A stretch of 64,000 bases of DNA from Undaria pinnatifida. Taxonomy: Eukaryota; Sar; Phaeophyceae; Laminariales; Alariaceae. The notes under the pieces are model-generated. The model was not told where the DNA came from, did no database searches, and was given only the letters and a program-made list of their open reading frames with translations. A program made the position numbers and the translations under genes. The stretch is taken from contig JABAKD010000016.1 of NCBI GenBank assembly GCA_012845835.1, forward strand, positions 13,753,020-13,817,019. Reading direction: 5' to 3'. Numbering within the stretch: position 1 is the stretch's first letter; each line of letters begins with the position of its first letter. Positions 1 through 64,000 of the stretch are shown piece by piece.

Positions 1-87
1 ATTCAGCCCAAGCAGTACATACCAGGCATCAGGTATGTATTAGTCAGATTGATTACTCGCAAGACCACCCGGTTGACGCTTGCACAG

Positions 88-230
88 GCGACACTACTGC
101 TGCTGTAGTTCCAAGGGACTCACCCACCTAGGACACACGCCCAGTAATACGCGCGACCGGAGTATGACACACAGCTTGCAAAGATGAGTTTCGACGAAAT
201 GTTGGATCTCGCCGCTGCAGTGTATTTATT
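88..230 (+). repeat. Dispersed fold-back terminal module, forward copy
   Basis: This is one copy of a module seen in both orientations through the first 20 kb. It contains the landmarks 'acacgcccagtaatacgcgc', then 'cttgcaaagatgagtttcga', then a 'gatctc..gctg.agtgta' end followed by an A/T-rich tail. Copies with the same order lie at 2,925-3,175 and 6,580-6,817. Reverse copies lie at 2,405-2,645, 3,432-3,670 and 8,345-8,595. The sense-looking 'ATGAGTTTCGAC' stretch is not a gene because the reading frame is not kept between copies. Confidence 0.75.
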
Positions 231-435
231 ATTTTCATGGTACTGGTATTAACGAGGGATTTTGAAGGTTCACCATCCGGCCCGTGGCTCGGGTCAGGGG
301 GCTTTCAAAAACTCGCGGGTCGAGTCGGGTCGGTCAAGAGATAGCCGAAATCTCATGGGTCGGGTTGGGTAGGGGCACGAGAATATCAAAATCTGACGGG
401 TCGGGTCAGATCGCCGTGTTCTGATCCTGCCCTTG

Positions 436-1228
436 AGGCCATTTCTTATGCAGTCGGATTTGTCAGTCGAAAACGGCCTTTTTCAACGACTGAAGCCCTA
501 ATCGGGTTTTCTTGCGCAGTCGAAAAAGGGCTTTTTCGACTCAAGTTTTTTCGACTGAGAATTCCGACCGGCGGATCCAGTCGAAAAACTCGACTTTTTC
601 GACTGGATCCTCCAGTCGAAAAACCCATTCAAAAAAGTTTTACACGTGTTTTTTCAACCGATCGCATCTCCCATTCCACCACCAAACACACACCCACACG
701 GCCACACGGCCACACACCCATACCAGATACCACACTGCAGTATCATACAAGGCGCTGACGCTGGCGTGGCTATCCCTGCTGTTGCTTCTCGCAGCAAGTC
801 GGCGTGGCGCATTCCTAGTTCCGCTCGCCAGCAGCGTGTATCACACGACGGCAGCAGCGCGCGGTCTCGATCCCATGCTGCTAACAACGGCTGCACCTGC
901 TGTAACTTTGGCGGCTCTCGGCTGAGTGCAACTCCACGAACGTAGCTTTGGCGGCTTTCGGCTAAGCCCAAAGCCACCAACTCGCTGGGACGAAGGTTCG
1001 TCGAGCCGTTGCTCGCGGAGACAGCGCGGAGCACAGAGCTGCCAACCGATTTCGCCTGCTGTACAGCAGTACTCCCTCACACCAATCGCCTCTAGGAAGA
1101 GCACAAAAACTATAAAATCAACTCGACTGACGATAAGAAATAGGACCAGAAGAATCCAGTCGAAAAAAAAGTCCAGTCGAAAAGGGCCGTTTTCGACTGG
1201 CGGAATCCGACTGCATAAGAAATGGCCT
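436..1228. mobile_element. ~0.8 kb non-autonomous TIR (MITE-like) element
   Basis: The left end AGGCCATTTCTTATGCAGTC (436 onward) is matched as an exact reverse complement at the right end (to 1228). The inverted similarity continues inward for about 45-50 bp through 'cagtcgaaaacggcc'. The subterminal zone is packed with short palindromes of the type cagtcgaaaaa/tttttcgactg (for example 570-612 and 1160-1200), which would form hairpins. The interior codes for nothing recognisable. No target-site duplication is convincing in the flanks. Long TIR and no transposase point to a MITE or fold-back derivative of a DNA transposon. The superfamily cannot be assigned. Confidence 0.75.
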
Positions 1229-2404
1229 GAGAAGCGCGATTCGACCCCGCGAAAGGCCCTGGTGTTAACTATGTAATACCAGGTATGTACGACATTAAGG
1301 CTAAAGTATGGACTTGTTTGGGATAGTCGGTGTTTACTTGCCGAGTTACTTGCGCAGTGGCTATATATATATTTTTTGTCTTTCGAGAGCTTTTTCTCCC
1401 GTCTTCAACTTGCACAACCCCGCGATTTAAACCAACGTCATTCCGAAGGGGAAGCTTGCATTATGATCAAGAGAATAGAACACACTCCAGTTGTGTAATT
1501 CACTGCACGCGTAATGCTAGAAGGCGATGGTTGGGGCGGCGGGGAAGGGGGGGGTGGGGGAGGGTCTAAATGAAGCTTGACTACGATACCATATACATGA
1601 AATGGAGTTACTGCTGCATGGGTGGCTCGAAATGTAAAAGCTCATGTCACCTGTCGGATACGTATTGTTTGCAACTCTGGCGGATATTGATTTTTGGTGG
1701 GGCAGGTGGCGAGGGGGTTGGGGACGTGGCGGGGTGGAGTTGGAGGGGTTGTTAGGGCGGGGGGGGGGGGGGGCGAAGGTGGAGACGATCTTCAATTACT
1801 CATGCCAGGGTACATACAGAAAAACCAGCAATCAATGTAGGATTCGGTACGAAGTTTGTGGAGGCGGTATTGAATTCGGGAAACGGGGGCCAGAGGGCCC
1901 CGGCGAGCGAGAGTGAACACGAGGGTCAGAGAGAAGAGGCGGCGGGTCGTTCTCAGCTAGCAACGACGCATTGGAAGCAGGTGCACATCGCCTAGTACTT
2001 CATCGAATTCCCACCCACCCACCCACCCACCCACCCACCCACCCTATCGCTCAAAAGAGGGGAAGGGGTGGGCACAGCGGAACCCAGTAATTGTTGGGGT
2101 AGAGATGTCTCGCTCGGAGACGCGAGGGCATGAGTTTTGTATCGTGAGTTGGGGGCGGGTTAGTCTGATAGGAAGCACCTTCTGCTGTGTAGAACGTGAA
2201 CGGGGTGTTTTTTCACAAGCAAAAGTAAGGGTTTTAGTTTTTACGCGTTCTTCATAATTTGCGGAAGGAATAATAATGCCAGAATTCTTGAGCCGAAACA
2301 AACAAAGGCATACCAGGTATACCATAAGCACCATTTTTAGTACATACCCTGGCATAATACTCGTTTTATAGGGAAATCCAAAACCACCACGAATCTTTAT
2401 TAAA
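1229..2404. other. Repeat-derived intergenic stretch
   Basis: No gene is recognisable. Positions 1,490-1,800 match the G-rich arm sequence of the 3.4 kb fold-back element: compare 1,570-1,700 with 4,260-4,350, sharing the 'ctctggc.gat.ttgattttggtgggg' theme. Positions 1,320-1,470 resemble 12,460-12,620, sharing 'cattccgaaggg.agc'. A CCCA tetranucleotide run lies at about 2,011-2,044. Confidence 0.6.
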
Positions 2405-3175
2405 AAAATATAAACACACTCCAGCTGTGAGATCCAAGATTTCGTCAAAACTATTATGTTTGTGAGCTGCGTGATTCTCCGATCGCGCGTATTACTGGGT
2501 GTGTGTCCTCATCAAGGATATAGGTCGGCGACTCCCCTTGGAACTACAGTGTAGCTTGTACCAGGGTCAACTGGGTGATATTAATGAATCTGTGCGCGGA
2601 AGCTATAAAACCCGTTTCTGAGGGGGGCCAAATCTGACGGCTGTGGTGGACGGGAGGAATTTTTTTTTACGTTCATGTCATTTTAACGTCAATGCTATTT
2701 ATAGTGACTTTTTTTTTCCGTACAAAACGAGTACTGCAGCAGTACGAATGGTACTTGCGGTATGCGTTATATACCCTAGCCTTTACAACAGGTTTACAAC
2801 ATACCCTGGGATGAATGAATTCAAGGTCGTCTATTATTAACGATAGATGCACTACTTTTTTTTAATGACAACGTAAAAACAACACGACATATATTTTGCT
2901 CCCAAACTGATGCGTTTCCTTCCACAGCTGTCGGATTTTGTCCCCCTCAAAAACGGGTTTTGTAGTTTCCGCGCACAGACTGACTAACATCACCCTGTTG
3001 ACCCTGATAGCTACACTGTACAAGTAGTTTCAAGGGGCGTCGCCGACCTATATCCTCAATGAGGACACACAACCCGTAATGCGCGCGATCGGAGTATCAA
3101 ACAAAGCTTGCAAGGATGCGTTTCGACAAAATCTTCGATCTCACAGCTGGAGTGTGTTTTTATTTTTGAATATTT
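2405..3175. repeat. Inverted pair of ~240-bp fold-back modules
   Basis: A reverse module (about 2,405-2,645) and a forward module (about 2,925-3,175) face outward around a ~280-bp spacer. Both carry the same landmarks in mirrored order: 'cactccagctgtgag', the cttgcaaagatgag box, a 'gaggacacacaacccgtaat' box, 'gtttccgcgcacaga', 'ccccctc.aaaacgggttt' and 'ccacagctgtc'. The pair is probably a small member of the same family as the 3,432-6,817 element. No clear flanking duplication was found. Confidence 0.7.
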
Positions 3176-3405
3176 TACTCCCGTTCACCTCATTGTTTTT
3201 CTTCGAAATATTGGGCATTTGCATTTAGCATGCGGGCAGAATATTGATTATTTGGCTCCTAATGAGTACACGATGGAGTGTATTTTTATTTTTTGTAATA
3301 TTTTTCTCCCGTTTACCTCATCGTTTTTCTTTGAAATATTGGGCATCTGCATTTAGCATGCGTGCAGGATATTGATTCTATGGCTCCTAATGAGTACACA
3401 ATGGT
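3150..3405 (+). repeat. Two-copy tandem duplication, ~125 bp
   Basis: The block containing 'ctcccgtt.acctcat.gtttttct' and 'attgggcat.tgcatttagcat' appears at about 3,150-3,275 and again at about 3,276-3,405, with about 10% divergence. It directly abuts the left end of the large fold-back element. Confidence 0.8.
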
Positions 3406-3431
3406 GTGTCACCTGGGCCATGTATATTATG

Positions 3432-6400
3432 AAAATAAAAAAACACTCCAGCTGTGAGATCGAATATTTTGTCGAAACTCATCTTTGCAAGCTGTGTGTG
3501 ATACTCCGATCGCGCGTATTGCGGGTTGTGTGTCCTCATTAAGGATATAGGTCGGCGACTCCCCTTGCAACTACAATGTAGCTATCAGGGTCAACAGGGT
3601 GATGTTAGTCAGTCTGTGCGCGGAAACTATAAAACCCGTTCCTGAGGGGGACAAAATCTGACGGCTGTGGAAGTAAATGCATCAGTTTATCAAGTGAATC
3701 CTGTAAGTCGTACAACCGGTGAGGGGAGGGCGGAGTTTTTAAGGGCGTGGGGGCATGGGTTTGAACAAGAGGGAGCGGGGGGGGGGGGGGGGGGGGGGGG
3801 CGGGGCAACTCAATCTGTGCGTGGAAACTATAAATCCTTCAAGGGCTTATATCTGACGGTTTTGGAAGGATGCACCAGTTTATTATGTGTATCCTGTAAG
3901 TCGTATAACCAGTGATGAGAGGGCGGAGTGTTCGGAGGGGTGGGTTGGGGGAGAGGGGGGGGGTTGGGGCACAAGGCTTTTTAACAGCTTTAGGTCGCAT
4001 AGATGAATATTATATGTAGGGGTTTGCTATACGCGTGGTGCTAGGTCTAGGCGATCGTGCGGGTGGTGGGGAAGGAGGAGGCGTTGGGGGGTGTTGGGGG
4101 GAGGGGTGAAGTAAAGCTACGTCATGCTAGAAAGAAAATGACGTGATGTCAATTGCGTAGAAGTATTTACTACTCTGGCCGATTTCGATTATAGGTGAAT
4201 CGTTTGAACAAGAAGGAACGTGGAAAAACAAAAGATGGGGGGAGGGGGGGGGGGGGAGGGGCGGAAATGAATTGGAGCTACGGCATGAATGGCTAGAAAT
4301 ATAATGACGTGATATCAGCTGGCTTGTAGTGTTCGCTACTCTGGCAGATTTTGATTTTGGTGGGGCGTTTGAACAAAAGGGATCGGGGGGGGCGGGAGGC
4401 GGGGGTCGGGCGGGACACTTCAATATGTGCGCGGAAACTAAAAATCCTTGAAGGGGACAAATCTGACGGTTGTAGCAAGATACATCCCTTTATATCACCT
4501 GCGTGGTATTGTTTATTATTTTAGCAGATTTGGTGTTATTAATAGCTTCATAATTTGTTATTGTAGATGGATCGCAAGATAGAGTATTTCAAGCGATAGG
4601 TACAACCATGTAATTACAATGACTTTACCGCGCCGGTGTGGGGCTCTGAAGTCGCCAATTCTAAGACAAGAGATACATATTACAAATACAGCAAGCGAGG
4701 TGATGTGGTTATGCTATGTCACCACTATTGAACACGATGGGGAGAGGTGCAAATCGTCATTGTTTGAAAGGAGCGCTTGATGTACCCGCGCTCAAATGAC
4801 GTAACTTCGTTAGGCATATGCTGGTGCGTTTGGTAGAGGTTGTCAGGCGATCATGCAGACGGCAGGTGGGCACGAAATGCCCTGCGTAATAGGTTGGTAG
4901 TGTGGTCTACTTCAGTTTTAACATATCTGCCTGTGCTTCCTCGTCACATTATTGTTTTCTAGTGTACGATTATAGGCCCTGTTTCCCCCCCCCTTTCCTC
5001 CCCTATATAAAGCCGGTCACTCCGGTGGCGTATCAGGTTATCCTCGATTCTGGTATAGGTCAGTTTCGTGAGTTCGAGCCCCGCCGAGTGCATACTCGTA
5101 TAAGTTCGTGGGGACTTTTTCTTGTGCACAATTTGACTTGCGGAAAGCGCGAGAGCGTGAGTTAGCATACTCGATGAAAAATCGACGAGCAGTGGGATTG
5201 CTGAACCCTATGCGCGATAAAAATTGAAGGCAAGAGCCGGGGGGAAGAAGGGACGACACCTGTGACCACGGCTTGTCCAGAAGCTGGAAAGTAGATGTGT
5301 GTGAAAAAAAAAATATATATATATATACGTACGATATATATATATGTACTTGTCGATTGAAATATTCTATCTCTCGATCCATGTACAATAACAAAATATG
5401 AAGCTTTCAACACGTTGTTTACTACACCTAAAAACTGGGTTGCATACTACATGTAACATCAAACCTTCCACAATAATAAACATTACCAGGCGGGTGATAT
5501 AAAGGGGTGTCTTGCTACAACCGTCAGATTCGTCCCCTTTACTCGTAAGGGTTTATCGTTTCCGCGCACATATTGAAATGCCCCCCCCCCCCCCCCGATC
5601 CCTCTTGTTCAAACGCCCCACCTGAAATCAAAATCTACCGGAGTAAAACACTACCAGCCAGCTGATGTCATCTCATTATCCTTCTAGCCATCCATGCCGT
5701 AGCTCCAACTCATCTTTGCCCTCCTCCCCCCCCCCCCCCCCCCTCCCCCCGGTTTGTTCCCCGCCCAGTTCGTTTAAACGCCCCACTTACAATCGAAATC
5801 GGCCAGAGTAATAAACACTTCTACGCAATTGATATTACGTCATTATCTTTCTAGCTATCCATGAGGTAGCTTTTATTCATCCCCCCTCCCCCCCTCCAAC
5901 GCCCCCTCCTTCCCCACACCCCGCACGATCGCCTAGACCCAGCACCGCGCGTATAGCAAGCCCCAACATATATGATTAATACGTGCGATCGGAGTATTAC
6001 ACACAATGGTGCCAAGATGAGTTTCGACCAAATCCTTGATCTCACAGCTGGAGTGTATTTTGATATTAAATGTGACCTGAACCTCTTGAAAACCCTCCCC
6101 CCCCACCCACCCCCCCTTTTTTTTTCTCGCTTTCTCTTGCTCAAACACCCCACCTATTATCGAAATCCGCCAGAGTAATAAAGACTTCCACGCCCTGGTA
6201 TCACCTCATTATCGTTTTAGAGCCGTCCATGCCGCTGCTGCAATCCCCCCCCCCCCCGCCCCCAACGCCCCCTCCTTCCCCACCACCCGCAACATCGCCT
6301 AGACCTAGCACCACGCGTATAGAAAACCCCTACATCTATGCGACCTAAAGCCCTCCCCCCCCCCCCCCCCCCCCCCCTCACATCCCCCCCCCTCCCCCAC

Positions 6401-6817
6401 AAAAAGGATTTATAGTTTCCACGCACAAATTAAGCTGCCCACTTGTCCCTCCCCCCCTTCCCCCCCTCCCGCCCCCCTTTTAATCAAAATCAGGCCCTTA
6501 CGTCCTTGAAAACTCCGCCCTCCCTTCACCGGTTATTCGACTTACAGGATTCACTTGATAAACTGATATATTTCCTTCCACAGCTGTCAGATTTTGTCCC
6601 CCTCAGAAACGGGTTTTATAGTTTCCGCGCACAGACTGCCTAACATCACCCTGTTGACCCTGATAGACTGCACTGTAGTTGCAAGGGGAGTCGCCGACCT
6701 ATATCCTTAATGAGGACACACAACCCGTAATACGCGCGATCGGAGTATCACACACAGCTTGCAAAGATGAGTTTCGACAAAATATTCGATCTCACAGCTG
6801 GAGTGTACTTTAATTTT
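3432..6817. mobile_element. Large fold-back (long-TIR) element with 9-bp flanking repeat
   Basis: The left arm (about 3,432-4,505) is mirrored as a reverse complement in the right arm (about 5,515-6,817). The matching order includes the terminal module, 'gactta.caggattcacttg', 'aactccgccctcccttcaccg', poly-G/poly-C tracts, 'ggcgatcg.gcgggtggtgg' and 'tacgcaattga'. The arms are over 1 kb with internal slippage and an extra partial copy at 6,120-6,420. Immediately outside both ends is the same 9-mer TATATTATG (3,423-3,431 and 6,818-6,826), a possible target-site duplication. Long TIRs with a 9-bp duplication are typical of Mutator-like elements, but the A/T-rich 9-mer is weak evidence. No transposase is visible, so it would be non-autonomous. 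Confidence 0.7.
4506..5514. other. Unique core of the fold-back element
   Basis: This ~1 kb spacer between the inverted arms has no ORF with recognisable domains. It includes an AT-alternating tract at about 5,310-5,345 (ATATATATATACGTACGATATATATATATG). No transposase motifs were seen on either strand. Confidence 0.55.
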
Positions 6818-7001
6818 TATATTATGTAAACAATCGTTTGGGAACCTTGGCTATTTGGGTACACCTGCCGTCAATAGCGTTAATCAAACAAGCAAGCCTG
6901 GTGATTTTGTGTGATGGGACAACCATATCTTGGAATCTATGTGATAAGCACAAGCAGATCATTGACACAAGATGACAATTTGGAAAGGTATTATATTTAA
7001 A

Positions 7002-7275
7002 AAATAAAAGTACACTCCAGCTGTTGAGATCGAAGATGTTGTCGAAACTCATCTTTGCAAGCTGTGTGTGATACTCGTACTATTAATAGCATATTCGCTT
7101 TTTTTGGGACCCAAACGTAGCGACGAAAAAAACGTCGATCGCGATTTTATCAAGAGTCTACTCAATAGTATGATGATACTCGTACTAACATCTTAGCTGA
7201 TTTTGGGACCCAACCGTAGCAAGGAAAAAGCGACGATCGCGATTTTATCATCAAGAGTCTACTCAATAGTATGAT
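7002..7275. repeat. Solo fold-back end plus two-copy tandem repeat
   Basis: Positions 7,002-7,073 are a reverse copy of the terminal module ('actccagctg.tgagatcgaa' then 'ctcatctttgcaagctgtg'). Directly after it, a ~110-bp unit is repeated twice (about 7,068-7,175 and 7,176-7,275). The unit contains 'gatactcgtacta', 'ttttgggacccaa.cgtag', 'gatcgcgattttatca' and 'agagtctactcaatagtatg'. Confidence 0.75.
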
Positions 7276-8344
7276 GCTATGCAGAATATTATCGAAGTAT
7301 GAGAAAATATGGGTTTTGTACGTACGTAAGAAGTTTGACCAATCAGATCGATGCGGTAATTCATGGTCTTATGAGCGATAGCATTGGGCACACCTGGCCC
7401 AGCTGTGTAGGCGACGACCTGCACGCGGAGCGCGTAGGGGAGCAGAGTCATAGCTTACAGGTCCAAGGTGTGATACAGACTGGTTTAAGTTCCCACCCAC
7501 CCGCCCGTGCTTTTGAGGGAGTCAGTGGAGGGGGAGTTAATCGGTCGCAGTAACGTTGCGCGTGTTTGTTACTGTTTTGGCAAACGTACCCGTTTTCGCT
7601 GAAGATGCGACGGGGTTTCGTAGATTGCGCAGGTTTGCGGTGGGTGCTAGCCGCATCAGTGTTATAGCGTGGTGCAAGGGGTGTTCGTTGTTGTGTTTTC
7701 TTTTTCAGCATGTGTAATATCTGAGTATCCCTCCGTGCGGTGGGGGTACGTATGACTGTGTTACGCAGATATTATGTTGATAGTTAACAGCGAACGTTGT
7801 GGCAGTGCATCGGCTCGGATTTAGCGCGCAATCTGAAAGTGTGGGAGAGGGGAATTATCCGTATATTGGCAAGTAAGTGCATTTGTTTAATGTGCATGGT
7901 GTGTGCAGGCGTGCAAATTTTATAGCATATTTATTACACGCGTGTGTACGTTTTTTTATATGCTGCACGCTATAGGCGGTTGCCTCGTATGTCTTCTTCG
8001 AGTTGCCAACGATTGTTCGTCGTTGGTTGTTGGCTGGCGTCGAGAGTTCGATGTCGCCTGTTGGGTTGGGAGTTGACTCGTGTATACGGATGTTAGCGTG
8101 GGGTTGCCGGCGGGGCAGCCCCGGGGTATTCCCATCTCCAACCCCCCTCTCCGGGCGGGGGGTTGCGCATTAATATGATACAACTTCGAAAGCAAAGTGC
8201 AAACATACGTATACCATACCTGGTATCATACAATGTACTGTATCATAGTTCTCAATATTTCACGGTGCAATATTTGCATGTACCATGTATGTGTCATGTT
8301 TGTGTGTACCCATCCGACAATAATGTATAATGCTAATATTTTAA
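7276..8344. other. No recognisable feature
   Basis: The ORFs here are short, overlap on both strands and show no family motif. The only notable structure is a G/C-rich inverted patch near 8,095-8,165 (ccggcggggcagccccgggg...ccgggcggggggtt). I see nothing else to support. Confidence 0.5.
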
Positions 8345-8595
8345 AATATGGAAAATACACTTCAGCTGTGAGATCGACCCGACCAAAAACGATTTCTTGA
8401 TCAAAACTCAGGTTTGCAACCAGCGTGAAATATTTCGATCGCGCGTGTTACGGGGTGTGTGGACTATACCCTCGTGAAGGACACTACAACAGGTCGGTGA
8501 CTCCCCTGCTAATGCCAGGGTCAAGAGGACTAACACGTTCAGCCTAGTTCTGCTCACGGAAACTGTGTAATAACCCGCATGACGGGGACAAAAAC
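8345..8595 (-). repeat. Divergent full-length fold-back module, reverse copy
   Basis: It has the same landmark order as the 3,432-3,670 module ('acttcagctgtgagatcga', 'gatcgcgcgtgttacgg', 'aggtcggtgactcccc', 'tcacggaaactg', 'gacggggacaaaa') but with many substitutions. This looks like an older copy. Confidence 0.65.
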
Positions 8596-9264
8596 AGACA
8601 TCTAGATTCTGTAGAACTCAGTATGCATGAAACAGTAACTATTATAGTGTGAGTTAGCTTACGCCGTGGGCTACTTGGGTCTACCGGGTTTGTACGCAAG
8701 TTGCTGTGTGCTCCATGTATATGAGGCAGGCCAGCGGAGGTCCAGTCCAGGCCTGATGCTCGGGTTTTTGCTGTCGAGCCATGATGGAACATGCGGCGGA
8801 CGTTGATCGCTACTGCTCCGAAGTGATGTCTCTTCTGCTCTTGATGTAGTGCAATGGCAAACTCACACACCTGTATTGATCGATTGAATATCAACGAATG
8901 AGACCTGGCGTTCTGCATCAGGCGTTGGGCGGTGCACACTTGATCCTAAAGCTCTCCGAACGCCCATCTCACACACTACCAGGTAATACACAAACCAACT
9001 AAAGCGTGGATCCGAAACGCCAGATCCCTGCACTCTCTACAGATAGAAGCTCTTGCGCTAAAACAGAAATGATCGAAAGTGCGCCACCGTAGCCGATTGC
9101 TTTTGCTGTTCCAGGCAGCTTTCTCCATGGATTTTTTTTGGGTGGAGCGACCTTAGGCCACAAACTAGAGCACCTACCTGTAAACAGGGATTGGGGAAGG
9201 TCGGAATTCATATCGCGAAAAGCACGCAATGACTTCCTCCATACCAGGTATATATGAATATTAA

Positions 9265-9412
9265 AAAAGTTAAAATACACTCCAGCTGTGAGATCGATTT
9301 TTTTGTCGAAACTCATCTTTGCAAGCTGTGTGTGATACTCCGATCGCGCGTATTATGAATATTATAAAAATTAAAATGCACTCCAGCTGTGAGATCGAAT
9401 ATTTTATATATA
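9265..9412 (-). repeat. Two nested fold-back terminal modules, reverse copies
   Basis: One module end at 9,265-9,355 (cactccagctgtgagatcga ... cttgcaagctgtgtgtgata) is followed at once by a second, shorter start at 9,360-9,412 with the same 'aaaatgcactccagctgtga' leader. This suggests tandem insertion or internal duplication. Confidence 0.7.
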
Positions 9413-10480
9413 TATAGTTTTAATATATACCTGGTAGCATATTACAGCGTCAATACGTACGAGTTATCATCAATACGAGGTATTAGCTAATAACGTAACG
9501 TCGATGACTTGTCATGTTGTATCATGTGTGATGTGAAGACATTTACAATTGGACATGTTATGCTTACAAAAGTCTGTAGTCTACCCAGGTCCACCAGGTA
9601 ATATTTCATCAACACGTTTTTTACAGCTGTGTGCATCATACCTGTTAGATTACTGCTGTTACAGACGACCGGCCTGTTACACATCTGCTACCCCAGGCTG
9701 GTAGATCACTCACTGAGATGATACGTTGATGCCTTCCAACAAGTCACGATGTCACGATGGTGAGCGCGAGAGCGTCGGCGCGCCGCTCGGTAATGTAAAT
9801 GCCCGCAGGGTAACCTTTTGGTTGTTTTAGTCCGCTGTCGGGTATGATGATGGTGCGTATCAGGTGTCAGTTTGTGTTTATATTCCTTTATGCGGTGCTT
9901 CCGCGTGCGAGGGGCTATTTTTCCTTGTGTCTATTACACAGCAGTCGCTCTTTTTGCTTGCGCAGATTTTGTTCCCTTGGAACTGAACCCCACGAGAAAA
10001 TTATCGTCCCATTCCGCTTGTTTCTCGTTTTACTTCCTCCCTCTGGCAACAGCCACCAGTGCTCAGCCGCAGCTATACTTCGGGGCTATAGTTCGAAGTA
10101 TACCGGCGAACAGGGATTCAGCGTTAAGGCTACCGGCGATTTTTTTGCGCTATCATGTCTAACATTCTGCGATTGTGATGTGCGAATTGATTGGATTGTT
10201 TGTATATATAGTATCATACTGCTAACTAAGTGTGCCGTGTGCCGTTTGGAGAGGAGACTCGCGCGGCTGTTCAGGCGTGGATCTTTCTTGTACTTGGAAA
10301 GTATATTTCTTTCTGGTGCTACTGCTGTACTGGTATATGGTTGTGAGCAGGCTACAGCAGCAGATCGTCAGACTGCCTGGACGGACCCGAACTTTGTTAT
10401 CGGAGCACAGCAGTACGCGACAGGACCGAAAACGACTGAGAGGAGACTAAAACTCTCAACAATCGTTTTTTCCTCTCTGT
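9413..10480. other. Upstream region of the cyclin gene
   Basis: There is no recognisable gene. A 215-codon open frame (9,844-10,491, +) exists, but its composition is Cys/Arg/Leu-rich and matches no family I recognise. It ends within the probable core promoter of the cyclin gene, so I treat it as a chance frame. Two TACCWGGTA-type sites lie just upstream of and within the left part (9,242 and 9,428). Confidence 0.45.
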
Positions 10481-10488
10481 TATATAAG
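10481..10488 (+). promoter_or_regulatory. Candidate TATA box for the cyclin Y-like gene
   Basis: TATATAAG lies about 110 bp upstream of the proposed initiator codon at 10,590, a reasonable distance for a short 5' UTR. It is the only good TATA match close upstream. No transcript evidence is available. Confidence 0.4.
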
Positions 10489-10589
10489 TAGACTCTCGAA
10501 AGCGCGGTTTTATCGTACCTTGCTGGTGTAAAAACTCTCACAAAAATTACGGTTTGTTGATCTTTTGGTACGTGAAATTCCGCACGGCC

Positions 10590-13500
10590 ATGTACTATCT
10601 GCAGGAGGAGGACTTGGAAGAGAAGGATGAGACTTTCGTTCCGAGCTACGCGACGTTCACGCCACACATGTCAAGCGAATGCTTGCAAGACATGAAGTAC
10701 AAGGCACCGGAAAGAAGGGTTCCTAGCGCTGTCGCTCCCCCCAGCTCCGTCGTGCGACCCAACTACCACGATGCGTTGAGAAGAGGTGAGGCTATTTTAC
10801 CTATGTGTAAGGTTTTACAAGGGCTCCGCTCCGCGGGCGGCTGACGCCACCCGCTACGCTCGCGCAAGGAAGATTTCAACTAAATGTGAAGGGGGCAGAA
10901 AGAAGAGGCCCACGATTTAGTGCAACTAGCGATTTGATCATTCCAAGAGCTACTTTTGCGGAGCTTATTGCCCTGTCGGTGCTGTGCTGTATGTTGGCGA
11001 TGTCACGTTCCGATCGGCAGTAGTACGGGTGTAATTTGCGAAGAATAAATCGCGAAGAGGACCGACATTGAGAACAAAACCAACGACGAAAAAGCAAAAA
11101 GACGAGTACACACACGTACCAACGGTACCTGGTACCTGCTACTTGCCCAATACTTGGTGGTACTCTGTGTCGTCCTAAAGAAAGCACAGGGCTCTGCTCC
11201 GCAAGGCTGCTGACGCCGCCCGCCACGCTCGCGCAAGGAAGAATGCAACTGTTCAATAACTGAAACATGTAAATAAATGGGGCAGGAAGAGGCCCGTGAT
11301 TATTATTTGGTGCGAATAGCGAAGTGATACGTGCAATAATGCCAAGAGGTGCTTGTCCAGAGCTAATGGCCCTGGGCTGTGCTGTGTGCTTGTTGATGTC
11401 ACGTTCTGAACGGCAGTACGTGCGATATTGGCGGGGGGGGGGGGCTCATGGGGACCGAGATAGGATATTCATCTGAAGAAAGCAAAGAGACGAGTACACA
11501 AAACACGTACATAAACCTGGTATCTGTATCATACCTGGTACTACAACTACTACTAGTAACTGCTGCCGTATGTTCAAAAAAACGCACAGCGCCGCACGAC
11601 GCCGCACCGCAAAACGAAGGGCAAGACACGGCACCGCACTGCGCTGCGCTGCGCAGCTGAGCTACATATAGCCGTGCTGAACTGAGCTGGGGATGCATTG
11701 TGATCCATTAACAACGTCATATGTACAAACCTGGTGTAGTATTAAAAGTACCGGTACGTGGTATGACTCTTACGAATAATGTTGGCATGTACGTAAAAAA
11801 GTACAGCAAAGCACGCAGTATGGCAGAGCACGGCAAAACACAGCGCTTCGCTCTGCTGAGCTAGCGCTGCGCTGCGGTGCGCTGCTGAGCTGAGCTGCAG
11901 GGCATCGCATGGCACTGCACGGCGCTGCGTTGCTGTGAGCTATAGCGCTGCGGTGGGGTGCTGGGCGGTGTGGAGCTGATGAGCCTAGCCCGGATCTCAG
12001 CTGATGAAACTTCGTAACAAATGGTGGGAATCGAAGAAAAGCTACATCTGGACCGTTCCGCAACTAATGCACAGGAGGCAAATTAGCGGCAAATGGTAGG
12101 AAGTTCAACTTACTAGACAAAAAGGAAGAAAAAATCGCGAAAAAGTTCAAAATCGTGTTGGCATAAAAACCAAGTTTGCGGAAAGCAGCTGAAAGGTCAA
12201 GAAACAACTGGCAAAACGAGCAGAAACGAAAACAATAAAGGCCGAGCAAGAAACCAAAGAAAAGCTGGACCGTTCCGCATGTAAGCTGGACCGTCCGACC
12301 CCGGAGATGTCAGGGATGCACCAACCGAGCGCTTTCAGCAAAAATATCTAAGTAAGTCTATAACCTATAACACCATTTAGACTATGAGCTACGAAGTCTT
12401 GCTTTTTTTTCCCCCATCCGCCGGAGGACATGAAAGAAAAAAAAAACAAAAAAAAAACTATGAAGTCGTTTGGGCTGGACGGTGTTGCGTGCCGGGTTTA
12501 CTCGTGCGGTGGCTTATATTTTTTCTTTTGATTTAAGAGTTTTTTGCCTCCGTATCAAGATGCGCTACGACCCTTGGGACTTCAAGCGTACCGCATTCCG
12601 AAGGGGGAGCGTTGTGTTTTTGTGTAGTTATGAATTGGTCTTTATTTTCGAGGATATTTTCGAGGATATTTGTTTTTAACCTGGTGTTGATTACGACCAT
12701 GGCACTGTTGGGTTGCGAAAGCAACTGAGGTAAATCGACACACGACGCGTATGAAAATACGTGGAAGTGTGGTGAGCTTAACCTTTTCTTTTTTTTTCAT
12801 CCGCCGGAGGATGAAAACAAAAACAAAAAAGACCATGGCACTGCAAGTAGCGAAGGGGTATAGTAGTAGTAGTATAACCTGACACCACTTTATCCGGAAC
12901 TAAAGCATAATTATTTTTCAATAGTGTCCAGAGTTGATTATATTTTCGGACAGAGTGGTACCCTTTAGAGCTGCACCCGCGTGTTTGTAGGGACAGTTTA
13001 CTTAGAGTTCGTGTGGGATACTTTCGCAGTGATGGAAGGATTACCAGTCCTGGTACATATTATGCAACCCCATCCATGGTGTGTTTGGGACTCGAGAGGG
13101 AGAAAAATTCGACAAAATTACGCCAGTGGCGAAAGGATCACGTGTGAACCAACCCCTTGCCTAACATGGTGTCTTTAGGACTTGAGAGGGAGAAAATCAG
13201 GAGAAATGACGCCTGTGATGAAGGATTATGTTACCAGAAGCAACCCCTTGCATGTTGTCTTGGGACTTGGAGACGGAGAAAATCACAAAACACATGACTC
13301 CATACGAAGCACTGCTGCGTTGTTTGATGGGTTATTGTATCATACCATGGGGAGTGACAAAATTGTTGGATGTGCTACTACTGTACAGCAGTGGCGAAGA
13401 ATTGTGCGACACGCCCACAAAACATGCTGCTTGTGCTGCGGCGCGCTCACGGTAGACTGCTTTGATATAAAGCATGTGACTCCAGTTAAGAATGTCTTGT

Positions 13501-16500
13501 TTTCTGGCCTGGCGGGAATCCTTTTTGTGTATGACAGGGTGTGTCCTACACGTTTTTTACTGAGGAATAGACCGCGTTCTATGTTTTCGTCTAAAAACTG
13601 TATGATTAGCCTGAAATTTGAAGCTGTCATATATATATTATATATATCGATCTCACAGCTGGAGTGTATTTTAATTTTTATAATATATTATTAAGTGCGG
13701 TTTTCAGCACGAAACAAACCGTGTTCTTGTTTTTGTGTAAAACTCTGATCAATACCTGGTATAGCCTGAAGGTCGAAAAACCGCCAACTTCGTCAGTGCT
13801 GTCCAATGCTGTATAGTAGACGGTTGATACGTGCTCCTCATGTTTGTGGTGGCAATACCTAGCTACTCGTACGTCCCGAAAGGTTGAAAGCTAGGGCTGT
13901 GAACTAGCTGACTATGAATAGAAGAAAAAGAAGCATCTGACCGGTTTTGTTGTCAGGCAGTTGCCGCGAGTATCACTGCTACTGCAATTGCGTGCTGTAG
14001 CTCAGGGAGTTCTGCGTGTTGTTCTGCGCCTCGTGTCGAGGAAGGCTGAAGTCGGTTGAATATTCGACTTAAAATCGCGACCCATGTATTAGCTATAGCG
14101 GTCTTGTCCGCTCCACTCCTATCCATGCGTGGTAACAACAACAGCAGTAGTAATACAAGACACAAGACACGCGCATCACATATCGATCTGTCAAGCAACA
14201 CGTATCATAGGCGTACTTGTACTGCTGTTACTGCTGTGTCCCGCTATCCGCTGGCACACACCTCTGGCCTCACCACGCGCCGATGGGATCGGATAGTGAT
14301 GGTGGCGACTACGAGAGTCTTGCCACTCTCCTGGCAGTCGCGATTGCACTAACCATGCGCACCATTTGCACCATTCGACAAACGCATGACGCACTATCTA
14401 CTACTGCTCGTGTTTGTCGAGGACGAGGACAGCCGTCGTCTGCGACATACAGGTATCGTTGTTTGATGCACGAGATCGACGGGGGCGAGGGGGAAGACAC
14501 CCCTCCTCGCATAAAGCGCACACGGCGTGCTTTCCCTCGCCCCATCTACAAAGCTTAATCGACGTGTGCGCTAAGATGCTCCGATGCATCCAGCGAACTT
14601 GTGCGAGTGTGTACGTAGTCGAGCGATCGCCGTTGTTCATGGTTTTTCTCGAGACGGGCGACTTATTCAAAACCAATCTGTAAATTGAGGTTTCATTATA
14701 ACAGTCGTCGATCCGATTCTGCCCGTCTGATTCTGCGACCCGAAAATCCATCTCATGTTCGGATTCGGATGCGGTGTTGTAAGAGATGGCCTCACAGCGA
14801 ACTTATCCCGCCCGGTAGAGTAGAGTAGACTGACCTATTGCCTGTTGCTCTGCAACGCTATACGAAACGTTAATATATTAATAGTACGAGTGGTGTTGAG
14901 GGACTTTTTGAGGCCTTCTCGGACTTGCACCTGCACCTGCACCGCCGCGTTGTTGGCCCCTGGGGGCGACGATCTCGTTTCGGCCTTAAATGGCTGGAGC
15001 GTTTGTGTGTGGTAATGTAATGCCACACCGAAATCCATTGTAAGAAATTAAAATACACTCCAGCTGTTAAATCGAAGATTTCCTTCCAAGTTCGTGGAAA
15101 CTTATCTTTGCAAGCTGTGTGATACTCCGATCGCTCGTATTGTATATAAGCACCCCTAGCCATTCACCCCTGTGTTTTATATCACTATTTAATACAGTAA
15201 CTAGGAGTATCACTTGTTTTGACTTTATTTTTATTTTTTTCTCCTTTTTTTTTCAGGTCTGGCTTGCTTTGTTGTGTTCTCGTACCCGGTACGCTAGCAT
15301 TTCACTTGCTTTACCTTGATGAATTGCGACTGTTTGGTTTACTCTGTTTCACAGTCTGTGACCACATACAGTACTGGGCCCGCTATAGTGCAGGGGTGTG
15401 TCCAGATATTTTACCTGCACTATAGCGGGCACCTGCACTACTCATAAGAGTGCCTCAATAGTGCAGGTTCGGTGCTATTGAGGTTTTGAATATCCCTCAA
15501 TAGTGCAGGATGAGGCACTCTTTGACTTCATGGTGTGGCGTTCACGCTTTGCGGGGCTAACAGAGTACGAAATGGATCGAAATTATGTATTAGTAGCGGA
15601 CGAAGATAAATCTCAGTCCTCGTTGCCTTTCTTCGATGTTGCAAGATAGAAAAAGACAAAACAGAAGAAGAAACACGACAGGAAGCGTGCTGCAAAAAAA
15701 CGAGCAACCGTATACTACCGTCCCCCGCCCTCAATACGTGGTGACGAAACTCTCTCATGTCTGCCTGGCGCACCCGCTTCGATGTTGCAAGAACAAAAAA
15801 AACACAAACAAACCAAGACAAGCACGACAGGGAGTGCGCCGCAAGAAAAACAAACAACCATGTACCCCTGGCCCTCACTTGTCGCGACAAACTCCCTTAT
15901 GTCTGCCTAGCGCGCCCGCTTCGATGTTGCAAGAAAAAAAAACAAAAGAAACAACAAAAACACACAGGAAGCTCACTGCATGAAAAACAAAACAACCATG
16001 TACCCCCCGCCTTCACTACGTCTCGACAAACTCTCTCATGTCTGCCTGGCGCACCCGCTTAGCGGAATGCGCTGCGATCATCGCCATCTTTGCTCTCGTT
16101 AGGTAGAACGCCGCGTCTCCGTTGCCACTCTCCTCTGCTGCCGCTTCCAGACAAACATGCTGCCGCAATTACCGTGGAGCCGCCCGCCACATCCTCCCTG
16201 ACAGACGTGGCCATGAGGGGCTTGTGGCGTTCTGTCTTGTTGATGGCACAGTTCACCGTCCGCACAAGGCATGGTGCGCCTCTGCGCTGCGTAGAGCTGC
16301 TCGGGTCTGCAGCAGCACGTGCACCCTCGTTTCTGTGTTGCGTCTGTCCGCTGTTTGTCTGTCCGTGTGTGTGTCCAACCTGCACTATTGCGGGGCACCG
16401 CGGTGCCTAACGTGCACTACAGCGGGACCTTCCTCAATAGCGCAGGTCCTGCACTATTGAGGGCGCTGTCTGTGTCCAGAGATTTTACCTGCACTATACC

Positions 16501-19500
16501 GGGCACCTGCACTATTCAACCTGCACTATAGAGGGCCCAGTACTGTAATAATAATATGTATCTCTCATGATGGGATGAAGAATCACCACGGACTCTTGAT
16601 GTCGTTGGGTATAGTGTATAGAAAGAACGGTTTAATGTGAAGACTGAAGACAACACACATACCGATATACCTGGTACGAGGTCCCAACCCGAGCAAAGCC
16701 CTAAGCCCTAACCTAGCCCGAAAATCACATCAAAGGGGGTGGGACCAGGGTGTGTGTACAACAAAAAAAGCTTTGGGCAGGGGCGCATGGCTTATATACA
16801 CCTATACCTGGTATATTTATAGGGTATTTTGTTCAGTAGCACAAGGTTTATGACTGGAGGTTTTGTTTTGTGGTTCAATTCCACAGCTGAGGTGACCGGT
16901 CCTCCTTTCCCACGCGCACACGCGCACACACACGCACGCACGCAGTCGGGTAATACTAGCTGGTTTCACTGAGTGTTTTGTCACTGTTGTTGTTGTTGCT
17001 GTTGTTCCACCGCTGTAGATGTGAGAGGGGGTATTGTTGGAGTCTACCGCTGTACGTGTTGTCGTGGTTGTTGTTTTTTTGTGTTTTTGTTGTTTTCGGG
17101 GTCATGTGGTTTACTGCGGAACGGGCGAAACGGCAACGACTACTCACAATCATCCATCTACCCCCCACCCCCTACCCACGCTTTGGGGGGTACAAGATAG
17201 GAACGATATAATAGGAACGAGTAAAGGAAACGATAACTAAGGAGAAGGCTAGCACTAAAAAAAAAGGTGGACGCGAGGACGAACATTTAGATATATAAGG
17301 GGGGTTAAGGGAAGAGATGGGAATCGAAACGTATTTGTATGGCCCAATGGACTACGCGAAAACGCTGAAACTGCGTTCACGTGCAGAGGACCTGGACCTG
17401 CCAGAAAGAAGAAAGGGGTGTTCTACAGTAATCCTACAGTAATCCTACAGTAATCCTACAGTAATCCTACAGTAATCCTACAGTAATCCTACAGTAATCC
17501 TACAGTAATCCTACAGTAATCCTACAGTAATCCTACAGTAATCCTACAGTAATCCTACAGTAATCCTACAGTAATCCTACAGTAATCCTACAGTAATCCT
17601 ACAGTAATCCTACAGTAATCCTACAGTAATCCTACAGTAATCCTACAGTAATCCTACAGTAATCCTACAGTAATCCTACAGTAATCCTACAGTAATCCTA
17701 CAGTAATCCTACAGTAATCCTACAGTAATCCTACAGTAATCCTACAGTAATCCTACAGTAATCCTACAGTAGTAGCCGGGTGGAGGAGGAAGAAGGCGCA
17801 CGGAGCTGCCCTTGTGGCAACGCAGACGAGAGTAGAGCCCACATAGTGGGAGAATGTGAACAGACGCATGTTATGTAGAGAAGTGTGGTACTTGAGATAG
17901 TAGCGAGAACACGATCGCTCTCCTTGGAGAGAGATGATGGCCACAGACGGCCAAGAAGGAAGGGAGATGAAGGTAGGCGAAAATGTTAATGTGATACATA
18001 GAAAAAACGTAAGATATACTTTATGTAACTGATGCCTTTCCTTCCACAGCCGTCAGATTTTGTCCCCCTCAAAAACGGGTTGTATAGTTTCCGCGCACAG
18101 AGTAGTTCACAACACCCTGTTGACCCTGGTACAAGCTACACTTGTAGTTCCAAGGGGGGTCGCCGACCACCCCCCTCAACACGCATTACCCACCCACCCA
18201 CTCACCCCCCCCCCCCCCCCCCTCCTCCCCCCGCCACCGATCCGATGCTTGATCAGTTTCTGTGGTGGTGTACCAGCACATTAAGACGTGCGAGTGGAAG
18301 CAGAGGATGGCCTTCAAGCGCCGGAAAGCAGCAGCGGCGGGAAATATGGGTGGTGCCGCCGCAGCACCGTCCATGAAGGTGAGATACGTTTGTCATTTTC
18401 CTGTTTTCAAATACCTGTTTTCACACCTCACCTCTGTAGTTGGGGCTGTGACGTACCTACCCTACCCCTACCCTACCCTGCCACTACCCTAACACCACCC
18501 CTACCCTATCCTACCCTACTTTACCCCGTCACTACCCTACCCCGACCCGACCCGACCCTGCCCTGCCCTGCCCTACGCCACGCTACCCTCCCTATGCTAC
18601 CGTACCGTACCGCTCCCCTGCTCTTTACCCTTCCTACCCTACCCTACCCTACCCTACCCTCCCTACCCCACTTCCCTACCGTACCCTACCCTACCCCACT
18701 TCCCTACCCTACCCTACCCTGTGCTACCCTATCCTACCGTAACTAACCCTGACCAACCTTTCCCTCCTCCACCCTACCCTACCCTGCCCTCGGTCCTGTA
18801 TTCTTAGGCGTGGCGACAATCGGCCCCCTCTTTGGCAACCCTCCGATCCAACGAGAGCGCCTTGTGGGGGGAGGGTGGGTGGAGTGCACCTCGACGAGAA
18901 GGGAAGCCGGTCGAAAAGAAGCACCTTCCGGAACCGTTTAACCACAGAATGGCAGACATTTTCGACCAGAAGTACTTCGTCTCCCCCACCTTCAAGTGAG
19001 TTATGATACTTGGCTTTTGTTTTTATTTTTTTGCTTTTATTTTTCACCATGGGTCTTCAATTTTTTCTTCAAGTACTTGCGAGATATTCCGCGTTTTCTA
19101 CGCTATCTCCCATATGTTAGTGTAATGATGTGAAGGTTATCATACAAGTACTGTTGCTCAAATGAGTACACGCGTTCGTAGCTTAAGCGTTGTTTTTTTA
19201 TATTATTGGTTTCAAGATTGTTTTAAAATTCTCCCCGATTTTTAAACGACGAGTACGATACGAGTACGATACGAGTACGATACGAGTACGATACGAGTAC
19301 GATACGAGTACGATACGAGTACGATACGAGTACGATACGAGTACGATACGAGTACGATACGAGTACGATACGAGTACGATACGAGTATGATACGAGTACG
19401 ATACGAGTACGATACGAGTACGATACGAGTACGATACGAGTACGATACGAGTACGATACGAGTACGATACGAGTACGATACGAGTACGATACGAGTACGA

Positions 19501-22500
19501 TACGAGTACGATACGAGTATGATACGAGTACGATACGAGTACGATACGAGTACGATACGAGTACGATACGAGTACGATATTGTGTTGATGGGCGGAGTAT
19601 TGCGACTCTTCTGAGTCGTCAACGATACAGCAGTAATGTTCCGTCCCCTCTAAAGTGCTGGTTGCCCCCTATGGTGCCCGTGAGATCTCTTGGCACAAGT
19701 AGTGGCAGTATGTGCAGCGGTACCGGTTGCCGCTATTGTGCCGGTGTTTCCCTCTGTAGTGCACATACCGGCACTACACGAGACATCGTGTAGTGCTGTG
19801 TGATCGAGTGAGCTCTGTTGTGACTAGGATGCTGCTTGGTGATGGGATGAATTCTTGTTGCCCTAGGAATTGTGGGGTTGAATGATGGATGGTGGTCTGC
19901 GGGCAATTATTAAAAATTGCTACCAGGTTTATTGTCAATATGTGCTGGCTATGGGTATATACGAGGAAAAACTGCTACCAGGTATACTGTCAATATGTGC
20001 TGGCTATGGGTATATACGAGGTACCTGGTGTGAGATTGGAGGAACAGGGTGGTCAACTTCTTCTGACCACACGAACGTGCGGCTTGCAAGCATGGCGATC
20101 GGCGAAATTGTCGATCTCGCAGCTGAAATGTCTATGGTATAGTTTTTTTGACGATCGGCGAAATTGTCGATCTCGCAGCTGAAATGTCTTTAGTTTAAGT
20201 TTTTTTGACGATCGGCGAAATTGTCGATCTTGCAGCTGAAATGTGTCAGTACTTGTATAGTTTTTTTTGTACTCGAAAATGCTGTTAATATTGTAATAAG
20301 TCATGTGTGGTGTGTTGTTGTGATTTTTTTCGGACGGACAGGTACGACCGGTACGACCTCGTCCCCGCGCCGATCATGGGGTTGCCGGGTCCGCTGTTGG
20401 ACAACAGTAAACCCTCGCCCACATGATCGATCTATCCAATACCAGTTAAAGATTACCCCCAATCCCCTTCCCAATCACGCGTCTAATCCGGCACTACAGA
20501 AGGATTTAACCCCTGTATAGAGCCCCGAAAATCCTTCCCTATACTAACTTCAGGTAAATTTGTCACAACAAATGGGTTTCCAGTTGTACAGGCGTTAACG
20601 GATGGCTGACCCCCCCCCTGATTTTCTTCTGTTCAATCTTGCTCGCGTGTGATTGTGATTTGCCCGGATAGGTACAACTTCGTGCACGCGCCGATCATGG
20701 CGTTGCCGGGTACGATGTTCACCCTCAGGGAGGTGCGATCGGTGCCGAAGGTGCCCACGGTCGACGAGATCTACGAGTTCGTGAAGACGCTGTTCAACAA
20801 GGCGTGCCTCAGCAGCGAGTGCTCTCTGGTGAGCCGATGCCCTACGATATACACATGCAGTTGCTGTGGAGTGCGATGCGTAGATTACTAGGCTTGAGGT
20901 TTGAGGCGAAACAACCTCAGTAGGTCACAGATGGTTGTCGCTGATGGATGATGGTGTGCGCGGCGTCAAGGCTCTGACGTTGGGGATAACGTTGGGGATA
21001 ATGGTGAAAGCAGGGGTGCCGAGGGTACCTTACCGCCTTTCCGACAACATGGTTGACACACTCTTTGAATTATGTACACCCTAGCCCTAACCCTAACCCT
21101 TGACCCAACGAAACGCAACAACCAACCATTGTATATGTACGGTGAAACCCCCTTCGTCTCGTACACAGTGTGCGTCAACCATGTTGTCGAAGAAGTGGTA
21201 AGCTCTGCATTCTATCTTGCGTTGGATCTGTGAGCCGATGGCGAGATGAATGGGATACCGTAATACGATATGAGATATTTTTCGATCAACCATGGAAGAG
21301 AGTGCCTACCCACCGCCGCCTGCCGTGCGTCCCCTCGTTTCGGGTACGTCTGCACACAGCAGTTAGTGTACATCCCGTGCGCTCTTGTGATTTATATCAT
21401 GGTTTACCTTGTAGTTCTGGGAGATGTAATTGTTGGACTACAGTTTGTGTTTTTGCTCAAACCATCAAGCATCTACGCTGTTTTTCTTTCTCTTTCTCGC
21501 TCTAGTCGTAACTCGGATCCGGTGTCACTGAGCAGGCTCTTCTTCCCTCTCCCCCCCATCCCAGTACAAGGTACTCGCCTTCGCTTTTTTCGCGACAAGG
21601 CTTCAGCCCTTTCTTCCCTCGTCGACTCGCATCGAATTGCGTCTAGACTACCAACGCAGCTTGGCGCTCTCAGCAGTTTATTCCTTTTGAGTTTTTACAG
21701 TAGTATTAATAGTACGTACTGAACGTACGCTTACTGCTGCTGTGTAGTTGGTATGTGTTTTTTGTGTTTTTAGTGGATTGCACGTCTCCCGCGGGAGCTG
21801 CTTTTTTGTTGACTACCGGTACTGCTGTACTTGCATCATCTATTGTTGCTGCTATTGCAGACACTGACCGGCACAATCTGAAAATGCTGTTATTCATGCC
21901 GTTATATTATACACGTGTCACGTCCAAGTATTCAAACCCTTTGGGCCCTTGAAAGGACAAAACTCTCGAAAATATGCCAGTCGGTGTCGACTGTCATGGT
22001 CACAACAGGTGGGGGTCACGGGGCTATGCATTGTAGTATTCATTGTAGTAGTAGGGTCATAGGGTAGGTGGCCAAACCGCAGTGCCCGGGGCTGTACGAC
22101 ATGCGAGCAGCAATGGTGGTACTCGCACTGCTGCTGCTGCTGCTGCTACTGCTGCGGCTGCAAGCTCGGATTTTGAACACTTCTTTGGACGCTCGAGAAG
22201 ATCGCGCTCGTCATATTTTGGTCGCGGTACATGCATACGACCCAAGAGGGCTATATACTAGCACCCCACTTACTATCAATAACTATACGTGTAATACGCT
22301 GTAATAGCACGTACGTACGTGTAAGATTCTTCAGATGTGCGCGTAAAATTCATTCATTAGCGCATGTATACGTACACGATACCAGGGTAAGCGACGATTA
22401 ATACTCGTTGTGCATCACGTAGCCTGCGAAGATGAAGAATGAGTATCGACCCTAACTTTGTCGAACTCAAAGCTCAAATATTTAGAATATGTTTCGTAGA

Positions 22501-25500
22501 AAATGTACTAGTATGGCAGGATTGCCCCTGCCGATCTCGTGCCGTCTCGTGCCATCTCGTGCCGACGTCAAGCCCCCCACAGGGCAGTGCTTTTTTTGTA
22601 TCCATTTCACCCCATTGACGTCGTGTGGCACTCCGATCGGTATGATATTTCTTAGGGTTATGTTTGGGTTAGGGGTAGGGTTAGGGGTAGTTCCATCCAT
22701 CCATCCCAGGGTGAAAAAACCCAATAACAAATAGTCAATGTAGAATACACACCCGGGTTGCAGCGATACCTGGGGTACACATTGTTCGCCATTTTTCACC
22801 ATTTTACCCCAGTGACGTCGTCAGGGGTATAGTACGGACTACCTGCTATGCCAATGTGTTTTTTCAACCATGCTAACTGACCCTAACGATTACCATGACC
22901 CGTAGGAAATACTCAGTACTATTTGTGCTCTTTGTACCAGTCGAAGTGTCCCGTAATGATATACCTGGTACTGCTGTGCTTGGAAGTATATCACTCCCAG
23001 GTAAAATGGTTAGAAATGTCAAATAATGATGACATATGTGTATCACTGGCCGACACACCAGACTGTAAATAGTTGAAAGGAAAAAGAAAGAGAGGAGGAA
23101 ACGAAAAAATCACGTGTGATCGAAGATTGACGGTATGTACGAACCTTGTCCTCGACCTTAATATGTGTTTGTGTGTTTTTGCTATTATTATTGTTGTGTT
23201 GTGCAGGTGTGCCTGATTTACGTGGAGCGGCTGATGGAGACGGCGAACGTGCCGCTGCTGGCAGGGAGCTGGAAGCCCGTGCTGTTGTGCGGCCTCCTGC
23301 TCGCTTCCAAGGTGATTATTAATGGTTATTTCGTTCTTTCAAATTGATTGGTTGATTGATTGATTGGTCGGGTGGCTGATTCAAATAATCCATTGGTATG
23401 TTGGTGATTCATTTAGCTCACTGACTCTATTACCTCTAGTAGTGTACTGGAGTTGTTAATATTCAATAGTGTAGATCGCACCTATTCCCCTACACTATTA
23501 ACGAAACCCGGCCGGGAGTATTGGAGGCGTTCCTGTGCCCTGTACTCTTGACGGTATCTCTTGCACAGTAGCACCATGCCACCATACATACCAGCAGCTG
23601 GTACATACAAATAACGTACCAGGTATGATGTATACCGGATAAGTGTTCCTGTTCCATTCCTCCCGAGACAAGTGGTCGGTGAGATCACACTACTGTTCAC
23701 CTTATGGCGTTGGGACTCGGGACCAAAACCACCACCACCACCACCACCACCAGTTATTTTTTGTTTGCTCATCCCATCTATCATCTTGGCACTTTTTCTT
23801 TCTGCTTCTCCCTCGCTATCGTAGACGTAACTCAGATCCGTGGTCACTATAAGCAGGCTCTTCTCCCCCGTCCCCACTACGGTACACGCCTTCACTTTTA
23901 TCGCGACAAGACTTCAGCCCTTTCTTGCCTCGTCGACTCGCATCGAATTGCGCATGCCTACCCACGTTGCTAAGCAGTGTCGGCAAGTATTGCTGCTACG
24001 AGGCGAACCACAACCCCCTCCCGCTCCTCCTCTTCCTCCTCCCTCTGCTCCTCCCCCTCCTCCTCATCCTTCTCCTCCCTCCGTCCCCTCCTCCTCTTGC
24101 TCCGCCCCTTGCTCTGCGTCTCCTCAGGTTTGGCAAGATCTGAGCAGCTGGAACGTAGAGTTTTCCACGGTGTACCCCGAGTACTCCCTCAAGAGCATCA
24201 ACAGGTGGGTAGGGATCGTTGTTATTGACATGCATCTTGGTTTCGCCCTGGGTTTTTGCCCGTTTTTTGCTTTGCCTGGACTGTCGGAAAGATCCCTCGC
24301 GCCTTTCGTTAGCTACCAGGTGTTGATGTTGCCACATATTACTAGCAACAGGCAAGGCCGGGTTCATGTTTTTTTGTAGAGCGAGTCGTCACAGTACGGG
24401 ATAATAGTGTATACCTGGTACACATATACAATATACAACTAGTATTATTGATAGTCCCCTCATACAAACAAGTTGTCGACAGTGTAACAGTGGTTGTGTT
24501 GAACGCGAACCCCTCAGCACGTTTGACCTTTCAAGCGATGCGCTTCAATGACCAAGTACATGTTCATGCGTATTTTTGTGGGTCTTTTTTTCAATTTTTT
24601 TTTTTTTTTCAAGTTGTTACCTGGTAATGGTATGTTTTATGTTATTTGTTTTTCATATAGTTTGCATCGTTGTTTTTATTCCAGCTTTAATAACAAAGAA
24701 AGGTAAAACGTCAGCTGTGGAAGGTTCGGACGCGTGCTACGAGAGAGATAGAAATTTTCGTCTGCAATGTTTTGTGAATGACTTGTGACACGCCTTGACG
24801 AAAAACCGTCGGAAATGGCTTTTTTTCCTTAAGACGCTCCTTAACCCAAAATCGTCGCAAATACTGTAGCCCTTTTTTTTTGGTGAATGACTTGAGACGC
24901 TCCTTAGCCCAAAATCGTCGGGAACAGCCCACTTTTTTTTGGTGGATGGTTCCCGTTCGGAAGCTAGGCTATGGTATATTTTACCCAGTAGCACCAGTTT
25001 TTTTTTTCTTCAAGCTCCTGAGGTGAGAAACCTTGCGAAAAAAACTACAATGGTTGGTGAAACCTCTATCGTAGCACGCGTCGAAAAAAAAAACACCGGA
25101 GGGTTTAGTTTTGGGATCCCCCGCCCTAGAAACGCCTTCGCATCGTGGTATTAATTGTGTGATTTAGTGTGTGCATTTTTTTTAATGTTTTTTTTTCGTG
25201 GTATTAATAGTGTGATTTAGTGTGTGTATGTGTGTTTTATTGTTTTTCGTGGATGTTCTGTATTACACCATTATTCTAACAACGTCAGCTGTGAGTTCGA
25301 CAAATGTAAGGTCGATTGTCATATTTGCAAGCTGCGTAGTACACCCGGCCGCCAGTTGTTGGTAAGTTGTGAAACCTATTAATAGTCAATATTCAATAGT
25401 CAATACTCAATACTCAATACTCAATACTCAATAGTCTATAGTCAATAGTCATCATGATGGACGTTAAGCCTGCAATGAACCATGATTGTGGGATAATCGC

Positions 25501-26911
25501 GTTAGGTGGCATGGAATTTTTTGTCCGTTGCAGTAAGAAATAGGTAATGTCACACTAGTGTTGATTGGTCTTGTTGGTCTTGTTGGTCTTGTGCACCTGT
25601 TCCCGCAGGCTCGAGGTTCTGTTCCTAGGCGCGATCAGGTGGGACATGTCGATCTCAAGCAGCCTCTACGCGAAGTACTACTTCGCACTACGATCCCTCA
25701 CCGAGAAGGAGGACTTCAGGCGACGATACAACCGCGTCCTTCAGGTCAGAACGAAAGGAATGAACGCCTTGCCATTGGGTAGGGCACAATAAGGTAGGGT
25801 ACGGTAGGTTAGGGTAGGGCAAGGTAGGGTACGGTATGGTAGGGATAGGTATGGTGTAGTGTGTGGTAGGGTGATACTAGGCAGAGTAAGGTAGGGTAAG
25901 GTAATATTAGGCAGGGTAAGGTAGGGGTAACATTAAGGTAGGTAGGTAGGTAGGGTAGGGTAGGGTAAGGTAGGGCACGGTATGATAAGGTAGGGTACAG
26001 TATGGTAGGAATAGATACAGTGTAGGGTGGGGTAGGGTAATACTTATTAGGTAGGGTAGGGTATTATTAGGCAGGGTAAGGTAAAGGATAACAGTAGGTA
26101 GGTAGGGTAGGGTAAGGTAGGGTACGGTATGGTAGGGATAGGTATGGTGTAGGGTAAGGGGTAAGGTAGGGTAAGGTTAGAAAGGGTAAGGTAGGGTAAG
26201 GTAGGGTAACAGTAGGCAGGGTAAGATAGAGGTGAAATTAGGTAGGGTGAGGCAGGGTAGGATAGGGTAAGGTATGGTGTCGGGTGGGGTTCGGGTAAAG
26301 TGGGATGGGGTAAGGTAGGGCGGGGTAAGGTAGAGTAAGACCGTAAATCCCTCACCGAGAAGGAGAACACCATCGATGATGCAACCGGGTGTTACAGGTT
26401 AGAATCAACGAACGAATGCCTTGCGGCGAGGTAAGGTAGGGTAGGGTAAGGTAGGGTAGGGTAAGTTAGCGTACGGTAAGTCAGGGTAAGACAGGTTTAG
26501 GTAAGGCACGATAGGGTACAAGGCAGAGCAAGATAGGGAAGGTAGGTTAGAGTAAGATAGGATAAGGTAAGGCATGGTACGGTATGGTGAGGAAGGAAAG
26601 CGCCCTTTCTCTCTCTCTCGCTCTTCATGTATATACCCGCATGATCGTGGTGGGTCGTCTGTGCTCCATGCCGATGTTGCCGACCTTTCCGTGCACCTTC
26701 TTCTAAATTTCCGTGAGCCGCGGTTTTATCCGAAATTATAATGGAACCATGTTCGCTTCGTGTTTCGTGTTTAATCCTTGGACAGATTGACGCGCCGCGA
26801 GCCACGAGGGTGGAGGCTCGGGCGGACGCGTTGAAGAAGGACGTTTCTCACGCTCAACCGATATGCGTGACCAAGGCATCGTCGGCGTCCATGCTGTCCA
26901 AGAGTCTCTGA
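10590..26911 (+). CDS. Cyclin Y-like protein (CDK-activating cyclin), 8 exons
   Basis: Exons: 10,590-10,785; 18,257-18,378; 18,808-18,995; 20,672-20,828; 23,207-23,311; 24,128-24,204; 25,609-25,744; 26,786-26,911 (TGA). All introns are GT-AG with phases 1,0,2,0,0,2,0. The phases agree throughout and give 368 residues, close to animal cyclin Y. The cyclin box spans about residues 199-315. It includes 'EIYEFVKTLFNKA', 'LIYVERLM', 'LLCGLLLASKVWQDLSSWNV' and 'SSLYAKYYFALRSL', the pattern of cyclin Y (CCNY) rather than A/B/D cyclins. 'ADIFDQKYFVSPTFK' in exon 3 matches the cyclin Y segment before the box. In animals cyclin Y activates PFTAIRE/PCTAIRE CDKs at membranes. Here the N-terminal MG myristoylation signal is absent: the protein starts MYYLQEEDLEEKD. 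The function as a CDK partner is inferred from family. Exon 2 is the least conserved and its boundaries are the least certain. Confidence 0.88.
10815..11545 (+). repeat. ~380-bp tandem duplication in cyclin intron 1
   Basis: The unit starts 'agggctc.gctccgc' then 'gctgacgcc.cccgc.acgctcgcgcaagg'. It continues through 'gatgtcacgtt', 'cggcagta' and 'gacgagtacaca' and is repeated from about 11,190. A further partial copy of the first ~55 bp sits at about 50,026-50,078 in the lycopene cyclase gene, so the unit is a dispersed element. Confidence 0.75.
11580..11980. repeat. GC-skewed gcgctgcgctg low-complexity tracts, inverted pair
   Basis: The interval 11,583-11,660 (cgcacagcgccgcacgacg type) and the interval 11,815-11,960 (gctgcgctgcggtgcgctgctgagctgagctg type) are mutually complementary in part. 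They are simple-sequence derived. No coding content is supported. Confidence 0.5.
12405..12830. repeat. Two T-run/hairpin/A-run motifs (CATCCGCCGGAGGATG type)
   Basis: At 12,415-12,431 and 12,798-12,813 an 8-bp inverted repeat CATCCGCC/GGAGGATG (one mismatch) is preceded by a T-run and followed by an A-rich run. The whole unit is therefore self-complementary. A third copy is at 33,418-33,433, outside any gene. The second copy is the most perfect. Confidence 0.6.
13025..13300 (+). repeat. ~100-bp degenerate tandem repeat, 3 units
   Basis: Units start near 13,083, 13,160 and 13,255 with 'ttgggactcgagagggagaa' variants. The first two continue as 'gacgcc.gtgatgaaggat' variants and 'accccttgc..' ('cgccagtggcgaaaggatca' in the first). 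The region also yields a 170-codon open frame (13,182-13,694). Because the frame runs through the repeat and into a fold-back module end (13,640-13,690), I do not call it a gene. Confidence 0.6.
15040..15148 (-). repeat. Fold-back terminal module, reverse copy
   Basis: The copy has 'aaatacactccagctgttaa' followed by 'cttatctttgcaagctgtgt' and 'gatactccgatcgc'. It has a small insertion relative to the 3.4 kb element end and lies in cyclin intron 1. A forward partial copy is at about 13,640-13,690. Confidence 0.65.
15369..16545. mobile_element. TA-flanked CAGT-ended TIR element (Tc1/mariner/Tigger-like MITE)
   Basis: The left end CAGTACTGGGCCCGCTATAG and the right end, read in reverse complement, CAGTACTGGGCCCTCTATAG, form TIRs of about 26 bp with one mismatch. 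Both ends are flanked by TA (15,367-15,368 and 16,546-16,547). CAGT termini and TA duplication are the hallmark of Tc1/mariner-type elements. Inside, subterminal 'cctgcactat(a/t)gcggg' motifs recur in both orientations. A ~145-bp unit ('ctc(t/c)catgtctgcctggcgc', 'cgatgttgcaagaa') is repeated about three times at 15,625-16,060. No transposase is present, so the element is non-autonomous and sits in cyclin intron 1. Confidence 0.8.
17424..17771 (+). repeat. 11-bp satellite (ATCCTACAGTA)n, ~31 copies
   Basis: The unit ATCCTACAGTA is repeated head to tail essentially without variation, indicating recent expansion or active homogenisation. It lies near the 3' end of cyclin intron 1. In one frame each unit reads through CTA CAG TAA, so it is not coding. 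Confidence 0.95.
18030..18178 (+). repeat. Inner half of a fold-back module
   Basis: It contains 'ccacagccgtcagattttgt', 'ccccctcaaaaacgggtt', 'gtttccgcgcacaga', 'aacaccctgttgaccctgg' and 'gtcgccgacc', and breaks off where the outer half should begin. It is followed by CCCA/poly-C sequence and ends about 80 bp before the exon 2 acceptor. Confidence 0.7.
18450..18792 (+). repeat. Degenerate CTACC pentamer array in cyclin intron 2
   Basis: Nearly all of this 429-bp intron is a variable TACCC/CTACC array, with patches of CCCGA and TACCG. It ends about 15 bp before the exon 3 acceptor. Its complement (GGTAG) fills intron 7 of the same gene. Confidence 0.85.
19247..19580 (+). repeat. 11-bp satellite (CGAGTACGATA)n, ~30 copies
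   Basis: Unit CGAGTACGATA is repeated head to tail with two single-base variants (TATGAT at about 19,386 and 19,519). Both strands stay open over the array and generate spurious repetitive ORFs. It lies in cyclin intron 3. Confidence 0.95.
20085..20250 (+). repeat. Triplicated ~58-bp repeat
   Basis: Three head-to-tail units each read 'gatcggcgaaattgtcgatc' then 't(c/t)gcagctgaaatgt' and end in a T-run. The unit resembles the end of the fold-back module ('gatctcacagctgg') and may derive from it. Confidence 0.8.
20327..20410 (+). pseudogene. Decayed duplicate of cyclin exon 4 start
   Basis: The stretch ending 'gcgccgatcatggggttgcc' copies the start of exon 4 (20,660-20,715, 'gcgccgatcatggcgttgcc'), including an AG acceptor and a similar upstream tract. 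If spliced after 'ggacag' the phase would fit exon 3, and the frame stays open for about 27 codons to a TGA. It is therefore either a relic or an alternative, truncating exon. Confidence 0.6.
21076..21101 (+). repeat. Short interstitial telomere-like CCCTAA tract
   Basis: It has three imperfect CCCTAA/CCCTAG units in cyclin intron 4. Related TTAGGG-like patches are at about 22,650-22,690 and 36,320-36,390. It is too short to argue for a telomere fusion. Confidence 0.5.
21485..21685 (+). repeat. ~190-bp direct repeat, copy 1 (cyclin intron 4)
   Basis: Landmarks are 'gtaactcggatccg', 'agcaggctcttct', 'gcgacaaggcttcagccctt' and 'ctcgtcgactcgcatcgaat'. Copy 2 is at 23,800-23,975 in intron 5, in the same orientation, so the pair brackets exon 5. 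Confidence 0.8.
23800..23978 (+). repeat. ~190-bp direct repeat, copy 2 (cyclin intron 5)
   Basis: It matches copy 1 at 21,485-21,685 with about 85-90% identity by eye and ends in the same 'ctcgtcgactcgcatcgaat' stretch. A (ACC)n run at 23,728-23,752 precedes it. Confidence 0.8.
24785..24955 (+). repeat. Three-unit ~65-bp tandem repeat
   Basis: The units share 'cttgagacgctccttagccc', 'aaaatcgtcgg' and a T-run. A degenerate related copy is at about 62,405-62,520 in the opposite part of the window ('cgacgattttggattaagga'), and both are followed by 'ctctatcgtagca.gcgtc'. This suggests a dispersed family. Confidence 0.65.
25795..26600 (+). repeat. Degenerate GGTAG pentamer array in cyclin intron 7
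   Basis: Variable GGTAGGGTA/AGGTAGGGTAA units fill most of the 1,041-bp intron. They are interrupted by a copy of the end of exon 7 at 26,341-26,432. The array is the reverse complement of the CTACC array in intron 2. Confidence 0.85.
26341..26432 (+). pseudogene. Decayed duplicate of cyclin exon 7 3' end
   Basis: 'atccctcaccgagaaggag' and 'acaggttagaa.c.aacgaa' reproduce the end of exon 7, its donor site and the first ~40 bp of intron 7 (25,690-25,790). The copy lies inside the GGTAG array, so it probably arose by unequal exchange between array units. The coding identity decays after the shared LTEKE stretch. Confidence 0.65.
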
Positions 26912-26939
26912 GCTAACGCTAAGGAGGATATCGAACAGA

Positions 26940-27425
26940 TCAGATGAAGCAGATCAGATCCAGATCCCCTTTGCGTGATCTGCATCTTTCCGGGCAGACA
27001 AGCACCTGATGTATGCGGTCTGCACGACCTTTTGTCTTTCAGGGTAACACTCTGTAAGGTCTAGATCATTCAGGGAAGGGAGATCATTCAGGGAAGGGAG
27101 ATCCCTGATTTAGGCGATCTGTGAGATCTAGATCATTCGTGGCAAATATATACCTGATTTTTTTGCGGTCTGAATGATGTACTGTAGATCTTTCGGTGAA
27201 GGCAGAGATCCCTGATTTATGCGGTTTGCACGATCTAGTGTGTCAGGGCGCAGACAGATCCCTGATTTTTGCGATCTGCACGATCTAGTGTTTCAGGGCA
27301 GGCAGATAGATGCCTGAGTAATGCGGTCTGCACGATCTACTCTCTCATGGCAGACGTACCCCTGATTTTCACGATCTGTGCTATCCAGACTTTCTAGGAA
27401 TCTGTGTGACATTGATTTTGGTCTT
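26940..27425 (+). repeat. Degenerate ~50-60 bp tandem repeat downstream of cyclin gene
   Basis: About eight units share 'cctgatttatgcggtctgca', 'cgatcta' and 'tttcagggcagaca' themes. It starts about 30 bp after the cyclin stop codon, so it may be in the 3' UTR. Confidence 0.75.
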
Positions 27426-29394
27426 GCACACCTTTTTGCCGGGTGGGATCTGTATTTGATACAGCTCTTGCACGTCTGCACGCCGACGCCTCATGGCAGT
27501 AAATGTGGGGTCTTAATATTGTCTAGGTCATCATCTGTTCGATGTGTGGAAGGGTGGCGGTCGTTTTTCTGCCTTAGTTGTGGTTGATGTGCGCACGCTT
27601 ATAGGTGAATCTGTGGACCGTCCTGCCGCCCCCCCCGCCCCCCCCCCTCTTTTGCATTTCTTCTTGTCTTTTTTTGGCCTTTTTTTGTAGTCTTTTCGTT
27701 TCATATTGACATGTCGAAAAAACCATTTAGCGCAGGTCGATAATCCTGTCGCGAGTACCGCAGGCGGAAGGTAATAGGATGAGGTGACTGGAATGGATTG
27801 GAATGAGAGGGACTTGAACTGAATGGAATGGAATGAGAGGAAATGGAACTGAAATTAGAGGAAATGGGGTGGAATGGGAGGGGTGGAATCGAATTCTGAG
27901 GGAATTGGAATGGGAGAGTGTGGGACGGTACGGGTTGGGATAGGGCTGGCAAACGTATATATTACGTCACGCTCGGAAAATTGAAGCAAAATTCAAGCGG
28001 TACTGGAGAAGGTGACAACGTGCTAAAGGGCGGTAGACTCACGTTGTGCATGGGGAGCACGCCATAGTATATGCACCTAGTACGGGGGTTTGGATGGGAG
28101 GTATTTATAGCGAGGCGTTTTCGCTTTTTTCTTGGATTGTTGCGGTCTCTGATGATGATGATGATGTTCTAACATGGATCTTTGTTTTCGGTCTTCCCAG
28201 CTTTGATACGCTCGCACCCAGATTGTGAGGACAGCCAATAGGGTAGAGGAGGGGGGCGGGGGGGGGGGGGGGGGTAAGCGTGTGATTGTATCCCTAGGTG
28301 AGCATGTATGTGGGTGTTTGGGAGTGTAACGGTAGGTCAAGGTCGAGGCGCAAAAAAAGCGGCGGAATTGCTTGCGTTACGGTCGGTTGTGACCATGGCG
28401 CGGAGAATGCGGCGGAATTGCTTGCGTTACATGGTTGGTAAGGTGTGTGGGGGGGGTACGGTGGAGATAATTGGATGTAACGGTCGAAATGTTACTATTA
28501 TTGGAGCTCACGCGTTTTTCCGTCAGCGTGTCCTGTTGCGTGTTTTTTTTGGAACGGCTAGGAAAAAAGCCTCGGTGCGTACGGTCAGGTTGAACGAGGG
28601 CATGAGTGCCCAAATCTCGTCCTTTGCCCCTTGTTGATTGTGTCGCGGCTTGAGAGAACTGCGGGGGGAAGATGAGGGGGGGTGGGAGGAGTTAAATCTC
28701 GGGGTGGTGGTGTACCTGGAACATCCTTTTTTCAATAGTGGAGAGTGTGGAATGCCCTCCCTCCATGGATAGTCTCCAGTTTACTGGTTTGAACTTGATA
28801 ATGTAAGGTAGGAGCCCGTTCTGATGTACTTAAGACGTATCGATGTTTGATGTCGATGTTTATCTTGATACTGACATTCGATATCGATATTTGATATTGA
28901 CAACGATATCGATATTTGATTATGGCAATGGTATTTGATGTTGATGTTGATATTGGTATTGATAAGGATATTGATCACATTCATAGTTGATACCCGAGGG
29001 GTCATGCCGGGAGGGTGGCAGGTGGCCTTTTTGGGTTGGATAGTTTTGTACGTGGTACCTGGTATGTGTTTTGTGTTTTTCCTCATGGCGTCCACACTTC
29101 ATTTGTCGTTCCATTTCTGGTGACTTCTCTGCAGTCGCCTGATTCCGGAAAACGATCGTTTTTTTTCACCTTTCTTGTCCTGATCCTTTGGCCTTTGGGT
29201 TTCCATTGAGATGCGTTTCGGTGTTGTGGGTGTCGACTAGTTCATCGACTCCGTGTTCATTGAGAACGAGCGTATGCTGTGATATCTGTGCGGGTGCAGG
29301 GTGCCCGTTATAGTATGGTACGAGGGGTGTTCCAGGATGGGGGGAAAGGTGGTAAGAGGCTTTTTTTTCGCGTATGGGACGCGGGGATGGGGGG

Positions 29395-29662
29395 CGGGGG
29401 AGGGGGGGGGGCGCTAGGCCCTCACGGTCCGGCGACTTAATTGGTTGGGGCCAGAAAAAAACTGGCCGGTGGGGGCAATAACATAGACGACCAACAATTT
29501 TATGTGGGAGGGGGGGGGAAGGGGGCAGGAGTGGGGGGGAGGGAGGCGCGGGATCCTTACGGTGCGGCGACCTAATTGTTTGGCACCAGGATAAGCTGGC
29601 CGCTAGGGGCAAAATACCATAGACGACTAACCATTTTATGTGGGAGGGGGGGGGGTAGGATT
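29395..29662 (+). repeat. Two-copy ~133-bp tandem repeat with G-tracts
   Basis: Both units contain 'cggcgac.taatt', 'ctggccg.t.ggggcaa', 'catagacgac.aac.atttt' and 'atgtgggaggggggggg'. The G-runs (8-11 G) are spaced closely enough to form G-quadruplexes. Confidence 0.75.
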
Positions 29663-30273
29663 GACGGTTTGGATACCATAGCATTATTTGGTGGTCGGTG
29701 GGGGGGGGGGGTCAGACCTGAGACGAGTGAGTGTGGGTACAACGGGGAAACGGTGGGGGGTTTACTGTCGTTGGCGGAGGCGTGCGTGTCGTTGCGTGTG
29801 GTGGGTTTGGTGAACGTTTGAGGCAGAGGCGTTGGTAGGAGAGGTGGGGGGGGGGGGGGGGGGCTAGGTACGCGCGCACGTCTTGATAATCATTGTATTT
29901 TCCTGGACTGCCCCGTTCCGCCGCAAGAGTGTAGCATGCGGTTTGATACGGGGTGGGGTGGGGTGAGGTAAGGTTGGGCACGGTAAGATGTACAGGTTCT
30001 CTGCCAGCCCACATCACGGGACAGTGTGTGTTAAGGTGGGAGGGTTCGTATTTAGGCAACGAGAACCAGCGGCCTCGGTAATATGTTCAGGTGTGGGGGG
30101 GCGGGGGGGGGGGAAAGGAGGCGGTAGGTTGGGGCGGGGCTCAGGGACTCTTGTCCTGTCCGTCCCACCCTCTGGATGGAGCTGTTTTTGTTTTTTGTCC
30201 CACCTCCCGCTGTTTTCTACCAAGGTATCCTTTTTTGCTGCCAAAGTATCAGGTGTCTATTTTGTTCTCGCAG

Positions 30274-30381
30274 CTCTCGTTTTATAGCAGCGTGATACAA
30301 AATCAGCCTTATGGCCGGACTCCCGTGACCACGCGGAGCAAGTGCATGTTTTTCGACCATTACGGAGGGGTGGCTTGGTGA
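30274..30381 (+). CDS. Orphan candidate terminal exon, unknown product
   Basis: A 36-codon frame follows a good acceptor (pyrimidine-rich, then 'ttctcgcag') and ends at TGA. The peptide includes 'SSVIQNQPYGRTPVTTRSK' and 'CMFFDHYGGVAW'. The composition looks protein-like, unlike the surrounding repeats, but I recognise no family and found no convincing upstream exon. It could be the last exon of an unlisted gene, an alternative 3' exon or chance. Confidence 0.25.
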   Translation, partial: LSFYSSVIQNQPYGRTPVTTRSKCMFFDHYGGVAW

Positions 30382-31639
30382 ATGATTCGTAGGTAAGCGG
30401 TCAAAGCGGTTGAAATTGTTTACGGTCGACTATGTGTTGGGTGTTCATCTATTTATCTGTCTGACCTGCTGCGGCATGCTTTTTCAATTTTTCCTCATTT
30501 TTGACCTTTTTTTCATGTTTTAAGTTTAATTTTTTGCTGATTCGACCGTCGAGTATAGTAAAATTGGACGATTGAATAGTATGGTGTGACGGTTGCATTG
30601 TGCGATTTTGCCCGTGACATTGTGCGGTTTTGCGGTCGAGTAGTAGTGTGTGCGCTCTCTCTTTCTTCCGTGTTCCCCGTGTGCAGGGAAGGGTAGGCCT
30701 GAAGCTATAGGGGGTAAAGAGGGCACGATTATATTGTTCTTGTCGTTTTGGTCATGTTTTTCTCATTTTTTTTGTTCTTGTCTTAAGGTTGGGTTAGGTA
30801 TTTTAGAGCTGGCTGTCGCGGGAAAAACAGCAGCAGGTAATTAACGCGTGAGGGGGTGAGGGGAGTTTTAGCTAGCTTTACAGGTGGCTGTCTATGTGTT
30901 TCGAATATCGCGTAGAACTACTAACTGTAGTCCCACTGCTTCAAAGTACAACTACACGATAAATATGGTTTTTGTTTATGTGTCTGTTTTGTTGCCAAGA
31001 AGGGTGTGGACGCGTGCTTCGGTTTAAATCTCTGCCGCGGCAAATGACTGGCGTAAGCATCGATCAATTTAATGTTCCGTTGTTTTATGCTGGCTGCTAC
31101 TATTTATAGGGTTTGTACACCATTTGCCAGGTGGTAGCACAGGCTTCCGCTGGTAATGAAAAACTACCTGAAAAAACTACCTGGCTGATGGTAGGAAACG
31201 CTTGATGTCGAGCACGCCGCGTAAAGGCCAAACACGCTTGAGTGAAATATGGACGTCAGGTTATTCACTCGGCTCTGTGTTTTTTTTCTTAATTTTACGC
31301 AGTCCTTCAAATCCGGAAGCGTCTTGAGGGACTGCGAAGAACCACGAAGTATCCGAATGTTTAGGGAGTGGTACTAATGTGCTGATTGTGGTGTTTTTTT
31401 TTGTTATTTCTAACTTAATTATCCTGAGGGGCATGGACCTAAATATCATCACCAGCGTAAGCAGACATGAGATGGAACGTGTCATTGATGTGGTAGTAGG
31501 CATGAGACGGAACGGTTCATCATGGTGGTGGTATTTTCTATTGTGGATGCTGTAGTTTTATCAACTTTATGCCAGTGCGTAGATTGCAACACTGTTAGTG
31601 TCCGGCATTTGCTTTCAAGGGTTTTCAAAGGTCATGGCC

Positions 31640-31805
31640 GGCGTATGTATGACCCTCGGTTGGTGTGGGGAAATTGCAAAATCTCACGGGTCAGGTCTGG
31701 TGGTGTTCCGAAATCTCACGGATCTGGTCGGGTCGGGTCAAGTTAGGGGGTTTTCAGACAAATCTCGCGGGTCGGGTCGGGTCTGGTCGCTTTGATCCGA
31801 CCTGA
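31640..31805 (+). repeat. Degenerate GGGTC/'ctcacgggtcgggtc' repeat
   Basis: 'aaatctcacgg(g/a)tc' alternates with gggtcgggtc runs. The same mixture occurs at 285-415 ('aaatctcatgggtcgggt'), so the two patches belong to one family. Both contain the GGGTC pentamer that forms the large array at 40,250-41,245. Confidence 0.7.
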
Positions 31806-32924
31806 ACCAAACCGTGAACATGCCGCATTTTTTTGCTGCGACATTTTGTACGGTGCAATAACAAATATATCGCTGATTCCTTCCCTACTGTGTGAGGTGC
31901 AATGTACAAGAAAGGAGGAGGGGGTGGATTTTTTCGATTTAGTTGAGGAGGGTTGCTCAAGTAGAGAAGAATCAGGGTGCATGTACTTGTTCTTGCTGTA
32001 CAGCAGTAGGAGGAGGAAGGGCGGTGGGTGACAACATAGATATGGCGCTTAGGATTATGTGGTAGAAGGTCGTGGTTCGAACTCTTCTTGTTTTACCTGG
32101 TACGCGCATGCGAAGCACGTACGTGTTTCGTCCTATAGAAGAGGCGGCATTGATCGAAAACAGGCTTTCGAGCAAAGAGTATGGGTATGGTAGCCTGTTA
32201 CACTGCCACTCCTGCGTTGTGTTATGTCTTGACCAGGAACTTGAATAATATCAACGAAACCTTCTTGTTATAAAAAATGTTCGAAATGTTCGAAATATTA
32301 ATGCGTCAGCTACAGTAGCAGAGGGACGTGAGTTCGATCGATTGAATGGTATGTGTACTCAACTTTGAACTTTTGAAGGTGCACGCGAAAGCAACATTCC
32401 CGAACCCTTCACGATGGGACTTGCAGACGCTTCGTACGGAAAAATAGGGCATTATTGGTGCGCACGAAACCGAAACCGCGTCACAAATCCTCCAGGACGG
32501 GACGGACATACGGGACTTTTCCGTAATAATATGGAACTTATGCGTTGACGGCTGATCTTATACCTTTTCCATGATACGGTATCCTCCACATACATGCTGG
32601 CGACGCTTAAAACGGGACTCCGATGTTCATAAATTGCATAGGCCGACTGATGACGTCTTCCCTCCTCTTCTTCTGTGCGCCACTATTGGGCCCATATCAT
32701 AGTGATCAGGATCACACGACAGTAAGACGGAAACCTATACCCTGGTACCGCACATTCCCCTACTAGTAGTTTTTCCGGCAAGCACGTTCGGTTATGATTG
32801 CTACTGCCTGTGGTAGTGTACGTTATTATTAGTCTCATAGTATAGAAACCGACGAAGGTCAAATCCCAAGGCCAACCAACCCACGACAAAATTACAAAAT
32901 TAGAGGTTTGAAAAAGAAAAAAAG

Positions 32925-33141
32925 AAAAACATCAGATGTGAGTACGACCGATTGAATGGTTGAAACTCAAACTTGCAAGCTGCGTGGTACATCTCTATAT
33001 TTCATTTATGATATGGTGTTTGTGGATTAAAGCTACGATATGGTTGATAGCTTTAGAGAATACTTCGTATAATGTACCGCACGCAGCTTGCGAAGTTGAG
33101 TTTCAACCATTCAATCGGTCGTACTCACAGCTCACGTTTTG
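32925..33141. repeat. Short inverted pair of fold-back-like ends
   Basis: The stretch 32,930-32,992 ('tcagatgtgagtacgaccga', 'ttgaatggttgaaactcaaa', 'cttgcaagctgcgtgg') is mirrored at 33,079-33,141. The arms are about 60 bp around a ~90-bp spacer. The ends are diverged relatives of the cttgcaaagatgag module. Confidence 0.75.
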
Positions 33142-34116
33142 CAATTTTATAGAAAATGAAAAAAACGAGAGGAAAACGTACGAATTTCTTGACTAATTTG
33201 TTTTCTCGCTGATTAGTTTGAGGGTTGCATTGGCCTTGTTTGGATTGAGACGTGTGCCGGTTTCAGCAAAACTAACTGCCAGTATTATTTTATGTTTTCC
33301 TACCCCATCTGCTCTGTGTTGAAAGGGTTTTAGTTTGGGTAGGCAGTCGATTAACCTTTTGCAAGTGGTCAAACGGACTAATACCCTCTATTTCCTTACC
33401 ATCTGTTTATTTTTCCCCATCCGCCGGAGGATAAGAGAAAAAAAAAAAAATCTGCCCAAAAAAAGTTGGTACATCGCAAAAAAAACGAATAACAGGTTTC
33501 GGGCGTTGTTGCGGTGCGCTGTTTGGTTGGTTCCGGCGACTCACATGCTAAAAAAACTCCCTTGTGTTCGTAGCAGCCCAGAAAAAGTTTCGGTCCAATC
33601 CTGTTTCATCTGAACATCGACGACGTTCTCCTCGGAGAGGTACTCAGTTCAACGTTGTGATAGTTACGGGTACCTCCGCAGCACCGTATTGTTTTGGCGC
33701 CCGGTCGAGAAGGGGGTGGTTGGTCCATGCAGTTAATCGCACTGGTAAAAAGTTTCCGTGAGAAGCTCGTTTTTCCTCGCAATAAAAAATAAGTCTGTCC
33801 AAAACCCTAGCCCACGAGGAATTGCCAGGAGCACGCCATTCACTTTTATGTGCACGTTGTTTCCCGCTTCTCCCCAACCCTGCAGAAGGTGCATCAAGCA
33901 AGAAAACCCACTTTTGCATGGTTGTTTTTTTGGGGGACACGTGTTCGCCCATTTGGATGTTGTCTTGCAGGTAGACAAAGCCCCCGAAGGGTGCACGCAT
34001 TACACAACCGCGTCCTAAAATTGAGGAGAACTTAAATGTACGAGTACGGATGCCAGCAGAAACGTAAAAACGAAAACGCGGTATCATATTGTCGAAAAAA
34101 AAACGCGCGTCGGATC

Positions 34117-37100
34117 TCATCCCCCCGCGACCTTCTTGAACGCGTCCAGCCTTCTCCGAGCGTTGGCGTGGTTAACTTCCACCTGCCCCCGCGCGGGAGA
34201 CTCGGCACCTAACACCCCCAGCGCCCTCTCGTACAGCTCCGCAGCCACCTCGAGAGATGCTTGCGACCCTTCCCCGCTCTGTTCCTCGAGCCAGCCCAGG
34301 TTGCTTAGAAGCTCAGGCGAGGTTGGGTGCAATGCAAGAGCTCGGTGGTAGAGGGCCCTCGCACCGGGAATGTCACCTGCCGCCTAGTGAGGGGTAGGGG
34401 TAGGCGGGGTCGGGGCGGGGGGGATGGGGGGTGGTATGGGAGAGAGGGGGGTGAGAGGCAAGGGGTGGGGAGCTGGGAGGCGGGGTGTGTGCTCAGCTTG
34501 TGCATGGCCGTAGTCGTGTGACCATAGACCCTCGTACCCCTACTATGCCGGGACGGGGGGGCGGGGGGGGGGGGCAGGGGTAGACTGGAACGGTCGCGTT
34601 TTTTGCACGCTATAACGGTTTAATGTTTAGCATATTACAACAGGTTTGTGTAGTAATAGCAGTGATATTAGCATGTAGCAATAACAGTATCAGTGTAGGT
34701 AGTAGCAGAAGTACCTGGTGCGCCGCTCCACCGTTGACGAGGAGAGCCAAGTCCTCCGGCGCAACCAAAAGCCCCGCCAAAAACGCCCCCACTTCAGCAT
34801 GACCCCCCCGCCCCGCCTCCCTCAGCGCAAGCCCCAGGCTGTTGTAGGTGGCCGGAAGGTCAAGCGCGTCGGCTTCTCCCATGCCGCCTTCCCCGCTCCC
34901 CGTCGCGGTGTTGCCGGAGAGGAGGCGTTTTGAGGTGGCGATGCCCTCTTGGAAGTGCTCGACGGCGTCCTATAGAAATGGGCGTTTTTTTTCGGGGGGG
35001 GGCGTGTACTCATTTTCATGCGTAGCCTTGAGACTATAGATCCTCGCATCCTGGGGGGGGGGGGCATGTAATCACATCATGCATGGCCGTAGTCTTAAGA
35101 TTATCGATCCTCGCCTCGCCTCGATATAATGCCGGGACGGGGTGCTCACGCCGATTTTTCGCCGACCAGGTTGTGTGTAGGGGGGAGGGGGGTTGTACAT
35201 CAGATACACGAGAGTGCTGGTTTTCTAGGGGAAGGGTTGTGCCGGCAGAGTACCAGTGTCAACCGGGGTGGGGTGGGACAGGTATGTAGAAGGGCGTGTT
35301 GTGTGAGAGAAATCGATTTAAACAAAAGGTGAGTTGGAGTGAACACACCAGAGCTTGTTTTCCCAACATTTTTTCATATGACTTGACTACTCCTATTAGT
35401 CTAGACATCCAATAATAACGCTTGTTTTCACACAAAACATCAGGACTAACGGAACTGAAGTTTAGACATCATTACATACGGGCACCGCGTGATGTGTAAG
35501 GTGGGCTTCAGCCCTCCTTTTTTTTCGTGTTTGCAAAGTGGTTGCTGTTGGTTTTATTGCGCCGATCACACTTTTTGCTCTGCACTTTCGTGATGGAAAC
35601 AAAGCACTCCAAATCAGCCTAGAAATATTTTCGGAGTCGGGAACGAGCTAGGCCTAGTCTAGCCAGCCCATAGCCATCACAGACGGACCAAGCCTTCGGC
35701 CGGGGAGGCGGTTTTGGCAGATCTTTTTTCGGTGGCTCGGGCTCACTAACACGAGCGATCCCCCTGTTCCTTTGCGTTCTTGTATTTTTTTTGGTTTGCG
35801 ATGTGACGCCGCCATGGAATAATTATCCAAGCTGCGCGAAAACGAGTTGCCTGTAGACGAGTAAAAAAGTGTTCCTTGTTTTGGTTGGGCACAGAGCCAG
35901 TCGGGCGAGTGGCCCAAATCCCGCAGAGCAAAAAGAGGTTGCCCCTCCTTCTGGAGCCTTGGGTTGCCCCTTCTACAGCACCTCAGGGCGCACACGAGGA
36001 GGAGACGAAAGGCGGCACCCAAGGCATGAACTTCTCACCTGAAAGCGTCCCCTAAGAACCAACGCCTGCCCTTTCACTAGCCTCGCCAGCGGAAAACCGG
36101 ATCCCGCAGCCAACGCCTGATCGGTGTAGAACTCTGCACGCCGCAGGAGCGATTCGGGTGTGGCGTCGGAAATGACGCCGTCGTGGTCGATGTGCTTCAC
36201 GCGTCCCTGCTCCATTGTCGTGCTCCCTCTGTCTTCTTGGAGGCCTCGCATGGCTTCCCGGGTAAGAGCGAGATATTCCTATTGGCATTGTTTGCGTGTC
36301 ATGGGAACAAGATGGTCGAGAGCTAGGGTTAGCACCAGGGTTAGAGGTAGGGCTAGGGTGGGGTTACGGCTAGGATTAGGGTTGGTTGGGGGTTTGTTTG
36401 GGATTACTGGGCGTTAGGAACAAAATAGTTGAAGTTTTTCTCTTTCATGTGAGCACGTTATAACGCGGCAATGAAGGGATCCTTACCGACGAAATCCGCT
36501 TGTCTTCCGTAGATTACGTCGAAACAAACGAAACACGTGACTCTCTACTCGTAGTGATGGTTAACAAGCCGTGGACGTTGGACCTGGAGAGCTCTTCCCC
36601 AGTAGTATCTACAGTACTTCATGTTGTTGTTTCCCCTCGAAAATGTTGTTGTTTCCCCTCGAAAATGTTGTTGTGTCCCCTCGAAAATGTTGTTGTGTCC
36701 CCTCGAAAATGTTGTTGTGTCCCCTCGAAAATGTTGTTGTGTCCCCTCGAAAATGTTGTTGTGTCCCCTCGAAAATGTTGTTGTTTCCCCTCGAAAATGT
36801 TGTTGTGTCCCCTCGAAAATGTTGTTGTGTCCCCTCGAAAATGTTGTTGTGTCCCCTCGAAAATGTTGTTGTGTCCCCTCGAAAATGTTGTTGTGTCCCC
36901 TCGAAAATGTTGTTGTGTCCCCTCGAAAATGTTGTTGTGTCCCCTCGAAATATTCGATGTGTCTGCAGGAAAATCTACCAATACTTTATTTGGCTGTTTC
37001 CCCCAACCATCAAGACGCGGGTAAACACGTCTCCGCAACTCGTGGCCCGGGGTATGACATGAGGGGCTGGCGACACCACGTGTGCGTATTTTTCTTTGCG

Positions 37101-40100
37101 CTGTTTACTGCATGCCCATATGATGTACCAGGGCATCAGGTATGATATATCAAAGAAATATAAGGGTCGTTCAGGTATGAAATTCAAACCAAACGTTGCT
37201 TATATTTACGAATATATAAACCACACGCTCCTTGTGTCTTGAGCGGAGCGGTATCAAGTTAATCGCCAAAGGCTCTTATGTTTCCGTTCAGATTGGTGCT
37301 AAGTAAGACGTCCTGGTATACAAGGTCCTTGTGTACAAGGACAGAGCACTATCAAATTGAACTGGTGATTCGCACGCCTCAGCCAAAAAAAAATGCCTAT
37401 TGAGATTGATACGAAGCGCCATCGAAGTTGTCAGTACGCTAGCGGGCAAAAGGGGTAATATTCCCGGGAGTGTACTTACTTATGCAACTCCGAACTACTC
37501 GCCTGCCCAAGGTAGACCACGATCTTGAAATTCTTTGGCTCTAGCTCAAGAGCTCGCTCCATCGCCAAAACGGACCGAAAATGATCCCCTGCCAGCATTT
37601 GAGAAACCCCAAAGTTGAACAGCGCTGACGGGAAATCTGGATTCAACTGCAGTGCGCAGCAAGTCGGTGCAAGGGTTTGGGTGGGAGGGGGAGAGGTGTG
37701 TACTCATTTCATGCATAACCGTAGTCGTATGACCATAGCTATTAAACCCTCGCATCCCGACAATGCCGGACGAAGCACGTCGGATTTTCACCAACCAGGC
37801 AGACATTGCTTGCACCAAGCGCGAAGCGCCGTGAGGTGTTCGGCGAGTGGCATGAAGGGTGAGCTGCATCCTTCCAAGAACCCCTCGTAAGGCGGACTTC
37901 GGCACCTTGTGCCTACTTTCTTGCTTATGGGTGACAGCGCCAATGAGTTATAGTTTGTTTTCTGGTGTGGCCACTCCAACAACAGCGATGGGTATTACTA
38001 CATATATATGTAACTGCCTAGTGGATGCCTTACCATATTGACACTACGTGATGCGATTCACCCCTTGTGCGGAGTTAGGGTTCTCCACCGCGCACAACGT
38101 GATCTAACTCGATAACCATCATGGTGACCGCCAAAAAAAAAGCAACGGTATCCTGGTTGTCTAGCTCACGCAGTGACTGGCATGTTTTACAGCATCGTTG
38201 CGAACCAACGCCAACCCCAATACGCATATAATGTTTTACAGCGTCGGTGCCAACCGAGTCCAACTATTATACATATACTTTAGGGAGGGTCGTCGGTGAG
38301 GGAGTGGGGTATTTTTTTTTCTTTTTGGGAGGAGGGGGAGTTTTAGCGCGAGAGTGAATCGGGGGTAAGGATGTGAAAGGGCACCCAGCGGTAGTGGTCA
38401 CAGCATCTGCACGCGAAGCCACAGTGTCGGGAAAGCTGTATCCGTGCGGTGCCACATCGGGCGACGACTGGAGTAGCATTTTTTTGGCCAAACGTTTCTT
38501 TTGGAATATAATTTGAGCTTTTTTTATAGGATTAGTTTGTTTTATACCTAGGCCAAGGGTCATCGGATTGCGCTTGCATTTTTTTGAAAGTCACGTTTAA
38601 CATGAGGTCTAGCGCTCGTCGACAGAGGGCCCCCAGAAAGTTTCGGCGATACCCCTACCGTACTATTGTTACTACTAGTGCCATGTGCCTCTCGCACCCT
38701 TCATGCTAACCTCGATAGCCCTTCGCAGCAGTCGCTCCGCTTGAGGCGCCTCTACCACGTTAAGCATGCCCGACGCCAGGTTGTTCAGTGTCTTGATCCC
38801 ATTTGGACACACTCGCAGTGCTGACTCGAACAGCGCCCTCTCGGACTTCCAGTCCTTGCATCGCGAGAGCGTCCGACCGCCGAAAAACGCCGCCCATGCT
38901 GCCAACAAACCCATCGCGACGGTGGTCTTCAGTAATTTCCTGCGCCTGCTCCCGATGACCTGCAATCCTCCGGGAAGCTTTTCTTTGCAATCACACTGTC
39001 GTTTGCGCGCTCGAGACGCGGGCGAAGACGACGAAGATTGCTTTCCTTCCGCACATGCGCAGGATTGTGAATTTCCCGAATTAGTACCTCTACCGAGCGC
39101 CGGCGTGTCTGCGAGAAGATTATCTGCTGCTGCTTCCGCAAGCCCTGACAACCGCGCTTTGTTCTTTCGCTTCCGGTTTCCAACGTCACCATGGGACACA
39201 CGGCGACCTGGTGGCGGCGCGCTGTCGGGAACGACAAACGACGACCGCCGTTCACCCCCTTTCGCTTTTGTCGCTGCTGCGGAGCCGTGGGGTGGACCTT
39301 TCCCTTGATGCGACCCTCTCGGTGCCGGGAACAATGGCGTCGACAGAGAAGGCGAGATTTGAGGTCGGTGACGATTGTTGGTCCCCGACCGTTCTGGCGC
39401 CTCCAAGAGCGCGACGCTGTTACCACTGGCGGGAGCTTTGTCGAACGGCGAGGAGGTTACACCAGGCGGAGGGGTGCGCTCTTGTTTTCTTTGTTTTCCG
39501 GGGGGCGAGGAGGTATCAGCAAAAATCTTGATCCGGTTGCCATCCCTGTCTGCACCGTTTCGGTTGGTCGCGTTCGAGGTCACAGTTTCCATGTCCTTAT
39601 CGGCTGGTGTTCTGGGTTGTGCGTTGGTCAGGCTGTAGTCGCGACGCAGGATGCACGCAGCGAGCACGCAAGCTCCTAGGCTGGGCAGGTAGAGAAGCTG
39701 GGAGGGTGACCGCGAAAGAACGGGTGAAGGGCACAGCAGGTGGGAGGAACTGTCATTCAGAACTGCGGCCATTTTTTTGGGGACAAATTACTTTCACGCA
39801 GTATGGGTTGATTATTTGCAGCAGAAAAACAGTTATTTCGGAGGCTAGGGTGGGCACGTATTACAGCCACGACTAACAAGGCATAGTAAAAACCACCCAC
39901 AAGCAAAAATGCTTGACCTACCCTCCGGTCCGTTGAGAAGGAGTGCAAATTTAGCAGTACACAGCGATTGAAAGTGCGGCATCGACGTTTCGTGTTTTTC
40001 GAGATGGCGGAGCAGAGTCGGGCACGGTAAGGACATAGGGAGAAACCCCCACGCGTATCATGGCTGATCACTTGGGGGTAGCCTGCCGTTTACCTTGTTG

Positions 40101-43100
40101 TTGTTTTATCCACTCCACGCAAAGACATAACGTTGTCCACGGCCAAACGGAGTACGGTAAACGCGCCATGACGCGCCGTCCAAAACCAAACAGACGCAGA
40201 ATGGTCCATAGCAACATGTTTACGGGAGCCAGAGGCATGCGGCAAACGCAAACCGACCCGACCCGACACGACCCGACCCGACCCGACCCGACCCGACCCG
40301 ACCCGACCCGACCCGACCCGACCCGACCCGACCCGACCCGACCCGACCCGACCCGACCCGACCCGACCCGACCCGACCCGACCCGACCCGACCCGACCCG
40401 ACCCGACCCGACCCGACGACCCGACCCGACCCGACCCGACCCGACCCGACCCGACCCGACCCGACCCGACCCGACCCGACCCGCCCGACCCGACCCGACC
40501 CGACCCGACCCGACCCGACCCGACCCGACCCGACCCGACTTGACCCGACCCGACACGACCCGACACGACCCGACCCGACTCGATCCGACACGACACGACC
40601 CGACCCGACACGACCCGACCCGACACGACACGACACGACACGACACGACCCGACCCGACCCATTCTGATCCGACCCGATCCGACCCGACACGACCCGACC
40701 CGACCCGACCCGAACCGACCCGACCCGACCCGACCCGACCCGACCCGACCCGACCCGACCCGACCCGACCCGACCCGACCCGACCGACCCGACCCGACCC
40801 GACCCGACCCGACCCGACCCGACCCGACCCGACCCGACCCGACCCGACCCGACACGACCCGACACGACCCGACCAGGCCCGACCCGACCCGACCCGACCC
40901 GACCCGACCCGACCCGACCCGACCCGACCCGACCCGACCCGACCCGACCCGACCCGACCCGACCCGACCCGACCCGACCCGACCCGACCCGACCCGACCC
41001 GACCCGACCCGAACCGACCCGAACCGACCCGACCCGACCCGACCCGACCCGACCCGACCCGACCCGACCCGACCCGACCCGACCCGACCCGACCCGACCC
41101 GACCCGACCCGACCCGACCCGACCCGACCCGACCCGAAACGACCCGACCCGACCCGACCCGACCCGACCCGACCCGACCCGACCCGCGGAATTTGACACG
41201 ACACGATACGACACGACACGACCCGAACCGACCCGATCTGACCCGATCCGCATCTGGCCATGGACCGTTCATGCATTTCTGAAACTCACCCGTTCCGCGA
41301 CCACAGCACCGATCGGGAAAAATGCATTTGAGGCCGGCAGAAACGGGACCACGATCAATGCCAGCCCCCACATCACAGCGGTGTCGGACCGTACGAGGGC
41401 TATCGCCGCACCGCTCACAATTGCTGCGTACAGCATCAGTGGGGCGAGGTTCGCGGAGTCGGCGAAGGAGGTTACGTGCGGGATGCACCTGCCAAGGTAC
41501 CGTCGAAGGGAAGACAGCGGAGAAGAAATGGCTTGATTTTGGCAGTTTTATGTATCCGTTTTGTCATTACGGTGGTCTAGTTTTGGCCCGTCAAGGCCTT
41601 TAATACTACTTTTAGTGTGGGTAAATCGTTGACGTTTCTGTCAAGGAGTTAAAGTGCCGTCAACTGACAGATTTGCTTCCAGCAGGGTTTAGGAGTTAGT
41701 CCCGCCCCCCAACCAACGGAGGAGATAAAGCACATTTGGCCACGGTTCTTTGCGTCGCAGTACATACAGGATTTGAAACTGATCACCTCTCCCGCGGCCT
41801 CCACGGCCGGCAAGATTATGCTGGCGTCGTCGACAAACCAACTCGAAGTTGTTATGCGTATGCATGCACTCCATGTTAAGTGCCACTGCTGTTGTATCAT
41901 CCGCGCGACCCGCGGAGATACATCGCTCGGGTCGTACCTGAAGCCCCAGTCGTAGCAGAGCTGGTTTGGCCACAGCAGTTTGGATGCGTACACGGCGTGG
42001 GTGTAAGCGTAAGACAGCGCTCTCTCCTTGCGGCTGCACGAAGGGTGGTAGTGGATCACGACGGGCACCGCGGAGAGCAACTTAGAACAATATAGAACAC
42101 CTCAGAACAACACGCAGGTTGTATATTCTCGATCGTAGCTCTCGGATGCCTCAACGCGGGCTTTTAAATCGTTATGTCGTTGTGTCTGGGTCCCTGCAGG
42201 GTAGCGCAAGTTGTGAATAGAGACTTCCTACAAGCATAAATAGTAGCAGAACCCTACCTTGATAGGATAGAGATGTCGTTCTCAAGCACGCCCCATTCTC
42301 GAACCTTCGCTCCCTCGTGCAAGCTCAAGTGCATCAGGACCAACCCAAGCGCGCAAAACACTGCCAAAGTTATCCTTGTGGCGGCAGCCGCGGGACTGAG
42401 CCGACACCAACGCCTCCGCAGCGCCTCACGTAGCCTCGTCGACACTGCTTGCGCAACGCGAGGAAGGGGAGAGGCGTTATAAAAGAGAAGGGGTAGGGGC
42501 AAAGGTATCGGTTGACGATCTAGCGTTGAGCCGTCAAGGCCTCCTTAGGCTGAATATAATAATTGTAGTGTGACGAATTTCTTGACGGCTGTCCGTCAAG
42601 AAACGAGAAGACCGCCAACCGACATATTTGGCCAGGGATAGGGAAAAACCTTTCTCCGTGTCTGAGTCATGTCTTGCTATTGAATGGCGGGTAGCCAGCG
42701 GCTGAGACACAATACCCGCAGTCGGTCACAACTGCGCATTTGCCTGGGTATGTGCTTGGTCACCTGTGTGTTACTTGCCGTCTCTTTTGTAACGATCCCG
42801 GTTGGGTAAGACACCGTTAGCTAAGTCGCCAATGGGGGCCTAGGATGGCTTGCCCTAAATCTGCAGAGGGTGCAAGGAAGCCACAGAAGACCTCTCGGTT
42901 CACGGTTTTGAAACGCTCAGTAGCAAGTCGATTTGCCGCGTTATTGCTCCACCCTCACCGGTGTCACTCAGCCGCACCCTCTCAACAGTAGTAATGCCCT
43001 CCAAAACACGACTAACGTGGTGCCCTCGCACCAAACGGACCATTAGCTTTAAAACTGAACCAGCTTCCAACTAAGGAAGTACCGATAGAACGTGATGCCC

Positions 43101-46100
43101 CTCTATAGTAGGAATTACCGAAAAAACGTCATACTCCCTTATCATAGGAGTTACCGACAAAACGTTACGCTCCTGCGCCATAGCTACTCGTGCAATGTTC
43201 TCTTTGGGGCTAATGTACTCTACATGGGCACGTAATTCGGGTTAAGTGGACTTGGATAAAATAATTACCAGTAGAGAAATACATTGGTGGTTTCCCAACA
43301 ATGTCGGTACGTACCAGCCCAACATACCGGCACTATCCAGGGCACAGGTACTGTCGAGAACAAACGGTTACTATAGAGAATTACAGTCGGGGCAAGCGAT
43401 TTCGCCGACACTATGGAGATCAGTGGCACTACTCAACCGGCCCTATGGAGATCCTTCCACTGTACAGAAATGTGCGAGGATGCCCCAGAGGATCAGGGTA
43501 GCTCCTCGACGCCAACTTGCCTGAAAAATCATCTCCCGCCCTTAATTCCATCTTCGGCTGCCGGCGGCTGCCCTCGCCCACGAAACGCACCACGTCCGCT
43601 CCAGCGATAAGTCCAAACACCGTCACGCCTATCTCCTTGCACAATGTCGCGGCAAACGCGAATCCGAGCGCCGCCAAAAATCTCAGAGCGCCGGGCCCCG
43701 AGTCGACGTTGACGTCCTTCCCTCCGGCGTTCTTTGCACACGATTGATGGCCACCGCCTGCTGCCCTTTCAGCGTCTATCGAGGCTACCACTGCAGCTGT
43801 TGGAAGATGTCTAGGACCAGTTAGGAGGTCATGGCCTGCCGTCTTAGTACCCTCGGTTGCTGCCGAGGCAGCTTTGACCGGTGGAGCAGCAGTGAAATCT
43901 TGGTGACGGGATGCGGTAATGTATTGACGGGTAGAATCATCATGGACGACGACCCCGCGTTTTGGTAGTGTTTTCTTCCTCCCGGACCCCGCGCTTCCGC
44001 TCTGCTTGTTACGCTTGTTGCGCTTGCCTCGCTGGCCCCCCTTGCTCTGCTGGATACTGCTATCTTCACCTGATTTTTTTTCGCCGCGAGCCTTGTCGTC
44101 CACCGTCCCCACCTCCACCCCCACCCCCAGCCCCCCGGGCGTGTTTGACCTCGTGACAAGAGATTTTCCTCCCACCGTGAGGGATAGGGCAATCACTGCG
44201 AAGAAGCCGCAGAGCAAATCGGCTCTGCCGACGATGGGGGCAACAGCCTGCCAGGGAAATATGTCAATGACAGAGAACATCGCGAAACAAGCCCCAATGT
44301 TGAGGGTTTTGATGGTCTAGTGATCACGCCACACCCAGTTAGCGTTGGCGGTTTCCCTCTTGTTCGTCGAAGACATCTTCAAGTGCTGTTGTTGTTGTTG
44401 TTGTTGCTGTTGTTGTTATAAGACATTATTTACGTTGTTAGAAAACATTAGTTACGTAACAAAAAACTCACCTCAACGTGCACGGGATGAACCGCAAACA
44501 GCAGCGACGCAGTGACTACTGGTAGCTCGTCACCTGCGCTGGGAACGACGCACGTACACACGCCAGGGAAGAAGGTTAGGCGTAGGTATGCACAACGTAC
44601 ACACACAAAACAGCGTGTGAAATCGTGAGGCAGTTTACTGTACTGCGCCTGTCTAGATATGCGCAAACAGAGGTATCTAAACCCAGCGAAACCATGGCTC
44701 CGCGTCAAGGTTTGTGATAATATTTCTGCGGTTTTCCTTTGTTGTTCACATTGCAACGTAGTATATGCCTGTGTTTTACCCAGATATTTTCAAGGAATTA
44801 TATTGCCGTTGCCGTTAATTGGCGGCTTATTTTCTAAACCAGCAAACGCAACTTCCCGCAATTGAAACCTACGAAGGTGTACACCAATCCGTGACCTACG
44901 GCAGGCGTGCAAGCCCTCTCGACCGTGCATCACCGTAGCGTCTGTCGCACGCCACAATGAAGGCGTAGTATCCTATTGTTTATTTGGCTCCTCGCCTGAA
45001 GAGCTCTTTACCCCACCCAAACACTGGCTATGAGAAAAATATAAAAAATGAAAGTTCTTCCCGATGAACAACCCCGCTAACAACCTCTCTGGAGCTATCA
45101 AGTGAACAACAGAGTAAAACTCAAATCAAACTCCAACAGCTTGTTATTACAGTGGTCTTATTGACACACGCTAGTAATAGTACTCATAATAATAGTATCA
45201 AGAGTATTAATAGTATTGACAGTGTTAATAGTACTCATGGTACTAATAGTACGGTCAGGGTGCGCCATTTTTTTTTCCTGGAAACTGCTCACGCGAGCAA
45301 TTCCGTGCCTCACCCCCCCCTACAGAAAAAAAATTTATGGGAGTGAACTGAATGCCTACCCGATGAGCAAAGCCGTGGGCTAGCCTAGCTTGTTACAAAC
45401 AAAAATGGCATTCCCTCGATTGCATTAACAACATTAATAGGTTAAGAAGACCCGCCGTTCAGAAAATGCTGTTGCCAAAAAACGGTATACCTTGATACCT
45501 TCGTTATATTAGCACGCGTCTCATGGCCTAAGCATCTAGTGAACAGTATGGTAAAACATACCCATAGGGTAGAACATGCTGGTAGATACAGCTCAAACGA
45601 TGCTGGGTGGCTCCCCAGCCAAGGAACCCGCGTATCGTACTACACGTCGCCCTTGCCTGCAAAAACGCAGCGGAAAAGCCACGTCGAGGAGGCGCAGGTT
45701 GCCGCGTGCACCACGACGTTAAACAGGTGAAATCCGGGCGCGTCGGTGTACTTAGGACCTGCGCCCCGAAGCAATCCCTCCGCGCTGCCATCGGTGTTTT
45801 CTTCCGGAGTTCCATCGGAGGCAGTTCGTTCCGCAGAAAACGTTTGTGCGAGCATGTTGCTTAACCTGATCGCACGGGGTGCACGGTATATCATCACCCT
45901 GAACACGACTTCGAAAACATTTGTTCGTGCAACCCGACCGACCAACAGTTCCATGCACCTGCCCTATTGATAGTCCTATTAATGGTTCTATTAATAGTCC
46001 TAAAGCAAACGCATTCGTTACATTATCATACCACCCGTTAATGTTGCACTAGAGGAGCTTAACCGGTCAGAAACATTTCGCCCGAAACGTGCAACCCCTA

Positions 46101-48629
46101 CGAACTCAAAGGAACAGAGAGGTCACTCGCGCGAGTGACCCCGGGCCCCTAAAAAAAAGCCTCCAAAGGTGATCTCCCTACCGTAGCCTGGGCCTTGTGG
46201 TGTCTTGCACGCAGGTTACGTATGGCATGTGTTTCGGTAGAGAAGATGCTATTTTTTCTGGTAGTTCGCACGAAAGTTGCTCTAAAGTGTCTCGTGAATC
46301 AACTCGACCATTAAGGTTGCCTTCGTGTGGCAGGTCACATATTCGTTACCCTTTTTTTTTTTTTACGGATGACTGAACCAGCGGTAGATTAATTTTATTC
46401 GGTCCATGCAGAACTGATCCATCCGGCACACACAATGGGTTTTTTTTCTAACGGACCTTTATGGAAAAGAAAGTGACGCGTGGCCCGTGAAGCGTTACCA
46501 GACGAAGATACCCACCAACCAAATTACCTACCGCCTAACAATGGCATAGTTCGTGGTATAATCAAGCTGTCACAGCTATGGTATGTCAGCTACAATATGT
46601 AGCTACAATATGTAGTTGATGTGCGGAAAGCTCCTTCATTTCTGGGGTGGCCACGGCGTGGCAGTGGCCAGGTGATAAGGCATGCACCTACCGTATAGTC
46701 TAATGTAGCTGTACTACTGCATTGCAGCATATAATAGTAGTGCTTATGATATCCTTCGTGATACTGACAGGTTTTCGGAGTAGCCAGAAACTTCTGTTCG
46801 TTTTCATCATGATAATTCCTCGAACACAACACGCAGATTACAACTCTGGCTACGAAGCACATACTTGGCATTGGATGTTTTCAAACAAAACATGCCCACG
46901 TCTGATCACCTCCCATAGTAATGACCGGGCAAGACAGTTCTCGGGTGCTCTCTGCTGTGTGCAAGATATGTATAGTCTATGACGGTAAAATAATAAAATA
47001 GCTCTTACATTCGCTTCGCCTATTAAATACGTACATGCCCGGTACTTCAAAGTATAATACTAAGTGTTGCACCTACCTGTACGTGAGGGTAGTGAGCGGT
47101 CTGAAACTCTTGTGGCTCTCCGCATCAGCCATTCTCTGTCCCCAGAAATCATGCCGCCACATGCCTCTCCATGGCGAGTCGGTCCAGACGTCGTGATTAT
47201 CCAGCTAAACCGATCAAGTTACGACGAGAACGATGAAGAAACCGCATAACAGAGCAGCAGAAGCAGGACGGCCAAACGGTTATAACGTCTCAACACTGCA
47301 GTAGCACTCGCACCTGATTTGAAGCACACGCCGTCTCCGATACTATGTTATGATAAAACGGTACAGTTGCTTAGACCTACGCCGTACTGCCTGAGAGCTT
47401 GCTGCACCGCGCGCCGGTTGCATACGAGTCAACAAAGTCGCCATATTATGGCGAACCCATGTACGTAGTCCCGTCATGCATCATGGGTGCAACACTGCTG
47501 TGTTCACCCAAAGATTCAAGGTGTGCCTTGAGTTGTAGGCTCGGCTGTACGTCATGCGCCGAAGATTGAATTTGTCAGTTGCCTAGTTATAGTAGTTTTA
47601 GCCCGTCAAATGTGTTTCCTTGACGACTATCATATCCTTGACGTCTGTCATATCCTCGACGGCTATCCTTGACGGCTGTCCGTCAAGGGGGAAGAGCGCC
47701 GTCAACCGACATCTGACATGGCTAAAACTGCAGATAGATGGAGTGTAGAGTTAGACCTGTCAATTTGCGACAAGAAGACAGATCCTTTGCATCAGAGGAG
47801 ACGAGTGGTAAGATCGAATGGTCAAACTGTCTAAACACTCGAATAAACCACTTGCCGTATCCGAGATCCGATCACTTTATTTATAGGGTGATTACATTAA
47901 ACAGTAAACAAGCAAACCTGCGCCGCCGCGCTTGAAGCCTGCTGCACTATGCGCCGTTTGCATAGTGAATCGCAAGTTAGTATCCCTGTGGCTAGGCCAT
48001 TGATAGTCCCATCATGGTTACAACACATTAATGCTGTTTGTTGAGTCCATCTCAAGGTTTACATTTACCTTAGGCGCGTAGGTCCCGTTTCATGCCTTGC
48101 GCTACGGATTCTAAAGTCTCAGTGGGCGATTTAGGTTTGGCCCGTCAAGAGCTTGTTGCCCGTCAAGCTGCAAGAGCGCCGTCAACCGACAGCCGCTCTA
48201 AAACTGCGGACCAAAGGTATCAGGAGACATTTCACATGTCAATCGAGGGAAATAGGTGCGCTGTCAAAGGTGTCGGCTCGAGCGTATTTTTAGGCCGGGG
48301 TTTTTACACTAAAACCTAGATGTCGGGTGTCAGGGTTAAGGCTTCAACGTCTGCCAAGGGGTGAAAGTGTTGTCTCCTGGCATTTCTATAACTCTTACGT
48401 CTTACCACAGCTGTTTTCTCCTGGCATTTCGATAACCCTTACGTCTTACCACAGCTGGTCGATCGTCCCAGACGAACGTGCCCTGGAGCGTACTGGCGTG
48501 AAGGGAAAACGACAGCAAGGCTACGCCAGCCGGAGCCTGCCACCTTGTGGCATTGGGTGAGCACAGGGGTGGCATGGGGTGGGCGGTAGGAGCAGGGGTC
48601 AAATGGTGAGGATCGTCCGGATGAATCAT
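34117..48629 (-). CDS. TMTC-family protein O-mannosyltransferase (TM + TPR)
   Basis: Minus-strand exons, 5' to 3': 48,629-48,450; 47,204-47,077; 45,865-45,657; 44,533-44,472; 44,247-43,521; 42,444-42,258; 42,033-41,938; 41,488-41,290; 39,697-38,711; 37,870-37,796; 37,646-37,480; (36,503-36,487 tentative); 36,278 or 36,253-36,039; 34,969-34,715; 34,383-34,117 (TGA). Phases agree except around the tentative exon. Diagnostic segments in order are 'GTFVWDDRPAV', 'RHDFWGQ', 'SHKSFRPLTTLTYR', 'FHLFNVVVHA', 'AVHPVHVEAVAPIVGRADLL', 'LCKEIGVTVFG', 'LLWPNQLCYDW', 'PASNAFFPIGAVVAERLLYL', 'CKDWKSERALFESAL', then TPRs. This is the TMTC order: an ER multi-pass GT-C enzyme transferring mannose to secretory proteins. 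At ~1,260 residues it exceeds animal TMTCs because of two low-complexity loops (~100 residues in 44,247-43,521; ~190 in 39,697-38,711). The donors after 45,657 and 43,521 are GC. The start codon is uncertain. The exon at 37,870-37,796 is weakly conserved. Confidence 0.85.
36487..36503 (-). other. Tentative 17-nt micro-exon of the TMTC-like gene
   Basis: The preceding exon ends in phase 2 (donor GTAAGTAC after 37,480). The next confident TPR exon reads in a frame that does not follow directly. A 17-nt segment with acceptor 'ggaag' and strong donor GTAAGG, joined to an acceptor at 36,254-36,255, restores the frame (2 to 1 to 1). The product would link 'SSELH' to 'MRGLQEDRG' through 'KQADFVA'. 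No other phase-consistent exon was found in 36,281-37,479. Confidence 0.3.
36617..36952 (+). repeat. 22-bp satellite, ~15 copies, in TMTC intron
   Basis: The 22-bp unit is built from 'cccctcgaaaatgttgttgt' plus two bases. It is nearly invariant except for G/T at one site (gtgtcccc versus gtttcccc), and the T variant occurs at both ends and in the middle. The unit is twice 11 bp, the period of the two satellites in the cyclin gene. Frames stay open on both strands but are not coding. Confidence 0.95.
38280..38710. other. TMTC intron sequence, no feature
   Basis: This is intron between the 39,697-38,711 and 37,870-37,796 exons. Apart from a near-repeat of 'atgttttacagcgtcg' at about 38,190 and 38,230, nothing was recognised. 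Confidence 0.4.
40250..41245 (+). repeat. CCCGA (minus GGGTC) pentamer satellite, ~1 kb
   Basis: About 190 head-to-tail copies of CGACC occur, with sporadic CGACA variants clustered at 40,545-40,650 and 40,855-40,875 and at both edges. The indel-shifted phases at about 40,416, 40,483 and 40,784 suggest unequal exchange. Long repetitive frames on both strands are artefacts. It lies in the TMTC intron between exons 41,290 and 39,697. Confidence 0.97.
41585..41690 (+). repeat. CCGTCAAG/CTTGACGG dispersed repeat, copy 1
   Basis: It reads 'tttggcccgtcaaggccttt', then 'tgacgtttctgtcaaggag' and 'gccgtcaactgacagattt'. Three more copies lie in introns or flanks of the same gene (42,530-42,645; 47,595-47,720; 48,135-48,210), always ending 'gccgtcaaccgaca' or similar. 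Confidence 0.75.
42530..42645 (+). repeat. CCGTCAAG/CTTGACGG dispersed repeat, copy 2
   Basis: 'gagccgtcaaggcctcctta' is followed by 'cttgacggctgtccgtcaag', itself a hairpin, and 'gaccgccaaccgacatattt'. It lies in the TMTC intron 5' of exon 42,444-42,258. Confidence 0.75.
43030..43185 (+). repeat. ~50-bp degenerate tandem repeat, 3 units
   Basis: Units share 'gtaccga.a.aacgt.atgc' variants followed by 'ctc.tat..taggaattacc'. The array is in the TMTC intron 5' of exon 42,444-42,258. Confidence 0.6.
47595..47720 (+). repeat. CCGTCAAG/CTTGACGG dispersed repeat, copy 3
   Basis: This copy has the CTTGACG box amplified: 'ccttgacgactatcatatcc', 'ttgacgtctgtcatatcctc' and 'gacggctatccttgacggct'. 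It then has 'gtccgtcaaggggg' and 'gccgtcaaccgacat'. Confidence 0.75.
48135..48210 (+). repeat. CCGTCAAG/CTTGACGG dispersed repeat, copy 4
   Basis: It reads 'tttggcccgtcaagagcttg', 'ttgcccgtcaagctgcaaga' and 'gcgccgtcaaccgacagccg'. It lies in the first TMTC intron. Confidence 0.75.
48373..48457 (-). repeat. 44-bp tandem duplication of a TMTC 5' splice site
   Basis: The exon 1 donor (CAGCTGTG|GTAAGACGTAAG on the minus strand, cut after 48,450) is repeated 44 bp downstream with the same 13-14 nt context. Use of the second copy would add 44 nt and shift the frame. Confidence 0.8.
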
Positions 48630-49100
48630 CTCTTGCTTACGTTCACACGCTCGAAATCAGTTCGTAATTCATACCCTGGGTCGGTTTGTGTGTGTTTCTG
48701 CAGAATACAACAACAACCGTTGGCCGGGTCCATATCCTCAAAATGTTGGATATGGGCTGTACAACTTGCGACGCCAGGCCACACACCTTGGTAGGTTTTT
48801 CAACCATAACGAGGTCCTTGCTCTTCTCGTACGAGGCATCCCCCCCCCCTCCCGTCAATCACCACCCAGCGTTTCGTTAGGTGACTAAAAAGCAGAGCAG
48901 TCTCTCTCATTGCCCTCTTGCCTCTGCCTCGCTGCTCGTCATGTCGTCCAGGCCGCAGGCCGCTTGGGCTCAAAAGTATCTTAAAAAAATCCGGGCCCGG
49001 CTCGTACCCGCCTCTGCATGGTTATGGAACACCTTTTCATGATTTCATGTTGAATCGTGCGCTCCAGGTAGATCATCTGCGGCCCCTGCCCAGCAAAGAC
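48630..49100. promoter_or_regulatory. Divergent (head-to-head) intergenic promoter region
   Basis: Only about 470 bp separate the proposed start of the minus-strand TMTC gene from the plus-strand lycopene cyclase start at 49,101. No TATA box is obvious on either strand. It must hold the upstream elements of both genes unless TMTC starts further upstream. An upstream in-frame ATG at 48,918 extends the cyclase frame, but it would place the signal peptide internally, so 49,101 is preferred. Confidence 0.5.
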
Positions 49101-52100
49101 ATGCGTCCTGCTTGGGCACCCACGACAGGGCTCGCCCCTTCTGCACTCCTCCTCTCCTTCACAGCAGCTGCAACGGCGTTCGTGGTCCACCATGCCCCGG
49201 CCAACCTCGCATCGTCTCGAGGAGCACTCGCTCCTGTGTCCCCACCGGTATCTCGCCGCGTTTTGAGCACAGACCGCTTGGGGAGAGCTAGAGGTGGAGG
49301 TCGCATCTCTCCCGGGAGGGGGCTGTCTATGGCGTTCGATTTGGGGCAGATGATGGAGCAGATGATGGGCTCGATGGGCGGCAACGGTGGTAGCGGTGGC
49401 AGCAGCAAGGGTGGTAAATCAAGCAAAAATGTGGTATACGATGCTGCTATTGTTGGGTATGGGCCAGCTGGAGGCGTCATGGTGAGTTTGATGTCTTGCT
49501 GACTTGTACTCTTGTACTGCTCGTGCACTGCTGTACGGGTCTAATCGTGTTACTGCTGTAGTGTCTGCATACCGGTAGCAGCGTACGTTGTGCCTGGTGT
49601 GGTAACTGTTGTGTAATTAGGGTGTGAGGCAGTAAGGTTAAGGACTAGTTTGGCGCATTCGGTTTTGAAAGATTACAAGTTGTCGAGCAATTCTGAAGGG
49701 TGTATCAGTACGGGCTCAAATATAAGATACGTTTTATCATTAATATAAATATAAAACGACTATTATATTCCGTCTAGAGCGGTATACAAGACTAACGCTT
49801 CAGCCGTACTTGTACGCACTCGGAAACCCGAACTCGTGTTGATGTGTTGATGATAGCATGTGTACTGGTGTAGGTGCAATGAGTACAGCAGTTTGATTCG
49901 TAGTGTAGACTGCTATTCCAGCACCAGGTAACCGTCGATACATACTGTTGCTGTACGAGTGTTAAAAGTCCATGACAACACAGGGATACACTTGGTATCT
50001 TACCTTGTACCTGGTATGATCTACAATGGCTCCGCTCCGCGGGCGGCTGACGCCGCCCGCTACGCTCGCGCAAGGAATATTAGTACAAAAATTAAAAACA
50101 AAATGAAGTAACAGGACTTCTCCCATTAAGTGAAAAAACTCACCCACATGGTATACTATTATACTAGTACCAACAACGCAGCTTGCAAAGATGAGTAACG
50201 ACCCTAAATTCGTTGAACTTACAGCTGACGTCGTCAGAATAATTTTACTAGTAATTGGTGGTAATGAGGCGCGGCCTCAATACCTGCAGCAGTCATATCT
50301 GCGATGCCTCATATACTACTCATATATGGAGCTCCTTGTACGGTCGACCTCGCACATGTTTTTTTTTTTTTCAGAGCGTATCCCGAACGAAAAAGGTACA
50401 TGATGAGCGAGAGCTGTTGTTGTTGTTCTCGACGCGCTTGTGGACTTACTTGTGGATATAGCAGGTGCTCGTACAGGGGCAGCAGCTTTTTAGACATGAT
50501 AGTTCTCCCTTTTTTTTCGGTTGAACTTTTGCCGGGACGATCAGCATCTATCCATCTATCTATCTCCGGTGTTGTGGGTTTTTATTACTGTAGTCTAGTC
50601 TACTCCGTACGAGCTAAACGAACATCTACGCTGTTTGATATTTACGTTCTGTATTCAGAGAGAATAATAAGTCGTCAATCAACCTCCTGAAAATAGGTAC
50701 TCGTACATACACCAGCATAAATTTCACAGAAAGAAAAAGTCGTCCAACAACCTCCTGAAAATAGCTACTACTCGTACAGCAGAGGAAGGTGTAAAAGCAG
50801 CGGTAGTAACAGCAGCTGAAGAAGGTGTAGAAACAGCGGTAGTAACAGCAGCACGGCACACGGGACCAGAGCCGGGTCAGTGTCGCTGTGCGTGTGTGTC
50901 GTCGACCAACCTCCTGAAAATAGGTACTCGTACGGCAGCATGCTGCAGTATAACAGATAGTGCCCCCGTTCTTTTCGGTTGAATTGTTGAAGGCTCACAA
51001 TCTGCAACAATAGCGTAGGGGAATGAAGCGTCAAGGCCATCCCGAGGTGATCGTAAGGCTGTACGCACAGCACCGCTTTCCCCGGACGTCAAACACCAGT
51101 ACAGGAACCCAATAAGAAACAGGGTAGTAGGAAAGGCTGACTGAGATTGACGGGAACATTAGAAACCCGATAGCCAGTGTACTGAAGTTTGTGCCGAACG
51201 CATCCTCTCTTATGTGTAAAACCCAGCCTGGGATATCACTTGTGTTTCTTATCTGTATCGTAGACGATTTAGATCTTGATCTGTCCATGGCATGCTTTTT
51301 TATTTGTGCTCCTGATCCAGCAAAGGCATACCATAAAACCGAGGAAAAATGAGTAGAATGGATGTAAGCCTAGTCGTTTTTCTCTTTTTGACTGTGACAC
51401 CCCGACGACTTCACGCGCGTGCACCCCTCAGGCTACCCTCCTGGCCGAAAAGCACGGCCTCAAGGTGTGCATCATCGACCCGAACCTAGAGAAGCGCTGG
51501 ATACCGAACTACGGAGTCTGGGTGGAGGAATGGGAGGCGCTTGACAAAGATCTGCAGGTGCCCGTTGTGTCAACCCCTTTTGAACCGCACTCACATTTTT
51601 GCCGCGTTTTTTTTTTTTTAATTATGTTTAATAAAAAACACATCGGGTGTGATGTCGGCATTTTTTTTCATAACTCGATTTGCCAGCGCGTGATATTATA
51701 TGTATCCGTGAGTAGCGCGTGCCAAGGAAGGTTCGAATGACCTGATGAAGAAAATAGGCCTGTGATTATCTCCGCTGCCCCCCCCCATTGCCAGATCGGG
51801 CTGGGGGATTGCCTTGACCTGACGTGGGAGGTGACGGATTCGTTCTTCGGTGGCAGCCACGGCGTCCCCGCGGACGAGCGTTGTCGCATCAACCGCGCCT
51901 ACGCACGCGTGTCCCGCGATAAGATGCAGGCCAACCTAAAGGCTCGCCTGGCTGCCGCGGGAGTCGACAAGATTGCGGGGAGAGTGGACGCGAAGACGGT
52001 AAGACTCGTGTCATTGTACCTTGTATATCCGCGTTGGAGGCGTATAATTTGCTGCAGTTTTGTGTATCGTTTTGCGTTGTTTTTCCCTTGGGAGGTAGCC

Positions 52101-55100
52101 TTCGACGCCAGAGTTGTTGGAGCCTGTCCATGTATTCAATACCAATAGGTTATGGCGATGAGTAAAATGAATGTGAGAACAACCACCAAATGTTCTACCC
52201 ATGTCAACACCACATCGACTACCCATGCAGGGACTGAGCGGGTCCATGGGGGTATCGTGATGGTGTATACTCCATTGAGTCGAGCGGTCTATTCATCCAG
52301 AGGACACACTTAGTGGGGATATTTTATGCCGGGGGAACCTTGACGGTTACCTGGAATTGTGTCGCGCTTAACCCCTTTGAGAAATCAGACGGAAAAAAGG
52401 TATAAAAAAAAGTGTGACAATTGCCGAATTGGGGCATACGAAGCATCCCTCTCTGCTGGAGTAGGGGGTGTATCCGAAGTGCAGACGAACGCGGAAGGAG
52501 GTGTACGACGCGTGTCCAGCGTTCTGGTATACCTGGTATGTACTATGGCACGCCTAAACCGCGCTATTGATAGTCCCAAACTTGTCGTTTGTTGTGGTAG
52601 CTAAGCGTGGGTCCCTGAAGGATATAGTCGTGCGTGTTGTACGGTAAGCTGTTAGGTCCGGACAGGTTGACATCGGTAGAAGGCAAAAAGGTTACTCATC
52701 CTTCGGAGGAAGGAGGCGTTTTGGTGTTCTAATAGCTTTACGTTAACGGTGCATAACAGGTGGAACACTCGGCGGAGGGGACGACGATGTGCCTTGACGA
52801 CGGGAAGCTGATCAACTGCCGCCTCGTTGTAGACAGCAGCGGACACTTCTCGGAGCTTGTGGAGAGAGTTGGCGAGCACAACCCGGGGGTGCAGATCGCG
52901 TACGGGGCGGAGGTAGAGGTGAAGGGTAAGTCTTAGCCTTGCCTGGTCCGTCTTAAAACAAGCAGTTTTTACCGGAAATGAGAACGTACAGCTTAGCTGT
53001 GAGATCGAGAGATTCGTCGAAGCTTGGCTTTGCTAGCTGCGTGTGATACTTCGATCGATGATCAGTTTGTAGTATTTTACCTAGTGACTGCCACGAGCGG
53101 ACTTGTCAAGGGTCGTGCAACTTACCAGGTACAAAGCACCCACAAGTTCCATCCTAAAGGGTTCGGAAATGTTGCTTTGGCGTGCACCAAAAGTCCTCGG
53201 TAAAATAAATTGAGAAACGAACGGGTGCATAATACATGTAGATGTGACAAACGAGGTTCCGGCCGCCGAAGTAAAAATAGTCTCAAGACTCCCAGAGGCC
53301 AAATGGTGACGATTTCCTGCACTCTATCAAGTCGCAGACAGCTTTTATAATGGCTATATTGTAGTTGGAGGGGCACTGCTTGAAGTAGAAGTGTCTAGTA
53401 GTAATACTATACTGTACGACTACAACAGTAGCCTACACGTGGAAGGCGTTAAATGCTCTCTGTTTACCTCCCCAACAAACCATACGCTACCCTGACATTC
53501 CTGCCACTTCTTATCCACCAGACGGACATGCCCCGTACGACGAAAACGCCATGTTATTTATGGACTACCGCACGGACTACGTGGATGACAAGTCGGAGCT
53601 CTCAGAGAAAGAGTTGAGGGAGTTGGACGAGATCCCAACGTTCCTCTACGCCATGCCCATGGGGGAAGCGCCTAACGGTCGACGAAGGATCTTCTTCGAA
53701 GAGGTGATTGGTTGGTTGACTCACCCCTCGGTCTTATAGTGTGATACTTGGTGGTAGTGTTTTTTGTTTCCGTTTTTGGCACGTTAGTTTTTTAGGCTTG
53801 ATTCGGGGGTCGTTGCTTGTTGTGAGCGGCCTCCTCTAGTGCGGACCGGATGTGAACACGACGACCGAATAGGCCCCGACTACCAGTCCCAAATTAGGAG
53901 CAAGACCGAGTAGGCATTATTCAGAACGTCTGGTACTGTTATAAGCAAGTGGCTTGCCGAGATACAACCCAGAGTCAACAGGAGAACGAAGGAATGTTCG
54001 TGTTTGTACATACAATAAATCGGATGCCCTCACCATTCCCCCCCTCTCTCCCCCGCCCCCTCGTGGTATTGCTTCCGGTCGATCCCGTACCGTACCGTGT
54101 TATGGTCTTGAGACTGCGGCCGTGCATAATTTTGAGTACGCCTCCCCCCCTCGCACCCCTCTCTGCCCCGCCTTCTCGTTTACTTGCTTCCGGTCAACCC
54201 CGTACCGTGCCGTGCCGTGGCCCTGTAGACGTCTTTGGTGGCGCGTCCTCCGATAAGCTTCGATCTCTGCAAAGAACGCCTTTACAGGCGTATGAAGCAC
54301 CACGGAATCGAAGTCACCAAGGTTATGGACGAGGAGTTTTGCTATATTCCGATGGGAGGCGCCATGCCGGTCCTAACTCAGGTTAGTCTAGTCGGCTTCA
54401 TATCTGTCTGCCTGTCTGTCTGTCTGCCTGCCTGTTTGTTGACACGTAAGTCCGTCTGTCCGTCTGTCCAACGCCATCCCCACCCCCATCCCGGCCCGTA
54501 CACTCACTTGTTGCGCAATTGTCCAGCGCGTTGTGGCCTTCGGCGGAGCATCTGGACTGGTGCATGCCGCGACAGGCTACATGCACGTGAGCGAGTTGCT
54601 GTACGATCGAGATAATGTCAAATAAGATTGAGAAAAGGTTGAGAGAAGGTTCATAAGAAGTATAAGTTCGAAATAAAATTGAAATAAAGTTGAGTCGAGG
54701 TAAGGCAGGCATGGGGGGGTGGTAGATTGGGTGACGATCAGCACGTCGTGGCTCGTGTACCTCATGGTGCCATTGCAAGAGCTGTAGTATACCACGTGGC
54801 CTAGCTTTCGACGAAGTTGGCGATTCACGTATGGCTTGAGACGTTATTAACTAACAACCATTAACGCTAACGCTAGCCCTAACCACGATCGGCTGGGGAA
54901 AAATATCGCAATCATGATGTAATGAGAATTTACTGTACGCACTGTGAACTATCAACCATTTTGGTCGAATCTGGGCGAAGTCGAAAATACACAACGATGC
55001 TGATGTTGCTCGATGTCTTGCCGTCATCCCCAATGGCCCACAACCCCGCGCCGCCGCCTCAATGAAGGTACGAATGTTGGCGGCCTCCGGGGGCGTCGCC

Positions 55101-58100
55101 AGGGCCATCGCGTCCGAGTTGAAGAAGGAAGGGCCCGGCGCTCCCCAAGCGGCGGCTCGACGAGCGTACCAGGCCCTCTGGCCTGCCAAGGCAAAACTGC
55201 AGAGGGATTTCCATGTCTTCGGTGGGGAGTTTTTGATGGCGCAACAGGCCCCCGTGCTAAGGGGGTTCTTTAATGGCTTCTTCAAGCTGCCGACCTCTCT
55301 CTGGGCGGTGAGGCCAAGTTGAACTTGATGTTGAACATGAAATTGAACTTGATGTTGATCCTGAAATTGACGTGAATCTTTTTTATTCTTCGACGTTGAT
55401 GTGGATACCAGGCCTTATCCCCTATAGATCATACCGCTTCGTTATCACTGCAACCCTTCAAGGCCATCGTGGCTCCTCGAGGGCACTCCGAGGTGTTTCC
55501 TAATTGCTGACCCTCGAGGGTGCGGTTACGCACATAACCCACCTCGGTGTGTCTCCACACTAACACTAACACTAACACTAACACTAACACTAACACCTCA
55601 ATCCAAGGAAGAGATTCACCTGCTACGGGACTACCGTCCCGCAATTGGCGTCGAGGCTAGGAATCTCTGCGGGAGCAACGCAGCAGAACTGGACGACTGG
55701 GATGCTGCTGTTCAACCATGACTCTTACGGGAACCACAACGTCAACGTTTATGCTCAAGGCGACTCTCAGATCCGCTTGCTGCTCGCACCTGAGCTCTGG
55801 GACGACCGCGCGCAACAGTCGACCACGACATGGCACTGACTGTGCCATCGGCTGCTGCTAGGGACGCAGCACTACGCTGTGCTCTATCGACAGCTTCCTG
55901 CATCGACTTGCACGGCCTTCAGCTCATCTTGAATGTCTTTCACGGCCACGGAGTCGTCTTTTTCTGCCGTGGCACAAAGTTTCTCGAGGAGGGACAACAA
56001 CCCCGTGTTGGGATGGCCGTTCATTAGCTACTGCTCTATGCCCACATGCCTTTCTCTCACTTTTTACGTTGTAGAGAGAAGGTGTTGAGAGAAAGGCATG
56101 TGGGCATAGAGCAGTAGCTAATGAACGGCCATCCCAACACGGGGTTGTTGTCCCTCCACGAGAAACTTTGTGCCACGGCAGAAAAAGGCGACTCCGTGGC
56201 CGTGAAAGACATTCAAGATGAACTGAAGGCCGTGCAAGTCGATGCAGGAAGCTGTCGATTGAGCACAGCGTAGTGCTGCGTCTCTAGCAGCAGTCGATGG
56301 CACAGTCAGTGCCATGTCGTGGTCGACTGTTTCGCGCGGTCGTCCCAGAGCTCAGGTGCGAGCAGCAAGCGGATCTGAGAGTCGCCTTGAGCACAAACGT
56401 TGACGTTGTGGTTCCCGTAAGAATCATGGTTCAGCAGCATCCTAGTTGTCCAGTTCGAAGCTGTCTGCGTCTAGGTCGTCCACGATCTGCAGTGTCCTTA
56501 TTTGTCTCATCATAGGTGGACGTATCTTCGAGGGTGAACGACTCGGAAAGCACGCGCTTCCCGATGTCGTCCCTCAGGTTACCCGACCTTGCAGAGGCCG
56601 ATGGACAATCTATCTGGGCTAGAGTCATAAACAACTTCCCAACTGCGGGAACGACCTCCACAACTGGGCACCGTCAAGTCCGTCAAGTGGACTTCTGATG
56701 GCGTGCCCGCCTCTGCCGGTATCGGGCTATATTGCCCTCCCCATACAGGGGGTCAAAGCAATATTTGCTAGTATGATTGGTTTTGTCTTTAGCTGTGCAC
56801 CCTGATACCATCCCACGGAGTCGATACCTCTTACAAGACGCGCACGTTTGCACGTCTGAAAAAGGGGGGGGTGACGTGGATACCAAGCCCTATCCCCTAG
56901 ATCGTACCGCCTCGTTGTCACTATAATCCTTCAAGGCCGTTCTGGCCCGAGGGCACTCTAAGGTGTTTCCTCGTTGCTGACCCTCGAGCGTACGGTTACG
57001 CACATAACCCACCTCGGTGTGTCTCCACACTAATAACACTAACACTAACACTAACACCTCAATCCAAGGAAAATATTAACCTGCTACGGGACTACGGTCC
57101 CGCATTGAATTTATCTGGAAATTGAGTTTAGGGGTTTCCATGCCTTCGGCGGGAAGTTTTTGATGGCGCAACAGACCCCCGTGCTAAGGGGGTTCATTAA
57201 CGGCTTGTCCCTCTGTTGAGTAGCCCCGCCAATCAGAAATGTTTTGGCCCAAAAGAGGTACGGCGTGTACCCCTATGGTGTAGTTCCTCAGGTAATGAGC
57301 CCCGTCAGTCATAAATGTGTTGGCCCCAAAGAGGTACTGTATGTGCCCGTATCATACAATAGTTACTTCGAAGTATTTAGTTTAGGAGCCACGTCAGTCG
57401 TAAATATGTTGACTCGAAAGAGGCACTGCATGCACACCTATCGCAGCACGCGTCACTTCCGGCTACGCCATATCTCACCGCACCCTACATTGTCGGTTTC
57501 GTCGGTTGCGCTGCATGCCTCCGCAAGGGTTTCCTCTCCGGCTACCCGAACCTCCCTTACAACGAGCTGCACCAGACTTGGCAGGGCCGCTTCGGGTTCG
57601 GTGTACAGTTCTTCTTAAAGGTACGGGTACACTATTTCCCACCGTCCCATCTATTGTCTAAGCATTTCTTCTCCGGACCCCTCCCTTTTTGTGTCCCAGA
57701 TCCGAGGTCACCATGTAGGCACCCCCCCCCCTCCCCTGCATGTACGTTGCATGCCTTCGTTGTTATCGTAAGGATGATTAGGTGTTTCTTCCCTCGTCTT
57801 CTTGCGTGGAACTGTGCACTGGCACTGTGCAGCACTATTGCGAGTGCAGACAGAAAGTCTCCGGTTTGAGTTGAGACCCAAGGCCAAGGATCCCCCTTCG
57901 AATCTTCGTTTTCCCTGCTCTCAGCAAAGTCGTGTTTTTGTTTTTTCTTGTTGGCTAGAAACACATGGAATTCGAGGCGCTGGGGCCGTTCGAAGCAGAT
58001 TTAAGCTTTCTTTGAGCTCAGTCGTTTTGGCCCTTGATCTGATATCCTTGTATTGCACTCTTGAGGATGTGGGAGTGTATCTGTCGGTCGTTAGTTTTGA

Positions 58101-59252
58101 TCGCGTCCTCGATGACACATGCGACATTCGGGTGATAGCCGAGGTGAGCATCTTGTGTATTCCTTCTTGATGCCGTTTTCCCCAACTGAATCGACCCGCA
58201 TCCGCACGCCACCCCTGTAACCTGTACCCTGTACCTGTAACGTGTGCCCTGTACCCTATTGTGCACCTTATGCTGTACCCTGTGCCTTTATCGGCACCCG
58301 ATAACTTGTACCCTGTCTGTATCCTATACCTTGTACCCAATAACTTGTACCCTGTCTGTCTCCTGTACCTTGTACCCGATAACTTGCATCCTGTCGGTAT
58401 CCTATACCTTGTACCGGATAACTTGTACCCTCTCTGTCTCCTGTACCTTGTACCCGATAACTTGTACCCTGTCTGTCTCCTATACCTTGTACCCTGCACT
58501 TTATACGTTGCACCCTGTCCGCTGTCCCCTGTGCCCTGTAGGCCGTAATCTGTACTGTACCCTGTACCTGTACCTTATACCTTTTGCCCTGCCTGTACCC
58601 TATACCTTTTGCCCTGCCTGTACCCGATACCTCGTACTCTGTACCATGCACCCTGTACCACCACCCTGTCCTTCACCATGTACCCTGTACGGTGTGCTCT
58701 CGTACGTTGTACCCTGTATCGTGTGCCCTGTATGTTGTACTCTGTTTCGTGTACCCTCCACCTGCATCGTGTATCTGCATCCGGCACCTGTACTTCCATC
58801 CAGTACCCTGTACATTGTACCCTGTACGTCCACCCTGTACCCTATATCTGCAGCCTGTACCCTTTTCCTTGTGCCATATGCCCTCTACCTTTACCCTGTA
58901 ACTGCACCCTGCACCTGCGCCCTACACCCTTAACCTGTACCCTGTACGTTGTATATTTCGCGGGGGGCATGTATCACAGCTCGCCCCAGCAGTCCAGTTC
59001 CAGCTGGCCTTGGCAGGAGCGCTAAACGGCTGGCAATACGGACTCATCAGCGCTGTTTCGCCCCTAGCTGCTGTGGAAGACGCCAAAGACCTGCAGTTTG
59101 ACAGTGAAGTGGAAGCTATTCGCTCTGCTGCTGCAACAACAGCAGCAGCGCCGGCTACGGCGACAGTAAGCGATGGCGACGACAGTGATAGCAGCAGTGG
59201 CCAAGGGGAGGGGGGGGCAGCGGACGCTGCCAAGGAGCTTGTAGCAGCGTGA
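49101..59252 (+). CDS. LCYB: Lycopene beta-cyclase, plastid-targeted, 10 exons
   Basis: Exons: 49,101-49,481; 51,432-51,557; 51,795-51,998; 52,760-52,925; 53,522-53,703; 54,229-54,381; 54,527-54,586; 55,068-55,307; 57,528-57,620; 58,980-59,252 (TGA). Introns are GT-AG and phases agree (all 0 except one phase 1), giving 625 residues. The enzyme cyclises the ends of lycopene to beta-rings in the plastid, feeding beta-carotene and xanthophylls. Visible family motifs: Rossmann GYGPAG at about 119-124 then 'KVCIIDP'; 'NYGVWVEEWE'; 'GVQIAYGAEVEV'; 'FFEETSLVARP'; 'CYIPMGGAMPV'; 'FGGASGLVHAATGYM'; 'GFLSGYPNLP'. The start MRPAWAPTTG leads into a hydrophobic segment ending 'AATA' before FVVHHAP, a signal peptide plus transit peptide with Phe at +1. 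A Gly/Ser/Met-rich linker (residues ~75-110) precedes the enzyme. The C-terminal ~50 residues are Ala/Asp/Ser-rich. Beta versus epsilon activity is inferred. Confidence 0.92.
49482..51431 (+). other. Lycopene cyclase intron 1 contents
   Basis: This 1.95-kb intron carries a ~55-bp copy (about 50,026-50,078) of the GGGCGGCTGACGCC unit that is tandemly duplicated in cyclin intron 1. It also has a diverged fold-back end at 50,178-50,235 (cttgcaaagatgagtaacga) and a three-copy repeat at 50,670-50,935. No coding exon was found within it. Confidence 0.6.
50670..50935 (+). repeat. Three copies of an 'aacctcctgaaaatag' repeat
   Basis: 'gtcgtc.a.caacctcctgaa' then 'aatag.tact' and 'ctcgtac' occur at about 50,671, 50,738 and 50,898. 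Between the second and third copies a 'gaaggtgta.aa.cagcggta' + 'gtaacagcag' unit is duplicated. Confidence 0.7.
52985..53065 (-). repeat. Fold-back terminal module in cyclase intron 4
   Basis: It reads 'tacagcttagctgtgagatc', 'gattcgtcgaa', 'tttgctagctgcgtgtgata' and 'cttcgatcg'. It is a diverged reverse copy of the module at 9,265-9,355. Confidence 0.55.
55397..55643 (+). repeat. Left LTR
   Basis: About 247 bp, TG...CA. It contains six 'ctaaca' hexamers (cactaacactaacac tract) where the right LTR has fewer, an obvious slippage difference. It ends with the palindrome GGGACTACCGTCCC. Confidence 0.75.
55686..56456. repeat. Near-perfect ~770-bp palindrome (hairpin) inside the LTR element
   Basis: The left arm (55,686 to about 56,060) and right arm (about 56,085-56,456) are reverse complements with only scattered mismatches over about 370 bp. 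They are separated by a ~25-nt loop around 56,061-56,084. Matching landmarks are 'gggaaccacaacgtcaacgt', 'cagatccgcttgctgctcgc', 'gtcgaccacgacatggcac' and 'cccacatgcctttctctc'. A transcript would fold into a long double-stranded stem. The right arm also contains a 50-codon ATG frame (56,121 onward, 'LHEKLCATAEKGDS') of unknown nature, possibly a gag remnant. Confidence 0.9.
56872..57104 (+). repeat. Right LTR
   Basis: About 233 bp, aligned end to end with the left LTR. It is preceded by the polypurine tract and followed within 30 bp by the partial exon 8 copy at 57,132. Confidence 0.75.
57132..57210 (+). pseudogene. Partial duplicate of lycopene cyclase exon 8
   Basis: 'tttttgatggcgcaacag' and 'cccgtgctaagggggttc' reproduce exon 8 (55,208-55,290) with about 90% identity. 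The frame stays open for about 25 codons (FHAFGGKFLMAQQTPVLRG) to a TGA. It lacks the exon's 3' end and donor. The LTR element lies between the true exon and this copy. Confidence 0.8.
57223..57445 (+). repeat. Three-unit ~75-bp degenerate tandem repeat
   Basis: Units begin 'agccccg(c/t)ca.tca.aaat' and continue 'gttggccc.aaagaggtac'. The third is the most diverged. The array sits just upstream of the exon 9 acceptor. Confidence 0.65.
58185..58955 (+). repeat. Degenerate TGTACCC repeat filling cyclase intron 9
   Basis: TGTACCC/TGTACCT units alternate irregularly across about 770 bp. Within it, a ~42-bp higher-order unit ('acccgataacttgtaccctg' + 'tctgtctcctataccttgt') is repeated about five times at 58,285-58,500. 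It ends about 25 bp before the exon 10 acceptor. The 229-codon frame over it is an artefact. Confidence 0.85.
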
Positions 59253-61925
59253 GGAGACAGGCGGGCGGGGGGCGGGGGCGGGGTGGCGCGCCAAGCTAAA
59301 GGGGGGGGGGGCGGGGCACGGTACCAAGCAAGACGGGGGGGTCGCTGTGCGGGGCGTGCGGTGCAGAGCTGACTGGGCAGAAATTCTGTCGTCGTGCAGC
59401 TTTTTTTGTTTGCATTTTTTGTCGCTGTTGACTCGACTGATGTCAGTCGTTTCTGGAAGGTCGCTTTTCTGTCCAGTCTGCTGTTTTTTTTTGCCGAAGT
59501 GGACGAAATATCAAACACATGGGTTGGTGGCGGTTGGTAGGGGACGCCGCCCTCGTCAAGAGAAATTGACGCCTTGTTTTTGTATTGCTTGTTGGCGCTT
59601 CACACGCACGTGTTCTATAGCTTTAGCTTGACTTTCTGCAAGAACAGCGATCACGGTTTGTCGACGTTTTTTTTTTGTTTGTCGGGAGATTTTAACCTTG
59701 CCTACTAGAGCGGATGGTGGGAGTGTGTCCCCTCCCTTCTGTGGCTCTCTGGTTTGGTGGGAGGCAGGAGTTGGCCGCAGTCACAGACACAGTCGCAGTC
59801 GCGCTCCCTCTGGCCAAGAGGGGCGTGTAAATCAAGGGCTATTTGCGGGCCTATAGTTGCATCCTCGCTGTGTTCTGGGGGGGGGTCCGCAGGCGGCACG
59901 GCACTGCGCCTGGTGCTACTATTTTCAGGGAAGGGCTAGAATTTTTGGGTAGATATCAATAATTGTGAAACGCTCGTGGCGGCGGTGGAGGCGGACATGG
60001 GCGAGCTGCGAGACGTACGGATGTTGACGTCTTTGGGGGTTTAAAGGCAAACAACGTCGGAAAAACACGTAAAAAAATAACAACGAGTACAGCGTCCACA
60101 ACACAAAGACAGCCCCATCTGCCGCGGCAGAGGGTGTGCCCGCCCCACAATCTAAGGAGCTGTCCCACACGCACTTGCAGCCTGGTACTTCCTGGACTGC
60201 TGCATGCCCTTCGTGTTTCATATGAACAGTCGCTTTTGATAATATCATTCTAGTGTGTATGTTTCGGTCGCTGAACGTAGGGCACCAAAAGACCACTTTA
60301 GAACTGCGCTCACGTTTTTCGGTGACAAAGTACTTGTGGTTAGTGTGGGGTATGTTTTGCAGCTCTGAAAGGGCTTTTGAGCCAATGCGTTGGAATAATG
60401 AATTCCGGTTTTGTGTTTGTGTTGGGGGCGTCCGATTCATATACGAACAACACCACTCCCAGCTGAAGCACAGCAGTAGGCGGCATGACTTGAGAAAAAC
60501 TCGAGCCATGGTCGTGGCAGGGCGTGCGTGTCATAAAACAACGTTCTAATTCAAACATTGTTTCGTGGTTGTATGTTATGTTTCGTGCAAACGTCGAGCA
60601 AAAATAATGTCTCAAATGCCAATTTCTTCATCGTTTTGCTGCTGCAAAAATGAGCCCATACTAATTCCCCGTGTTTTTTTCCTGAAGATGTGGTGTAGTT
60701 TTGAAGGGGTTGAAGTTAGGCCGCATAATTTACATTTTAGGCGGGGACACACACAAGTTTCTCCGGCGCCCTGTGCCTTGAGCTACACCATGGTACTGGT
60801 ACCAGTATGCATTTAGGATCATTTTTACCGAAGCCTTTTTTGGTTTTCCGGAAAACTCGGATTGTTATGTACGGAGGCGTTCTGCCACAAAAAAATAGGT
60901 TTTTGTACAGCGTGCAAAAAACGTGGAAAGCTTTCATATCGAAATCTCCAAAAGCACTGGCGTTTGGTTGGATCTTTCGTGAATATTCAATCAGAATTAT
61001 ATTTTCAACCTCCACTTTCTTCCTACATTTCACCTTCTTCATGCATCACCTTTTTTTTTAGGGAGATACCTCGCCGCCTCCCCTACGACAAACTATCCTC
61101 TACACATAAAGAGGATGCGACTTTTCTCTCATAATTATCCCCGCCTCCACTACGCCGGTTTGCCCGGAAAGACAAGAGGGAAGAAGGGGGGGGGCGACTC
61201 TGAGATAACAGCACGCCGCCTGATGCGAGTGTGGCTTTCCAAATCTCCAAAATTGCTGGCGTTTGGTCGGAAATCATGATAAAAAAGGTGGAGATTTTGG
61301 ATTTTATCGATATAACTTGCTTCGACAAAAATTCCTTAAATAGGCGACCCACGATAGCCCCCGCAGTAAAGGGGCGGTCGAGCGGATGTGGGAGTGGTTT
61401 CAAGAGGTGTTATGCCGGGGTTCTGCAAGTTACCAGTTATGGGCAACACGCGGGAGGAAGAGTAGAGCGCTTGCTAGATGCCGGGGCGAAGACAAAATAT
61501 ATTTCACGTATTATAACATAACCCATACGAGTAGCCACCTAGGAAAACATGGAGATGCATCTAGGACGTTGGAAACCCGGGGATTTGACGCAGAATGAGC
61601 ACTGACGACCACAGGTTCTAACCTTCGAAAACACGCGAGGGAGCTGAGGGGGTGTGAAGGACGGTGGTGGGACGGGTGTACGCACTTCCAAGTACCGTAC
61701 CGCGGGTGCGGCGTGTGGCCGTCAGGGCATCATCTTGTTTCCGTCCACGGTTTCCACGAATCTATACCATAGGTACCCGGGCGGGGACTGGTAAGAGCTT
61801 AGTCGCAGTTACGTGGCCAGCAGGGTCGGAAGAATCCAGACCGCGCAAAGCAGGGGACGAGTTTCCTCGTCAACAGTGGGCGACGAGTGAAAAATGTGGA
61901 CCTGCGGAGGAGGGAGGCGGTTAAC
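59253..61925. other. Downstream of lycopene cyclase, no recognised gene
   Basis: The first ~100 bp are G-rich (probable 3' UTR). A 194-codon frame at 59,925-60,509 (-) has no recognisable domain, and I do not call it. The phrases 'aatctccaaaa.c.ctggcg' and 'tttggt.gga' occur at about 60,943 and 61,238, indicating a weak dispersed repeat. Confidence 0.45.
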
Positions 61926-61929
61926 CCGG

Positions 61930-62780
61930 TTGCTGGGATGCCTACTTCGAACCGACGCTCACACGCGTCGGGCTGGCGGGGTGTTGTCGAGGCATGGCGC
62001 CAAGGGTGAACGGACAATCGATTATATATTCCCGGAAGGTTCGCTAGGCACCGACGCTCACATGTGTCTGGGTAGGGGGGTGTTGCAGCCACGCGGGGCC
62101 CAGTAAAACCGAAGATCTGTTAAACGGAAGCTGTGCATGCTGTTACCGAGCAATGACCCGGATGCCGACTTTGGGGCGACGATAGTTATGCGTCAGACAG
62201 GGGGGAAGTGTTGTGACGAAGCGGCGCCAAGCAGAACCGGAGGATTTGTCTCGTGCTACGATAGAGGTGCACCACTTTTTTTCTGATATTCCTCAATTTG
62301 GGAGCTCAAGACCTGTCCTTCTTGACCCAAAATAATTTGGAGAAAATAATAGTAAAAACTGCTACCATACGGGATGAAAAACCTCATGGCCTAGGTACGC
62401 AACGAGAATCATGCAAAAAAAATGGCGTATATCCGACGATTTTGGATTAAGGAGTGTCTTAAGTCATTCAGAAAACCGAAAAGCAGAAAAGTGCTGCCTC
62501 TATCGTAGCATGCGTCACGTTAAGAGCAGACGGAGGGTGCACATGCTGTTGCCGGGCCGTGACTCGGATGCCCGCTTGGGACCGACGATAATTGTGCGTC
62601 GGACAGGGGGGGTGTTGCAGCGCCGAGGCGCCGAAAAAGGACGGGGGATCGACCCGTTGTATGAAAGGCGCACATGCTGTTGCCGGGTCGAGACCGGGAT
62701 GCCCTTTTTTTGCATCGACAATAATTAATAGTTGTGCGTTGGTCAGGGGGGCGTTGCAGGGCCGTAGCGCAAATCGAGGT
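61930..62780 (+). repeat. Degenerate ~110-bp repeat, about five units
   Basis: Units near 61,945, 62,050, 62,140, 62,540 and 62,670 share 'gcacatgctgttgccgggc', 'gatgccc', 'cgacgataattgtgcgtc' and 'caggggggtgttgcagcg' themes. They are separated by unrelated spacers. Not coding. Confidence 0.65.
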
Positions 62781-62914
62781 GTGTTTCGACTTTCCGGACT
62801 ACATCTACGAACACATATTTAACTGTAAAGAGTGTGGAGGAGGCACCTTTTCCTGGTAACATTTGAAATTTACTTTACATTAATGCTTCAGCAGGAAACC
62901 CAGCCAGAGGTAGA

Positions 62915-63178
62915 ATTCCTGTCTCTTTCCTAAGGTTAATCATTATCCTATCCCGTACTACTTGTTTTTTTATGTTTGAGCAAACTCAAAGGATGACGCT
63001 TCCAGTGCTAGTTGCTGTCCTGAGGCCAACGCAAGGTAGCTTTCCCGTCTCTGTCCTAAGGTTAATCGGTGTCCGGTTCCATACCACTTATTTCCTAGGT
63101 CCGTACCACTTATTTTTTTGGGTTTAAGCAAAATGAAAGGATGACGCTTTCAGTGATAGTTGCTGTCCTGATCGTCGT
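62915..63178 (+). repeat. Two-copy ~125-bp tandem repeat
   Basis: Both units contain 'tc(t/c)gtctct.tcctaaggtt', 'aatc', 'taccact.tt', 'gggtttaagcaaa' variants, 'aaaggatgacgctt' and 'agttgctgtcctga'. Confidence 0.8.
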
Positions 63179-64000
63179 CCTTTTCCCTGTTGAGCCTGTC
63201 CGCCGCCGAAGCTTTCTGGTTCGCCCCAAAGGCGTCCCGTCCCCAGAGCGCATCGAGCGCCCTGTTGCCCAGCGCTTGCACGCCGGGGTGTCTTCTGTGG
63301 AGATACGTCACCTAGCAATAACACAGCCAAGTAAACGTGCACGAAACTTATTTTCATCACGATCAAGGTTGGAAACGGGTGCATGACCTATTGTCGTCCC
63401 GCCTAAGGATATTAGGTGTTAACACGGTGGCTTTGTCGAGAAGCAATACTTTATCTGGGGGGCAACGGGGTGGGGGCTGAAGGGGCGGGGGTCCTTGTTC
63501 CTACGTTGTGTTGAATGGCGAACACAATACAGTAAGTAGCATGTATCTACTTCGTGTTTATCGTCTCGTGGGGTCTCTAGGTGTGTTCTATCGGCATGTC
63601 CACTTGTATTTGGTTAACCACTTTGGGACTTGATATAGTATAGAGAAGATCGACCAGTAAAACTGACGTTTACAGCATCGACCATTCGAAGCAACGAGGG
63701 CGGCTCGGATATTGGTGATACGTTTCGTGCCCGAACAGCGATGATATAACGATAATTCCACAAGATGCACGACCAGATCGATCCCGTTCGTACTGCTGCG
63801 CACTGATGGAGACGGCGGACAACATCGCACTTGTCACGTCTTTGGTCGCGATACACGGGCTCCAAAAGGGTTTAAATGGTCAGTCAAATGGGTCAATTGA
63901 AATCCTACTATTACCATTGCGGGGGGGATCAAACTAATCGAAACCCAGGGTGTACACTAAAAAATGTATATTCCCATATTATTACTAAGCATATTTGGTC
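63179..64000. other. Right edge, no recognised feature
   Basis: Overlapping 81- to 86-codon frames on both strands at 63,124-63,386 show no family motif. The rest has no supported gene. A gene could begin beyond the window edge. Confidence 0.4.

Follow-up and report, generated by a model that had tools for sequence, protein, structure and literature searches.

What accounts for the repeated appearance of one nine-base near-palindrome, TACCWGGTA, in a 64,000-nt stretch of Undaria pinnatifida DNA (the window)? The window holds 21 exact matches, 7 of them TACCAGGTA and 14 TACCTGGTA (Table 1), where an order-3 Markov model predicts ~0.6. The first-pass annotation had estimated ~0.5 per 64 kb, and we recovered its 21 coordinates exactly (21/21, 0 missing, 0 extra). 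When 9-mers in the window were ranked by over-representation with tandem arrays masked, TACCWGGTA came top (21 vs 0.5). The annotation had proposed to abandon the motif if genome-wide counts lay near expectation; in the whole genome (511 Mb) the word occurs 85,263 times, and the control, the same word reversed, 3,475 times, a ~24.5-fold excess.

Table 1. TACCWGGTA sites and a transposon-like element in the window.
Position	Feature	Evidence
1277..1285	scar TACCAGGTA	exact match
2311..2319	scar TACCAGGTA	exact match
8217..8225	scar TACCTGGTA	exact match
8977..8985	scar TACCAGGTA	exact match
9242..9250	scar TACCAGGTA	exact match
9428..9436	scar TACCTGGTA	exact match
11126..11134	scar TACCTGGTA; paralog L022 has a doubled unit here	exact match and paralog alignment
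11532..11540	scar TACCTGGTA	exact match
13753..13761	scar TACCTGGTA	exact match
15367..16547	TA-bounded element, inverted ends TA-CAGTACTGGGCCC[G/T]CTATAGTGCAG	TIR pair, ends read
16668..16676	scar TACCTGGTA	exact match
16805..16813	scar TACCTGGTA	exact match
19976..19984	scar TACCAGGTA within a 55-bp tandem duplication; other copy, at 19921, is TACCAGGTTTA	exact match
22962..22970	scar TACCTGGTA	exact match
23617..23625	scar TACCAGGTA	exact match
24412..24420	scar TACCTGGTA	exact match
24618..24626	scar TACCTGGTA	exact match
29056..29064	scar TACCTGGTA	exact match
32094..32102	scar TACCTGGTA	exact match
50008..50016	scar TACCTGGTA; probably intronic, a lycopene cyclase-like exon following after 1.3 kb	exact match
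52530..52538	scar TACCTGGTA	exact match
53123..53131	scar TACCAGGTA	exact match

One 7-bp unit was deleted from each of 71 sites and all collected sequence was searched for empty copies, defined as ungapped alignments without the unit and with no more than three differences around its position. The sample is nonrandom in that loci L016-L035 were picked around listed, often clustered sites. Empty copies were found for L002:9937 (two, at 87% and 85% identity), L007:2715 (two in tandem, at 99.2% and 99.1%) and L035:101 (best 89%), and L028:101 carries a second unit beside the first that is missing from two copies at 86% identity. Thus, in three repeat families a copy with TACCWGGTA has sister copies with a single TA, the fourth case being the second unit, and every one of these differences measures exactly 7 bp. 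As filled and empty paralogs differ by 7 bp, the unit is an insertion, TA-CCWGG-TA, its five core bases being bordered by TA at either end, as in a transposon footprint. A microsatellite match at L019 was left out of the empty sites, as were comparisons of L026/L027 with L004, L012, L013 and the window, where the differences exceed the unit; L014:5437 was ambiguous. None of the window sites has a clear empty paralog, and the sole clear spanning relative, that of 11126 in L022, is filled: both it (L022:108) and the window site can be aligned without the unit but align better with it. Comparison of paralogs gave 90 clean indels of 4-14 bp, of which three measured 7 bp, and two of these three were TACCWGGTA; the other 75 of 165 indels had unclean sides, lay in alignments below 75% identity or were 3 bp long.

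TACC(A/T)GGTA is very probably the excision footprint of a TA-targeting transposon of the Tc1/mariner/pogo group. A scar from a transposon that has left is a better reading of the word than the terminus of a very small element, although among the candidates offered by the first-pass annotation the end of a short mobile unit came nearest; the other two, a protein-binding site and a replication or chromatin element, do not predict a 7-bp insertion at TA. A cut-and-paste transposon would enter a TA that lies within a weak symmetric target and would duplicate this TA; on leaving, it would abandon single-stranded tails, made up of a few of its terminal bases, at either flank. If its ends begin with 5'-CCAG, as predicted, the tails could pair through CAG/CTG with one central A:A mismatch, and fill-in and mismatch repair would yield TA-CC(A/T)GG-TA. 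The alternative repair, in which tails are filled without pairing, would make TACCATGGTA frequent. The fixed core and its mostly A or T centre are plain in the counts; the longer transposon that would once have stood between the two TAs, the length of its tails and the course of repair are our reconstruction.

Counts of cut-and-paste transposons are usually based on those copies that a genome still contains. Should a family leave a scar that is constant and recognisable, its departures become countable and datable genome-wide, and the ~80,000 scars in this genome seem to form a legible archive of earlier transposition. For an organism that lacks transposition assays, such an archive would show, over evolutionary time, where the elements prefer to insert, how often they excise and how the breaks are repaired. 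Scars of this kind may contribute 7-bp indels in large numbers, and could be mistaken for regulatory motifs. The papers listed by literature searches included no genome-scale census of such excision scars, and none of the titles listed as matching the motif strings concerned such a motif.

The footprint of the Tc1/mariner elements Sleeping Beauty and Frog Prince, C(A/T)GTA in excerpts of PMC3878927, shares the TA target, the self-complementary core and the A/T centre, and is there ascribed to repair of 3' tails. Theirs is a 3-bp core known from an assay, whereas the Undaria core, CCWGG, has 5 bp, ~80,000 genomic copies and a candidate parent. This length exceeds the 0-4 bp given for footprints of the group in extracts from PMC7913693, PMC9976928 and PMC1925063. 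Osmar5 and Stowaway elements of grasses leave TA-bounded terminal bases at empty sites and reinsert at the same TA, as here, but their leftovers vary whereas one product dominates in Undaria (PMC1925063, in part). Excision in rice is mostly imprecise according to excerpts of PMC4423477, in contrast to the strikingly uniform product here. We regard it as possible, but unlikely, that the CCWGG scar comes from a distinct, or host-tamed, TA-cutting transposase with self-pairing tails of 4-5 nt and a near-single repair outcome, hence the roughly thousandfold surplus of scars over transposase matches; at the extreme, the 7 bp would be the whole unit at TA without a longer element, or many elements would have undergone programmed removal.

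The excision reading calls for a transposase that targets TA, and the genome encodes such enzymes. The DDE_1 profile (PF03184, pogo-type) has at least 82 matches, many in open frames and a few representing pieces of one copy, and PF13358 has eight, seven of them above the cut-off; PF01359 gave no match, its control being equally silent. The end motif of the window element at 15367..16547 recurs in a pogo-type family located at other loci of the genome (L038/L039); the scars do not derive from this element, but it shows that this transposon class is present. TA stands at the pogo-type end that was read, and TACWGTA, which excision of elements with CAG ends should leave, is also enriched (114,188 vs 71,422), although it was not found among the 90 clean paralog indels. 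One pogo family (A, two copies) was rejected as the parent: its right end reads CTACTG followed by TA, that is, a start of CAGTAGG rather than CCAG. A DDE_3 locus (L015) was also rejected: its 8.5 kb contain neither TACCWGG nor CCWGGTA and lack clear TA ends in inverted orientation.

A search of 204 kb for terminal inverted repeats found CCAG-ended pairs in L007, with 3-4 mismatches in 18, and weak pairs starting with CCAGG, with 4 in 18 (L006, L013 and pairs of scars). L007 contains TACCAGTCTGGG units plus inverted TACCAGTCTGAG and sits in a 97-bp tandem repeat; its adjoining block recurs in L003, L008 and L010, where it has no CCAG ends. Genome-wide, TACCAGTCTGGG is not enriched overall (125 places vs 139 for its reverse). 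The first 100 of these 125 places nevertheless include five convergent pairs with outer lengths of 77, 83, 83, 91 and 86 bp, against 0.0008 pairs within 100 bp expected by chance, and a sixth pair of 696 bp. Candidate ends TA-CCAGTCTGGG occur as short inverted pairs, and the 77-91 bp pairs are candidate tiny elements, perhaps relatives of the departed transposon. A few short CCAG pairs are insufficient by themselves to explain some 80,000 scars, and splits between paralogs (212.5 kb, noisy) yielded no CCAG-ended insert; the parent transposon is a candidate, not proven.

It is quite unlikely that the 7 bp are themselves the entire mobile unit, inserted directly by an enzyme specific for TA or by repair, without a larger transposon. 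The compared sites show whole units or none and never an occupied state, and the uniform product would suit such a process. Set against this, the outcome agrees in type with the footprints left by a transposon group present here, and short inverted pairs with CCAG ends exist. We know of no enzyme that inserts such a 7-bp unit directly at TA.

If selection maintained the word as a chromatin element or as a site bound by a protein, it would be a eukaryotic counterpart of HIP1, a highly repeated short palindrome of cyanobacteria, and this would account for the near-palindrome, its sharp core, the strong enrichment and the additional TA placed symmetrically at roughly one helical turn from the centre. 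The Undaria word resembles HIP1 in being short, palindromic and highly repeated but differs in being an insertion at TA, and we know of no description of HIP1 as such. Because of the empty sites, with a 7-bp block inserted in four repeat families, we set this reading aside as highly unlikely. Selection also predicts a depletion of variants, whereas one-mismatch words (81 vs 33.3 expected) and the S-centre word (9,212 vs 2,599, an excess ~8% of that of the W-centre word) are abundant, roughly as neutral decay would predict. For two-mismatch words there is no surplus (385 vs 392), where steady decay would give some tens, a point against the excision reading; TRF arrays were removed before both mismatch counts. 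Nor does selection sit well with the 3,654 places in the genome (2 for the control) at which two units at 7-bp spacing share one TA, a TA thus used again.

There is very little probability that the sites are remnants of a MITE or other repeat family with the word near its end, although sites 9242 and 9428 do flank a repeat copy. Empty copies are short by 7 bp only, and k-mer and BLAST searches of the flanks of the 71 sites for a longer shared repeat returned, beyond a few paralogous pairs (L026/L027, L022/window 11126), a weak symmetric target pattern alone, in line with the annotation's view that the word is no fixed part of one repeat. Slippage of a 7-bp tandem unit may be the source of some doubles and of the one triple at 7-bp spacing, but as a general explanation it is, like chance, barely credible, given that most of the copies read are single and lie in unrelated DNA, that the control word is 24.5-fold rarer and that single insertions are seen at plain TA.

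In the A-centred orientation the target pattern consists of a purine before the word (53/71) and a pyrimidine after it (61/71), so that the annotation's remark that A usually precedes caught the bias in part. An additional TA lies at -7 in 17 of the 71 sites and at +14 in 20; an apparent asymmetry between the two with 45 sites (17 vs 8) was gone with 71 (20 vs 17). TA counts at other offsets are mostly 3-10, with 15 at +9.

The sites are absent from 32.1-50.0 kb, as the annotation had pointed out, but at the genome rate this gap is only borderline (P = 0.05). The window as a whole has about twice the genome density (21 vs 10.7 expected, P = 0.003), and its first 32.2 kb hold 18 of the 21 sites where 5.4 are expected.

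All 21 copies of the 9-bp near-palindrome TACCWGGTA that the first-pass annotation located in the window lie exactly where it placed them, and its list neither omits a site nor includes a false one; TACCAGGTA stands at seven of them and TACCTGGTA at the other 14. Its claim of strong enrichment holds locally, at 21 copies against approximately 0.6 expected under an order-3 Markov model, and the word is the most over-represented 9-mer of the window once tandem arrays are masked. It also holds across the assembly (511,146,479 bases, 68 contigs), which contains 85,263 copies against 3,475 of a control, the same word read backwards. Along contig 1, the first 100 listed sites are mildly clustered: 27 of the gaps between them span 1 kb or less, where 18.9 would be expected.

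Fourteen further stretches of the genome (140 kb) supplied 24 additional sites, and 20 short stretches chosen around listed sites supplied 26 more, for a total of 71 with the window (stretches carry L numbers below, followed by site position). BLAST of site flanks revealed repeats with TACCWGGTA in one copy and absent from sister copies. We repeated the search for all 71 sites with a single 7-bp unit taken out of each, accepting as empty an ungapped match without the unit and with at most three differences around it. Empty copies were found for L002:9937 (two, both in L011), L007:2715 (a tandem pair within L007 itself, at 99.2% and 99.1% identity) and L035:101 (one in L004), leaving out an L019 match that sits in a microsatellite. 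At L028:101 there are two units, the second reading TACATGGTA, where sister copies L026 and L027 have one, and L022:108 aligns with window site 11126 both with and without the unit, the filled alignment being better. As a check on chance, only three of 90 clean paralog indels of 4–14 bp measure 7 bp, and two of these three are the TACCWGGTA unit. The empty copies and the indel check together argue that TACCWGGTA arose, almost certainly on this sequence comparison, when CCWGG was inserted and the TA duplicated.

The A/T centre of the Sleeping Beauty and Frog Prince footprint is explained by the pairing of CAG tails, which sets A opposite A as a mismatch. Tc1/mariner elements leave 3' tails of 2–3 nt at the donor site, and the Sleeping Beauty and Frog Prince footprint is C(A/T)GTA, according to excerpts of PMC3878927. 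CC(A/T)GGTA has the same form plus one C:G per side, and transposon ends starting CCAG or CCAGG would yield it. We consider it highly probable that TACCWGGTA is the excision footprint of a TA-targeting transposon. Direct insertion of 7 bp is a possible alternative because the leftover is both long and uniform: its 5 bp exceed the 0–4 bp given for the Tc1/mariner/pogo group in excerpts of PMC7913693, PMC9976928 and PMC1925063, and its uniformity differs from rice, where excisions are mostly imprecise (PMC4423477). Under the excision reading, the genome would hold some 80,000 copies of one uniform scar. Scars of this type are already a known kind; literature searches found no report of a uniform one in such numbers.

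In a masked sample, exact words exceed Markov expectation by 41.7 and one-mismatch words by 47.7, and two-mismatch words show no excess. The S-centre form occurs 9,212 times against 2,599 genome-wide, an excess approximately 8% as large as the one seen for the W-centre form. By our own estimate, these counts are consistent with neutral decay of units mutated at about one tenth of their bases on average. The two-mismatch excess is below what steady decay predicts, which may reflect a wave of activity; we offer no better account. At least one unit is young because its filled and empty copies are 99% identical. Under selection, variants of this kind would be expected to be missing, yet one-mismatch and S-centre forms are in excess, and a selected site is disfavoured.

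Read with A in the centre, the word is preceded by R at 53 of 71 sites and followed by Y at 61. An extra TA lies at -7 in 17 sites and at +14 in 20, against mostly 3 to 10 sites at other offsets (exception +9, with 15), so that the target with the unit closed up approximates TANNNNR-TA-YNNNNTA, symmetric about TA. The doubled unit TACCWGGTACCWGGTA occurs at 3,654 places genome-wide (control 2), and at least one triple unit is present at the overlapping contig 1 places 9383769 and 9383776. One TA can thus be used repeatedly, and slippage may add to doubled and tripled units. Scars 9242 and 9428 stand in inverted orientation on either side of a repeat copy (TACCAGGTATATAT ... ATATATACCTGGTA), which may be coincidental given an AT-rich target.

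The pogo-type transposase domain DDE_1 has 82 matches genome-wide, a few of which are fragments belonging to a single copy. Two members of one DDE_1 family are 96% identical over 2.8 kb and have the right end CTACTG-TA in common; both carry the motif TATAGTGC[A/G]GG, also found at the ends of a TA-bounded window element (table). TACWGTA, the scar predicted for CAG ends, is a possible second scar type, with 114,188 copies against 71,422 of its control (1.6-fold) and none among the 90 paralog indels. A PF13358 search gave eight matches genome-wide, several equal in score, and PF01359 gave none, as did its control. The PF13358 (DDE_3) match whose sequence was read, at the L015 locus, lacks the scar word throughout its 8.5 kb, and element ends were not found there.

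An inverted-end search identified TACCAGTCTGGG facing an inverted TACCAGTCTGAG at L007:6942. TACCAGTCTGGG has no overall enrichment (125 places genome-wide, 139 for its reverse). The first 100 listed places include five convergent pairs with outer lengths of 77, 83, 83, 91 and 86 bp and one further pair of 696 bp; chance predicts 0.0008 pairs within 100 bp (61 and 64 places, 511 Mb). Judged from word positions, the short pairs look like candidate tiny TA-bounded elements with CCAG ends, as the proposed mechanism would require. Their small number alone does not account for how many scars there are. The window also contains lycopene cyclase-like exons, which suggest a photosynthetic eukaryote, and several tandem arrays.

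Features of the window and of other stretches of the genome
Feature	Location	Details
TA-bounded element, 1,181 bp	window 15367-16547	inverted ends TA-CAGTACTGGGCCC; repeated ATAGTGCAGG motifs; end motif common with pogo-type elements elsewhere in genome
11-bp tandem array	window 17423-17771	CTACAGTAATC, 31.7 copies, perfect (100% match)
11-bp tandem array	window 19249-19579	ACGAGTACGAT, 30 copies, 98%; period equals array at 17.4 kb
~90-bp block	window 20506-20598	also adjoins L007 97-bp repeat; also in L003, L008, L010
22-bp tandem array	window 36621-36950	15 copies, 99%; several frames open
CCGAC array	window 40253-41250	~200 copies; several frames open, both strands
97-bp tandem repeat	L007:6087-6943	TRF 3.9 copies to 6466; TACCAGTCTGGG in units, then inverted TACCAGTCTGAG
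Open frame, 767 aa	L015:3037-5337	DDE_3 match
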